In this document: positions 1 through 64,000 of the stretch, one piece after another
Position numbering within the stretch: position 1 is the first letter of the stretch
How the letters are laid out: each line of letters begins with the position of its first letter
NCBI GenBank assembly: GCA_024663395.1
Contig: JANFAH010000010.1
Location: forward strand, 744,001 to 808,000
DNA from: Pisolithus tinctorius
Lineage: Eukaryota > Basidiomycota > Agaricomycetes > Boletales > Pisolithaceae
DNA length: 64,000 nt
Reading direction: 5' to 3'
Translations under genes and position numbers: made by a program
Notes under the pieces: model-generated
Database searches by the model: none
Told to the model about the DNA's origin: nothing
What the model saw: the letters and a program-made list of their open reading frames with translations, nothing else

Positions 1-304
1 CATTGTGATGACATTGCTGCATTATCACTTGCTGGGGTATTAACACCTACTAGTGCTAGTTGTAGTAGTTAGTAGTACTGCTAGTGTAGGCTATGCTACA
101 CTTTGGTAGTTTGCATTTTTGCCTGTTGCTGACTACAAAAAGTGTAGTATGAGTCAGAGGTGGAAGTCACATGATGCCGAATCACGTGACGAGACCAGTC
201 ACGTGATAGAGTCACATGGTCGATGCTGTAACAGTCACATGACCTGAAGTGTTCCCAACATGGCACCAGTGAAGTCACGTGACATGCTCCTTTCCAGCAC
301 CTGT
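1..304 (+). repeat. Left terminal inverted repeat, outer part
   Basis: This is the outer part of the giant element's left inverted repeat. It matches the reverse complement of about 39020-39331, including the run TATCACTTGCTGGGGT and the AACACCTACTAGTGCTAGTT block. From about 165 onward it holds closely spaced TCACRTGA octamers near 167, 181, 199, 212, 233 and 272. The repeat is cut at 304 by an LTR element and resumes at 22812. No gene is visible. Confidence 0.8.
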
Positions 305-665
305 TGTAGGAAAACGAATTTATGAGGATGAGGTGAAGAAGTAACTGAGGCAGTAGAGTCTGAAGGGAGTGGGTAAGCCAAAGGGGCTTCTATAGCCTGT
401 GCAGGGATCCTGAGAGTTGTCTGAAGGCTTCTAAGGCTGTCTGGGTGCAGGGAAACGACCTGCTCGATTTTGTCTCTTGTCTGTGGTAACTCGTCTATTG
501 TTTTTTTAAAAAAAACTAACTACATCCAGTACTAGGTAATGCTGACTAAGTGACCAAAATGCGAAATTCTAAGTACCACTAGCAGAAAAAAACTCCTAGA
601 ATCAAAACTAAATGAAATGAACAAAATAAAACAATTCCCCTAGTAGGGAAATTACATTCCCTACA
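305..665 (-). repeat. LTR of element 3 (3' LTR in minus orientation)
   Basis: This 361-bp copy pairs with 22451-22811 and differs at about eight positions, all transitions. It starts TGTAGGAAAA and ends CATTCCCTACA. A T-run/A-run (TTTTTTTAAAAAAAA) sits near 500-515. Confidence 0.85.
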
Positions 666-959
666 TCCCAGGGGTACTTGACATATTGACTGTCCCCAGT
701 CAACTCGAAGGAGGCTCGACTATACAAGAATCTGAAGCCATGAGGGAGGGGGGGCAAGACAACGCCTCGTCAACAAAAAACATTTGCTCGAGATGGCACG
801 AAACAAGACACGATGGTAGAAGGGAATGCGACAAGCACAACGCAAAACGAACAGAGAGAGCCTGCAACCCCAATCCTGAGATATCCATAAATCTGCCCAA
901 GGGTACCCTCATCCACCAAAAACCAAATGCAGCCATGAGTTCTGCAGCGACGACGACGG
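666..959. other. Internal spacer of element 3
   Basis: This is the stretch between the left LTR and the tandem array. Short overlapping open frames occur on both strands, but none has recognisable motifs. A polypurine tract next to the LTR is weak. Confidence 0.4.
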
Positions 960-2140
960 AAAAGGTACCATTCTGAAGCTGTTGAACAGTAGCATCAGGA
1001 TCCCAAAAAGCGAGAGATCCGTTTAAGAAACGGGCGAGATACACGCAGAGTCATCCTAAGGTGCCTGCAACAACAAAATGGTGCACATCTCCACAACAGC
1101 GGTAGCAAGTGTGATGTATGATATACCGTCAGAAAGCCCTCGACAAGTAGTACAAAGTCCCGGAAAAGCGAGAGGTCCGGCAGTGAAATGGGCAAGCTAT
1201 CATGCATACAGCATTGTTGACTGAAGAGGGAACACTGCAGAGTGACAATGGATGCTTGGGACATGGCAAAACTGCTGGCAACGATGGAGGGGGACGTAAT
1301 GAACATGCCGAAAAAGTGACGGAGGGAATCTGTGTATGCGGGCCTGAGATATTCGCAAAGTTGTCCAAAAGTGCCTCTAACCACGAAAACGAGCATGTCT
1401 CGCCGTTGCCTGCGCGGAATTTGACAAAAGAGGCGTCCCCGGAAATGGCTGCACATGGGGAACAGACTGCCAGAAAAGCGAGAGGAACAGTGCTCGAGTG
1501 CATGAGATATGACAAGAGGACTTTGAGGGTGGGGAGAAGGGCTTGACTTGCACAACAGCGGCTGGGACGATCAACACGAAACTCCGGGAGACGGTAGAGG
1601 ATTCGCAGACGAACAGGGCGAACAAGGAAATACGCCGATTGGACCAGCCGATCCCGAGTTATACACGAAACTGGCTCGAAGCCCTCTGGATACGAAAGCG
1701 TGGATATCTCGATAACGGTTGCGCGGAATTTTACAAATTATATGTCCCCAGGAAGGGTTTGGCGAGAGGGATGAACGACCTGAAAAGCGAGAGGAGCGAC
1801 GCAGAACTGCATGAGCGACTATGGCATGACCTCAAGGATGGCCTTCGCACAAAAATGCAAATATCTCCGGAGCTACTGGGCCTATCCAAACAATCCTGAT
1901 ATCAACATGGAGCATTCGTCGTGGACTACAATCCTCCCGAAAGGCGAGAGGCGCAGCGCGGAAATAAGCGAGATATGAGTAAGTACCCTGAGAATGGACC
2001 TATCCACAAAAATGCGAATATCTCCTCAACGGCTGGGCGCCTGCAAGCAATCTTGGTACCAACAGAGAGCTAACGTCGAGTAGAACGAGCCTGCGAAAAA
2101 GCGAGAGGCACGGCGTGATAACGAGCGAGATACACGCTCG
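960..2140 (-). repeat. Diverged tandem array, period about 157 bp
   Basis: A recurring block reading roughly AAAAGCGAGAGG followed by a GCGAGATA-type block appears at about 1004, 1162, 1472, 1782, 1939 and 2097. The gaps are 158, 310, 310, 157 and 158, that is one or two units of about 157 bp, with weaker copies near 1317 and 1627. Each unit also has an AAATGCRAATATCTCC-like part. The array therefore has about eight diverged units and occupies the place where pol would lie in an autonomous element. Several open frames cross it without conserved motifs, so it is treated as non-coding. Confidence 0.7.
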
Positions 2141-2460
2141 GTATGCACTCGGTACGAGGGAGGTAGCATTTGTCTTGACAAGCGACGAGCGGTGTCGGCA
2201 GTAATTTTGTCAGAACTGTATCCACGGATGGGAGGTGTTGTGTAGAGCACAGGGAGGTGCTAGGTGCAATGCTACTCAGTGTTCTGCGGGGAACTCGAGC
2301 CTGGGGGGTAAAAGACGAAGGGCAAAACAAGAAAATTCAAACATATCTAATGTACCAAAAATTCTGCATTACGACACAGGTAGATCCATACTAGATACTG
2401 TAAGATCCATAAGCAAAAGAAGTAAAAAACAACATAACAGAATTTGTGTGACATGCAGCA

Positions 2461-2678
2461 TCAATGTGCTCTTCGAGAGCACTGGGGCATGCGACTGCGG
2501 CTGCATGACTGCTTTGGTTTGGAACAGATGTATGAATACACCTTCCTCGAATGTGATCGAGAGCGCGAGCGTGAGGACGATGATGACAACAAGGAAGAAG
2601 GGGGTGAGCCACTAGTCGAATATGAACATGAGTGCCTTTGAGCGTGACACTGCTTCAAGCTGCGGGAATACAACTGGA
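2461..2678 (-). pseudogene. C-terminal part of the element 3 gag, split off by Gypsy-2
   Basis: This reading frame continues directly from the gag at 21078-22287 once Gypsy-2 and one copy of its CTGGA duplication are removed. The frame passes from ...EFIPVQ at 21077 to LYSRSLKQ at 2678 without a break. The tail is rich in Ser/Arg (repeated RSRS-type dipeptides) and stops at about 2461. No enzymatic domain follows. Confidence 0.65.
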
Positions 2679-2992
2679 TGTGATGATTCGCTATGGGTGC
2701 GTGCATTGGCGACAAGACAGATATATTACAGCCAACCTAACGCTGATAACAGGGATAAGGTACAGGGTAGAGTCAACGACAGGAAGCATACCTGATAACA
2801 GGAGGTTAACGCTAGGGAAGCAAACGATACACAAGGGGACTATATACCACACAACGAAGTGAGACATGATGAATAAGAAGGTGAAATAAGGTGTACAGTA
2901 TGACGGGGATGAGACCAAGTGATCGATCGGCTAAGTACAACAGGGACGAGACCAAGTGACTGATCGGCTGTGACAGGACGAATTTCCTCACA
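2679..2992 (-). repeat. Gypsy-2 3' LTR
   Basis: This 314-bp copy begins TGTGATGATTC and ends TTTCCTCACA. In sense (minus) direction it is preceded by a G-rich polypurine tract (GAAGGGGGTGA, complement of 2993-3003), which begins right after the pol stop codon at 3003-3005. Confidence 0.92.
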
Positions 2993-3002
2993 TCACCCCC
3001 CT

Positions 3003-3618
3003 TCAAGGCGGACGTCCCCTGCGAGAGAGGAACTCCTGGAGCTTGATGTTGACCCCATGCTTGTCATTGAGGTTTTCGCGTGGTTCCCAAGTATTTTCCT
3101 CGCGAGGGAGACCCCTCCATTTCACCAGGTATTTGGTGCGACCATGGCGAATCCGCTCATCCAGAACATCTTCGACTTCTATCTCATAATGGTCTCCAAG
3201 AAGGACCAGAGGTGGCGGTGGAGGACGTTGTTGGATGGAGGATGTGGGAGGGTGATAAGGGCGAAGTAGGATAGTGTGGAATACAGGATGTATACATCGC
3301 CAGGAGTGAGGGAGTTCAAGGTGGAATGCACGCTGACCTATCTGCTCGAGGATGCAGAATGGCCCGAAGCGACGGTCATCAAGTTTTTTGGAGGGATGAT
3401 CTGAGTGTAAATGAGTGGCATCAAGATAAACAAGATCTCCAGGTTTATATGTTGGAGACGTGGAATGGCGGCGGTCATAGAAGCGTGCCATAGCACTAGC
3501 TGCCTTAACGAGTGCAGCATTAGCATCATCCTGTATCCGTTTCATTCATTCTGCGAAGTTTTCTGCACTCTCTGTGAGGACGGTGGATCGAGGCTCAGGG
3601 CCCTTGCATGGGGAAGAG
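3003..3618 (-). pseudogene. Gypsy-2 pol, C-terminal part: integrase tail and chromodomain
   Basis: This is the 3' end of Gypsy-2 pol, separated from the integrase core by Gypsy-1. The frame enters from the integration site, crosses one TGA (3546-3548), then reads MKRIQDD..., the PGDLVYLD and KLDDRRFGPF motifs of the integrase C-terminal domain, and a chromodomain (YEIEVEDVLDERI...YLVKWRGL...NTWEP). Chromodomains of this kind target integration to chromatin in the chromovirus clade. The TGA sits where an arginine codon CGA would fit. Confidence 0.85.
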
Positions 3619-4143
3619 TGTCAAGTACGGGATATCCGGGTTGAGGCCGGACCGGAGACTGAAGCGGACGCAAGGCCGAGGGGTCGGGATCAGGTAGAGT
3701 GACGAGGATACAGATAGGTGGACTGTTTGGACTTAGTGACTGAGGGTACAGCGCTATTCCCTTGCGTGGGTCTCAGTCCGAGTCCGAGGCCAAGGCGGGG
3801 TTATCAGGATTTACTTAGTTGATTTCAGACTGAAGTCTACAGGCCGAGTATCTACGAGCTTATATACTAGAGTAGCTATAGTACGGAGACCGGTAATGCC
3901 GGTCTCGCAAGGATTGCTAAGACGATTGGTAAGACAAGGATTACTAACATATGACTAAGGTAACGGAGACTGGGACAGGTGGACCGGGGACAGGACCGGG
4001 GACAGGACTTATCCGAAATGACACGCACTGCAAAGCAGTGCTTACCGCGCTAGACCAACTGGGGACAAGAGGACCGTGAGGCCAAGGCCGGACTGAGTGA
4101 GTGCGAGGCCGAGTCCGGCCGGGGTCGAGACATGGCTATGACA
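3619..4143 (-). repeat. Gypsy-1 3' LTR
   Basis: This 525-bp LTR starts TGTCAAGTAC and ends CTATGACA. A TATATA box lies near 3860-3870 as in the partner LTR. The ends resemble those of the 916-bp solo LTR at 59617-60532, suggesting related families. Confidence 0.92.
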
Positions 4144-4281
4144 GTATCCCCCTCTTAGGGGTCGAACCCATGAGACCCCTGCGAGAGTGGTGGGCTGAGT
4201 CCGAAAGTTGGCTGAGTTCGAAAAACCGATACTTGTGGCTCGCTAAGCCCTTTGCGCTCTTTCTTTCACATCTTCTTCATC

Positions 4282-5335
4282 ATGTCCGAATCGAGGCCGA
4301 TCACCGCGACAGACAACAACGATGAAGGCCGGGCCGTGATCGACTGGACCCAGGTGTCGGAAGACGCCATCAAGTACGACACTGACGATGAGGAGGAGGT
4401 GATGAGAGCGAAGGCGAAAGAAAGGAAGAGACGAAAGGCGGCTGAACAAGCCCAGCGGGAGGAACAGGCGTGGCTTGAGGCCGAAAGGGCGGCAAGGGAG
4501 CAGGCCAAAGCCGAGAGGGCTGAGAGGGAGAAGGTCGAGAGGATAGCGCAGGAGGCCGAGGAGCAAAGGGTGCGTGAGAACGAAGAGAAGCGCAAGGCCG
4601 AGGAGGAAAAGGAGGCTGAGCGAAAGTGCAAGGCCAAGACCGGAAAGAGTAGTGAGGCCAGGGGTGAGGTAAAGAGGGTGGTGATGGACCCCGGGTGAGT
4701 ACTTTTACTACTCACGCTCCCTTCATCTAACGTCCTTTAGCTGTACCCGTTGCACCCGGGCCGAAGTCGTCTGCGAGTTTCTCGTGGACGGCAACAAGAA
4801 GAGGGTTGCCTGTGTGCGGTGCAACCTTTCAAAAGGTAAATGCCGGTGGCCTGGAGATGGGAAGGACGCCGAGGCCGGTCCCAAGGTCAAGGCCGACAAA
4901 GGGAAGAAACAGAAGGCCGACGAAGAGACGCCAGAGCCCGGGCCGAGCCAGAAGAAGCGGGCGAAGTCGAGAGTGGTCAAGGTGTTGGAGATCAACGAGC
5001 CCGAGGCCGGAGGGAGCGGGCTGAGGGAGGCCGGCACCGAAAGGTACTCGGGCTTGGAAAACAAGCTCGAGCGACTGATCGAGGCCGCGGGGCTGATCAC
5101 CAACAACCTGGCCAGCCTCTTCGAACTCCATGAAACCGCGGTCGAGAATTCAGGCCGCATAGCCGACGTGCTCGAGTCCTATGGTTTCGGCATGGCAGTT
5201 TCTCCCTCGGATTCAGGCTCATCTGAGCTCGACTCCGACGAATTGCACGAGGAGGCCGAATGGCTGAAAAACCATGGCAAGGATGAAGAGGAGGAGACTG
5301 AGGGGGAGGACGAGGCCATGGCCGAGGGCAAGTAG
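4282..5335 (+). CDS. Antisense Zn2Cys6/coiled-coil gene inside Gypsy-1
   Basis: This two-exon gene lies between pol and the 3' LTR on the strand opposite gag-pol. Exon 1 (4282-4694) starts ATG TCC GAA, has an acidic stretch (DTDDEEE) and a long charged Glu/Lys/Arg/Ala helix that should form a coiled coil. The intron is 4695-4740 (GTGAGT...CTAAC...TTTAG). Exon 2 opens with CTRC...C...CVRC...C spaced C-x2-C-x6-C-x12-C-x2-C-x6-C, the spacing of the fungal Zn(II)2Cys6 binuclear cluster. Next come a Pro/Lys/Glu-rich region, a short helical segment (LENKLERLIEAAG) and an acidic tail ending EEEETEGEDEAMAEGK. A DNA- or RNA-binding regulator of the element is plausible, but its function is unknown. 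The frame is intact, unlike most genes here. Confidence 0.75.
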
Positions 5336-5530
5336 TACCTTAGCGTAGAGGCCTGTAGTTATTTCTTCTGCGAATGTCCTGTGCGGTGTCCGGTGTCCGG
5401 TGTCCAGTCTCGTTCTTGTATAGTAAGTGAGAATCAAACAAGAAAAAGAAAACAGAGTAAGTAAGGAATCAAAAGGAACTATATACCAATAGGGGACAGG
5501 GCAGAAACTGAGGCCGGTTGAGACCGGTCC

Positions 5531-8500
5531 TCATTGGTACGGGCCAGGTTTGTTGGGATAGTGGAAATGAAACTCTTGCACGAGTTCAGAGGCGTTGTCT
5601 AGCTCTGTAGCTAGTACCCAAGTAGTTTCTTCATCAGTCCCTTCGTAGCCGGTCCACCGGACTAGGTACTGAAGCCAACACCAGCGACGCTGGTCGACCT
5701 TGGAGTCGAGGATTTCTGCTACCTCGAACTCTAGATCACCATCAACTTCGACTGGTGGAGGTGGTGGTTGAGTCCGGTTCGGGATGGTGTTAGGGACGGC
5801 CGGCTCGAGTTGGGAGACGTGGAAGACCGGATGTACTGCGCACATCGAGTCCGGCAGGCGCAGTGTGAACGAATGAGTACTGGCCTGAGCTATGACCGGG
5901 TACAGTCCAAGGTTTTTCTCCGAGAGCTTCTTGGAAGGCCGAGTAGACCGGAAGTATTTGGCTTTGACATATACTTGGTCACCGACTTTGAAGTCTGGAG
6001 CCAGCATGCATTTAGCATCGGCCGGTTCTTGGTAGCGCTGCTGTGCTAGGGTCATTTCTTCCCGTAGGTATTGATGCAGTGAGTCTAAGTCGACTGCATA
6101 GTCATGAGCCCGAGTGGAGGTGAGGTCGCGCTCTGGGTACACCGAGATGTTAGGGTGATAGCCCTTATTGGCAAAGAAGGGTGAAACACCGGTGGTAGCG
6201 CTAGGGGCATTGTTGTAGGCGAACTCGGCCAAAGGTAGTAGGTCGGCCCAATTATCCTGCTGGTAGTTGCAGTACACTCGGAGGTATTGCTCGAGAGTCT
6301 GGTTAGTCCGCTCGGTCTGGCCATCACCTTCGGGGTGGTAGCCCGAGGTGAAATGTAGATGCATATCTAAGGCCTTACCGAGTGACCGGAAAAAGTGGGA
6401 GACGAACTCCGAGCCTCGGTCTGAGGTTACATGGGTCGGCACTCCGTGCTTCGAGAAGACATGGAGTAGGAATAACCTGGCGAGTTCTGGGGCCGTGATG
6501 GTGTCGTGGGTGGGGATGAATATGGCCTGCTTGGAAAGCCGGTCAACTACGACGAGGATGGCCGTGAAGCCGGTTGAGGCCGGAAGCTGCTCAATGAAAT
6601 CCATAGAGATGGAGTTCCACGGCTTCTCCGGCACCGGAAGTTGCTTGAGGAGGCCGTAAGGCCAATGGCGGGGGACCTTAGCCCGAGCGCAGGCCGTGCA
6701 AGACTGGACATAGTCCTTGACGAAGGTCCTGAGGCTGGGCCAGGTATACTCACGCCGTATAAGCTCTAGTGTGCGATTTTGGCCGAAATGGCCAGACAGG
6801 GGGTGGTCATGCTTAAGCCGCAAGACCCTAAGACGGAGATCATTTGAGTCCGGCACATAGATTCTTCCATCAAGCTGAAGGAAGCCGGTGTCATCTACTG
6901 ACCACCGAGGATCAGACATGTCGGACAGGTGGATTTGTGAGACCGGGTCATCCGGCAGTGCAGTCAGGATATCATTGTGCAATTTCTCTATATCCATCAG
7001 TGCGACTGCTCGCAAGACCGGGTACTCCAGGTAGGTTGCACGAAGGGAGACCGCTAGCTGCTCCTGGGTGAAGACCGGTCTCAGGTTTTGCGGGTTCACT
7101 CGGGCATAGCCGCTATCCCCCTCTTTGGGGTAGACGTCCCATCGTCTAGTTAGGGCATCGGGCTTAGCCCCGAGCTTACCGGGTCTGAATCTAATGATCA
7201 TATTAAACTGAGAAAGGAATTCCGACCAGCGAGCTTGGCGGTGGGTGAGTACTTTAGAGGTAGAAAAGTACTCAAGGTTCTTGTGGTCAGTTACAACATC
7301 GACCGGTGAGGCCGAGCCTTCAAGGTAGTGGTGCCAGGTCCGGAATGCTTCAAAAATTGCAAGCAATTCTTTGTCATGGGTGTCATAATTCAATTCCGGG
7401 GCGGTCAGAGTCTGGGAGTAGAATGCGACCGGATGAATTTGGCCGTCGCCGCAGGTGATAGAGAGGATGCCGGCGATGGCATAGTCCGAAGCATCGGTCT
7501 CAACGGTGATAGGGACCCCAGGGATGAAATGAGTTAAGACCGGCGCGGTGGTGAAGGCGGCCTTGAGGTTGTTGAATGACCGACGGCACTCCTCAGAGAA
7601 GTTCCAAGGAGCCCCTTTGTGGGTAAGCCGGGTCAGTGGTACGACAATGTCCGAGTAATTGAAAATGAACCGGCGGTAGAAATTGGCGAAGCCGAGGAAA
7701 GATTGAATGTCCTTGACCTTGCGAGGCTCAGGCCAATCGCAGATGGTCTGGACCTTTTCCTTGGACATCGTGAGGCCGGCAGGGGAGAGGTAGAATCCGA
7801 GGTATTCGACCGAGTCCGAGTGGAACTCGCATTTCTCCGGCTTCGCATACAGGCCGTGAAGCCGAAGCCGGTGGAGGACTTCTCGGACATGCTGCTTGTG
7901 AGACTCCTTATCTCCGGAGTAGATCAAGATGTCATCTAAGTAGACGACTACACAGACATCCAACATGTCCGCGAAAATGGTATTCACGAAGCATTGGAAA
8001 GCGGCCGGGGCATTGGTGAGGCCGAAGGGCATCACTAACCACTCGTAAGATCCATACCAAGTCCAGAATGCGGTCTTCCATTCATCGCCCGGGGCAATCT
8101 GGACGAGATGGTAGGCATGCCGGAGATCGATCTTAGTATAGATCTTGGCTCGGCTTGGTGAATCCAGGAGGTCGGAGATGAGCGGTAGTGGGTATCGGTC
8201 CTTCTTAGTGATTTTATTGAGGCCGTGGAAGTCTACACAAAGCCGGAGGGAGCCGTCCTTCTTTTTGACAAAGAGGACCGGTGCAGCATAAGGGGAAGAG
8301 GTAGGCCGAATGAATCCGGTAGTAAGGTTTTCGTCGATGAAAGTCCGGAGAGCTTGGAGCTCAACCAGGGACAGCGAGTAGATTGTGCCAAGGGGCGGGG
8401 TTGTTCCTTCTTCGAGCTCTATCTTTAGGTCGTACTCCCAGTGTGGTGGGAGTGCCGAGGCCTTGGCCTTGCTGAATACATCAGCGAAATCATGATACTC

Positions 8501-9250
8501 TTCCGGGACATTGGGTAAGGCCGGAGGAGGTGAAGCCGAGGCCGATCGGGCTTGAGCTGAGTCCGAGGGACAGAGCTGAAGTTGGAATTGGACGGACCCT
8601 TCTAGTTTACAGGCGCGCACAAAGGCGGCTGCATTGATTAGGGAGACAAGAGGGGCCTTCAGAGGTGTGCGAGCCGGGGAGTCGGAGACCAGTACAGATG
8701 GCGCAAGGCCGGGTTGGTCACTAGGACCGGAGTCAGGAAGGCCGGTGGAGACCGGGCTTACAGGGGGTGTCGATGGGGTTGGCATTCCTTGTGCAGGGGT
8801 CCGGAATGTTAGACTGCTCAATACCCAATCAATCAATGGATTGTAGCGGGTGAGCCAGTCATGTCCGAGAACTATCTTACACTCAGAATCCAACGGGGCT
8901 AAAAACAGGGTTACCGGTGTGACATCGCCGGATGTGAAGCGGATGTTGACGTCTACTGCTTGGGTTATGGTGAAGGTGGACGTTCCATCGAAAAGCCAGA
9001 GTTGGATTGGTGAGACCAAATATGGGGTAAACGAGTGTTGATTAGCAAAATGATTATCTATGAAACAATGTGTGGAACCAGAGTCCACTAAAGTACGAAG
9101 CCGAGGTAAATCTGGGTTTTCTAATGTGACATAGGGGGTTAAAGAGTTCGGACTGGAAAGAGTGGACGCGTTGAGACAAGCCTCCAAGTTTGCACAACCG
9201 GAGTCAACACAGCTCCCAGATTGTGCGGAGTCCTGGGAGCTGCTACCTAT
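5531..9250 (-). CDS. pol: Gypsy-1 pol polyprotein (protease, RT, RNase H, integrase, chromodomain)
   Basis: An uninterrupted frame of more than 1200 codons, entered by -1 slippage at 9250-9256. Visible parts in order: aspartic protease LVDSGSTHCFID; reverse transcriptase with FVKKKDGSLRLCVDF, MPFGLTNAPAAFQ and the catalytic YLDDIL (about 7925-7950); RNase H with ETDASDYAIAG and DHKNLEYF; integrase zinc finger H-x-H-C-C around HPLSGHFGQ...CTACARAK; integrase catalytic residues in MDFIEQLP, TSDRGSEF and GQTERTNQTLEQYL; and a C-terminal chromodomain (FEVAEILDSKV...YLVRWTGYE...TTWVLATEL). There is no ATG at the start of the frame, consistent with production as a gag-pol fusion. All catalytic motifs look intact. 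Confidence 0.93.
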   Translation of the reverse strand: MGSSSQDSAQSGSCVDSGCANLEACLNASTLSSPNSLTPYVTLENPDLPRLRTLVDSGSTHCFIDNHFANQHSFTPYLVSPIQLWLFDGTSTFTITQAVDVNIRFTSGDVTPVTLFLAPLDSECKIVLGHDWLTRYNPLIDWVLSSLTFRTPAQGMPTPSTPPVSPVSTGLPDSGPSDQPGLAPSVLVSDSPARTPLKAPLVSLINAAAFVRACKLEGSVQFQLQLCPSDSAQARSASASPPPALPNVPEEYHDFADVFSKAKASALPPHWEYDLKIELEEGTTPPLGTIYSLSLVELQALRTFIDENLTTGFIRPTSSPYAAPVLFVKKKDGSLRLCVDFHGLNKITKKDRYPLPLISDLLDSPSRAKIYTKIDLRHAYHLVQIAPGDEWKTAFWTWYGSYEWLVMPFGLTNAPAAFQCFVNTIFADMLDVCVVVYLDDILIYSGDKESHKQHVREVLHRLRLHGLYAKPEKCEFHSDSVEYLGFYLSPAGLTMSKEKVQTICDWPEPRKVKDIQSFLGFANFYRRFIFNYSDIVVPLTRLTHKGAPWNFSEECRRSFNNLKAAFTTAPVLTHFIPGVPITVETDASDYAIAGILSITCGDGQIHPVAFYSQTLTAPELNYDTHDKELLAIFEAFRTWHHYLEGSASPVDVVTDHKNLEYFSTSKVLTHRQARWSEFLSQFNMIIRFRPGKLGAKPDALTRRWDVYPKEGDSGYARVNPQNLRPVFTQEQLAVSLRATYLEYPVLRAVALMDIEKLHNDILTALPDDPVSQIHLSDMSDPRWSVDDTGFLQLDGRIYVPDSNDLRLRVLRLKHDHPLSGHFGQNRTLELIRREYTWPSLRTFVKDYVQSCTACARAKVPRHWPYGLLKQLPVPEKPWNSISMDFIEQLPASTGFTAILVVVDRLSKQAIFIPTHDTITAPELARLFLLHVFSKHGVPTHVTSDRGSEFVSHFFRSLGKALDMHLHFTSGYHPEGDGQTERTNQTLEQYLRVYCNYQQDNWADLLPLAEFAYNNAPSATTGVSPFFANKGYHPNISVYPERDLTSTRAHDYAVDLDSLHQYLREEMTLAQQRYQEPADAKCMLAPDFKVGDQVYVKAKYFRSTRPSKKLSEKNLGLYPVIAQASTHSFTLRLPDSMCAVHPVFHVSQLEPAVPNTIPNRTQPPPPPVEVDGDLEFEVAEILDSKVDQRRWCWLQYLVRWTGYEGTDEETTWVLATELDNASELVQEFHFHYPNKPGPYQ

Positions 9251-9256
9251 TTTTTT
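9247..9256 (-). promoter_or_regulatory. Candidate -1 ribosomal frameshift site of Gypsy-1
   Basis: In sense direction gag ends ACA AAA AAA TAG, so the seven-A run (9250-9256) is a canonical X XXY YYZ heptamer (A AAA AAA) in the gag frame, directly followed by the stop codon (9247-9249). Pol is open in the -1 frame from this point and has no ATG. I did not fold a downstream stimulatory structure. Confidence 0.65.
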
Positions 9257-10609
9257 GTCTCGGGGATAGTACCCGAGCCCGAGGCCGGTGCGGCCTCAGT
9301 AGTGGCCGCAGCACGAGCTTTGGCCTTTCCGGCTTTCTTGGGGCATTTGTCAGCAAAATGACCGGACCCTCCGCAGAACATGCAGAGGTTTCCGTCTAGG
9401 CGACGCTTGTGTTCTTCAGGGGTAAGCTTTCCATCCTTGCCGAGTTTGCTAGGCTCGGGCTTGGACGAATTGTTGTTATTACCCGGCTTTGATGAAGCCG
9501 GCTTAGGGGAAGAACCGGAGTTATTATTGTTGTTGTTGCCGGTCTTGGATTTATCTTGACCGGTCTTAGGCTGGTTGTTGTTGCCGGAACCGCCGGACTT
9601 GTTACTAGAGTTGGACGAGCCTTGGTGCTTACTCGCCCGCTGGACTTCTTCCTTGCGCTCCCAATAGTGCGCATCTATCTCCTGGGCGAGGTGGCGGAGC
9701 TCGTGAAGTGTCCAGGGTTTGCCAACTCGACAAACTTCATCCTTAATCTGGTCTGGGAGTCCGGAGTAGAAGTGATGGCGCAGCGCACCATCTCCGTAGC
9801 CTCGGACTTGCGAAGCAAGCTGATTGAAGTCAACTACGTATTTGTTGATGTGCTGGTTATCCTTCATGTGTAGATGGTCGAGCTGACCCTCGGCGTCAGC
9901 GACCAGATCGTGGGGGGCCGAAGGTGGTTTGCAACTCTAGGACGAACTCCCTCCAGGAGTCCATCCAAAGAGGCCAGTCATTGGGGTTGTCGAGCCCGAG
10001 TAAGTCTGGCTCGAACCATTCAAGAGCCATACCTTTGAGGTACGATTGCGCGAAGATGACTCTGGCATGGTCGGTCCTGAAAGCCCGGGGTCGGTCTTGG
10101 AAGTTAAGTTCGCACTGGATGAAGAAAGCGTGAAGTTTCTTTGGGTCGGTGCCATCGAAAGTGTCGGGCTCGCGCAGCTTGGTCCTACTTGAGGACTCAG
10201 GGGTGGTGCGGGAATTGCGAGCCAAAAACTTGATGGCCGAGGCAAGGTTGTCCAAGACCGTAATGCCGGGCTCGATGTCCGGATCTGGGAAGTCCGGATC
10301 ATCGTCACCGGGACCATTATCATCGGGATCATTACCGGGGTCATCATCTTCTGGGTGGTTATCATCATCGTCGCCCGGTCCATCATCGCCGGGGTCACCC
10401 CTGGGGATGGGAGCAGTGGGAGGACGTGGGGTAGGGGTATTAGAAGTGCAGGCTGAAAAACCCCTGAAAGGGCTGACGGGGTCTGGGGAGCGCCTAGTGG
10501 TGCCCAACGCAGCTAGAGCTGTTTCGCGGCGAGCCCCACTGGCTGAGGCGGAGTCGGGGTTAGTGGTAGAGTGGCCACGGGGAGGTTGGAAACGAGTCTT
10601 GGTTGCCAT
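9247..10609 (-). pseudogene. gag: Gypsy-1 gag, one-base frameshift
   Basis: The frame starts ATGGCAACCAAGACT at 10609. It has a Pro/Asp-rich N-terminal region (repeated PGDD-type units), a capsid-like domain (LREPDTFDGTDPKKLHAFF, ALEWFEPDLL) and an Asn/Ser-rich linker. A CCHC zinc knuckle CMFCGGSGHFADKC is near the C-terminus. The first frame (10609-9896) and the second (ending 9247) join at a run of six G on the plus strand (9912-9917). One base fewer would give FGPHDLVADAEGQL in frame. The break is therefore a single-base insertion in a homopolymer, either a real mutation or a sequencing error. Confidence 0.85.
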
Positions 10610-10635
10610 GATGTACTAGACCCACACAAGTGGTG

Positions 10636-10647
10636 AGTCTGAAATAC
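10636..10647 (-). promoter_or_regulatory. Gypsy-1 primer-binding site, self-priming type
   Basis: Two nucleotides inside the 5' LTR the sense strand reads ATTTCAGACT (complement of 10636-10645). Its exact complement AGTCTGAAAT occurs in the sense strand of the LTR itself (complement of 10851-10860). That LTR segment begins 35 nt downstream of a TATATAAG box (10888-10895), where transcription should start. This is the arrangement of Tf1/sushi-type self-primed elements. No TGG-starting tRNA complement is present at the junction. Confidence 0.7.
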
Positions 10648-11172
10648 TGTCAAGTACAGGATATCCGGGTTGAGGCCGGACCGGAGACCGAAGCGGACGC
10701 GAGGCCGAGGGGTCGGGATCAGGTAGAGTGACGAGGATACAGATAGGTGGACTGTTTGGACTTAGCGACTGAGGGTACAGCGCTATTCCCTTGCGTGGGT
10801 CTCAGTCCGAGTCCGAGGCCAAGGCGGGGTTATCAGGATTTACTTAGTTGATTTCAGACTGAAGTCTACAGGCCGAGTATCTACGAGCTTATATACTAGA
10901 GTAGCTATAGTACGGAGACTGGTAATGCCGGTCTCGCAAGGATTGCTAAGACGATTGGTAAGACAAGGATTACTAACATATGACTAAGGTAACGGAGACC
11001 GGGACAGGTGGACCGGGGACAGGACCGGGGACAGGACTTATCCGAAATGACACACACTGCAAAGCAGTGCTTACCGCGCTAGACCAACTGGGGACAAGAG
11101 GACCGTGAGGCTGAGGCCGGACTGAGTGAGTGCGAGGCCGAGTCCGGCCGGGGTCGAGACATGGCTATGACA
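10648..11172 (-). repeat. Gypsy-1 5' LTR with promoter
   Basis: This 525-bp LTR is followed by the AAGAG duplication. It contains a sense TATATAAG box at 10888-10895 and the putative transcript start with the self-primer at 10860-10851. It serves as the promoter for gag-pol on the minus strand. Confidence 0.9.
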
Positions 11173-12109
11173 AAGAGCCATAATTAAGATAGAATGGTGA
11201 ATATCCCGTAGAAGAATGTATGCGGTCATTATAGGAAAACTCTGCGAGTGCCAGCCAGTCCGCCCAATCGTCCTGTCGATGATTGACAAAAAGTCAAAGA
11301 TATTGTTCGACTTCTTGGTTGATGCGCTCCGTTTGACCATCAGTTTGGGGGTGATGGGCAGTTGAAATATTCGTTGTGATCCCAAGTAACTGGTTTAGGT
11401 CGTGCATGAAGTTAGAAGTGAACTGAGTACCCTGATCACTGATGATCCAGTCTGGAAGGCCAAAGTCCTTCCAAACATGATCTCGGTAGATACGGGCGAG
11501 CCCCTCGGAGGTAAGTTCCCCATGGGCGGGTGCGAGACAAATCATTTTGGAGAGGCGGTCAACTATTACCACGATGGCATCATAACCCGAACTTCAGGGA
11601 AGCTGGGTGATGAGGTCCACTGAGACAATTTCCCATTTACGATCAGGGACAAGATTGGGAGATAATGTTCCTGTAGGTTTAGCGGGGAAAGTCTTGGTGC
11701 ATTGGCAGGCCTCACAACCCCGAACATAAGCGGCTACAGTTCGGTGGAGTGAAGGCCACCAATAGTTGCGAAGGATGAGTTCTGTGGTCTTAAATCGTCC
11801 AGGATGGCCTGCGGCAGGAGAATCATGATGTGCTCAAATAATACGGTCTCGGAGAGCTTTGTTTTTGGGGACATAGATCCTATTCCACCATGTAATCAGT
11901 CCCTCAGATTCCTGCCAACCATCAGCTCGTGATCGTAGATGGTCTCATACGCATTTATCCACATGTTTCGACTTCTGAATGTCTTTCACAAATTCATCTC
12001 CCTCCATCTGAATAGTCAATGAACTCTCAATAGCACGAAAGAAATGAGGCTTTAATAACACTTCATCTTGGTTGTCTCCACCTCCAGTATCATGATCAGG
12101 GCGGCGAGA
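11173..12109 (-). pseudogene. Gypsy-2 pol, integrase core segment
   Basis: This Gypsy-2 pol segment is bounded by Plavaka-1 on its 5' side and Gypsy-1 on its 3' side. It starts in the linker (MSRRPDHDTGG) and carries the integrase zinc finger (AHHDSPAAGHPGRF...CEACQCTK). The catalytic motifs follow: VDLITQLP, ISDQGTQFTS and HHPQTDGQTERINQEVEQYL; the segment ends in FSYNDRIHSSTGYSPFYLNYG. In-frame TGA codons lie at 11945, 11834, 11594 and 11294. Each sits where CGA (Arg) fits; no TAA or TAG interrupts it. Confidence 0.88.
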
Positions 12110-12454
12110 CATCAGGAAAAATTCACTTGAGAATGTAGTGCTATATAGGTTATGTTGCATGAATAGCTGTATTGACAAGTCCCCATTATGTAGTCAATAT
12201 AGTCATTATACAATGTTACATAGCATACCATAGCTTGAATAGTACAAGGGTGTTACTGTGTAACATCATGCTATGTGTGCTTGCAAGGCTATCTAGTAGA
12301 ACATACCATCTATCACTTTGCTATACTGAACCCCAGGTAACATAGCATATACATCACTCCACACCCCAATTGCACCAAAAGGCAGTATATTTCAAAGTAT
12401 ATTTCGAAGACGACACATGTACAGTAGTAGGCAAGTGGTAGCTATGGTTTAACC

Positions 12455-13588
12455 TCAATCCGACTCATCCTCTGTTGTTGACCCATCCTCATGTTCCTTG
12501 ATTGCAGCCGCAATGATGCGCACCGAAACCTTGCACTGGAACTCCGTCGTGAGCACGCCGGCACCTGAGTGAACACTACTCATAAAATTAGTTATGATGC
12601 ACCTTAATGTATGGAAGCATGCACCAGCCAATGGCATATATCTTAGAACATATGGCTGGTAAGATGCCAACCTCCTTAGTGGCATTGTCGAAATCTTGAA
12701 GGCACTTCAGGTACGACTCGAAGATGGAACGATATTCTTGCGTGGTGAAGGATATATCCCCCCGTTGCCCTGTTGCCCACTCGTCAATACAGCACTCAAT
12801 CTGCATGGTCAGTCTTAATACAACATGTCACAAGGGGTGACATACCGCTGTGAGGATAAGTGCCAGCGACGCACGTAAGCATGATACAATGTGGTAGACA
12901 ATAGACTTACTGTTCAATAGCATTCTTCATGGTCTCAGGCTCACGTGTAACGGTCTCCGCACTGTGCTTATCCCTCGCCTTCTTCTGCTTCACAGTCTCC
13001 ACTTCAGACGATGCGATGGAAGTGATGGTGTGGTGTTCGTCATCCGTGTCGCCGTCCGAAGCCATCAGGGCCTGTGGCAGGGGTTAGGGGACATGATGCG
13101 AAAGCGACGGAGTTGGACTTACTTCGAGAGCCTCTATGGCTGTAGCTGATATACGTGGGGTCCTTGGTACTTTGTTGTTATGAAATGTCAGTGGTTGCTT
13201 GCTCACACCACTAAGTTTAGTAGCCACAACGTGGCTGGCAAACTAAAACACAGTAAGTCAGACGGGCACGAACACAACTAGAATATACTGTTGTGCCTGA
13301 GTGTCACTGGCATTGTCATCATCTTTGTTGGCATCGAACGTGCCCTCCTCGTCGTTATCTGCATCCCCTTCATCTTCATTCTCACTTCCAATGTTGGCCA
13401 ATTGACGGAGGCGCTTGCGCGCGCGCTCCTTTTGGGCTTTGGTGTCCCGCTGCTGAGTAGCTGCTGCTGTTTTTCCGATGCCTGGCAGATCCGCCCACGA
13501 GAGGGTTCTATCCTGTGTGATTAGCACCAACCTCACCGATTTAAAAATTAAGATAACTTACTGTCATGGTTCTCTTTGTCATGCGCAT
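12455..13588 (-). CDS. Plavaka-1 accessory gene, unknown function
   Basis: A multi-exon minus-strand gene diverges from the transposase. A first exon from ATG at 13588 (MRMTKRTMT) splices through GTAAGT...CACAG to DRTLSWADLPGIGKT, followed by a basic helix (QKERARKRLRQLAN) and an acidic stretch (NEDEGDADNDEEGTF). Later exons read FASHVVATKLSGVSK..., ASDGDTDDEHHTITS... and, after about 12825, IECCIDEWATGQRG and SIFESYLKCLQDFD. The last exon ends EHEDGSTTEDESD with TGA at 12455. Splice sites near 13261, 13121 and 12912 fit the consensus. I do not recognise a domain. Position inside the element suggests a second transposon protein. Confidence 0.5.
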
Positions 13589-13790
13589 GCCGGCTTTTGG
13601 CAGAAGGTTGCATTGCGTGTGCAAGTAGCTGAAACTCGAGAGCATGAACAACAATTATGCGGGTACTACTGGTTCCGTACTCACTCCTTATATCCAGCAT
13701 GCGGGTATGGTCTTGTTTGGTGGGATCAACGAAGAAAACGCGAGCGTGTCAGCGCAAGGATGATAGGACGATTGCAGGTGATATTTGTAT

Positions 13791-13819
13791 CAAAAAAAAA
13801 AAAAAAAAAAAAAAAAAAA
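13791..13819 (+). repeat. Poly-A homopolymer tract
   Basis: An uninterrupted run of about 28 A residues lies between the two divergent Plavaka-1 genes. Runs of this length are often mis-sized in assemblies. Confidence 0.9.
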
Positions 13820-13964
13820 CAGCCAAACAGTGTCATCTTGGCACTCACTGTCCAATGATCAGCTTGTCCGATGGATCGTTGATATTGAGACATGTCACAG
13901 TTATAGCAGCTGTCAGACTGTTAGCAAGTAACCTCAGCAGACGAGATGAAACGGTGTACCTCAC

Positions 13965-16900
13965 CATGGCCACCCATCGCTGTGACTACTGCTTGAAAAC
14001 CATTTCCACTGTTGCGGGCGTCAAGCGGCACATTTCCCAGTCGGCTGCCTGCCAACAGCAATGGAAGCAAGTCCTGGAGCGCACTGCGAGCACTGCATCT
14101 GTTGATGAAGACCATCAGCTTGATGATGGTCAGTTAGAGTACACGCCAAACCTTGCATCTGACTGGCACTACGAGCCTAGCGATGATGGGCTCGATCTTC
14201 TGGAAGGATCCTTGGTACAGCAGTTTCAGCCTCACGCTGAACCTGAACGTCTCGATCCTCTGCCTAGACACGCATCAGTTGAAGACGTTGAGGACAGATC
14301 TTCACCAGCCAGTGACGGACGCTTCATCGAGCAGTACGCAGGATTCGCCGCTCGAATCTTGGGCTCACATGCAACAGCGTTCGAGGAAATGAAGAAAACT
14401 GAACAAAAAAACAACAATAATCAGTGGGCTCCTTTTCAGAATGAGAACGAGTGGGACCTGGCCCGCTTTCTGATGAAAAACATGGGTCAGACGAAGATCG
14501 ATGAGTTTTTAAAACTCTCACTTGTATGTATCGGCACACTCACCGCTCTAGAAGATAATGACATTACCATTGCTTGACACCAGGTTCGTGAAAGTGGAGT
14601 CAGTTTCAGCAGCACGCGTGCCTTCCTCAAATATGTGGACTCACTTCGAACTGGCCCGGCGTGGACTTGCGAAATGATAGATGTGGTGGGAGATGCTGTG
14701 ACTGAAGACGGAAGCTGGAGATGGGAACAGGTCGAGCTGTGGCGTAGAGATCCAGTCGAGTGTGTTATGGAACTCATCAGTAACCCGGCCTTCCAGGATG
14801 CTATGGCATACAGCCCTGAGCGTGCATACACAGATTCCAAAGGCACAAATTGTATCTATGATGAAATGTGGACAGCTAATTGGTGGTGGGATGTGCAGGT
14901 GAGTGCTTACCTCTGAAGCTTGGGCCGAGTGAGCCTAACAAGACTTCCATCGTACAGGGAAAATTGCCTGCCGGCGCTACGGTCACACCTGTCATCTTGT
15001 CGTCGGACAAGACCTCCCTGTCGATGTTCAGTGGGGATAAGAAAGCATGGCCCGTGTACCTGACAATAGGAAACATATCAAAGGATGTCAGACGACAAGT
15101 TTCCGCACATGCGACGACATTGATAGGCTACTTACCCATCTCCAAACTCAAGTGCTTTGAGAAAAAGACCCGATCGCTGGCAGGATATCGCCTCTTCCAT
15201 CATGCCATGTTGCTGCTCCTTCGACCTCTAGGTGACGCCGGTCGTAATGGCGAGGTCATGATCTGTGCCAATGGTTGTCTGCATCGAGTCCATCCGATAC
15301 TTGCTGCCTATGTTGTGGACTTCCCTGAACAATGTTTGGTAGCTTGTAGCAAAGAGAGTCGATGTCCGCTCTGTCTGGTTCAATCAAATAAACGAGGAGA
15401 TCGCGGGGAATGGGCATGCTGCAGCATGGCTGACACACTGAAAACGTTGCAGTGAAAGTGGAAGAATGGGCAGTCTAGGAGGTTTGATGACGAAGGTTTG
15501 CATGCTGTGTTCGAACCTTTTTGGAAAGACCTACCCTTCACCAACATCTTCGCCTGCATCACTCCCGACATCCTCCACCAACTTCTCAAGGGCATCTTCC
15601 ACGACCATCTACTCCAGTGGTGTATCAAAATTATTGGGGAGAAAGAGATTGATGCGTGCTTCCGAACCATCACCTGATACCCTGCTCTTCGTCACTTTGC
15701 AAAAGGAATATCAACAGTCTCGCAGTGGACCAGCAAAGAGCGCAAAGAGATGCAGAGGGTATTCATGGGTCTACTTTCTGGTGCTGTTGACGAGCATGTC
15801 CTTGCTGTCGCTTGCTCATTGCTGGACTTCATTTATTACGCACAGTTACAGCAGCACACAGAGAAGACACTAAAGGCTATGCAAGACAGCCTTGACTCGT
15901 TCCACGACCACAAGCACGTTCTCGTCGAACTCAAAGTGTGAGAGGATTTCAACATCCCCAAGATCCATTCCCTTCTGCACTACATGTCCTCTATACGAGC
16001 ACTTGGCAGCGCAGATGGCTACAATACTGAGTACCCGGAGCATTTGCACATAGACTACGCTAAAGACGCTTATCGGGCGAGTAACAAGCATGACTATGTG
16101 GAGCAGATGGCGTTGTGGCTTCAGTGGCAAGAAGCTATCCATTACAAGTCCACCTACCTCGCTTGGAGGCAGTTCAGGAAGTCCTCGTCCGCAGACTTGC
16201 TGGAAGATGGATGTTTTGGCAGCAGTGACTCTGATTCTGAATGGGGCGAGGATCGAGGAAGGGTGCGTGCTCCGACTGGGGTCAGTGTATTTGGCACATC
16301 TGCTCGGCGGGTTGCAGGTAAATTGATTTATGTTCATGCTTGCAATTTACTCATGTAGACTGCAGAACTACCAGCCAATACCTGCTACAGAGTGACGAAG
16401 TTCCCTTCTTGCAGCCGACTTTCCATTGACCATATTCAGGCCGAATACAAAGCTGCTGAATTCACACCCACACTCGAACAATGGCTCTCCTCATACTCTG
16501 GTCAACACTGAGCTGTACAATTGACTGAATCAGATCGGTTTGACATCTACCACAATCTGTACGTCGAGACTGGCCCAAGCGTCATCACTGGCCATCAGGA
16601 GAGTATGCAAAAAATTCGCGCTATGCCAAAGGTCATTGGTTGAGGTCGTAAGCCAGATTGCTCCGCTCGGTTTGATACCACATTTGTGTTGGAGGAAGGG
16701 TGTCAATGCTCTACACCCCTCGTTCCAAACAGTATGTATATCACACCGGTTTTCATCCCTCCGCTGATGAGGTCTTGGAAACCCTAGGTGTGCGAGTTGC
16801 TCAAGTCCGGGTCATATTCAAGCTTCCTGATTACTTTGGTAACTATCCGCATCCCCTCGTCTACGTTGAATGGTTTACAGCGCTCCACCGCTGTGATCCC

Positions 16901-17116
16901 GCCTCCGGTCTGTACATTGTCACTCGTTCGACACGTCATCATCGCCCAAATGTGGCGATCATCAGTGCCGACTGTATTGTATGCGCGTGCCACCTGCAAG
17001 TGCGATGCGGGAAGGAGATCAATGCAGACTGGTCAGCGGACAACGTGCTGGACAGGGCTGCTGCATTTTATGTGAATTCTTACATCGACTTAGATATGTT
17101 CGTCGCATTGGAGTAG
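13965..17116 (+). pseudogene. Plavaka transposase, decayed
   Basis: Starts at ATG 13965 with a C2H2-type zinc finger (CDYCLKTISTVAGVKRH). Exons then give the conserved Plavaka core: [98 protein letters not shown] and the C-terminal VRVIFKLP...YVEWFT and ADNVLDRAAAFYVN blocks. Introns are visible at about 14523-14583, 14899-14957 and 16318-16359. Five in-frame stops interrupt it (15453, 15675, 15939, 16509, 16641), all TGA and all in one frame. The protein is about the usual length for the family, so it appears inactivated by point mutation rather than deletion. Confidence 0.85.
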
Positions 17117-17423
17117 TTTTTTTTTTTTTACCATCGTGTTGCGCAACCCCACAAGTCAATGAATGTGTGATTCAATATATGGAATGACTATGTAGACTAC
17201 TGTAGCTCTGGAGGGCTATATGTTGTACTGTCATGCTGGTGAGTCTGTGATGGTTGTATGACAGTCCACTGCCTGATATGACAGATGTGTTGTACTCCCC
17301 ATCTTAAATTGACATGTCAATAGTGCAACAGAGTGTGTGCCTGAGACAACCTAGCACAATGAAGCCTATGGGTGACAGTGTACCTTAGTGGCTATGCTAC
17401 ATGTCAAAGTAATTTTCCTGATG
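17117..17423. other. Right subterminal region of Plavaka-1
   Basis: No gene is visible. The stretch ends in the terminal inverted repeat and holds short recurrent TGACAGT/TGATATGACAG words that may be transposase contacts. Confidence 0.4.
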
Positions 17424-19645
17424 GAGAGGAAGTTGGGGTGACAATGCTCCTTTCCAGGAGTGTGGTGTAAGGTGAAATTGTACTCTGCAAGCTCGAGAGC
17501 CCAGCGTGCTTGACGACGATTGAGGTAGCATGCTGAATGGAAGTATTCAATGTTTTTATGATCTGTTCGGATTTCGAATGTTTTTGATGCTCCCATGAGG
17601 TAATGTCGCCATTCTGCAAGAGCACGCATAATGGCGAGCATTTCCCTGTCAAAAATATCATAGTTTCATTCAGCCTCATTAAGAGCTTTGGAGTAGAATG
17701 CGACAGGACGCCAAGTACCATCCTGTTGACATTGGGAAAGGACCGCCCCTGTGGCATAGCCTGAACTATCAGCTTCGATGCAGAATTGTCCTTCATCTGA
17801 AGGGATGGCGAGGACAGGTCCATCGATCAGTGCCCGTTTTAATTGAATGAATGCAGCTTGTTCAGCTGACGCCCACTTCCAGGGACTCTTGCCAGTGAGA
17901 CGATTGAGTGGCCGAGCAATGTGTGCAAAATTGGTAACGAAACGGCGATAGAAATTGGCAAATCCAAGAAAGCGTTGGAGGGCAGTGCGATTGGTTGGGA
18001 CTGGCCAATCCCGTATGGCAGTTATTTTCTTCGCGTCCATAGCTACACTTCCTGGCTTAATCACCAGGCCGAGATATTCAATCTCTTCCCTCTCGAACTC
18101 ACATTTCTCGGGTTTAAGGCAAAGTTTGTTATCTTTCAAGATTTTTAGGACTTCTCATACAACCCGTCGGTGTTCAGACAGCATTTTGGTGAAGATAAGT
18201 ATGTCGTCCATGTAGACAATAACTACCCCCCGACGAACGAGATGGCAGAAGAGGTCATTCATCATTGTTTGGAAGGTTGCTGGCGAGTTGGTGAGGCCGA
18301 AAAACATGACTAGGGGTTCGTATAGGCCACGGTTGGTAGTGAAGGCGGCTTTCCATTTGTCCCCTTCGTGCATACGGATATTGTTATATCCCCAACGTAT
18401 GTCAAGTTTGGTGAAGTAACGGGCTCCCCGCAGCTTGTGAACAACCTCTGAAATAAGGGGAAGGGGATAATGGTTTTTAATGGTGGCATCGTTAAGTCGT
18501 CGGTAATCCTGGACCAGGCGTAGGGTACCATCTTTCTTTTTGATGAAGAAGAAAGGGGATGCGATGGGAGATTTTGAGGGGCGAATGCATCCAGTATGAA
18601 GGTGTTCTTCAAGAAACTTGTCTAGTTCCGCCTGTTCTGAGAGACTCAGGGGATAGATTTTGCTATTGAAAGGCTCGATTCCAGGTTTGAGTTCAATCGC
18701 ATGATCCCATTGGCGGTGCTCGGGCAGGCGATCAAACTCGGTCTTTTCAAATACTTGCGCAAAATCGTCGAAGTATTGAGGGGGTACCTTGGTGGACATA
18801 TTATTCAGAACCTCTGAATGGACTTCTGTGATCCATAATCGATCGCCCTCCTCCAGGGATTCCAGCATTGTCCGTATGAAGTCAGCTTCTGGCTGAGGTG
18901 TGTGCGGGTGGCAAGATGCAGGGCAATGGTTGAATACGATCTTTCCTGTGCGCCAGTCCATGGAGGGATTATGTTTGCAGAGCCAGTCATATCCTATTAT
19001 AACAGGTGATTTGCCAGTATTAGCGACTGCAAAAGTAGCCACTTCGGAGTGGCCATCAACCAGGATAGTTAAGTCAACAGTTTGGTGGATGGGGCCGGCG
19101 CCATTTGATGAACCATCTACATTATAGACAGGGATGGCCCGAGGAAGCGGTCGAGTATTGAGTGACTTAGCACGGACATATCCTTCATCGACATAACAAC
19201 CACTGGCTCCACTGTCCAACAATGCCTCAACATTGAATGAACGTCGATCATCCAACGTTTGAAGTGTGAGGGAGAGGAACACAGAGTTACTGGCTACTCT
19301 CTGAATCCATTGGCATGGCCTTTTGAGTTCGCGGAGGATGGAGTACGTGGTAGGATCATCCACTGAACGTAAGAGTGCAAGGAGGGACTTATCAACTTCT
19401 CTCCATCTTTGTCTGTGGCTCCAGCGATGGACAGCATGCAAGGCAACTTCATCGGCATGGTCCCCTTTAACATGAGAGACCACCCAGGGGAGGGATCGAC
19501 GGGTATGCTTGACTGATGACGCATCAGGCTCTTTAACAGAGGAAGGACTTGATTCCGAACGGTCATATGGTACATGAGTATTGTTAGAGCCTATTGTAGA
19601 CGCCGATACGGTAGCGTCATTTCCTACCGGCATTCTTAAAAACCC
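17424..19645 (-). pseudogene. Gypsy-2 pol, protease-RT-RNase H segment
   Basis: Pol frame entered by -1 slippage near 19639-19645. The protease has LLDSGASGCYVDEGY. RT shows FIKKKDGTLRLVQDYRRLN, YFTKLDIRWGYNNIR, FFGLTNSPATFQ and catalytic YMDDILIF (about 18195-18215). A TGA at 18155 interrupts just before EVLKILKDNKLCLKPEKCEF. RNase H has EADSSGYATGAVLSQ, then TGA at 17666, REMLAIMRALAEWRHYL and RTDHKNIEYF. The segment ends at PNFLS, where Plavaka-1 is inserted. Both TGA positions fit an ancestral CGA arginine. Confidence 0.88.
19636..19645 (-). promoter_or_regulatory. Candidate -1 ribosomal frameshift site of Gypsy-2
   Basis: The gag frame ends TCG GGT TTT TAA, so the heptamer G GGT TTT (complement of 19639-19645) matches the X XXY YYZ rule and abuts the TAA stop (19636-19638). 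Pol is open in the -1 frame across this point. An ATG at 19633 offers an alternative start, so slippage is likely but not the only possibility. Confidence 0.6.
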
Positions 19646-20739
19646 GACTTCTCATCTGCTTGGGCTTCTTCTTTCTTTTCGGTAGTTACCTCACCGATCG
19701 CATTGATAACGTCGTGTTTCACTGTATTGTCCCAGGTGGACCATAAAGCCTGAATACGCTCAACCTCGATACGAGGACAATTACGAGCAATGTGGCCTGG
19801 CTGTCCACAGTGGTAGCATGTGATCCTCCTGTTTCCCTGGCGATGGTTGCTTTGGTCAATATCCATAGGTTCGCCTGCACCCAAAATAGGGCAGGCTGGA
19901 GCAGGAGCCAGCGTAGTTGCCTGATGAGCGGGAGCAGCAGCGGCAGGTGGAGTAGGACGAGGTTGGATCAAAAAGGTATGGCCACTGGGCGGGCGAGGGC
20001 CTCCAGCAGAGAAAGAAAGGCGCGCAGAGTTGGCACGAATGTGATGATCAACGTGCTTGGCATAGTCCTTCCAACCTTGTAGGCTATCCTCAAGGTCCCC
20101 CTTCTGCATGCACTGCGAAAAGATCCGATACAATAATCCAGTATGGAAGATATTGAGGAGCGCTTCATCGTCAAACTGGGCATCCCCCGCTAACAATTCA
20201 AACTCTGTGATGTAGTCATCAACCGATTGTCCGTCACATTGTTTCAAGGCAAGGAGCTTGTTCTGGGCCCGCATCTTCTTGTTTGGCTCGCTGAACTTCT
20301 CCTTTAGCGCATCAGTGAAGCTTTCCCAGTCGTCGAGCTCCGGACATGCCGTCCCAACATGTTGTTTGTTACGAAGGCCAATTACCCACTGCTGGGTGCG
20401 GCCAGCCTTCATATACGACATAGCATAATTGATTTTGATAGAGTCAGTAGCGAAGGTAGATGCGTTAGTTGCAAAGTTCAATTCGAGTTGGTTGATAAAC
20501 GCATCATATTTCTCATTTGACCCATCATACACGTCTGGTTGTGCTACCTTCACTTTCGGAGTGCGATTCTGAAGGAGCGTCTGCATAAATGCAGCATGGA
20601 AGTCTTCTTGAGCTTGGATGGAAGCTTCAAGAAGCGGGTCGCGTCGACTGTGAGGTTGTGGCTGTGGTTGCGAACCCGATTGGGAAGGCAGGGCTGGAGA
20701 CGACATAGGCAGGTCAAAGTCGGAGATGGGGGCCATCAC
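19636..20739 (-). CDS. gag: Gypsy-2 gag
   Basis: An intact 367-codon frame starting ATGGCCCCCATC only 19 nt after the 5' LTR. Motifs in order: Ser/Pro/Gln-rich leader, capsid-like region (KVAQPDVYDGSNEKYDAFINQ, GRTQQWVIGL, WESFTDALKEKFSEPNK, MRAQNKLLALKQCDGQSVDDY), Pro/Ala-rich linker, and the CCHC knuckle CYHCGQPGHIARNC. It is a structural and nucleic-acid-packaging protein. This is the only undamaged Gypsy-2 gene. Confidence 0.9.
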   Translation of the reverse strand: MMAPISDFDLPMSSPALPSQSGSQPQPQPHSRRDPLLEASIQAQEDFHAAFMQTLLQNRTPKVKVAQPDVYDGSNEKYDAFINQLELNFATNASTFATDSIKINYAMSYMKAGRTQQWVIGLRNKQHVGTACPELDDWESFTDALKEKFSEPNKKMRAQNKLLALKQCDGQSVDDYITEFELLAGDAQFDDEALLNIFHTGLLYRIFSQCMQKGDLEDSLQGWKDYAKHVDHHIRANSARLSFSAGGPRPPSGHTFLIQPRPTPPAAAAPAHQATTLAPAPACPILGAGEPMDIDQSNHRQGNRRITCYHCGQPGHIARNCPRIEVERIQALWSTWDNTVKHDVINAIGEVTTEKKEEAQADEKSGF

Positions 20740-20745
20740 TGCTGG

Positions 20746-20758
20746 AGCGTTAACCTAA
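20746..20758 (-). promoter_or_regulatory. Gypsy-2 primer-binding site, self-priming type
   Basis: Sense AGGTTAACGCT (complement of 20746-20756) lies 2 nt from the LTR edge and is perfectly complementary over 11 nt to sense AGCGTTAACCT inside the same LTR (complement of 20883-20893). That LTR segment starts 33 nt after a TATATAG box (20920-20926), the expected transcript start. The first 11 nt of the RNA would then anneal to the primer site, as in Tf1. Confidence 0.78.
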
Positions 20759-21072
20759 TGTGATGATTCGCTATGGGTGTGTGCGTTGGTGACAAGACAG
20801 ATATATTACAGCCAACCTAACGCTGATAACAGGGATAAGGTACAGGGTAGAGTCGACGACAGGAAGCATACCTGATAACAGGAGGTTAACGCTAGGGAAG
20901 CAAACGATACACAAGGGGACTATATACCACACAACAAAGTGAGGCATGATGAATAAGAAGGTGAAATAAGGTGTACAGTATGATGGGGATGAGACCAAGT
21001 GATTGATCGGCTAAGTACAACAGGGACGAGACCAAGTGACTGATCGGCTGTGACAGGATGAATTTCCTCACA
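20759..21072 (-). repeat. Gypsy-2 5' LTR with promoter
   Basis: This 314-bp LTR is followed by the CTGGA duplication. It contains the TATA box at 20920-20926 and the predicted start and self-primer at 20893-20883. Confidence 0.92.
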
Positions 21073-21077
21073 CTGGA

Positions 21078-22287
21078 CCGGTATGAATTCATCTTTCGAA
21101 TGTATGTATGAACCCTTTTGAGTCTGCGAGTGTGAATGTGAATGATGATGTGAGGGTGATCTGCCCTGGGTATGTGGCTGCACATGTGGTGAGCTACGAG
21201 AGCGCTCAGCTGACGAGTGATGAGACTGAATTGCTGGTGGGTCAGGTACTACTGGCTTGGGCTGGAGAGTAGGTAGGGACTGAGTAGACATGATGCTTGT
21301 TCGAGCAGGTACACACAATGGTGTGTTGAACATGCTTCGAGAGGGTGCAGCTGTGGGTGGAAGCGAGCGAGTGGGCGACAGGCCTGTATGAGCCTCGAGC
21401 TGGCTTGTCAGCAAAGACCAGTTGTCAGGACGGTCTCGCAGAGTCTGTCCGGCAACTTCGTGTGGGATTTCCAGTCCTGTAGGTAGAACAACATGGCCAT
21501 TTACGAGTAGACACTTTCCTGAAGCTAAATACGACTTGTATGAATGGCAACCAGCCCGAATATGGCCCGAAAGTCCACAGAAGAAGCAGAACGAATACGA
21601 ATGGTGGGGTGTACAGCTGTCCGAGGCTTGTGGTAGCTGCGCGTGTGAACTGTCGACCTTGCAGCTCTTCCAGAGGCCGCCGCTCGACCTCAGGACCTCC
21701 TTAGCTGTAGACATTAGACTGAGCACAGGATACTCTGATGTGTTGTGGTGCTCGAGCACCTCTCACCTGAACTCTGGAGGGAACCCATACTTGAACATAC
21801 TGGCTAGGTGGGGCAAAGGACCCAGCAGGTTCTCGAGAGATAATGAAATTTGACAGAAATTGCGATAATACTGCCCTAGGGATGACATTGAGATGACATC
21901 TGAACTCACAAATCCAACCTTTAGGCTGGCAAGCTTGGTGGCATGACTTCGACTTGTTTCGTCCAATTCTGGGTACTGCTGAGTGATTTCCAAGGTAAAA
22001 CGAGCCCAATCTCCTTGACTACTGCTGACGAAGTGGGACCAGAGGTCCACCGATTCAAAAGGCGCATATTTGAGCGCAAATTTGATGTGTGCAAGCCCGT
22101 CCGAGAGGCTGAATCCATCACAGAAGTTGATTATGTCATCAAAATAGCTTCGAAGGTCCTCAGGGCACCCAGAGCAGTGTGGTGCTTCGGGCGAGCCTCG
22201 GCATGGAATTTTGAGGCCAAGCATGACTTCAGGGGGTAATATGAGTGTGAATGCTTGATATGTGAATGTGCACAAGCAAGAAAACAT
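21078..22287 (-). pseudogene. gag: Element 3 gag, N-terminal and zinc-knuckle part
   Basis: The frame runs from about 22287 and shows a retrotransposon gag-like region (RGSPEAPHCSGCPEDLRSYFDDI, FALKYAPFESVDLWSHF, WARFTLEITQQYPELDE). A TGA at 21763 follows FPPEFR, then EVLEHHNTSEYPVL continues in the same frame. The zinc knuckle is CFFCGLSGHIRAGC, followed by a Ser/Pro/His-rich tail (HHHSHSHSQ). It is truncated at 21078 by Gypsy-2 and continues at 2678. The single TGA again fits CGA. The exact start codon is uncertain. Confidence 0.75.
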
Positions 22288-22450
22288 GAAAATGCGACTA
22301 TGGGACTGTGAAAAGATGAGACCGAGAGGTGAAACATGCTAAACTGAGCCTGAAAATTGCGAAAACGAAGCTGGAGACTGCAAAACTGAATCTGGGAAGG
22401 TTGGGATGGGTGCCAGGCTAAGACAGAAGCCCCTCGTGGTGGGCTCCAGT

Positions 22451-22811
22451 TGTAGGAAAATGAATTTATGAGGATGAGGTGAAGAAGTAACTAAGGCAGT
22501 AGAGTCTGAAGGGAGTGGGTAAGCCAAAGGGGCTTCTATAGCCTGTGCAGGGATCCTGAGAGTCGTCTGAAGGCTTCTAAGGCTGTCTGGGTGCAGGGAA
22601 ATGACCTGCTCAATTTTGTCTCTTGTCTGTGGTAACTCATCTATTGTTTTTTTAAAAAAAACTAACTACATCCAGTACTAGGTAGTGCTGACTAAGCGAC
22701 CAAAATGCGAAATTCTAAGTACCACTAGCAGAAAAAAACTCCTAGAATCAAAACTAAATGAAATGAACAAAATAAAACAATTCCCCTAGTAGGGAAATTA
22801 CATTCCCTACA
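22451..22811 (-). repeat. LTR of element 3 (5' LTR in minus orientation)
   Basis: This 361-bp partner of 305-665 has the same ends. The gag frame starts about 160 nt from its inner edge. Confidence 0.85.
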
Positions 22812-23745
22812 CCATGACCCAGGTCATGTGACAGTGGTTCACGTGAGGTTGAATCATGTGACTGTGAGTCACGTGACTTGGTGCCCCAGGTCATGACATC
22901 ACTCAGTCACATGCACCTAATAGTCACATGCTGAGATCAATTGGTGATCATGTGATACGATGCCTTAGGTCATGGGAGGGGCCAATCACGTGCTCCCAGC
23001 AGTCACGTTGCTGCGTGAATCCAAAGTCACGTGACACCACATGACTGCACCTACCTTGCATCTGGCACTATGTACCTAGCATGTGACTAACTTGCCCCTA
23101 ATGCTAAGTGTGGCTGTGCTTCAACATGGATCATGTCACCACTCATTCAATTCTTGACATATGCATCTATGATTTTGCAGGTGGGATGGTCTAGGGGATA
23201 TCCACAACATGTTGAAGTACTATCCAATCAAAGTCACTGGTTGATGAGATATAAGGGGAATGGAAAAAGCAAAAGAACATCACAGCATGCATCTCACACA
23301 TAGTTTATGCAATGCTTAATACCTTGGATGCATGCCCCATGTACCTAGCTACCTATGTAGAAAGTATCAAGTCAATCCATCAGGAATTGAATGAACAGCA
23401 CACAAATTACACTTCCCAGATGTGTGGGAAAACTCCAAAAAGCGCAAATAAAATAGTGGAGATTTACAAAACATATCTAAAACATTGCATTGCAGCCTCC
23501 ACAGTGCTTCCACACTTACACTAATTCACCTGGTGCATGGGATGGCATGCCCTGCCATAATAGCAGCAGGTGCCTAGTGATTTCTGCAACTACAAGTGTC
23601 AAAAATGTGAAATGGGCACCTCTAATCAATCAGTCCATTAGAGATTTAGAGCTTGTACAGAAAGCACAGTTCAGTTGTAGTTTACGAACTTCACAGATTG
23701 TTCTTGTTTGACAGGTGGTGGAAAAATCCGGGCCAAAGCATCGGA
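22812..23745 (+). repeat. Left terminal inverted repeat, inner part
   Basis: Reverse complement of about 38150-38995. A well conserved core around 23310-23465 contains ATGCTTAATACCTTGGATGC and matches 38455-38610. The first 280 bp hold many TCAYRTGA octamers. A 70-codon open frame (23312-23524) is mirrored on the other arm but is probably incidental. Similarity fades just before the Myb/SANT gene starts. Confidence 0.85.
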
Positions 23746-23752
23746 GATTGAA

Positions 23753-25008
23753 ATGTTGGTTTCCCTCCCAATGGTAGCATGTCTCTCCCTCCCTATCTCA
23801 CCTCTGCCGATACTCGATGCGATCACATCCGGTGAGTACTAATCGAACTTTTCAATGTCTTAGGATCAAATATCGTTGAACTAATGGAAACAGTGGGGGA
23901 AATAGAGGAAGAATCCAAGTATGCCAAGTGGACCGATGAAGAGGTCGCCACCCTCGTTGATTATCTGCACACAAATCGCTCAGAGCGGGCTGACACTGGC
24001 AACTTCTGACAAGCGACTTATGCAAAAGCTGCAGAGAGCATTCACAAGCTCCACAGGTCCGGTAAAATCAAGGATTCAAAGAATGTGTCAATTAAATGGG
24101 GATCGGTATGTCCTTCTCTATTCTAAAGTTGCTATGCTGACACTAGATGTAGCTTAAACATATGTACAACGCAATCATGACTTATTGCAGCGGATCAGGC
24201 GAACATTGGGACAACGAGAATGGTGCAAATATCTGTGGAGTGGCTGATGCAGAGAAATGGGCAAAATTCATCAGTGTGAAGGTACGTATTTGATCTTACA
24301 GATAACTATGATTGGTTTGCTGAGACATCGCAGCGAAACATGGCCATGAAGCCCTTCTGCAACAAGGGCTGGCAGTATCTTCCAATGATGGAGGATATTT
24401 TTCCACAGGGTGGCATGACCGGCTCCCATGCTTTCCATCCTGGGGTGTTAAACCCCACACTCACCGTGACCACTGATAGTGACTTTACAGTCTCTGTCCC
24501 CCCCAACCCTATGACAACTACTGACAGTACCACCTCCGTCCCATCCATCCCCCCCTCCACTGCCGCATTTGGTGGAAAGCGCTCATTCACTGTGATGTCT
24601 ACTGATATCACAGAAATGGCATCCCCTTCCCTCCTATTCTCAAGAAATCAGCATCCCCCAACGACTCCCATCTTGTCCATTCATAGTAGTAAGTGCAGCT
24701 GAATGTCCACTCAATCTTCCAGCAAGATGCAGCCTCAACCTTCCAGCTCTCACACCATCACAGTCATATCGGTCGGTAACACAATCCGGCACTTGGGGGA
24801 CCAGCTGGCAACAACTTTCATGGATCCATTGATTGCGGTCCAGATGGCTATGCAAATGCTATACAAAGATTCTGAGATCCCTCCCCACCATCATGCATTT
24901 ATGATGCATCAGTTTTCTGGCATATCTAACCCTGCCGCTGTTTTTATAGCTTTACCTGATGAACAATCCCATTGCACGTATGTAGCAGATATTCCTGGAT
25001 GCCATTAG
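23753..25008 (+). pseudogene. Myb/SANT-like DNA-binding protein, Harbinger partner
   Basis: A spliced gene immediately inside the left inverted repeat. Exons give MLVSLPMVACLS..., then the SANT/Myb-like domain KWTDEEVATLVDYLHTNR...ATYAKAAESIHKL...VSIKWGS, then LKHMYNAIMTYCSGSG, WAKFISVK, and RNMAMKPFCNKGWQYLPMMED, followed by a Ser/Thr/Pro-rich region and a short C-terminal helix (LGDQLATTFMDPLIAVQMAM). Introns of 32-50 nt have GTGAGT, GTATGT and GTACGT donors. TGA codons at 24007 and 24700 break the frame. In PIF/Harbinger elements such proteins bind subterminal repeats and bring the transposase to them; the TCAYRTGA octamers are candidate sites. Confidence 0.7.
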
Positions 25009-25029
25009 GCCCAGGTTTGTAAACTCTTT

Positions 25030-28000
25030 GTGAGCAACAATCATACCGGACCGAGGGGCTGGTCACGTGCATTCTTTGCGCCTTTTTGGGGGGAGTTGAT
25101 TTGCTGGGGCATTCCATTCATCACACCTGCGAAGGTTGTGCAGACTAGTTGGAGCCGCATAATTGGGTGCATGCTTATCATGGCCAGTGGCGTTTGCCGC
25201 TTGTATGTTGATGTCGCTGGAGTCAGCGATTGTGCTGCTCTCGGTTATGAGTCTCTACGATGGGAGTACGCCTTTGAGCAGGTTACATTGCAACTTGATT
25301 TCGGTGAATCATTGGGGCACCCTACTGGGTGCTTGTTGGTGTGTAGCGCTGGCTCGGTACAAGAGTTCATGGAGCAGTTTCTGTTTTTGAGTTCCAAGGA
25401 TTTGAGATCTATTGCGACACATCACAAGGTGCTGTTGCATGGTAAGCTGCGGTGGAGGATGTGTCTCGATGCTCTTCGTGGTCATGAATGTATAGTTACA
25501 TGCCCTTCTCTATTCTATGTTTTTCGACAGCTAAGAACAGCACGACGCGGGACTGGCCTTGCGCTGGTATTAGGGCCTGCAGTCTCTCTGGAGAGAAGTG
25601 TTGCTCATGTCAGAGCTTTGCACCGAAACGAGGTGCATGCTACTCAATTAACACCGACTCCGGGGGGCAGGGAGGAACCATTGTGTTATCCACCCATATG
25701 GTCTCTGAGCGATAAGCTCAATATTATTCGTGATTGGCAGGACAAGATGGCTCCATGGCATCTCGGGGAAGGGGTCTGTGCTGTGTGTGCACAGCTCGTT
25801 TGGTGCAGCAATCTTGCAGATGTTGTCCCCACTGCACAGATGCTTTCTGTGCTAACAAACGATTGGTTGCCCCCTCAGACTCGTCCTCGGACATACAATA
25901 TAGATAAATATCTTGGCGCCATTCTGTGTCCTCAGGGTATGCATTGTTTGCACAATGTTGATCAACTGCAAATGTGCCCTTCATGTCGAAAGTCATTGAC
26001 AGCGAGATCCCCTCGTCAACCTAAGGATGCGATAGCCAATTTCCAGTATTATGGTGAGGCAGAATTGCCACCTCATGTTCAGGAGAGTATACATGCTTGC
26101 AGTGCACTGGAGCTGATGCTTGTTGCCGCCTGCTGGGCTACACTCATCACTCATCATTATCAAACGAAGGGCACTCGAGGCAGGCGACTTCCTGAAGAAG
26201 CAAGTCAGCGGTTCAACCGAGGAAACGTTGCACTACTTCCACAGGATCCGATGTCATTGTCAAAAGTTCTTCCACCAGCACCGAGGGATATGCGTGGTGC
26301 AGTGTGCGTCGTGTTTGCTGGGGGCTCATTTCGTCCGAGTACGGATGCTTTGCAGAAGTTTCCCCCAGTCCTAGTAAGCCGGTCAAGAGTGAAATGTGTG
26401 ATCGAGTGGTTGGTATCTAACAATGAATGGTATTCGAAAAATGGGATTATGTTTAGTGCTAAAAATCTAGCAGCATTGGTGGATGGCGTTGAGGATAGAG
26501 GCGTATTGCAGGGGATAGAGATCACCCACCTTCATGACGACGACAGCACAGTTGATGGTTGTGATCGACTTGATTGGTCTACATTGACAGCAGATTTGGT
26601 AACAGAGACTGTTGCATACATCGATGGGGACCATTCCGAGTGATTGTGGCGTGCAATGAAGGCCACCACATTGGCGCACACTTTGAATCAGAAACGGTTC
26701 CTGGTTAGTCACGCTGGATCAAACCTGATGAACAATAATTCTGCTGGTTTTCTGACTGTGGTTTTCCCCCATCTTGACCCATGGGGGATCGGTGCATTCA
26801 ATCATCCTGCTCGCCAACCTGAGCAACAGATCTCTTTCCAGCAACAACTAAGAAATATGCTGAGGCAAGTGGACTTGCCTTTTGCGAGGGATGCAAGTTT
26901 TCCTTTCGTATGTTGGAACATTTTGCAAAAACGTGTGGCGAGTGAAAATTTGGCATTTTGCATCCCGTCTGCTCGACGTCACAGTCTTGTAAATGATATC
27001 CACCAGGCAGAATCAAGTATAAGATTGTTGGCTGATAAACTGGATCGTAATCCGAAGGCAAGCGTGGATACCAAAGGCGAGAAGGGAGCGTTACGTTTGT
27101 TTCGTGAACTGAATGTGATTTGTCGTTCGTTGCCTGGCAGTGATGGTTATAAACTGTGCCGTCATAATGAAATCCGCTCACTGACACGACAACTCGGCAC
27201 CCCTACATTTTTCCTAACTTTAAACCTGCACAACCTCACTAATGTTCTCATTGCTCATTTCGGTGGGATGGACACAAATCTGTGGCAGCAATCAAGTGTG
27301 TATGAGCATGCCGCTTTTGTTGCTTCACATCCTGCTGCAGCCGCAAAGGCTTTCAATGTTCTTGTTCATGGTTTTCTGGATATCATCGTTAAGTATAACA
27401 AGGGGTGCAGGTTGTTTGGGAAGTGTTCCAGTTTTTATGGCACTGTAGAGGCACAGGGACGTGGGATGCTTCATTGTCATATGCTGCTGTGGGTCGAGGG
27501 GCACCCTAATCCAGAACGTTTGCAGTCAATGATGATGGATGATGTGCATTTCGAACACTTACTTTTCCAGTGGCTGGAGGACATCATCCACTGTGAACCC
27601 CCAGGTTCATCTGTTGACAGTATTGATACTATTGATGCAAATCCCTCGAAGCCAGCTCGGCCTGATGGTGAGCTTGATCCACACTTAGAGGAACCTCCAC
27701 AAATTGCGATAATCCCTGAATGTGCATTTGAAGATGCGTTCCGTGATTTCGTTAGGCGGCTTGCTGTTGAATGTAACTGGCATGAGCACACGCCGACGTG
27801 TTTTAAACACCTTCGTCCTGGAGAGGAGCCGTGTGACAAAAACTGTCGTATGCGGATCGACAGGTCCATTCACGCAGTATCTTGTCTCGATCCTGACACA
27901 CATTCCATTCTCCTGCAGCGACTCCATCCCCGAATTAACAACTACAACGACATTGTTCTTTTCCTTCTACAGTGTAACATGGACGTTAAGTTTATAGGAT

Positions 28001-31000
28001 CCAGGGCTGCAGCGAAGGCTTTGACTTACTATATCAGTGATTACATTACAAAAAATGATCTTCAGGTTCATGTCAGTTTGCAAGCAATTCGGGCTGCTAT
28101 CGACAGCCACCGAAAACATTTTGTTAACAATGTAGAAACTTCTTCCATGGTGCGAGAACGAAATCTGCTGACAAAAGCCGTTAACGCCATGATGGGCAGA
28201 TGGGAGGTCTCCCATCAACAAGTCATGAGTTATTTAATTGGGGGTGGGGATTATTACACCAGTCATGAATTCCGTACCGTACGCTTTCATGAGTTTGTGG
28301 ATATCACAACAGTGCATGAGGTTCATGTGGATGGAGATTGCCAGTGCGCTGATGAATGGCTTCCAGATTGCCCGGGAAATTTGCATGGGTCGACATGTAC
28401 CGCACATACAGCTGATGGGTCGCTGTCTGTCGTATTGGAACTGCTGGACTATTTATTGCGTCCATCTGTTTTGCCGTTTGATGAAATGTGTTTATGGCAG
28501 TTTCTGGAACAGACACAAAAAGTAAAGCGATCGTCTGCTAAGGGAGATGTTTCAGAAGAACCACATACCAGGCACGAAAACACATCGACATTCTGCGGTT
28601 CTGAACAGCCAGCGTATTCTCGCAGATTTCGGGTGCCATTCGCAGACAGCAGTCATCCCCAGTTCACTACTCACGAGCTCTGTATGCGGAACGTCTTCGT
28701 AGTTCCCATTCTTTTAGGTGATTCTATTCCTTTGCCGCAAAAGTCAGACTTCCGCATGGAGTTCTTTTGCCATGCTATGTTACTTCTCTTCTGTGCATGG
28801 CGCAAACCGTCCGAACTGCTGGGTGGTTATTCCTGTTGGACAGAGGCATTCGATGCTTACCAGTTTGGGGAATCTGCCTCTCGAATGATTTCGAACTTCC
28901 TCATCGAATTGGAGTGCAAAGATGCAAGAGATGTTGTGCGAGATGACTATAAGAGTAAGGCTGCAAAGCCATCGTCAGACTTCTATATGAATAGGTCAAG
29001 TGAATTGGATGTGGAGCTTTTGAAGGAAGCTCTGATTCTTGATGTGGAGTTGGATCACGCAAGACTGAACGACCTGCAACCCTCTGATTCAGAAGATTTG
29101 GATGAACATGAGGTGGTTACACTACCAGAGGATGAACAGGATATCATGGCAATGTCTCGGGCACTTCATCACGACGATAGTGGCGACAATCGTCCCTGTA
29201 CATTCGAAGGGCGCATTGTCGAAGTCAATACTGAGATGGAAGATCTGATTAATGTCCACAGCACGTACATGTCTTCGCAGCGAAAACGTAAACATCCGGA
29301 AAAAGAACCCTTTGAGGAGCACACCGAGCTGAACTCGACATCATTGAATCAAAAATGGCCATGGACCTCTGGCGATCGCAGTGCAGCCTCGCTTTCCATT
29401 GGCACTATAGTGAACGAACGATGTCCTGTGCAGGTCGATGCTAACAATGTTTCTGGGGATGCTTTTCTGGCGGAAATGATTTCAAAGTGGTCTTTGGAGA
29501 CTAACACGGAACAGAGACACGCGTTTACGATAGTAATCGAGCATATGTTGCGCAACGATCCGGATCAAATGTTGATGTTTATTACTGGTATTGGAGGATC
29601 TGGAAAGAGCCACCTTATAAGAGTGATCGTGGATCCATTTGCGCAAAAAGGCTGCTTGCGAGAGATTTTGTTAAGCGCTCCAACGGGGAGTGCTGCATGC
29701 CTCATCAATGGTTTCACAATTCATGCACTCACTCTTATGAATTCACGGTCCATGGGTAAAGACAAGAGACGAGGGCGAGGGGATGCTAACGAGCAAACTG
29801 TTGATATGGATGAATTGCAGGAGATTTGGCGCGACGTCACTTATTTGGTTTTAGATGAAGTGTCAATGGTTTCCATGGAGCTGCTTGCCGACATAGCGAA
29901 ACGGATAAGTCTTGCCAAGGCTGGTGAACCAGAAAGAAGGGATAAGCCGTTCGGGGGGATCAACGTTATTTTTGCGGGAGATATGGCGCAACTTCGCCCT
30001 GTAAATGGTACTGCATTGTACTCTCATGCTGTTGTGAATAACTTGTCCAGGTGTACGTTCGAAACCGTGAAAGCGCAAAGACATTTATTCGGGGCCTTCT
30101 TATGGAGATCGTTAACTCACGTCGTTCAACTCGTTCAAAATGAGCGTGCAAAAGCAGATCCGACCTTCATTGAAATGCTTGGTCAGATAAGACTGGGATC
30201 AGCAACAATGTCTGTTGGTTCGCCACCATCCAATTGGCACCATTTGCAGCAGAGGTTACTTAGTGAATTACATAAGAACAGCATCGATGATTTCTTGCAC
30301 TTCTCCGAGGCACCAATTGTCTTCGGTGAACGTCGATTGCATGATCAGTGGAACGAGGAGAGAGCGAAGTCCTTTGCTTGCGATACCAGACAGCCGTTTG
30401 AATATTACTATGCGCAACACTTCTGCGACGGCGAATGCCTTACTGGTGAGGAGGATGAGCGACTAGCCTCGGTACAACCCAAGGAATCGAAAGATTACCT
30501 TGGATGTCTCCCCTTGTTTCCAGGAATGCCGGTTCTCATCACCGAGAACCTCTCGGTCACAGGAAAGGTTGTCAACAGTGCCCAGGGTACCGTTCATGAC
30601 ATTGCTTGTTCTACAGTGGATGGAAAGCGCATTGTAAGGTGTGTGTATGTTGCCATTCCCACGTCTACACTAGAATTGCCTGGGGAAGATGCGCATATCA
30701 TCGCAGTCTTCCCTCAACCATCTACATTCTCTTACTTCTCAGAACATGTGGGGAAGTTTCGGATCATGCATCGTCAAGTTCCCGTGGTTCCTGGGTGGGC
30801 ATTTACAGACTACAAGGCTCAAGGCACCACACTCAACAAAGTCATTGTTGATTTGGCAAGTGCTAGGGGTGTGCAACATGCATATGTCATGCTATCTCAT
30901 GCTCGCTCTCTTTCCAGCCTCACCATCCTACAGCCTTTCCCATCTCAACGTACCCTTCGGGGTCTGCAGCACGACCTTCACAACGAGTTGACCCGACTGG

Positions 31001-31065
31001 CAGACCTCGATGCCGCAACAACAGCAGCCTACAACAGGCGCCATGTTGACATCAACGTGACATGA
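25030..31065 (+). pseudogene. Helitron-type Rep-helicase (HUH Rep plus Pif1 helicase)
   Basis: About 2010 codons in one frame, broken only by TGA at 26641-26643. The N-terminal third has Cys pairs (CAVC, CPSC) and a DUF6570-like region (ELPPHVQESIHACSALELMLVAAC...FNRGNVALLPQDP). The Helitron-like N domain follows (SNLMNNNSAGFLTVVFPHLDPWGIGAF, FFLTLNLHNLTNVLIAHFGG), with an HUH motif in RGMLHCHMLLW (about codon 815) and the tyrosine pair in ALTYYISDYITK (about codon 1000). The helicase has Walker A GIGGSGKSH (about 1520), Walker B LVLDEVSMVS, and late motifs FGGINVIFAGDMAQLRPV and DYKAQGTTLNKVIVDL. HUH Rep and helicase together drive rolling-circle transposition. There is no ATG at the frame start, so a first exon may lie upstream. 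Confidence 0.88.
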
Positions 31066-31329
31066 CATGATCCGTTAGCACTCATTAAAATTGAATTTCC
31101 AAAACAAGATTGATCCCCTCGTAAGACATGATTCTGCCACAACTTTAACTGACAAGAGATGGCGACTCAACTCCCCTCTGACATCGACATCGACATCATT
31201 TTAGGTTTTACACATCTGAACTCATCTTGTCTCCCCTATTTCCTTTGATAAATTCAAGTCAGAGGCCGTTGATTTAAAAAGTGGTGTGTGCTCAATTTCA
31301 ACACCCCTTTCTCTAATTTCCCTCCCCCC

Positions 31330-32505
31330 ATGTCTTTCTTACCATCAGCTAATCACCCTCTTGGTGCCGACCTATGGATGGGAGACTTGCAAACCATTGT
31401 CCGGAACCGCATACCTGTTCACGGGCTTCAACAATGGGAATGCTTCCCAACCTCCCTTTGCCACATGGTCGAATGGGCGACAGTCACCTGGCATCCATGT
31501 GCTCCTGACCGAAGGTGCTCACACCTACTTGTCTACAAGACTCTGCCTGTCCCGGAACTGTACGACGCGATGTACCCTGTGTCTGTCCGCATCTACGGAT
31601 TCCTCGATAAATTTTGTGTTGGTGAGTTCAGAAATTGGAATGGGTGAGTGTTTCACACACACACGTCATCACTCTCATTAACCATGCTGACAGAGACAGC
31701 ATGAGAGCAGCTTACGCTGTGCAAAGCCTCTTGCTCAGCAGTATGGGTAACACAGCTGCATGGCGCAATCAGCTTGATCACTTGAATCTTGCAGCCACTT
31801 TTGCCAGCCATGTTCTGAAGGTTCCGCTTCCTTCTGTTCAATTCCGACACCACCTTCACATGCAAAGAAAAGTCTTCACCAAGGTATTCCATGCCTCCTC
31901 ACTTGTTCTGGTATCGTATTGCAATACTGAAATGTATCCCCAAGTGTCTGTTTGATTTGCAAGAATCTCAAGCGTGGCACCTTAGTCCGATACACGATGC
32001 GAGCGCTCAAAATGCCCACATCCCAAGACTACTGGAGTACCCTTGGGAATGGAATGGGCCGCTTGAGATATTGGAAATGCAACAAGATGGAAACATCATG
32101 CTGATTCATGAGGTCCTGTTGTCCCGTGGGGACTTCGTCGAGATCGACGCCGAGTTTGATCTGGTCGTTGTTCGAACCCATGCCACCCACGCCCACTTAT
32201 GCGTCTTCTTGACATGCAAACAAATCCTGCGCCTCCAATCTGCCCATCCCACACAGGTACGTAACCTTCCCCGCTACTTAAGACAAGCAACTAATGTTGT
32301 GTCACTGCAGCCTTCCGGTACCCCGATGGTGACAACCTCCCCTACAGAAATCAGACGCATGCAAACCAACCAAATGTCGGAAGACCTCCCCAGCATCCAC
32401 CCACCCGAACCAAACACGCTGGATCAGGTTTCACCTTCAACGTCACAACAAATTCGCTGCCATTCCACAGCGTTTATGCCAATTAATTCAGCTCCTATTG
32501 AATGA
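31330..32505 (+). CDS. Unknown cargo gene 1, spliced
   Basis: Exon 1 from ATG 31330 reads MSFLPSANHPLGADLWMGDLQTI and ends at about 31644; GTGAGT...TGACAG leads to DSMRAAYAVQSLLLSSMGN. A later exon reads IPRLLEYPWEWNGPLEILEM, EVLLSRGDFVEIDAEFDLVVV and THAHLCVFLTCKQILRL, then a GTACGT...CTGCAG intron and a Pro/Ser/Thr-rich tail ending at 32505. The junction around 31882-31970 does not keep frame with obvious splice sites, so it is either mis-spliced in my model or damaged. No known domain is recognised. It lies downstream of, and on the same strand as, the Rep-helicase. Confidence 0.5.
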
Positions 32506-32849
32506 ACGTTTATTAGCTTTCACACCATAAACATTAAAGACCGCTTAGAATTCTAGACATCCTTTTGGGCTAGATAGACATCATAAAATACTATTCATGT
32601 CCTTGACCGTAAACATTCTTGGTGGGATTACCTCTGACGTCACCATCACTTCAACAATTATGCGTCCACTCTCCCGTTCCAGTACACTCCAACGTCCTGT
32701 TTGTGCCCAAAAAAGGTTGCTCTCCCCATGAAAATTTCCTTCCCCAAGCGCTCTTGGAAGGGTCCGAAAGGCAGTGACCAATGGTGTGGTATGACCTCTT
32801 AAAATTTCCTGCCACACTCCCCTGCATCATCTCGTTCACCTCTCCTGTG
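32506..32849. other. Intergenic spacer in the cargo block
   Basis: No gene or structural RNA is recognised. A short minus-strand open frame (32581-32817) has no distinguishing feature. Confidence 0.4.
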
Positions 32850-33700
32850 ATGGCTCCCAAACGCGATGCATCTCAGATGAAAAAGGCTTCCCCTCCAAAA
32901 CGAACGCGAACAACTGCTATGTCCAACGACACTACCAATCAACAAACTACCGCACCTTCCTCCTTGACAGCAACTGTGTCCAATCAACCAGATTCTGCAC
33001 TCAGCCAGCCCCCCTCGTGCAGCGAACCTAACCCTTCCTCTACGCCATCAACAGACACCCTCCCAAGTATGGGCGTATTGGTTACTCCCGAAGGGCCCTC
33101 GCACCATCAAGCTGCTGCTTCCCAATTACAGGAGTCTTCTGCCCCCTCACACAGTTCCCCCTCAGACAGCACTCTGCCCCCCCCGACGGCAATTACAACC
33201 TCTGTCGACACATTAGTTCCAGTCCCAGAGTCTTCCTCTTTCGACCTCGACCGCATTTCCACATGTCCCGACCGCTTGCTAAGGTATGTATCTACAGATG
33301 GCCGTGATGATCTCTACTAACCATTACCCATGCAAGCTGGATTAAATTACTTTCCACGTATTGCAACCAAGATGCCAACACATTTGCACTTGGACACATC
33401 TTGCCCACTGCGACATGGGGGATGGCAGACCCCTACGAAGACCGCAGTAAGGTACTCTGCAATCCAAAAACAAATGAACCCATCAACATCTGGATTCTCA
33501 GCCACATCACCAGCACCTGGTTCATGAAGAATGGCGCTCCGGACAACCAATGTTCAGTCACGATCCTTACTCTATCTTCAAAGCTAGGGCAATATGCAAA
33601 CCATTTGCTGTCTGCATTCTCCTCCCCGAAACTGCATACGTTCTTCTTGTTTGTATCCGAGCCAAACCTTAACGTTTATCGACATCAAGCACAGCTATAA
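32850..33700 (+). CDS. Unknown cargo gene 2, spliced
   Basis: Starts ATGGCTCCCAAACGC at 32850. The N-terminal half is basic, then low complexity rich in Ser/Thr/Pro/Gln (MAPKRDASQMKKASPPKRTR). An intron at about 33292-33341 (GTATGT...CTAAC...GCAAG) joins DRLL to SWIKLLSTYCNQDANTF. The folded-looking C-terminal half contains HILPTATWGMADPYEDRSKV, WILSHITSTWFMKNG and FLFVSEPNLNVYRHQAQL. The basic start could be a nuclear localisation signal. No known family is recognised. The frame is intact after splicing. Confidence 0.5.
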
Positions 33701-33868
33701 ATGAATATGATCGTGGCGTCGTCCGCACTGTGCATTGGCAAAGTCCCAGAAATGGCAGTGACATAAGTCTCTAGCCAAGCATTCTCCTGCCCCTTTTCAT
33801 CCCAATCCCAGACCGCACTCTTCAACTCGATTTATGACGCTCGAGAAGTCCTAAAAAGCAAAAGTTCG

Positions 33869-34084
33869 ATGACAAAGCTAGACATCTCCCACCTGCAGAA
33901 ACATGCTCTTGTGTTACTCGAAACTCAACTCAACCGCTATCATCAAAAAGATGAAAATGGCCGATGGACGATTTCTAAAGCTCAATTTGAACTCGAAGCT
34001 GTTTATCTCCTTCAGGATCCATATCTCCATGACCCAGAGCAGAATATTGAAAGCAGTGTGGAAATTCCAGACCTCGCAATTTAA
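33869..34084 (+). CDS. Small open frame in the cargo block, unknown
   Basis: A 71-codon frame (MTKLDISHLQKHALVLLETQL...IESSVEIPDLAI) with a mixed, protein-like composition. It may be an exon of a larger gene: the frame is open upstream to about 33800, where a possible AG acceptor follows a pyrimidine-rich stretch. No function can be given. Confidence 0.3.
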   Translation: MTKLDISHLQKHALVLLETQLNRYHQKDENGRWTISKAQFELEAVYLLQDPYLHDPEQNIESSVEIPDLAI

Positions 34085-34586
34085 AAAAGGATCTTAGCAC
34101 TCATTTACATCATTGACGGTCATTTCCAATTTTCCTGCACAGCATCTACAACAAATCCTCTTCCACTAACAACCCGGAACATTGCATCATAGACACCCAT
34201 CCCCCTAAAACATATTTTCTTGTTTTCCTTAGCTTCTTCTGTAGTGTCCGATGGCTCATCCCCTGGACCTGTAACATTGTATGTCCTCCTTAACATACTG
34301 CTAAAATACAGATGCTCGACAAGCCAGACACCCTACCCCCTTAAAAATCGTGAGCTTCCTCAACATTTATGGATTTATATTCTCGCCTTCAACACTTTAA
34401 ATTGATTGCACCTCGCCCTCTCCATAATAACCCCGTCATCAACTTTTACGGGATATGTCAGCGGTTACTTCATCATCTCCCGCACTGACTTCATGATACT
34501 TTCATCGCCACCTCGCTCAGTCGCGACATAAACAATACATATTAAAAAAGATATGAAGACACGTCCCCCTCATCCCGTCACTGCCC
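34085..34586. other. AT-rich intergenic region
   Basis: No convincing gene. The short frame at 34220-34405 lacks features. The sequence is AT-rich, with several TTAAAAA runs. Confidence 0.4.
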
Positions 34587-34922
34587 ATGACATCTGTTCT
34601 TGCCTTCTACCTCTCCCTGTCTGACAGCAGTGGACAACGCATAGTATCGTTTAAAAACCTCGACCACGACATCAAAATACTGGTGCGGGATAACGTCTTC
34701 CCCGTCGACAGCGTCCTCTGCGAAACCAACATGCACATAAACGAGTACCACTTCCGCATCATTTTCGATCGTCATCACCACCACCACGTCCGCTCTCAAG
34801 CCTCGTATCTATTTATTCGCATTGGACCCCACAACTACCCCATTCACCTTTGGCCTGAAAACGATCTGGATCCCATACTAGAAGCCCTCACATTGTATTA
34901 CCACTTTTGCCTCCTCCTATAA
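34587..34922 (+). CDS. Unknown cargo gene 3
   Basis: An intact 111-codon frame starting ATGACATCTGTTCTT. It contains SFKNLDHDIKILVRDNVFPVDSVL, a His run (HHHHH) and ends LTLYYHFCLLL. It reads like a small globular protein but matches nothing I know. It is on the same strand as its neighbours. Confidence 0.4.
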   Translation: MTSVLAFYLSLSDSSGQRIVSFKNLDHDIKILVRDNVFPVDSVLCETNMHINEYHFRIIFDRHHHHHVRSQASYLFIRIGPHNYPIHLWPENDLDPILEALTLYYHFCLLL

Positions 34923-35111
34923 CATCGTCTAAACAACCCACAGATTAAATGACTTAATCCCAAGCAGTCCCTCTGACGGTGAACATCCCCAACAGAATTA
35001 ACACTGCACCCTGTCCTCTTCATGATAACATTTTCTTCGTCATACTTCATCTTCTCACATTCTCGTCCTCCTATGCTGACATTTGCCTTTTTGAAATATT
35101 GCATATCTCCC

Positions 35112-36128
35112 ATGCCGCCCCCCCATCCCCTAATCCAAGCTATGACGACATCAGTTAAGAACTTCATCAAAAACGAACGAAAACCATATCACCCAACAAT
35201 ACGCGACATGCTCCCCCCACCACCACCACCGCGCGAGTTCCCTCTCTTCAGTCATGTCGACCTCTTGCAACTCGTTCTCGAGCACTGTGATATAAGAGAC
35301 TTAATAACCCTTGCTGCAACATCAACCACCAATGCAAAGCGTGTCAAGTGGTATCTAAACCACCATCTCCAAACCACCTGCTGCCCTTTCTTCCCTAGCG
35401 CTGAAGTTCTCACTAACATACTATCTGCATGCGATGCGGTTGTATCCGGATCGGCTGCGCTCTGCTTAGTCCTCCCTGCGAATGCGTGCAACTGGGCCCC
35501 ATCCGACCTCGACATCTACGTTGCTCGAAACAGCAGCGCACAACTTTTCAACCTCCTCCAAAAGCATAATTATAGCCTTGTCTGCCAGCGCAACTCCAAC
35601 GACAGTGACTACCCCCCCTCCACCATCTTCTCCATTACCACCTTTGGCAACGGACACAAGCTCATTGACGTCATCGTCTCCAAAACCACATCTGCTCTCT
35701 CTCCCATTTTCCAATTCCATTCAACTGCCATCATGAATTTCTTCTCAGCCGACTCCTTATTCTGTGCCTACCCCTCACTGATGCTGTGCCACCGCACAAT
35801 GATCAACACCGCCAGGCTCCACAATCGCAGCTTCACTCCCACTCAAATCAAAGCGCTCCTTAAATACAAATCCTGCAGTTTTCGTTTCATCTCCTGCGAA
35901 GAAACCTGTCACCCCCCCTTCGCGTGCAGGTCCCAAGTGCGCTCCCTAAATGACCATGGCTGGTTATCACTCGACTTCGCAACCGTGCCCTGTCATCACG
36001 CTCAGCCTGTAGCGATGTTCTATCGCTTGGGGGTCGTCGACATTGTTTGGACGCTTGGAGGACAGGTCTGCGGATCCACCTCATTATGCGTCCCACCAAT
36101 CCTCCACATCATTGATGAAAGCTTGTAA
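35112..36128 (+). CDS. Nucleotidyltransferase-like protein with F-box-like start, cargo gene 4
   Basis: An intact frame starting at ATG 35112. A Pro run (PPPPPPRE) precedes an F-box-like helix region (FPLFSHVDLLQLVLEHCDIRDLITLAATST). Next is a nucleotidyltransferase-fold signature, VVSGSAALCLVL followed 12 residues later by PSDLDIYV, giving the G-S and D-x-D elements of the superfamily. A third acidic position may be in HKLIDVIV. Such proteins are recurrent in mushroom genomes, but substrates are not known. It could equally be a non-catalytic relative. It is the last + strand gene before the convergent transposase. Confidence 0.55.
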   Translation: MPPPHPLIQAMTTSVKNFIKNERKPYHPTIRDMLPPPPPPREFPLFSHVDLLQLVLEHCDIRDLITLAATSTTNAKRVKWYLNHHLQTTCCPFFPSAEVLTNILSACDAVVSGSAALCLVLPANACNWAPSDLDIYVARNSSAQLFNLLQKHNYSLVCQRNSNDSDYPPSTIFSITTFGNGHKLIDVIVSKTTSALSPIFQFHSTAIMNFFSADSLFCAYPSLMLCHRTMINTARLHNRSFTPTQIKALLKYKSCSFRFISCEETCHPPFACRSQVRSLNDHGWLSLDFATVPCHHAQPVAMFYRLGVVDIVWTLGGQVCGSTSLCVPPILHIIDESL

Positions 36129-36736
36129 GCCATTTGTTTCCCATCGTGTAGCTCCGACTCAAACCCTTCTACAGCTTTGTTATGTTCCATCCGAACTAAA
36201 AACATCATAAACATCTGCCTTTCCATAAACACCATCCTACAGACCATTGTTATGCCTCCTGTGACTTTCTTAGACTACTGCCTGGCATCATTTCACACAG
36301 AACCGACATTCTTCCAGCCTGCTTCGATATTGATTTGTGAGGGGTGGATTAGTGCTTTTATCAACATCTGCCTTTTAACAGCGACATTCTACACCTGTTC
36401 TAGAGCCTCCACTGACTGTCTTCCACCAACTTCGTTAATAATTTTAAAAGACATGTGTACCTAGAGTTGCTTTGATTATATATATAAACCTACAAAAATA
36501 TGTTTACCTTCACATCACGTGGTCGTCCAAGTGTGTCCAGGGGCGCCCAGAGGGCTATTGGTATGTATGATAGCTTTTTCCAAGGTGCTAGCAATGCCCC
36601 CCCTACCATGTAGTATGTGTAGCACGAGTCAGTGTATCATAGCTACAGAAATGAACTATCAAATGTGTTGGCATCCCTCCAGCATGTGCATCGAACAAAA
36701 GTCAGATTAGATTTTACTAGTACATGATGGATGTAG
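36129..36736. other. Spacer between convergent genes
   Basis: Holds the 3' flanks of the + strand cargo and of the minus-strand transposase. There is a TATATATATAAA stretch near 36477 and CTAG tetranucleotides at 36462, 36567 and 36713; the last is followed by T, as at Helitron 3' ends, but no clear hairpin precedes it. Confidence 0.35.
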
Positions 36737-38158
36737 CTAAAACAAACTAGCGACTTCTTCCTCGAAGAAGTTGGATTCTGTGTCTGATTCACTGTCCATG
36801 GTACTCTGTGCTTGCTCCACCAAAATATGTTGATAATCGGCCCACATGGCTGTTGCAATATCATCCCGCATCCTGCGCACAAGTATGTCTTCTTCTAAGC
36901 TCCTTGTTCCTTCCATGGCTTGGGGATTAGTATGCAGGCCTGGCTGCTGCTCGCCCTCATCATCTTCATTGAGAGAAATATCGTCTGTGCCCTCCTCGCT
37001 CTCACCATGTGTACAAATAAAATTGTGAACGGCGCAAAGTGCAGCAGGGATCCATGCTTGTATATCAATGTCGTATTCTGGCGCCAGAAGGAGTATTCGA
37101 AAGCGATGCTTTAGGATGCCGAAGATTTGTTCTATGACATTTTGTGCTGACGCATGCTGCAAGTTGAAAAGCTCCTCCTTATTTGCTGGTCTGAGAGGAA
37201 ATGAATAAATAAATAAAGCAGTGAGCAAGACAAAAAACATACCACATGTTAGCATGGCCCCATTCTGCAAGATGATACTGGATGCCCCAGTAGGGGACTA
37301 GCAACTCTTGACATGAGGGGTAGCCGGCATCAGCAAGGAGATATTTTCCATTGGGGATGTGGAGGTCGGTGGATGATGCGTCACCATAGACACGGGTGTC
37401 CATTGCAGATCCTTCCCACCCTGTCAGCATATAAACAAACTTCAGACTGAAATCGCAGATGAACAGGCCGTTTTGCGAGAGGAATCCCTTGCAGTTGTGA
37501 TAGTTGGAATGTATAATTGAAGGGGGGGATACAGGAATGTGGCAGCCATCTATCGCACCAATCGCATTCTGAAAGTACGGCCAAAATTTGGGGTTGCATC
37601 GGATCTTCAGATGGATGGCTTCACCAGTCAGAAACTGGACATAGGTAATATAAAAGGGGGGTTCTGAAAATACGAAGAGCAATTTCTTGAAGTACCTGTA
37701 AAAAAATATGAATATCTGATTTGTTGCATGTATTTTGTATTGAACTCACCAAGATATTGTGTCATTTGACTGCTGAAAACACTCACCAACATGCCTGACC
37801 ATCAGGCCAGTCACACATGTGTAGAGGAAAATCGCAAGCTGTTCTTCCAGAGTAACAAATTTCGAGTTGCCGTGACCAATCTCCCACAGCTCCTCTATGA
37901 GCTGAATGAAAATCTCCTTGCACATACCAAGTTCACAGTGAATATGATCAGGGTGACCAGTTAGGAGTTCTTGAACCCACATATCTCCAGAGAGTTTGGA
38001 GGTGTGGTATGGTATTGGCTCTTTGCGAACACTGGAGCCAACCAGTTCAGCCAACAAGACTAGGAGCATCTGGAGGGCAGTCAAAATATGCTGCAGTAGC
38101 ACTCAGCACACATCAGGATGATCAGGCGGCATCTTTGGAGGAGTTCAATCTCCGACAT
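36737..38158 (-). CDS. PIF/Harbinger DDE transposase
   Basis: Spliced minus-strand gene just inside the right inverted repeat. The exons give YHTSKLSGDMWVQELLTGHP, LEEQLAIFLYTCVTGLMVRHVGE, then (intron at about 37690-37748, GTGAGT...TTACAG) WYFKKLLFVFSEPPFY, the catalytic blocks NAIGAIDGCHIP (first D), LLADAGYPSCQELL (second D) and, after a second intron (about 37196-37251, GTATGT...TCTCAG), NVIEQIFGILKHRFRIL (E). The tail is acidic. DDE residues are intact. The likely start is an ATG near 38069; an upstream ATG at 38158 is one base out of frame. Several positions that look arginine-like are Trp, His or Gln, consistent with CpG decay. Confidence 0.85.
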
Positions 38159-39331
38159 ACTGCTGGACCTTATGCTGAATCTGTGCACCACCCATCAAAC
38201 AAGAACAATCTGACAAGTTTCTGAACTGCAAGTGAACTGCGCTTTCCGTACAAGCTCTTATAGCTTTGAGATGGCCAATAAGCCATTGACCATTGTGTGC
38301 ATTTCGCATTTTTGACACTTTTAGTTGCAGAAATCACTAGGCACTTGCTGCTATTATGGCAGGGCATGCCATCCCATGTGCCAGGTGAATTGGCGTAAGT
38401 GTGGAAGCACTGTGGAGGCTGCAATGCAATGTTTTAGATATGTTTTGTAAATCTCCACTATTTTATTTGCGCTTTTTGGAGTTTTCCCACGCATCTGGGA
38501 AGTGTAATTTGTGTGCTGTTCATTCAATTCCTGATGGATTGACTTGATACTTTCTACATAGGTAGCTAGGTACATGGGGCATGCATCCAAGGTATTAAGC
38601 ATTGCATAAACTATGTGTGAGATGCATGCTGTGATATTCTTTCGCTTTTTCCATTCCCCTTATATCTCATCAACCAGTGACTTTGATTGGATAATACTCC
38701 AACATGTTGTGGATATCCCCTAGACCATCCCACCTGCAAAATCACAGATGCATATGTCAAGAATTGAATGAGTGGTGACATGATTCATGTTGAAGCACAG
38801 CCACACTTAGCATTAGGGGCGAGTTAGTCACATGCTAGGTACATCGTGCCAGATGCGAGGTAGGTGCAGTCACATGGTGTCACATGTCTCAGGGTTCGCA
38901 TGACCACATCACCCTTGTGACCATGTGACCACAGGTGTGGGTGCAGTCATGTGAGGTCACATGACCTAGACATGCACATGACATACCACTGCCATGACCC
39001 GAGGCACCAAGTCATGTGGTGCCCTATGCAACTTCATGACCAATTGTCACATGACTTCATTGGCAGGGGATTGGCAATACCTTGGATCACGTGACAATTA
39101 CGTCATCTACCATGTGACTGAATCACGTGATCTGTCATGTCATGTGATCAATTGTCATGTGACCTTCGCACTCTGGCTCGACCCTACACTTTTCATAGTC
39201 GACAGTAGCCAAAGATGCACACTACCAAAGTGTAGCATAGCCTACACTATTCAGCACTACCAACTACTACAACTAGCACTAGTAGGTGTTAACACCCCAG
39301 CAAGTGATAATGGAGTAATGTCATCATAATC
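38150..39331 (-). repeat. Right terminal inverted repeat
   Basis: Reverse complement of the left repeat. From about 38830 to 39170 it is packed with TCAYRTGA octamers in both orientations. Similarity with window base 1 ends at about 39331, so the outer boundary may lie slightly beyond. An imperfect palindrome (TGATTGTGCAATCA) lies just outside at about 39345-39358. Confidence 0.85.
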
Positions 39332-40310
39332 AAAGTTATAGCTCCTGATTGTGCAATCATGATGGTATGCTTATCTTATCAGCAAGTGGAAAATTGCATG
39401 AGGAAAACACAAAACACATATGATCAGCACCATGCCTGGAGAAATCAATGGCTGCCCCAGAGTCCCTAGGCATAGTACTGGAGAAAACACTTTCCATGGC
39501 AGCAGCTGGGTATACCCAACCCATTGAGATCTCATAGGTATATACTGTAAACCTGTAGAAATAAACAGGCTTAATGGGTCTCCAAAGGGGATTGACTGAC
39601 ATGCCTGCAGCCTTCAAAGCTATCATGGGACATCCCAATGGCCTCCAGAGAGGGGGATGGGATGTCCCACAGTAGCCTCTGAAGCTATCATGGGACATCC
39701 CACAGTGGCCTCCAAAGCTATCATGGGACATTCCACTGGCCTTCAGAGAGGGGGGCTGAGATGCATCTGGTATGTATGATCTTAGTAAGGAGCACTGTTG
39801 CAGTAAAACAGGGGACTTACATACATAGGCACTCATGGGAGGTCTGAATCCATTAACATTCATTACAATAATTCAATTCTCACTGCCATAGGCATTGTAT
39901 GAGTCTGGAAATGACACCACACATAAACACACTGATTGCCCAGTATTCTTCAAATCTGTGCATAATACATAAGTTGTATTACATGGTTTTGGAATGGCAG
40001 TGACTCTCACATATCCCCCCACTTTGACAGGTGTGCTCATCATCCTGGATGATCATGACAGCTATGTATGTTTTTCTGATCAGAAGTGGCATTTCAATGT
40101 GAATATGAACTGCACTTTTTTGAGCTGAGGACCCCTGACACCTAAGGCAGTCATGGGACAGCCCAAAATATATTACCAAAGGGCTGGGATTATGGGACAT
40201 CCCAGGTCCTGCAAACTGTAAATAGCCCTGGGACATGGCCAGATGTCCCTGGGATGACCTGGTCTGAGTGGCTTTTAGCTTGGATGATTTGGAGAAAAAC
40301 TTCAGCGTAA
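39332..40310. repeat. Non-coding region with recurring GGGACATCCC motif
   Basis: The near-palindromic word TGGGACATCCCA or close variants recurs near 39627, 39662, 39691, 39722, 40154, 40194, 40231 and 40243. In 39600-39760 it lies in units of roughly 30-60 bp with CTATCATGGGACATCCCA and GGCCTCCAGAGAGGG parts. A minus-strand frame of 168 codons crosses this stretch and simply translates the repeat, so it is not called a gene. Confidence 0.5.
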
Positions 40311-41303
40311 ATGCTTATGAAAATGGGTTACCTGAAGTGGACAAACTTCTCAATGCCAATGCCCTTCTCTGCTGGGAGCACAAGTTTGAACTCACTTACT
40401 ATGGCCTCCTTGAGTCTTGTATCCACTTCATTTCTGGTCTCTGAGGCAATACACAAGGGTCCTCCAAGCTGCTATGCCCAGAGGACTATGGAATGCATGA
40501 TTGGGAGTCATGGTGAGCAAATTTGACAACCATTGAAACCTTTTGCCAACTTAGCTCATGAGGGTGTCTGGCATTGTCAGGTAAATTCCCTCCTATCTGC
40601 AATGCCTGAGCTCAATGACTCTGGCAATGGACTCCCCTCTGGTACTGAAAACCTCCATGATGGGTATGTTTTGCTTTGCAAATGCACAAAGAACTCCATA
40701 ATCCCCCAGGGTGACAAAGCTGCCACAATTTCTCAATTTCTTGGCCCTGGACATGTCCTCCTGCACATCAAGAAATGGGCCCAGTTGCACCTACCAAACA
40801 GGCAGATTGCATGGTCAGCTTGGAGAGAGAAACTCTGTCCACCAGAACAACTCTGCATGTCACGAAATGTTAAGGTCAGTTCACTCATGTTACAAACTCT
40901 ATCATAAGGCTAAAAGTATACATAGTTTCTAAGTGATGGTGAGACCTGATGTGGAGAAGTACAATATTTCACTAGGTTGGCCAACATCAGAGATAGGGGT
41001 AGCTGGGAATATATCAACATTGCCATTGTCTGCAATTACTCAACACCTGATGAAGATCTACTTCGACTTTTGAATCATGTTGTCCTTGCTTCAACTCTAC
41101 TCAACTCATTATCAGTAATCTGTGTCAAACAGATTGTCAGCATTGTCACAATGATTCCTCAGCACATGGCATTGCCATCAGGCATCGAACAAGATGTATA
41201 CTGTATGATGGAACAACCTGGATTCAACATGTCTACATGGGGCATACCATACAGCATTTACTGTGATGGGGATGATGATGAAGGCAGAGAAGATGTCAAG
41301 TAG
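40311..41303 (+). pseudogene. Fragment of a transposon-associated protein (C-terminal part)
   Basis: Broken plus-strand frames carry HVLLHIKKWAQLHLPNRQIAWSAWREKL...MSRNVK and then INIAIVCNYSTPDEDLLRLLNH and VICVKQIVSIVTMIPQHMALP, ending acidic (DGDDDEGREDVK). This order, a basic W-R-E-K block followed by a beta-rich C-terminal domain, resembles C-termini of proteins associated with large mushroom DNA transposons. That is from memory of the family style, not a search. There are stops and frame changes, and no start is identified. Confidence 0.35.
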
Positions 41304-41697
41304 GATCATATGCTGTAGTACTACCAAGTTGAAATCAATGCATTTGACTTTACTGCATGAGTTAATGGTGGTTGAATTGTTTGACATATGCACAAAAGTA
41401 CAAGCAATTGCAGAAGGTATCAAAACATTCAAACTAGTCTATGGCATTTCTCTTCTCTCTCAAACCTATCCTCATATTTTTCCATTGCTTCCCTCCTATG
41501 CATGATTTCAATGGGAAGAATCAAGGGATTGAATGAACAAAGGTAGTACTTCCAAGGCTGGGGGAGTACTTCCTCCTCAATGCCTTGTGGATTCCTACCT
41601 TGCCAAGTGAGGAGTGTGCAAGGGAATGGAGTTATGCTAGTGGTCTGCCTGGCACTGATCATTGGATTCCACAGAATTAGTAGGTAGATGCACTTAC

Positions 41698-43910
41698 AGG
41701 CTGTTCTCACAATCAGTTGGATCCTCTGACTTGCCAGATTCTTCAAGCTTTGAATTGCCAAGCACCTGGCTAGCATCCTCCACCTTGACTGGATCCATGT
41801 ATTCAAGCATGATGTTCTTGACCTGCACAGGTTGTGTGTATGGTTCCTTGATTCAAGGGCAGCCATGCTTGTGGAATTCAGGGTGTTTGATGCACAACAC
41901 AATTCTCTAATGCATTCAATAAGGTTAGCAAAGTCAAAAAAGGCCATTACAAAAAACTTACCTTAGTACCAGTGTGAGTCAAAGTGTGGAAAGGTGGTGA
42001 AAACCAAACAAATCCAACACCAAAGACAAATATGAGCAAGTGGTGGTTTGCCTCCATGGAACCTGGAGTGCAGAAGAAAATCTAATGTGGGGGGGGTTCA
42101 ATGGCAGGTGCTCCTGGTGCAAGTTGTCAACAAGTTACACAGGAGAATATGAGTGAGTGATGACTTGATGAGGGATGCTGAACAGAGTGAAGGTGTTCAG
42201 CCAAAAGGACTTCTGGAATGATGGACTTTGATAAAATGTGCTCCTGGTGCAAGTCAATGTCAAGTTATGCAGGAGTGGAGGGATGACTAAGCAACACTGC
42301 TGACTAAGAGGGGATAAAGCTTCAGATAAGGAATGGAGGTAGATAGACCCCTTCATAGAGCCTCAACTACCAATGATATGAAATGGGACAGTTAGACTCT
42401 TCTGAATGAGCCTCAACTGTCGATGATGAGATATGCACTAAACTGACTGCTGAGTGACTTCTTGATTCACTTGGGGGTGTAGCTAAGTACATGGGGTTTT
42501 ATATACTGTGGGGGGAGCACAGCTTGTGACAAACAAGGCACAAACACTTGGTAAGTAATGAGTAAGGACTGAGTAATCATGATGAGTAAGTGAGAAATGA
42601 AAAGTAAGCAAGCAAAGAAGATTGGTAAGTATTGGCAATAAACAAGTCAAGGATAGTCAAAACATCACAGAATGAGTCAAATAGAATCAGAAACTGAGTA
42701 AGCACACTGATATCACATTAGGGGGTGGCAATGCAAGTCAGATCTTGGTGGAGACATCTCTAGATCCAAAGATGGCATGACAGATGGGTGGTGTTTCCAG
42801 CTAGGGAAGTATTAATTCAAGAATTGAAGAGCATGAGTCAGGCATCAAAGAGGCTAGGGCATTAGGGGTCTGTGGGGCAATGGGAGCATATGTTATTGTG
42901 TCTCCCACCCTTTCATCCTCTCAGCAAAGTTAACAAAAACTTCATGAACAGGGCTCTGATGGAGGAGGAGAAGGGGGGATGTCTTCTGCTGGATCTTGCA
43001 GTAAGAAGACAAGATGCACATCATACTTGTCATGAATGTGATCAGGGAGGCTGGAGAACAGTAGATTATGCTGCAGCTGTCACAATGCAGGAAGAATGAT
43101 GGATGAGATTGGAATAAAGACAGTGCAGGGAGCAGGGAGGAATGATCCATATGCTTCATCAAGAGGGGAGACTGAAACAACCACATAAGACCTTTCTAAC
43201 TGAATGACAGACCTGAGATGACCAAAGAATGTCCTTCTGGAAGTCATACTGACAAGGAGAACATGCCAACCAAGCTGCATGGGACAAGATGGGGCTGACA
43301 ATGACAGGATGAACCAGGGGGCTTCAGGATGGAAGCTGGTGGGAATGCCTGGCAGATATACATAGCCACTGTCTCTGGCAAATGAGACAAGTGAGATGAT
43401 TGATGAAGAGGTGGCCATGATTGATGGACTTAGTGAAATGAGTGTCTGATGGATGGAGTGCTGTAGAAATGCATAGGGTGCAAGGATCCTCTCCAAATTT
43501 GGAAGGCAGAATTGTGTGGCAGAGCACTTTGAGCAAGTGTGAGAATGGAGTTGATATCTTTGGAAATGGTGGAGATACAATGAAAACTGGAATGCCATAC
43601 ATGGGCACTAAAAACTGTTAATGCATGCTCAACTTGCTTCCTCTTTTCTCTTTAGCACTGATGACTTGTTCTTGTGTGAAGGATGACTGCTCATGTCTGG
43701 CAGTCTTTCTATGCATGAGGCCTTTAGTCTTCATCTGCATGCATGGGCATTGTGCACAACTCATTGACAAGTTAGGCAGAGTCAGCTGTAACCATGTCCA
43801 CAACACCTTTGGTGCGTGACACTGGCTGAAGGTATGTTCAATGAAAATGTATATGCATCCCAATCTGCGACAAGGCCTTCAAGGTTGATGGGGATGACAT
43901 TATCGACCAT
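41698..43910 (-). pseudogene. Unknown transposon-associated gene interrupted by element A
   Basis: Reading on the minus strand, ATG at 43910 gives MVDNVIPINLEGLVADWDAY and SLNIPSA, where element A begins. Past element A the frame resumes as GTK and ends at a GTAAGT donor (about 41965). The next exon reads RIVLCIKHPEFHKHGC, a TGA at 41853, then IKEPYTQPVQVKNIMLEYM and DPVKVEDASQVLG, ending at another GTAAGT donor (41691-41697). Downstream exons were not resolved. The stop again fits CGA. Confidence 0.4.
41970..43824 (-). mobile_element. Element A: 1.86-kb repeat with CAGTGT...ACACTG ends
   Basis: A 1855-bp unit in inverted orientation to element B. Ends are CAGTGTGAGTC and GTGACACTG. It contains a minus-strand TATATAAAA box near 42500 after a C-rich run, internal direct repeats (GTGCTCCTGGTGCAAGT at about 42110 and 42238) and a minus-strand frame (43080-43598) whose peptide MATSSSIISLVSFARD...APWFI is shared with B. 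It interrupts a gene without an obvious target duplication. Superfamily unknown. Confidence 0.6.
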
Positions 43911-44104
43911 GGTAATGGCAGGAGTGGGAGCAAAAGCTAAATTAGTTGGTGTCAGCAGCATTTGTTCTCAGTTGCAGTTAATAAGGTAAGGTCATAGTCA
44001 AGAGCCTAGACCCTAATTAGCAAAGGGATGGGAATTTTACCTTAGCCAAATTTCTGCCTCTTCTGCCACCTTCCTGCCATTAAGTTATCATGTACCTGCT
44101 CACC

Positions 44105-45840
44105 ATGAGCAAGTCTCACTTCAATTTCAGTGGTAGTTCTTCATTATCATCTCCAATGACAAGTTCTTTACTCTCTCCAGCTGCTGATCATGTTGAAGAC
44201 CTGCTGATCTTGTCCCCTTTGCAGAACACCAGTCTGGGTCTCCTATCTGGCACACAGCAATCCTTCATGTCATACCTGCCCCAGAACTTGATGAATCAAG
44301 TAAATGTAAGTAGAATGGGTAGTTTTGGAGGAGTTAACATTGTCTAGGGCACATATATGCAGGACTCCCAAGTTGTTTACCTGCAGGACTGCTGCAAGAT
44401 GCTTGAGCAGCATTTGGTCAAAGTAACATCTGAACACAACATGGTTAGGCAAGTCTTTTCATTTTCTGTATGAACATGGATTGTTTACTGATTTTCCTAT
44501 AGAAATCTCTTTGACCAGCTCATGAATGCACTCAAATCCATGTCATGCAATCCCAGGCTCCTCAATGCCAGCATGCCCTTACCAACCCTTACCATGACTG
44601 ATGAGAAGGCTCCAACACATGAATTGCACCCTAATGTGCAGTTCTGGACCAAGAAGGACTTCGACAACTGGTGCAAGTCTGCTCATATATGTGTACCTCA
44701 AAGACACAAATGGCAATGTCCCCTCATCAGAAACACTAGCCAATATGTGGAAGACTTTATGCAGGGCATGGCAAGAGCTCAGCCAGTGCAACATGGCCCC
44801 AGAAACCTGGGGCAAAGCCAGTATGAGTGGTCAGCAGTTTGTATGCTCAATCATGGAGACAGCATTCCCACTCTTCAAGTTTGCTGAAATGGATGGAAGC
44901 TAGAGTATATTTGTACAAGGGGATACCTGGCATGGAGTAAGTGCTACCTGGACAACGATGGAAAGCTGAAGAGGGCAACGCATGACACTATGAAAGAAGA
45001 AGCCCTCAATGATGCAGACAAAGACCTCCAAGACCACAAACCCAGCAAGAAATGGTGATGTCAAACAGAATTGGAAGTGCCACACAATAAGAAAGCAAAA
45101 GGTGAGCACATTGTATTGCATACTCTACTGATTTATTGAGCCATGGCAGTGGATGACATGGCAGCAGCTGAGCCTCCCAAGGTCGCTACTCTTGGGAATG
45201 GACAACCTGAGACAACACCTGCAGAAATCCCAGCGACACAATTGAACCCACCTGAGTTTTTCACTGCCCCAGACAACAAGGAAAATATACCAGTCATCAA
45301 TCACACAAATATCACTCAGCCTCCAGTATCATATGATCCAATGTAAGTTTCTATTTGACTATCTGAGTCTTCACTAACTCATACCACTTGGGAAGGAGCT
45401 TACTTGCTGCAGCTGCCTTGAAAGTCAAGACTTCACCTGTGCTGCCTATTCCAGATTCTCCCATCAAGCACAAGTCAGTACCACCATGCATCTCTCAAGT
45501 GGAGGACACTTCCAAGAAAAAGTTTCAGCCCTTGGGTACCAAGAACAGATGGTAAGCGCAAATGCAGTATAGATTTACTTGCTAACATAGTCATTAGCCT
45601 CTGCATCTTGTTGTGGCTGAAGCACATCAACCCAAATGGCAAAAAAGAACAGTTCTGCTTCTACTATGACAAGACATCAACTGCAACTCAACATGAGGTA
45701 TGTCTCATTTGGTTCATTCATGAATTGCTCACAAGATGGCAAAAACCAGGAGTATGACAAGGAAGCCAAACAGCTTGTAAGTGACAGGCCAGCAAGAAAC
45801 CATGCTAATGCATTATCAGGTCCAAGACAATGCCTGGGTT
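44105..45840 (+). pseudogene. Transposon-associated protein, spliced, unknown function
   Basis: A chain of plus-strand exons: MSKSHFNFSGSSSLSSPM..., CCKMLEQHLVKVTSEHN, LFDQLMNALKSMSCNPRLL, then VQFWTKKDFDNWCKSA, LKDTNGNVPSSETLANMWKT, WQELSQCNMAPETWGKAS and METAFPLFKFAEMDGS, followed by PVINHTNITQPPVSYDP and further short exons. Introns such as GTAAGT at about 44304 and GTACCT at 44693 are plausible. I recognise the style of proteins that accompany mushroom DNA transposons but cannot name a domain. Frame breaks after 44900 suggest decay. Confidence 0.35.
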
Positions 45841-48741
45841 AAGGCCATTATTGAGAATGGCAACATTCACTAGATAACAATCCATTTTGCTCAAATGGAA
45901 GTCCATCCACAATATTTTTTCACACCATCTGCTTGCATTATCCACTCACATCATCCACTCACATTGTATTCACATCATACTTGCATCACACTCACATTGC
46001 ATGGCAGGGTTTTCCATCATTTGCATCACCTGCACTGTCTGCATCATCATTGTGTATTTATTACCCCCCAGGAAAATTTCCTGTACTATGTAGAGTGCTA
46101 CCATGTAATAAATCATCATTTTGAAGCATATTAACACAGTGTGTGTGGGTAATAAATAAATGTGCATATATATGAGCAGATATGACTTTGTAATACAAGG
46201 TTCACTGGGGCTCAGCAGTGGGATGCCATCTTCCTATGTCCTTATCACCTTTCCATGATCACTCCAACAATACTCCTTTGACTGGGAGACAGTAGTTCCA
46301 GCTACCTTGCTAATTCTGGGTATGTACAAGTGTTACTCAGACTACTCTTGCTGAAGTGTGGTCTCGTAGCACATCCTGCTCCAATGTTCAGTTTCTTTCA
46401 TATTGGAAAACTCCATATCCTTTGTGCTGGTTCACTGCGAAGACATATAGGATGGGCTCGTCCAATGCAATAAATGCTGAGTTCATCTCCATTTCCAGAA
46501 TTTTATCTTGTTGGTGGACCTATCAACATTTTCTCCCAACATGACCATGGATACCAAAAACTCATTATCCCCTCCTCTCACATTACACCTTCACACTAGG
46601 TCTCCAAGTCTTTCATGTGCCACCTTGCCCACATATGCACTCAAAGGAGGGGAAGGGTTAAATGTCTTTTCAACACCAAGGAAAGTGACGATAATCATTG
46701 GGGAGTTTGAGTGGTACTGACAGTTCAATCTGTGGCATGGGATCTGCATCTGGGAGCAATGCAGGGAGTAAATGCGAGATCAGGAAGGCAAATGATGTTG
46801 GCTGGGAAGCTGAGAATATGCAGGAGAGTTCGGACATTTTGTGAAGTAATTGTTTTGTTTCGCTCACTCCATTGATGGCAGGCACAATGCTCATCACTTC
46901 AAACCCTCCTCCCCCTTATACTTCAATTAATGCACCGAACAAGGGAGAACCTAGTGTAGAGGATTTGCTTGTGTCTTCTGGTTTTCTCGAGGATGTGCAT
47001 GCATGGGAGGCTGGTATGAGGCTGGGGAAAATGGTGAAGCATATCCCAACTGCTGGTCCTCTGCATCCTGCTTCTGGAGTGGAGAAAGCAGACTATGAGA
47101 TTCTGGTCTCTGGGAAACAATGATTGAGGTAAAAAGTATGTCGTCACTCTATCATCCATTGGCTTTTCTGATGACAATCACTGTAATGCCTGCTTAAATG
47201 TAGTGGCTCATATTGCTGTTTCAATTAGTGTGTTGTTTGAGCCCAGGGCTCCAGCATGGTAAACAAGGTGTCTACCAGCAGTGATGGCCCTGTTCTAGTT
47301 CCATCACTCTTCCCATATATATTATGTATGGGCATTTCTTCCATGCTGTCCACAAATTTGACCTTGTCTTGTCAGCCCTGTATCCACCCCACACACAGAC
47401 CTGTCATGGGCATGACGATCCAATACACCCAACTGGGACCATCACAAGATGATGCAGTGGGAGGTGCACACTGCATGATGAGCCTGCTAGAGGCGCAGAT
47501 CCCCTTCTGAGTGGCTTACACCACCCCAATCTCTGAGGAGATAACTATCATGTTGTGTCTGCTGCCTTTCTGAAGGGTCACTGCACATCCCTGCTGTACA
47601 CTATGGTTTCAACAAAGTTCCCCGATTTGACCCCTTGCATTTACCACACCCACAAGCACTCTTTCCAGCATTAGGCAGTCTTGTGCCCAATTCCCATTCA
47701 CAATGATATACTGCATGCCATCCAGGACACAGACATGCCCAAAATAGTCAGTGTATTCAAGATGCTGGGAAACGTTGCTGTTACTGCTGATGCTGCAGGT
47801 GAGAACCCCTCATTTTGTTCCACCAACGCCCAGTGACACTGATGCCCTGTGTTGATTAGCACTGGTAGCCGATGTATTGTCCACCTCAAGGGCTAACCAA
47901 AGTACTGCCCCGAAGTCAACCAAACCATCACATAAACCTGTGTCAGATGTGAATCTTCCAGGCCCCACACCTTCCACCCTGGAACACACACATGTCCTTG
48001 CAAATAAATGAGCTGAGCCCATAAAAACTGAAGGGTGAGTGTGTTGTTAATCATGAGCAAAGGACTTGTTTGCAAGAAGTTCTTGGCAGTCAAAAGAGCA
48101 GCAGCCAAAAACAGCCATTAAGCTGTCCAAGGCTGTGAGTTGTTGAAACACTTTCAGGTGCTAATAACCTTGACTGATACCCTTTGCCCAACTTTACCTC
48201 TAGGCTCAGGGACTCACTGACAATCAGATACTGCAAACCATTGTCCAATGGAATGAGAAGGGTAGACAACACATTTTGGTTGGAGACCAGTATGTCAAGT
48301 ATTCATATATCCCCAACACATCTAACCATACTCTCTGCAGTAGCAGCCATGCCCTAGTATGTCTATCATTGTGTTTGAAGTGCCTTCCAGTGTGAAAAGC
48401 AACAGGGAAAATGGACCCTAGAAGAGGTTAACCTACCGAAACAGTCTGTTCTGGCCTGAGTCTAGTAAACATAGACTCAACTGATTGCTTCACCACATAG
48501 AGTCACTGTAGACCTTGGCCAGGAATGGGAAAAGGTCAGTGAGTGTGCTGGTCGTATGTCCTCTGATTGTGGGTACCATGACCAGAACCATGTTGCAAAA
48601 TGTGAGCTACTCCCAATCACAGTATATAAGCTGAGGGTCGATGCACCCTCAATGTTCAATCACGTAGACACCACTCAGTAGACACAAATGCTTGTAAACA
48701 CATTCATCAGATAGCTATAATATACAGGTATTATACAATGC
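45841..48741. other. Region without a recognised gene
   Basis: Short open frames occur (for example 46872-47123 and 47256-47510 on +, 47810-48108 on -), but none has recognisable motifs or a convincing exon chain. 45915-46010 is a CA/TCAC-rich low-complexity tract. The region may be the 3' flank of the transposase gene at 48742-61688 or remnants of older repeats. Confidence 0.3.
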
Positions 48742-49845
48742 TCAGAACTCGGGACCATTGTTGTCATCCTCTGCATCAGAGTAGTTTACATCCTCACTGC
48801 TGTCCTCCGAGTGCTCACCGTTTGTCTGGGAGGAATCCAAGTCACTGCTTTCATCCTCAACATCATCACCATCATTAAGACCTTCATCCCCCTCGCTGTC
48901 TATGTCTTCATCAGTGGGACTTTCTTGGTCAGAATGGTCGCTGGCATTGGTGAGATCCAGGTCTGAGTCTGAGGACATTTTGGGTACCAATTCAGGTAGG
49001 GAATACTGAGCATCATGCCCAATGCTGATACCAGAAAAGCAAGCAAACATATCACAATCTGCAAAGCTATAAGAATAATGTTTCAGTGAAGCGAAGTAGT
49101 AGTCCCTCAGAAAAGCTCACATATTGATGTAGTATGCTTCCCAGTCATCAACCTCATTGGCAGGACAGCCCATCAAAGGTCCACATCGAAGGAGTGAATT
49201 GGTGTGCCCATTAATGAATGCAGGAATAAGATGGCAAGCACTGTCAAACACCAAAGGTGTTGTGGACATGGTTACAGCTGACTCTGCCTAACTCATTGAT
49301 GAGTTGCACGTAATGCCCATGCATGCAGATGAAGACTAAAGGCCTCATGCATAGAAAGACTGCCAGATGTTAACAGTCATCCTTCACACAAGAACGAGTC
49401 ATCAGTGCTAAAGAGAAAAGAAGAAGCAAGTTAAGTGTGCATTAAAAGTTTTTAGCACCCATGTACAGCATTCCAGTTTTCATCATATCTCCACCATTTC
49501 CAAAGTTATCTACTCAGTTCTCACACTCGCTTAAAGTGCTCAGCCCCACGATTCTTCCTTCCAAATTTGGAGAGGATCCTCAGAGCCTATGCATTTCTAC
49601 AGCACTCCATCCATCAGATGCTCATTTCACTAAGTCCATCAATCATGGCCACCTCTTCATCAATCATCTCACTTGTCTCATTTGCCAGAGACAATGGCTA
49701 CATATATCTGCCAGGTGTTCCCACCAGCTTCCATCCTGAAGCCCCCTGGTTCATCCCATCATTGTCAGCCCCATCTTGTCCCATGCAGCTTGGTCAGCAT
49801 GTTCTCCTTGTCAGTATGACTTCCAGAAGGACATTCTTTGGTCGT

Positions 49846-49992
49846 TGGAGTGGTGGTCTCTTAGTGCTGTATCGTACTGTCTGTCGTCGTATCGTGTGTT
49901 CTACCGCTATGTTCATGTCCACGTCTGCCTTCGTCTGACTAAGCCAATGTGGCTGTGTCCTCATCTCCTGTCCCCCTGGTTCCCCTACTCCA
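49846..49992 (-). repeat. Gypsy-4 3' LTR
   Basis: A 147-bp repeat with 6-bp inverted ends TGGAGT/ACTCCA. The pol reading frame runs into this LTR and stops at 49939. Confidence 0.9.
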
Positions 49993-52900
49993 TGTGCCCC
50001 CTTCAAAGATGACGACGTCCTCGTCGTCTACTACCGCCTCCTCCTCTGCGTTGAGCTGCGGTTCACCCTCGATGTCCAGCCCTTTGTCCCCCTCAACATC
50101 AGCCCGTGTCTCCTCTCTGTCAGGCTGCGTCTCCGTCGTCCCGTCTTGCACCTTCGTGCTCTGTGGTCTGTCTCTCCCGCTGTCTCCTTCCTCGATCCCC
50201 TTTCTCGCCTGTTCTTCGCTTCCTTCATTTCCATTTTCCGTTTCCTTTATCTGTTTCATGAACTCTTGTTGCTCTGAGTGTAGCTGTGTTCCTTCCCTTG
50301 CCACAAATGCGCGTAACCTTCTCGCGCTGAACTCTCCTGCTATGGGTTCGCCGGCCAGGTTCTCTAACCTGTAGGAGTTCTTTAGTCTCTCTGAGACTCT
50401 GTAAGGGCGTGACCACTTAGGTAATAGTTTCCGTTCTGTTTTGAACGTGTAGTCTAAGTCGCTTCGGTATACTTGTACGAGTTGTCCCTTTGCAAATACG
50501 ACTTCTACGCCTTGTCTTCTTAGTACTCGGCGATCGAACGTTTGTTTTCTTCTCATTGCGTGTTTGACTGCTTCCTCGTATCCATCCAGTCGTTGTTGTG
50601 CTGCGTACGCCATGTGGATTGCTGCATCCACTGGTGATGGTTCTGTGGTGCTGTGCGTCAGTGCTGTGCGCTTGGTATCAATCACCAACCCGAGTAACAG
50701 TTCTTTGGGGGAGAACTTGAGTGTTGGCAGCACTCAGTTGTTCAGCGCGCGGACCGCATCGTCGAGATGGTCTGGCCACGTTCTAGGTAGTTTTTCCCGG
50801 TCCGTTTCCATTTCGTCGTCTTCTCCTACGTTTGGTGCACACAGGCGTTTGAGGATATGTAGCAGTAGTTTGTTTGTGCCCTCTACTAACCCATTAACCC
50901 ATGGTGAGTATGCTGCTATGACATGATGTGTGCAGGACCACTTAGCGCAGTAAGTTTTGACCTCTTCATTGTTGAAGTGTCGTGCGCCGTCTGTCATGAA
51001 CGTCTCTGCTGCTGTGAAGTTGTTAAATATGGTTGTTAGGCCGTCCACTGTGGTTTTCGCTGTCCCGGCTGTTTTGTACTTCATTACCCATACGTGCTGC
51101 GAGAACGTGTCTAAGAATAATCCCAGCGTGTGGTACCCTCCTTTCCCTGTTGGCATTGATAGGTAGTCTCCTACGAGTAGTTCAAACGGGTGCTGTCTCG
51201 TTATTGGTTCGAGTAGAGCGTTTAGTTTTGTTGGGCCGAAGTTCTTGCATTTCGCGCAGTCTTGTATTGCATTCATTATTGACGTGTCGAGTTTGGGCGA
51301 GTAGTACTTGTCTGTGATTGCCATTTTCAGTGCGTCTCGTCCCCAGTGTCCTCCCGTTTCGTGTAGGTGTTTTGCCTTGGTGAACGCTTCTTGTTTTGTG
51401 ATGCATTCTACTTTGTGTCTCGGTCGTACGCTGGTTCCTCCGTGTATTCTCCATAGTTTACCTTGTTCGACTAGGTATTGTGTCGATCTATGTCTTGCCC
51501 TGTTGCGGTCTCTTATGGGGGTATTCGTGTCGATGTTGAGTATCGCGTCTATTACCTCCATGAACAGTGGTTCTTCCCTGAAGCGTTCGCGTAGTTGCTG
51601 GTTTTCCTGTGGTAGTTTAGTGATTTTGAACACATCGTTTATTAGGCCCAATGCTGCTTCTGGGTCCGGGCTGACCGTCCAATCACTGCCGTCTCCGTTT
51701 GTGCGTGACGTGCCGTCCCACTGTCGGCTTAGTCCGTCTGCGACCACGTTGAGGCGGCCTGGTACATGCCTTACTGCTACGATGTTGTGCGCGGTTATGC
51801 CGTCCCTCCATCTTGCATGGGCTGCTGCTATTGTGTTGTTGGAGAGGACGTCCTTTAACGCTTTGCAGTCTGTTTCGATTTCGACTGGGTATCCCCATAT
51901 TATGTCTGTAAAGCGGTCTAGGCCGTATTTCAGTGCTGCGAATTCCAGTAGAAACGGTTTGTAATTGCGCTCAGCTGGTGATGTCTGTTTGGACGCGAAT
52001 GCGATCGGCACTGTTCGTTCCACTGTCTTACCGTTCAGTGTCTGGACCTTGCTTCGTTGTGTTAGTACCGCTCCAAATCCTTCTTGACATCCGTCCGTGG
52101 TTACGATGAATGGTGTTCCGTCGTATCGTGGTGCGTGTAGTGTTGGTTGGCTCGTTAAGGCGACCTTCAGGTCCAAGAACGCTTTTGTATGTTTCTGTTC
52201 CCATCTACCTGCCAGTTTGAAGTCAGTCATCGCTTTGCGGTATGTGGTTTTAGTTATGGGCTTAGGGAGGTCGACTTGTTTTACTAAGTCTCGTAGCGGT
52301 CCTTCTATCTTGGCGTATCCTTTGATGAGGTCGCGAAAATGTCCTGTGAGTCCCAAGAACGACATTAGGTTGAGTGCCGTATCTGGTTGTTTCCATTTGA
52401 CTATTGCCGCTAGCTTTGCCGTATCCGGTTGTACTCCTTGAGGGCCTACTGCGGCTCCTGCGAACGTAGTCTCCGTCATGAATAGTCTGCACTTTGTCGG
52501 GGACAGTGACAATTTGTGTTCTCTGCAGCGCTGTAGGATTCGTCTTAGTTTGCCTATCATACCTCCGAACGTGTCGTCGCTGCACCCCCCATCATCTACG
52601 AAGAGTTCCAATATATCTTCTGCGAGTTCTTTGTGTAGGCATTGCGTTGCTGTTGCTGAGAACACCGTCGGTGCTCCTGTCCACCCCATTGCCATTCTCG
52701 TGTACCAGAAGTATCCTCTCCCGTCAACGAAGAACGTGAAAAACGGTCTCCATTTTTCTGGAATTTCGATGGCGTAGAATCCGGATGCGAAGTCGAATAC
52801 TGACACATACCTTCTGCCGCTCAGTCGCTGCTGTTTGGCTCGTATGTCCCCCTGAAACATCGGCGGTATCTGTGATGCTTTATTCAATTCTGCGAAGTTT

Positions 52901-54075
52901 TGCGTTACCCTCCATTTCGGCGCGTTGTTTGTTTCTTTTGCTGTTGTTTTTTCTGGGGCATGTGTGTCGGTTTGTTCTTTGAACGGAGGCGGTACGTTTG
53001 CTTCTACGCATTGCTTGTTTAGTTCTCGTTGTATGTCCTCTATTGTCATACTTTCTGTGTTGTCGTGTGCTTTTTGTGTGAGTACCGTGGGTGCTACGTG
53101 TTTGATTCGTGGGATGTCTGCGCGTTCTATCAGTCCTGCTTCTAGCATTTGGTCTACCCATTTGTTCATGAATTGTCTTTGCGGTGGGTTCATTGGACGT
53201 TGGCGCACTGTGGTGTTGAATGTTGTGTCGTCTGGCACGTTCAAGTCGACTCTTGCTCCTGGGATTGGTAGTACTTCACTGAGTGAACATGCAAACACGT
53301 CAGCGAATTCTGTTATTAGATTGATTACTTCCTTTCATTCGTCTGTTGTTAGATCGTCGCCGATCTTGACTCCTTCGATAATCAGTTTCACCCGTTTGGG
53401 TGCAAACGGTTCTGTCTTCCTGGTGAACGTATTAGTTTTGTTTTTTACCTTTGCTTCACCCTGCGAGGTCTCTGCTTCCTTTTGCGTTGTGACATTGCAT
53501 TCCACTTCTTCCTTTGTTCTTGTCGTATTTGCGGAGTGGTTGTGTAGTACCACCTTCGTGTTTCCATCTGTGATGGTTACGTTGTCGGTCACGTAGTCAT
53601 GTGTTGCTTTGAACGCTTGCAGTAGTGGTTTCCCGAATAGGAACGCCCACCCCCCTGCGCTGTCGAACACCTCGAAGGTTCCGGTCGCTTCTACGCCTTC
53701 TATGTTTATCGTGCCCGTCCACGTGGCTTCCGACGGTACGACTGCTCCGTTTGCCATGCGTAATGCCTGTGACGACGGTTGCCATCCTTTTAATTTGTGC
53801 TTGATCGTGTTGAACGTGCTCAGGGCCATAGCCCCTGTCATAGCACCGTCGTCGAACAGTGCTTGTACCGTTGCTCCAGTGTTGTCCATGTTCTTGAGTG
53901 TGATCGCGTGTGTAAATGGGACAGGTTTGCTCGTGTTGTCCTCTACGTTGCCTTGCATGTTGTGTTTCGTTGCTGAGTATATGTCGGAGACTGATGATTT
54001 ACTTCGGTGTACATGCAGGGCGGTTGTTATCGTAGTAGGTACGTTGAGAGCCTGGGTCGGTGTGCTGTCCGTCAC
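49939..54075 (-). pseudogene. pol: Gypsy-4 pol polyprotein
   Basis: Frame offset by -1 from gag. The protease-like domain has LFDDGAMTGAMALSTF (DDG where DSG or DTG is usual). TGA at 53335 follows LTTDE, then EVINLITEFADVFACSLSEV. RT contains VSVFDFASGFYAIEI, MAMGWTGAPTVFS and catalytic FVDDGG (about 52590-52610). RNase H has VTTDGCQEGFGAVL and ETDCKALKDVLS. The integrase has HETGGHWGRDAL...CAKCKNFG, and acidic residues in VGDYLSMP, TDGARHF and NGLVEGTNKLL. TGA at 50734 splits off LPTLKFSPKELLLG and a hydrophilic tail rich in Glu/Thr/Asp. There is no chromodomain. Both TGA codons fit CGA. Confidence 0.88.
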
Positions 54076-55688
54076 AGCGACCCTGTCTCGTTTCCCTGGT
54101 CATCTATCGCTACGAGTCTGATACTGTATGTGATGTTCCTATTGAACGGTCCGAGGGTCCTGTTGCAGAGCGCTCTCCACGCTGTTTCGTTGCGGCTCAG
54201 CCTGGATGCGTCGCCTTCAGCGGTTGGGCAATCCCTGCTTCCATGCCCATGCGTTCCACATCTGAAACATTCTCCTGAGCATACCATCGCTGTCCCGGGT
54301 TTGAGAGGGTACGGTGTGTACTCGGTGACTCGCACTGAGTCTCCGTGCTTCGTGATCCACGCTGTGAGCTGTGCCGTGTATTTCCTTTGTCCTTCCTCGT
54401 CGTTGGGGTGGTGTGGGACTTGTTCTAACCCTTTCCACACGATCTCCTTCACTTCCTCGGTGGGCGGGTTGTATGGCGTGTTGCGTCTCGGCGTCTGTTG
54501 GAGTGCGAATCGTGTGTTTGGATGTGCCGTCGACGGTGAGGCTCGAGGGCTGGTACGGGATACTGCTACTTGCCCGATGGTGAGTCGTTGGAGTTGCGCT
54601 GTAATGTCCGCCGCTGTTGCCCTTTTGGTTGCCTCCAGTTTCTGCATTAGTCTTGAGTCTCGTTCCTCCTCTTTCCTCTTCCTCTCCTCTATTTCCTTGC
54701 GCTCCTGCTTCAGTTTCGATGTACTCAGGTCTTTCACATCGTCCGTAAACTCTTTCCACGTCGTGTATTCTTCGTCTAGTAGCTTCTTAACCACCTTGGG
54801 GAGCTGCTTCTTGACTTGCCATATTAGTGTAGGTCCCTTCTTGATTTTTGCTAGTCTTGCAAGTTCCATCGCTTCTTCCGCCCACTTTACATGTGCCCAC
54901 ACCTTCTGATGTCCTACTGTCTTGATTGCTCCTACGTCTTCCTGTGCCATCTTGTGTTTGAGTAGTTCGGTCTGGTATTCTTCCGATGTCAGCGTTGCGC
55001 TCTTTGTTGTGGGCCACCTGTCGTTGAACGCTTTGACTACGTCGTCCCAACTAGCGCGTTGGGTCGCTGTGAGGTCATCGTACCAGCGTTCTGCTGGTGA
55101 CCCTGTCCCTAGGTAGTTTGCCAGCGCTTGGATCTTCTGCGCATCGGTGGATAGTGGGTTTAGGAACAGCATGCTGCGATTGAACGCTTTGATGAAGTCG
55201 CTGGCGTTCTCCGTTTCCGCCCGATCTCCATAGAAAAGGGGAACTGCTTCCGCCATTCTTCTTGGTCGTTGCGCTAAGGCTGGGGCTGTTGTGGTTGGGG
55301 GTGCTGGGTGTACTGTTGGGTGCGGTGGGGCTGGAGGTACGGCTGGGAGTGTGGTATTCTGCGGTGCTGACTGCTCTGGGTCTGTGAGCGAGTACGGGGG
55401 TAGTGCTACTGGGGCCGAATGTGTTCGTTCTCTGGTGCGTCGGGGTTCTGCTGATGAGGCTGGTGGGGTCGGTAGCGCTAGTGTTGGGAACGCTACCCGT
55501 AGGTCGTATCGGCTAGTGTACTTGCCGTCCGTTCCGGTGTCCGGTATGTCGTCTACGGACAGGTAATCCCGTAGGGGCGATGGCGCATTGTCTGACATTT
55601 GTGATTCTGATGGGAACGAGTAGTCGCTGTTGTGTGATGTTCCAAGCGGTGACCACGATGGTGAGCTGTCAGGTGTGCGTCCGGTCAT
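54072..55688 (-). CDS. gag: Gypsy-4 gag
   Basis: An intact 538-codon frame from ATG at 55688. Ser/Pro-rich N-terminal region; capsid-like domain (AEAVPLFYGDRAETENASDF, IQALANYLGTGSPAERWYDD, WDDVVKAFNDRWP); a long charged helix (KLKQERKEIEERKRKEEERD) likely to be a coiled coil; and a CCHC knuckle CFRCGTHGHGSRDC near the end. It is larger than the other gags here. Pol follows in the -1 frame with a 1-4 nt overlap (GTG against TGA), but no canonical slippery heptamer is seen. Confidence 0.88.
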   Translation of the reverse strand: MTGRTPDSSPSWSPLGTSHNSDYSFPSESQMSDNAPSPLRDYLSVDDIPDTGTDGKYTSRYDLRVAFPTLALPTPPASSAEPRRTRERTHSAPVALPPYSLTDPEQSAPQNTTLPAVPPAPPHPTVHPAPPTTTAPALAQRPRRMAEAVPLFYGDRAETENASDFIKAFNRSMLFLNPLSTDAQKIQALANYLGTGSPAERWYDDLTATQRASWDDVVKAFNDRWPTTKSATLTSEEYQTELLKHKMAQEDVGAIKTVGHQKVWAHVKWAEEAMELARLAKIKKGPTLIWQVKKQLPKVVKKLLDEEYTTWKEFTDDVKDLSTSKLKQERKEIEERKRKEEERDSRLMQKLEATKRATAADITAQLQRLTIGQVAVSRTSPRASPSTAHPNTRFALQQTPRRNTPYNPPTEEVKEIVWKGLEQVPHHPNDEEGQRKYTAQLTAWITKHGDSVRVTEYTPYPLKPGTAMVCSGECFRCGTHGHGSRDCPTAEGDASRLSRNETAWRALCNRTLGPFNRNITYSIRLVAIDDQGNETGSL

Positions 55689-55894
55689 GAAACGGCCCAG
55701 CGCGTTGCGAGGTTGGTTTCTGTTCGGCAGTTTGGTAGCGGTGTAGCGGTTAGTTTGGGGATTTCCTACTCAGCTGGTTCTGCTTTATATCCTTCTCCGC
55801 GTGTTGGTCGTGCGGTTGCCTTGTGTTCGGTCGGTGACAGCTCGGTACGGTGTCTGTTCGGTGTTGCGGTGTCTGTTTAATGGTTTACCTGGGT

Positions 55895-55918
55895 CGGATC
55901 GCACGCTCGTCACCAAGA
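55895..55918 (-). promoter_or_regulatory. Gypsy-4 candidate tRNA primer-binding site
   Basis: Four nucleotides inside the 5' LTR the sense strand reads TGGTGACGAGCGTGCGATCC, beginning with TGG as expected for pairing to a tRNA CCA end. No complement occurs in the LTR, so this element should be tRNA-primed, unlike Gypsy-1 and Gypsy-2. The tRNA was not identified. Confidence 0.5.
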
Positions 55919-56065
55919 TGGAGTGGTGGTCTCTTAGTGCTGTATCATACTGTCTGTCGTCGTATCGTGTGTTCTACCGCTATGTTCATGTCCACGTCTG
56001 CCTTCGTCTGACTAAGCCAATGTGGCTGTGTCCTCATCTCCTGTCCCCCTGGTTCCCCTACTCCA
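55919..56065 (-). repeat. Gypsy-4 5' LTR
   Basis: 147 bp, identical to 49846-49992 except for one C/T transition. Followed by the TCGT duplication and the resumed sequence of element B. Confidence 0.9.
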
Positions 56066-59000
56066 TCGTCTCAGGTCTGTCACTCAGTTAGAAAGGTCTT
56101 ATGTGGTCATTTCAGTCTCCCCTCTTGATGAAGCATATGGATCATTCCTCCCTGCTCCCTGCACTGTCTTTGTTCCAGTCTCATCCATCATTCTTCCCAC
56201 ATTGTGACAGCTGCAGTATAATCTACTGTTCTCCAGCCTCCCTGATTGCATCCATGACAAGTATGGCATGCATCTCGCCTTCTTACTGCAAGATCCAGCA
56301 GAAGATGTCCCCCCTTCTCCTCCTCCATCAGAGCCCCATTCATGAAGTTTTTGTTAACTTTGCTGAGAGGATGAAAGAGTGGGAGATGCCATCGCATATG
56401 CTCCCATTGCCCTACAGACCCCCAACACCCTAGCCCCCTTTGACACCTGACTCATGCCCTTCAATTCTGGAATTAATACTTCCTTGTTTGGAAACACTGC
56501 CCATCTGTCATGCCACCTTTGGATCTAGAGATGTCTCCACTGAGATCTGACTTGCATCGCCACCCCCTAATGTGGTATCAGTGCGCTTGCTCAGTTTCTG
56601 ACTCCATTTGACTCATTCTGTGATATTTTGACTGTCCTTGACTCATTTATTGCCAATACTTACCAATCTTCTTTGCTTGCTTACTTTTCATTTCTTGCTT
56701 ACTCATCATGATTACTCAGTCCTTGCTCATTACTTACCAAGTGTTTGTGCCTTGTTTGTCACAAGCTGTGCTCCCCCCACAGTATATAAACCCCCATGTA
56801 CTTAGCTACCCAAGAAGCAATCAAGAAGCAATCAGAAGCCATTCACTCAGCAGTCAGTTTAGTGCCTATCTCATCATTGACAGTTGAGGCTCCATGAAGG
56901 GGTCTATCTGTCATCATTTGTATACTGGGTAGTTGAGGCTCATTCAGAAGAGTCTATCTGCCATCCTTCATCATCTGAAGCTTCCTCTTAGTCAGCAGTC
57001 TTGCTTAGTCATCCCTCCACTCCTGCATAACTCATCAATGACTTGTGCCAGGAGCACATTTTATCAAAGGCCATCATTCTAGAAGTCCTTTTGGCTGAAC
57101 ACCTTCACTCTGTTCAGCATCCCCCATCCAGTCATCACTTGCTTGTCTACTCCTGTGTAACTCATCAATGACTTGCGCCAGGAGCACCTCCACTTGAAGT
57201 CTCCCCCACTTTAGGTTTCTCTGCCCTCCCAGTTCTGCAGAGGTAAACCACCACTCGCTCATATTTGTCTTTAGTGTTGGATTTGTTTGGTTTATACCAG
57301 CTTTCCACACTTTGACTCACAGTGTGGATTATGAGGGAAGGGTCAAGAAAACCAAAGGCACCAGGCAAATCTGGGATGAACCCAATCTTTGGGAGACAGC
57401 CCTTCTGAAGGCCCCATTGGTAGCTTGGTACAATGCCAAGCCACCTAACCCAGAGAAATGCCATGGTTTGCTCTGTTCCACTATAACAAACATTTATAAG
57501 GAAAGCACCCAATACTTGTGTGTACCAGAATGGATGAGTGTTAGGACTCTCCTCTTGTGATAGCATCATAACTGTGGCACCATGTCCTGGGCATAGGGTA
57601 TCCTGGCCGTGGCGTATATCATAGGTCATGTAATTTATTTGGAAGCACTTTGATTGAATAACTTGGTTGAGACCATTCTTGAAGGTCACTTTATTTCATT
57701 CTTCACTAGAGAATGAGCATTCATCTCCATCATAATCCAAGCTCAGTAATCATGAAAGAAGATGATCTTTCAGCTTCGGAATGAAGTCCTTGTAAAAGAT
57801 GGTGAGGACAGTTAACTTGGGGTCCAGTACAACCTCTCACCTTCACAGCTGGATCTTCAGAGTTTTGACTGAGAAATGCAGCCAAGTTGATGGCATTGCT
57901 CAGAGAATCTGACAAGTGGTGGTGAAACTTAGACAGGGCAGCTGTCTCTTCCAACTTTGTGGAGGATTCGCCTGCAGCATCCAATTGATGTCTAATATGT
58001 GTATGTCGTCTCTCCTGCTTTGCAAGTTGCTTTGCAGGTTTTTGTTTATTCATACTTCAATATAACTTCTTCAGAAGGCAATGAGCATGTTCACCCTAAC
58101 AACCAGGGTCAGCACGTCATCTATCATGAAAGACAATGATATAGCTTATGATTTGAGTAGTATACAAGTCAGTTGTTCCAAAAGTGCATATTGTATTCAC
58201 ATAATCTCCAAGGGCATGAAACTTGTATGTTGCAAGGTTGAAGGTCTTCAGTTGGGCACTGGTCATAGAAGAGGTAGTATTAGATGTGAGATTAGGTTTA
58301 CTGTCCTTTCTCCAATGCCAAGCAGCGACCTCCAAGGGTAGCTCCATTGTCATGAATGCAGTACAAGTAAAGTCTCGAAACTTGCAAAGCTGATGTCCAT
58401 GCAGCCGGGTGGTTTTGTCGAGTTGATGAAGTGAATCTTCACTGTGGAGACGAAGCTTTGCGAGTGCATGCCAGTGGGCTAGCCGAAAAAGCAAGGTACA
58501 TACAACTCTGTCATGCTCAGAAGGGAAAAGCCCTTCAAACACTGGAATTGCACACTGATGATGAGAAAAACATTATTTCTTGGAAAATGAGGATCCAGAA
58601 GCTTAAATTACCTGCAGGATGTCTTCAAAATTTTGTGCTGCTTGTTGGCATACATCTGATATATTATGGGGAAAGCAATGAATTGCATCTTTTCCAAAGG
58701 ATGAAATTAGATGGAACCTTATTATGCACCATCTTTTAGCACACTGTATGAAAGTTAAATAAAAACTTCATACTGCTCATTAAGCTGGATCACTGTATCA
58801 GGATGTATCATGTACAGTAGCCTTAACAAGTGCCTAAAGACTGATTTGAAGATCCCCAGCTTGAACTCATGAAGGAGATCTACCATAACAATTGAGTAGA
58901 CATCAAGCCCAAGAGGTCCAAGAATATCAGCAAATGAATTCTGTGGCAACTTGTAAGGTCATGGAAGGCCAATGAAGAGGTGAATGTACAAAGGTTGGCA

Positions 59001-59616
59001 CCAGTGAAAACACCTTCAAGTAGTGTTCTGGAATTACCCCCTTGATTGGGCGCCCTAACCTGTAGATAGCATTGTGGGCTGCCAAAATTTGATCCAAGAA
59101 GTACTGGCATATTTTTGTGAATCTTCTGGATGCATCTGACTGGAGCCCAAGACAACTAAAGTCTTCCTTTGCTATGAGGCACCATGGGCATGGAAAATTG
59201 CCTTTGTCACGGATGGTGGCCAAAAGTACCCTGTAAATAAAACCATAAGTTTTGTCAATGAGTTGAGCAGTGCAGCAGTCATACTTCTCTGGATAATCTG
59301 CTGCATAAGTGAAGATGCATGGGAAAACTTGCCAGCATACTCCATCATAGCATCTGATTACAATGCCATCCTTATTTGCCTCAACAAACTCCTCATCCAA
59401 CAACACTCTCCATACCCCATGGAATAACTCTTGCTTACAGTGGGCAATAATGTCATCATAATTTTTTTTCTTTGTAAACTTGGATATGAACTCAGCGATA
59501 GATGGTGGAAGCTACATAATAAATGCATGTGTTAGCTATGATGTAATTAGTAGGTACTGGAGTAACTCACAGTCGGCATAAATGCTATTGGATGGCATGC
59601 ACTGGAGCTAGGACAT

Positions 59617-60532
59617 TGTCAAGTACAGGTTTACCCTCAGAGTGACCAGGCTTCAAGACCAGGTGACAGGGGTTAGGTCCGAGTGGCCAAAGTCAAGGCC
59701 GAGAGACAGGGGCCAAGTCCAGTTGGACCAGAGTTGAGGCCAGAGGTTAGGGGCTAAGTCTGGGGGACTGGACTTAAGACCAGGAGTGCAGGAACAAGGC
59801 CGGTAGCATGGGAAACTGACTGGTCTTGGAGTGTGCACAAGGGGAAGATGGTCCGGGGTTGGATCTACCTCCCTTGGTCTCAGCTTATGTGCTGTACCCT
59901 TATGCAAGCCAGGGAGAGGTCTGGGACAGGGGCCAGGGATAACCTAAGGCTCAGCCTTAGCTATAGAGTAGTCTTGGGGTGTAGTACAGGAGTTGAGGGT
60001 AATACTTAATTGATATTCTGACTGGGGTGCTATGAAGTATGTACAGGGGTTAAATACAGGAGGCCGGTCCAGGATAATGAACATAGAGCCAGACTTGTGA
60101 ATAAGCTATTAGTGAGATGATTAGCAAGACGAGGGTAGCCACAGTGGCTATGCAGAGGCTAATAGCCAAAGTCCAGGTGACCAGCATAACCAGGGTCAGA
60201 CACAGGATATGTACAGTAAGCAGAGTTAGACAAAAGGATGAGACTAAATATAGCACAAACAAAGGAAAACAGACCGGAGTTATGTCCAGGTGACCCGGAC
60301 ATAGACCTGGGAGGACTGGGGTGGAGCAGTGCAAGGCCGGAATGGACCGGAGATAGGGGTAAAAGACCGGACTTAAGTTATTTAGACCTGAGTTGGGTGT
60401 CCTAGGGCTGGAGTTGAGTTCTCTAGGCCAGAGTTAGGTTTTCTAGGCTGGACTAGGACCGGACTTGACCGGAGATAGGGGCTAGGGGCCCGGACTGGAC
60501 TGGGACCAAGTCCGAGAGTCATGGATATGACA
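59617..60532. repeat. Solo LTR, 916 bp
   Basis: TGTCAAGTAC...TATGACA ends with an exact 5-bp duplication GACAT (59612-59616 and 60533-60537). It lies inside an exon of the transposase at 48742-61688. Removing it with one GACAT joins SKYTCAC to PSSSACHPIAFMPT in frame. Its ends match the Gypsy-1 LTR, but it is longer and mostly different inside, so it is a related family. No internal sequence remains, as after LTR-LTR recombination. Confidence 0.9.
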
Positions 60533-61688
60533 GACATGCACATGTATATTTTGACTGATTCCCAAAAAATAAGTAGATCGGCCATGCAGAGGCATCACCA
60601 AATTGTGTGAGATGAGTAGCATTGGGCCAGAACATCAACCCAGCAATCACACATTCCAGTTTACAGCCATTGCTGCAGCTTTGTTTTTGCAATTTGTCAT
60701 GGGCTCTGTTCCATGCATCCGATGTGTAAAGTTCATCATACAGCCACATCTCACAACCAGTGATGGCAGATCTCCATACCCATCTGAATGGAGTGAGATG
60801 GAACCACTTTGCATTATCTTCAGTGAAGGTGGAGCAAATGACTGCAACAAGTTGGCAATACAAGAGCCCTGGAACAGTGAACATCTGGCCATTTCCATTT
60901 GTGTCCAGCTCCCTAGTCGGTACAAGAACATCCACACTACTCTCCTTCCAGCCATCCTGGTGGGCAATATCACTTTGTCCTAGCATGGATTCAGAAGCAT
61001 CAAAATGTTTCATCTCTGTACAAGCATTGAACCCATCCAAGTCTTCAATGCTGAAGTCATCTGACCTGAGCACAGAATTTATGAGGCAAGTGACCTTGGC
61101 CTCGGACTTCTGCTTGCTTCTGGACATCATCCATGTCATCAGTCTCCAAATGCTCATGTTTTTCCAAGGCTGGGGTGGCAATGCTGGTAGTGATGCAGGA
61201 ATTGTGTCTGTTTGCTCAGGGTTAATATATGCATTGGAGAGCTCATCAAGCAAGATGAATGAATCTGGGTCATAGGATGGTCTGTGATGATATGCTTGTG
61301 CAATGCCAAATTTATTGAAAGACATTTGGATAGAATCAAATACATGAAGGATAACATGTGGGAGGCCAGAAGACTGGGGTTGTGAAGCACATAAAGAAGC
61401 CCCTGGCTGCAAAGCAGGAACAGGTGGTTCTGGCAAAATGTCTTGGAATCATGCAGGTAAATGCTGTGACCAAGTGGGCCGGTGGCTTCCAGATGACTCA
61501 GCATTCTGTGTGTTCTCAGGTAGGGGCACAGACTCAGGGAGCACTTGTATGGAAGATACTGGATCAGTAGTGGCTGCACTGAAGGATGCAAGCTCAGATT
61601 GGAGACTGCTGATAGGTGCAGGATAATCATGAGAGCTCGAGAAACTTGGAGAGCATGAAGTAGAGTCCTTTTCTGCGAGCTCCAGCAT

Positions 61689-62794
61689 GCCAATGTCAGC
61701 CTACCATTCTCAAGTCAGCAACACCAGGGACAAAGGCAAAAAGCTGGGCTCACATTTGTATCCAAATTCAGTTTTGCCCTCTTTGGAGGTGTGCCATTTA
61801 GGCTCAGTTGGGCATTCTGCCTTTGTCATTGCACCTGTGAGTTTAGCTGCTGCCCCCAGTGTGGGCAGCTTGAGCAGTGGTGAGTCAGTGAACTTGGAGT
61901 ATCATGGGACTGTGGACAAGGACCACAGCATTTGAACCTGTTATCTGTCATAGTGATGAGCAGGATGATAGCAAGGATGAACAGCAATGTGCCACAGTGT
62001 GGCTGCATGTGCAGGATGTGAGCAGCACATGGTATCACTGCTAGTACTGTGGCAAAGAGAGTGAGTGATGACTCATGAGCATAGGATCTACAAGGCTCAT
62101 GATGGGGAACCTGGACACTGGCTTCTCCATACTGCACTGATGCATAGGTGGACTGCAGAATTTGGACTAACACAGGGCAAAGTACAATCATGACTACCGC
62201 ATCTCATCAAGAATGGAGGCAATCTACATAGATCAAAGTGTCAATAGATTCTTGCTAACCTGGCACCTCACTGGTGACTACCCTACCACTCTGTTTTGCA
62301 ATGATAATGACACACATGTGACATACCTTACTCAACACACTGCCATGGAAGGGCGGAGAACACTTCTTTGGATTAAATCATATTGCAGTATCCAGATCCC
62401 AGGGAAAGCAGCAACCATAACCACCTTACAACATAAATTTTGGTGAGATGATCACTTGGCATAAAATTGGAATGTACTGGCCCTGTATTATGTATTCAGT
62501 TGGGTTCCAATCATATCACATGTGATGAATGATGGCCTAAGTGGATGCCTGCTGATCAATCTCCAAACAGGAGTCTCTGAGTGTTAGAGCACCTGCTTCA
62601 TGTCCTTACAGCTGCTGTGAACGTTAATGTCAGATAGCAATATGACTCACTGAAACCAAGAAAGCAAGTAGAAATGGTCCCAGACCTTGAAGCACATGAT
62701 CGAATGCACTGTCACCTCTATGACCATCCTTGGGGACACCAGTAAATCTGAAAGTGGTGAAGAGATCTTTGAGGTCATACTATGCTGTGGCTGC
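61689..62794. other. Upstream region of the large transposase
   Basis: No confident gene. It probably contains the 5' exons of the minus-strand transposase, but I could not build a splice chain. Short frames at 61687-61935 (+) and 61826-62191 (-) have no motifs. Confidence 0.3.
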
Positions 62795-63266
62795 TGTAGG
62801 AATTGGAAATAAGAAGTTACCTAGAATTAGTAAATGTCAGTGATGGGTGAGATTCATGCTCAACCCAAAAGGGAGGTCCTGTTTTGGAGAAATGAAGTGT
62901 AGTAAAAGGGTAAAAACTACAAACTGTAAAAGGATACTTAGCTCTGTCTGTCTAAAAAAACTCTTGCCAGTCCTCCTGGCACTTTGGGTACTCCCCAAAG
63001 TAATAAATCTAACTTCAAAAACTTGCCAAATTGCAAGACAAATTCACCCTACTACTGAGGGCCTGTGTCATGGATTGGTTTTTTGGTAAACTGAACTCAC
63101 ACAAACACAGCACATGCACTTAGTCAGCAATGTGGCTGCTCACCACCAAGTCCAGTGGTACAAACATGAAAAACAAAAGAAGGAAATAAAACAAAAAGAA
63201 AACTCTCCACTCCTGAACTCTTGACTCAGACAGCTTCTCCTAGGGAACTCAAACTAATTCCCTACA
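62795..63266. repeat. LTR-like repeat, 472 bp
   Basis: Ends TGTAGGAATTGG and AATTCCCTACA match those of the element 3 LTR. The last 90 bp share the A-rich and CTCCTAGGGAA layout, and the base after CTACA is again TCC followed by a G run (TCCAAGGGGGGG against TCCCAGGGG). There is no flanking duplication, so this is probably one end of a related element continuing past the window. Confidence 0.55.
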
Positions 63267-64000
63267 TCCAAGGGGGGGTTTAGAATTCAACCATCCTCAG
63301 TTGCTCTCCTCCTCGCACAGACCTCCTCACCCTTGCATCAGCTTCCTCAACCTCACCACATATCCTCATGCCCTTCAAACACAACTCCTTTCCCCTAACC
63401 TCCTTGCTACTTGAACATGACTCCCCTCTCTCAAACACTCCTCTCAAAGCCCAAACCTCGCACCAAATGACAACAGAGATAAACTCCAGGAAAACAAACA
63501 AGTGAGTGATAAATCAGGTGCAGAGCAAGTTGATGACTGCTCTTTGAGGGACAGTCTTTGCACGAAATGGTAATGCAGTTTAACACAGTGCCACAGTTGG
63601 TACAGTGGACACTTGCCCCTTATGAGGCAGTTCGAAGTCATGTATGTACCTATATATAAAAAACTCTTGCTCAGTCATGTATTTACTATCCTTGAACACA
63701 TATGTGTTCTTGACTCCTGCTCATCCTTAAGACAATCCTGCACATAAAAAAAAATGAAGGAAAACTGAAACTGGACCTTCCCTACACCATCCTCCTCATT
63801 CTCATAACCTCAACTCTCTGCGCATGTGCACTCGATCCCTTGTACCTCATCTGGTACTTCACCTGGTGGCCAAAGCCCTTGCACTAAGTATCACTGAGCG
63901 ATGTAAGGAATCCGCATTCCCTGAATGCATAAGCCCCTATCATTGACTGTTCCATGACTACTGTTACATCCGCTCCCCTCTCACGTTCACTGTTGTTCAT
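63267..64000. other. Right-edge region, possibly interior of an LTR element
   Basis: Two short minus-strand frames (63280-63501, 63444-63641) lack motifs. A TATATATAAA stretch is at 63650. Box A-like TGGTACAGTGG and box B-like AGTTCGAAGTC words occur near 63598 and 63629, but spaced too closely for a tRNA. Confidence 0.3.

Follow-up and report, generated by a model that had tools for sequence, protein, structure and literature searches.

A nest of independent transposons, one inside another, in the genome of Pisolithus tinctorius

Collectively, our results indicate that the region described here is almost certainly a nest of independent transposons of known kinds, inserted one inside another in four layers: a foldback element, a PIF/Harbinger element, a Helitron and LTR retroelements. 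The window, that is, the whole 64,000-bp stretch of DNA that was analysed, corresponds to positions 744001-808000 of contig C10 (C10:744001-808000), and coordinates below are those of the window unless a contig is given. The four layers were resolved by comparison with the organism's own genome of 92.5 Mb in 221 contigs, which carries Plavaka, KDZ, Ty3-type and Helitron elements. For the Harbinger, the Helitron and the outermost LTR element, the comparison yielded boundaries and uninterrupted sites; target duplications were identified at the foldback, at the Harbinger and at both inner LTR elements. Within the window, no match to Rfam was obtained at gathering thresholds, and none from ARAGORN. 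The initial annotation had favoured a single giant Harbinger element of about 39 kb that had captured a rolling-circle module, and had offered as its alternative a nested Helitron, lying between the Myb gene and the transposase gene; it is the alternative that the empty sites uphold.

The large inverted repeats that had been taken for the ends of this giant element do exist (2-284 versus 39330-39045, 79%; 23017-23720 versus 38897-38186, 92%) and do enclose the genes, but they are not Harbinger ends: they belong to a foldback element that holds the Harbinger in its loop. Nor do they terminate at positions 1 and 39331, since position 1 is the edge of the window: the repeats continue for 1,254 bp beyond it and, on the right, reach 40339. 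The outer part of the left arm (1..301, plus strand) starts with CACTTCAGG at C10:742747 (window -1253), to the left of the window, and its inner part (22812..23645, plus strand) runs up to the loop; the right arm (38261..40339, minus strand) ends with CCTGAAGTG and is followed at 40340..40347 by the right copy of the target duplication, GACAAACT, the left copy of which lies just outside the window. Tandem repeats, a foldback trait, are present in the arms; their units measure 33 and 65 bp. By arithmetic on the coordinates, the foldback without its inserts measures about 4.5 kb.

With the right arm (38186-39331) as query, we found at least 67 genomic matches, a lower bound with 40 of 238 candidates scored, and many of them read as arm, about 31 bp, reversed arm. 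The arrangement that defines a foldback, a short loop flanked by long inverted repeats, is hence present in several copies. At 10 distinct palindromic places among the 30 loci fetched, the loop is uninterrupted (GATTTATAGC) and reads ...CATTAGAGAT-TTA-TAGCTTTGAG...; these represent at most nine insertions, because the loci on C4 and at C24:517 share their right flank. An eleventh locus, on C3, has GATCTACAGC across the loop and another interior. A related foldback copy at C3:250506-263775 (L051/L052) contains a 10.4-kb interior unlike that of the window, in which only a sub-threshold match to Transposase_21 was detected (23.2 bits versus 28.6), and its right arm is without the outer part in the sequence fetched. 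The outer ends CACTTCAGG...CCTGAAGTG are bordered by duplications in four of the five copies with both ends compared (GACAAACT or GGACAAACT in the window, GTTACCATC at C2:1184, GTGGTAAC on C24 and GGAGCTCA at C2:1763), the fifth, at C10:1407, having no direct repeat at its ends. The duplications are 7-9 bp long, with one end base ambiguous. According to the parts of the published accounts cited here, the foldback elements Tetris (PMC4079207) and Mutator/Foldback Tm1 (PMC3169594) likewise consist of a small loop between long inverted repeats, and our literature search found no report joining foldback elements, basidiomycetes and terminal inverted repeats.

Profile searches of the whole genome returned few matches to MULE (2) and hAT-dimer (5) transposases and 160 to KDZ (463 first-look candidates). 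The MULE and hAT-dimer matches lie away from the arms, none of them between two foldback arms, and among the KDZ matches listed there is likewise none in such a position; one KDZ match (C8:2049304-2049705) is situated on the inward side of a lone arm at C8:2034641, 13.6 kb away from it, and no partner of that arm was found. KDZ elements make 8-bp duplications. Because KDZ is very abundant and the other two are few, KDZ is a candidate mover of the foldback family.

Other repeats of this general shape lie nearby. A second element with long inverted arms occupies 41970-57324 (41970-43221 versus 57324-56066, 87%; also 43220-43824 versus 49843-49239, 91%); an LTR element at 49846-56066, whose 148-bp LTRs are 99% identical, interrupts its right arm. 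In addition, a 2.4-kb near-perfect palindrome (L040), another foldback-like repeat, is located past the right edge at window-relative 64278-66674. Fragments of Plavaka transposase are found at 14880-15455 and 58927-61448.

The element in the foldback loop is a PIF/Harbinger transposon (23649..38257), 14,609 bp long with the Helitron and 3,037 bp without it. Its terminal repeats begin with GAGCTTGTAC at 23649 and, on the other strand, at 38257, and the junctions GAGAT-TTA-GAGCTTGTAC ... GTACAAGCTC-TTA-TAGC reveal a TTA duplication at 23646-23648 and 38258-38260. The TWA duplication that the initial annotation had expected at the true ends was thus located at those of the Harbinger; it is absent at the ends of the large repeats, where 7-9 bp are duplicated instead. 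Five sibling Harbingers stand alone elsewhere in the genome at about 94-95% identity, four of them 3,037 bp and one 3,036 bp long, all five flanked by TTA or TAA; they amount to at most four insertions, because L055 (C32) and L056 (C91) share flanks. Subtracting 11,572 bp from the window copy leaves exactly 3,037 bp, the length of four of the siblings. The annotated Harbinger transposase was confirmed by DDE_Tnp_4 matches in two overlapping minus-strand frames (exons within 36737..37745, minus strand, possibly extending to about 38.1 kb). The Myb/SANT-like gene (23836..24989, plus strand, spliced, approximate extent) was recovered through a spliced model from the sibling L054 (PF13837, 4e-7; PF12776, 2.5e-6; both above the cut-off), whereas frames left unspliced, in the window as in L054, had no match to Myb; in the window the frame stops at a TGA (24007-24009) that the five siblings do not have. 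The element thereby combines a DDE_Tnp_4-type transposase, a Myb/SANT-like companion, a TWA duplication and short terminal repeats in about 3 kb, as PIF/Harbinger transposons do, and nothing essential sets it apart from them, the window copy being interrupted by the Helitron and carrying a stop in its Myb gene.

Between these two genes lies the Helitron (24990..36564, plus strand), with TAT at both ends; counting a single TAT, its length is 11,572 bp. Its RepHel frame (25009..31065, plus strand) comprises DUF6570, Helitron_like_N (1.1e-24) and a PIF1 helicase (4.8e-22), together with the HUH and two-tyrosine motifs, the features by which a Helitron is recognised. The 2000-codon Rep/Pif1 helicase that had been annotated was therefore matched in its domains, but not as an intact frame, given the in-frame TGA at 26641-26643. 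The same Helitron resides at three other loci (C10:1234012-1245590, C40 and C30), at about 92-96% identity and with unrelated flanks. Its 5' end corresponds to window 24990 in the C10 and C30 copies, and its 3' end to 36564 in the C10 and C40 copies; the C40 match stops at window 25205, leaving the 5' end of that copy unconfirmed, and the C30 copy has an internal deletion, breaking at 35524 and resuming at C30:505312-506131, where the 3' end is not reached. The five sibling Harbingers are without the block and read AGCAGA-TAT-GTACG through a single TAT, where the window reads AGCAGA-TAT-TCCTGG...TTGG-TAT-GTATG. Block-free copies with a clean junction, as anticipated for a nested Helitron, accordingly exist, although the ends of the block are not the anticipated TC and CTAG but TAT-TCCTGG...CTATTGG-TAT. 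These sibling sites and the occurrence of the block elsewhere, with the same ends in other flanks, contradict its capture as cargo by a Harbinger.

Among further Helitron end regions, TAT is present in 19 of 20 (15 of them 5' ends and 4 of them 3' ends), the remaining one, L084, reading TGT; L077/L079 and L082/L083 share flanks. An empty site holds one TAT and a filled site has TAT on both sides, a pattern expected equally from A^T insertion and from a 3-bp duplication; as the former accounts for the TAT repeats just as well, we do not claim the latter as a new mechanism. The canonical combination of 5' TC and 3' CTRR was not found, the 3' end being CTATTGGTAT or CTTTGGTAT. A 4-bp stem lies 9 nt from this end, forming a weak hairpin, and the 3' 75-nt stretch folds at z = -1.25 relative to shuffles. 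The element works like a Helitron, but because its 3' end is not CTRR, we do not file it as a canonical Helitron1.

Among the closest published likenesses is HELPO1 of Pleurotus ostreatus. The parts of Castanera et al. cited here (PMC4289320) report that its RepHel is followed by one to four cap genes, that it inserts at AT and that it ends in CTRR or CTTG. The two share a RepHel with downstream genes and a size of 7-14 kb, may share AT-type insertion and the lack of a clear duplication, and differ in their ends, which are T[C/G]...CTRR or CTTG in HELPO elements versus TAT-TCC...TTGG-TAT here; neither an F-box nor a nucleotidyltransferase gene is named in the main text of that paper. Non-canonical Helitrons of Fusarium oxysporum, as presented in the portion of the source cited here (PMC5148889), also have ends other than CTRR and share this absence with the window Helitron, whereas the end sequences themselves differ.

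The outermost LTR retroelement interrupts the left arm of the foldback (302..22811, minus strand; LTRs 97.3% identical), and palindromic foldback copies such as L010 and L022 run through its insertion point uninterrupted. No target duplication was found for this element. Within it lies a second LTR element (2679..21072, minus strand; LTRs 97.1%; duplication CTGGA), which in turn contains a third, of the Ty3 type with a chromodomain (3619..11172, minus strand; LTRs 98.3%; duplication AAGAG). Together, these elements, spanning 302-22811, account for over half of the 39 kb that had been read as one element.

The unusual part of the nest is the Helitron, which retains passenger genes of its own. 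The several plus-strand genes of no assigned kind that had been annotated are indeed found as plus-strand open reading frames downstream of RepHel. Genes A (31330..32505, plus strand) and B (32850..34084, plus strand) are spliced, with approximate extents, and neither has a Pfam match; relatives of gene A occur mostly in Pisolithus tinctorius, from which the best relative of its spliced model (91% identical) also comes, in itself a pointer to a Pisolithus-like basidiomycete as the likely source of the DNA. Gene C (34983..36128, plus strand) is an open frame of 381 aa with a weak F-box-like part and a nucleotidyltransferase-like fold, for which Foldseek returned no PDB match at E <= 0.001. GC skew is strongly negative over genes B and C (32001-36000; -0.28 and -0.40 per 2 kb). 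Gene C follows RepHel on the same strand and within 20 kb at 30 of the 32 RepHel loci scored (24 within 6 kb), and blocks A and B, followed by the stretch that precedes gene C, are found again in this order at seven more diverged loci. Among 23 aligned gene C proteins, SGS is invariant and DLD nearly so. On this evidence, the cargo may be a conserved and functional part of the Helitron, a reading we advance tentatively: roughly three genes, one of them coding for an F-box-like protein whose fold is of the template-independent nucleotidyltransferase type, would form a tail passed on together with RepHel across subfamilies. This tail might act in rolling-circle transposition by modifying the ends of DNA or RNA or by steering the turnover of host proteins. 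Our search found no report of a Helitron-linked F-box/nucleotidyltransferase gene, although literature on Helitrons, F-box genes and basidiomycetes exists.

That these frames are instead casually captured fragments of host genes, with no role in the Helitron, is a serious alternative, albeit one we regard as somewhat doubtful. It draws on the dN/dS of gene C, only 0.50-0.66 among the closest copies, two of three of which contain stop codons, on the presence of gene C-related proteins in other basidiomycetes, and on the genes of Pleurotus Helitrons, which the cited parts of PMC4289320 describe as captured; the recurrent position of gene C after RepHel, the preserved block order at diverged loci and the invariant SGS with its nearly invariant DLD argue against it.

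Readings that treat the whole region as a unit fare far worse. It is highly improbable that layers of separate origin now move together by way of the outer foldback ends: those ends are intact and have a matching duplication, but in the genome search with the repeat, as the initial annotation had suggested, no second composite locus was found among the 67 arm matches (40 of 238 candidates scored), matches reaching the Harbinger end of the query were confined to the window's own pair of arms, and the interior exceeds 40 kb with several genes interrupted. One giant cargo-carrying Harbinger with the large repeats as its ends and a captured Rep-helicase module can practically be dismissed, for although all the genes do sit between inverted repeats, the arms are found as palindromes with a short loop and none of the interior, the Harbinger and the Helitron each exist separately, bounded by ends of their own, the outer duplication is 7-9 bp rather than TWA, and the empty sites of Harbinger and Helitron led us to reject any single giant element.

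The nest of independent insertions almost certainly formed in four steps. The palindromic foldback, of about 4.5 kb and with ends CACTTCAGG/CCTGAAGTG, inserted first, producing the 7-9 bp duplication; a DDE-type transposase encoded at another place probably moved it in trans. A 3,037-bp PIF/Harbinger of the standard kind then entered the short loop of the foldback at TTA, and the 11,572-bp Helitron went, presumably by rolling-circle transfer, into a TAT that lies between the Myb gene and the transposase gene of the Harbinger. An LTR retroelement, presumably the last of the four layers to arrive, inserted into the left arm of the foldback and was hit by a second, itself hit by a third. The enzyme that moved each layer is one that we infer, and the LTR layer is only presumed to be younger than the Harbinger and Helitron layers.

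The claimed hybrid class of transposon is therefore struck from the list, and the case illustrates that nested insertions beside the edge of a window can mimic one giant element. What remains of interest are the passenger genes of the Helitron and the transposase of the foldback family. The linkage of gene C to RepHel extends the known gene-carrying habit of basidiomycete Helitrons and provides a lead, namely, that these elements may keep accessory genes by selection, not only by random capture.
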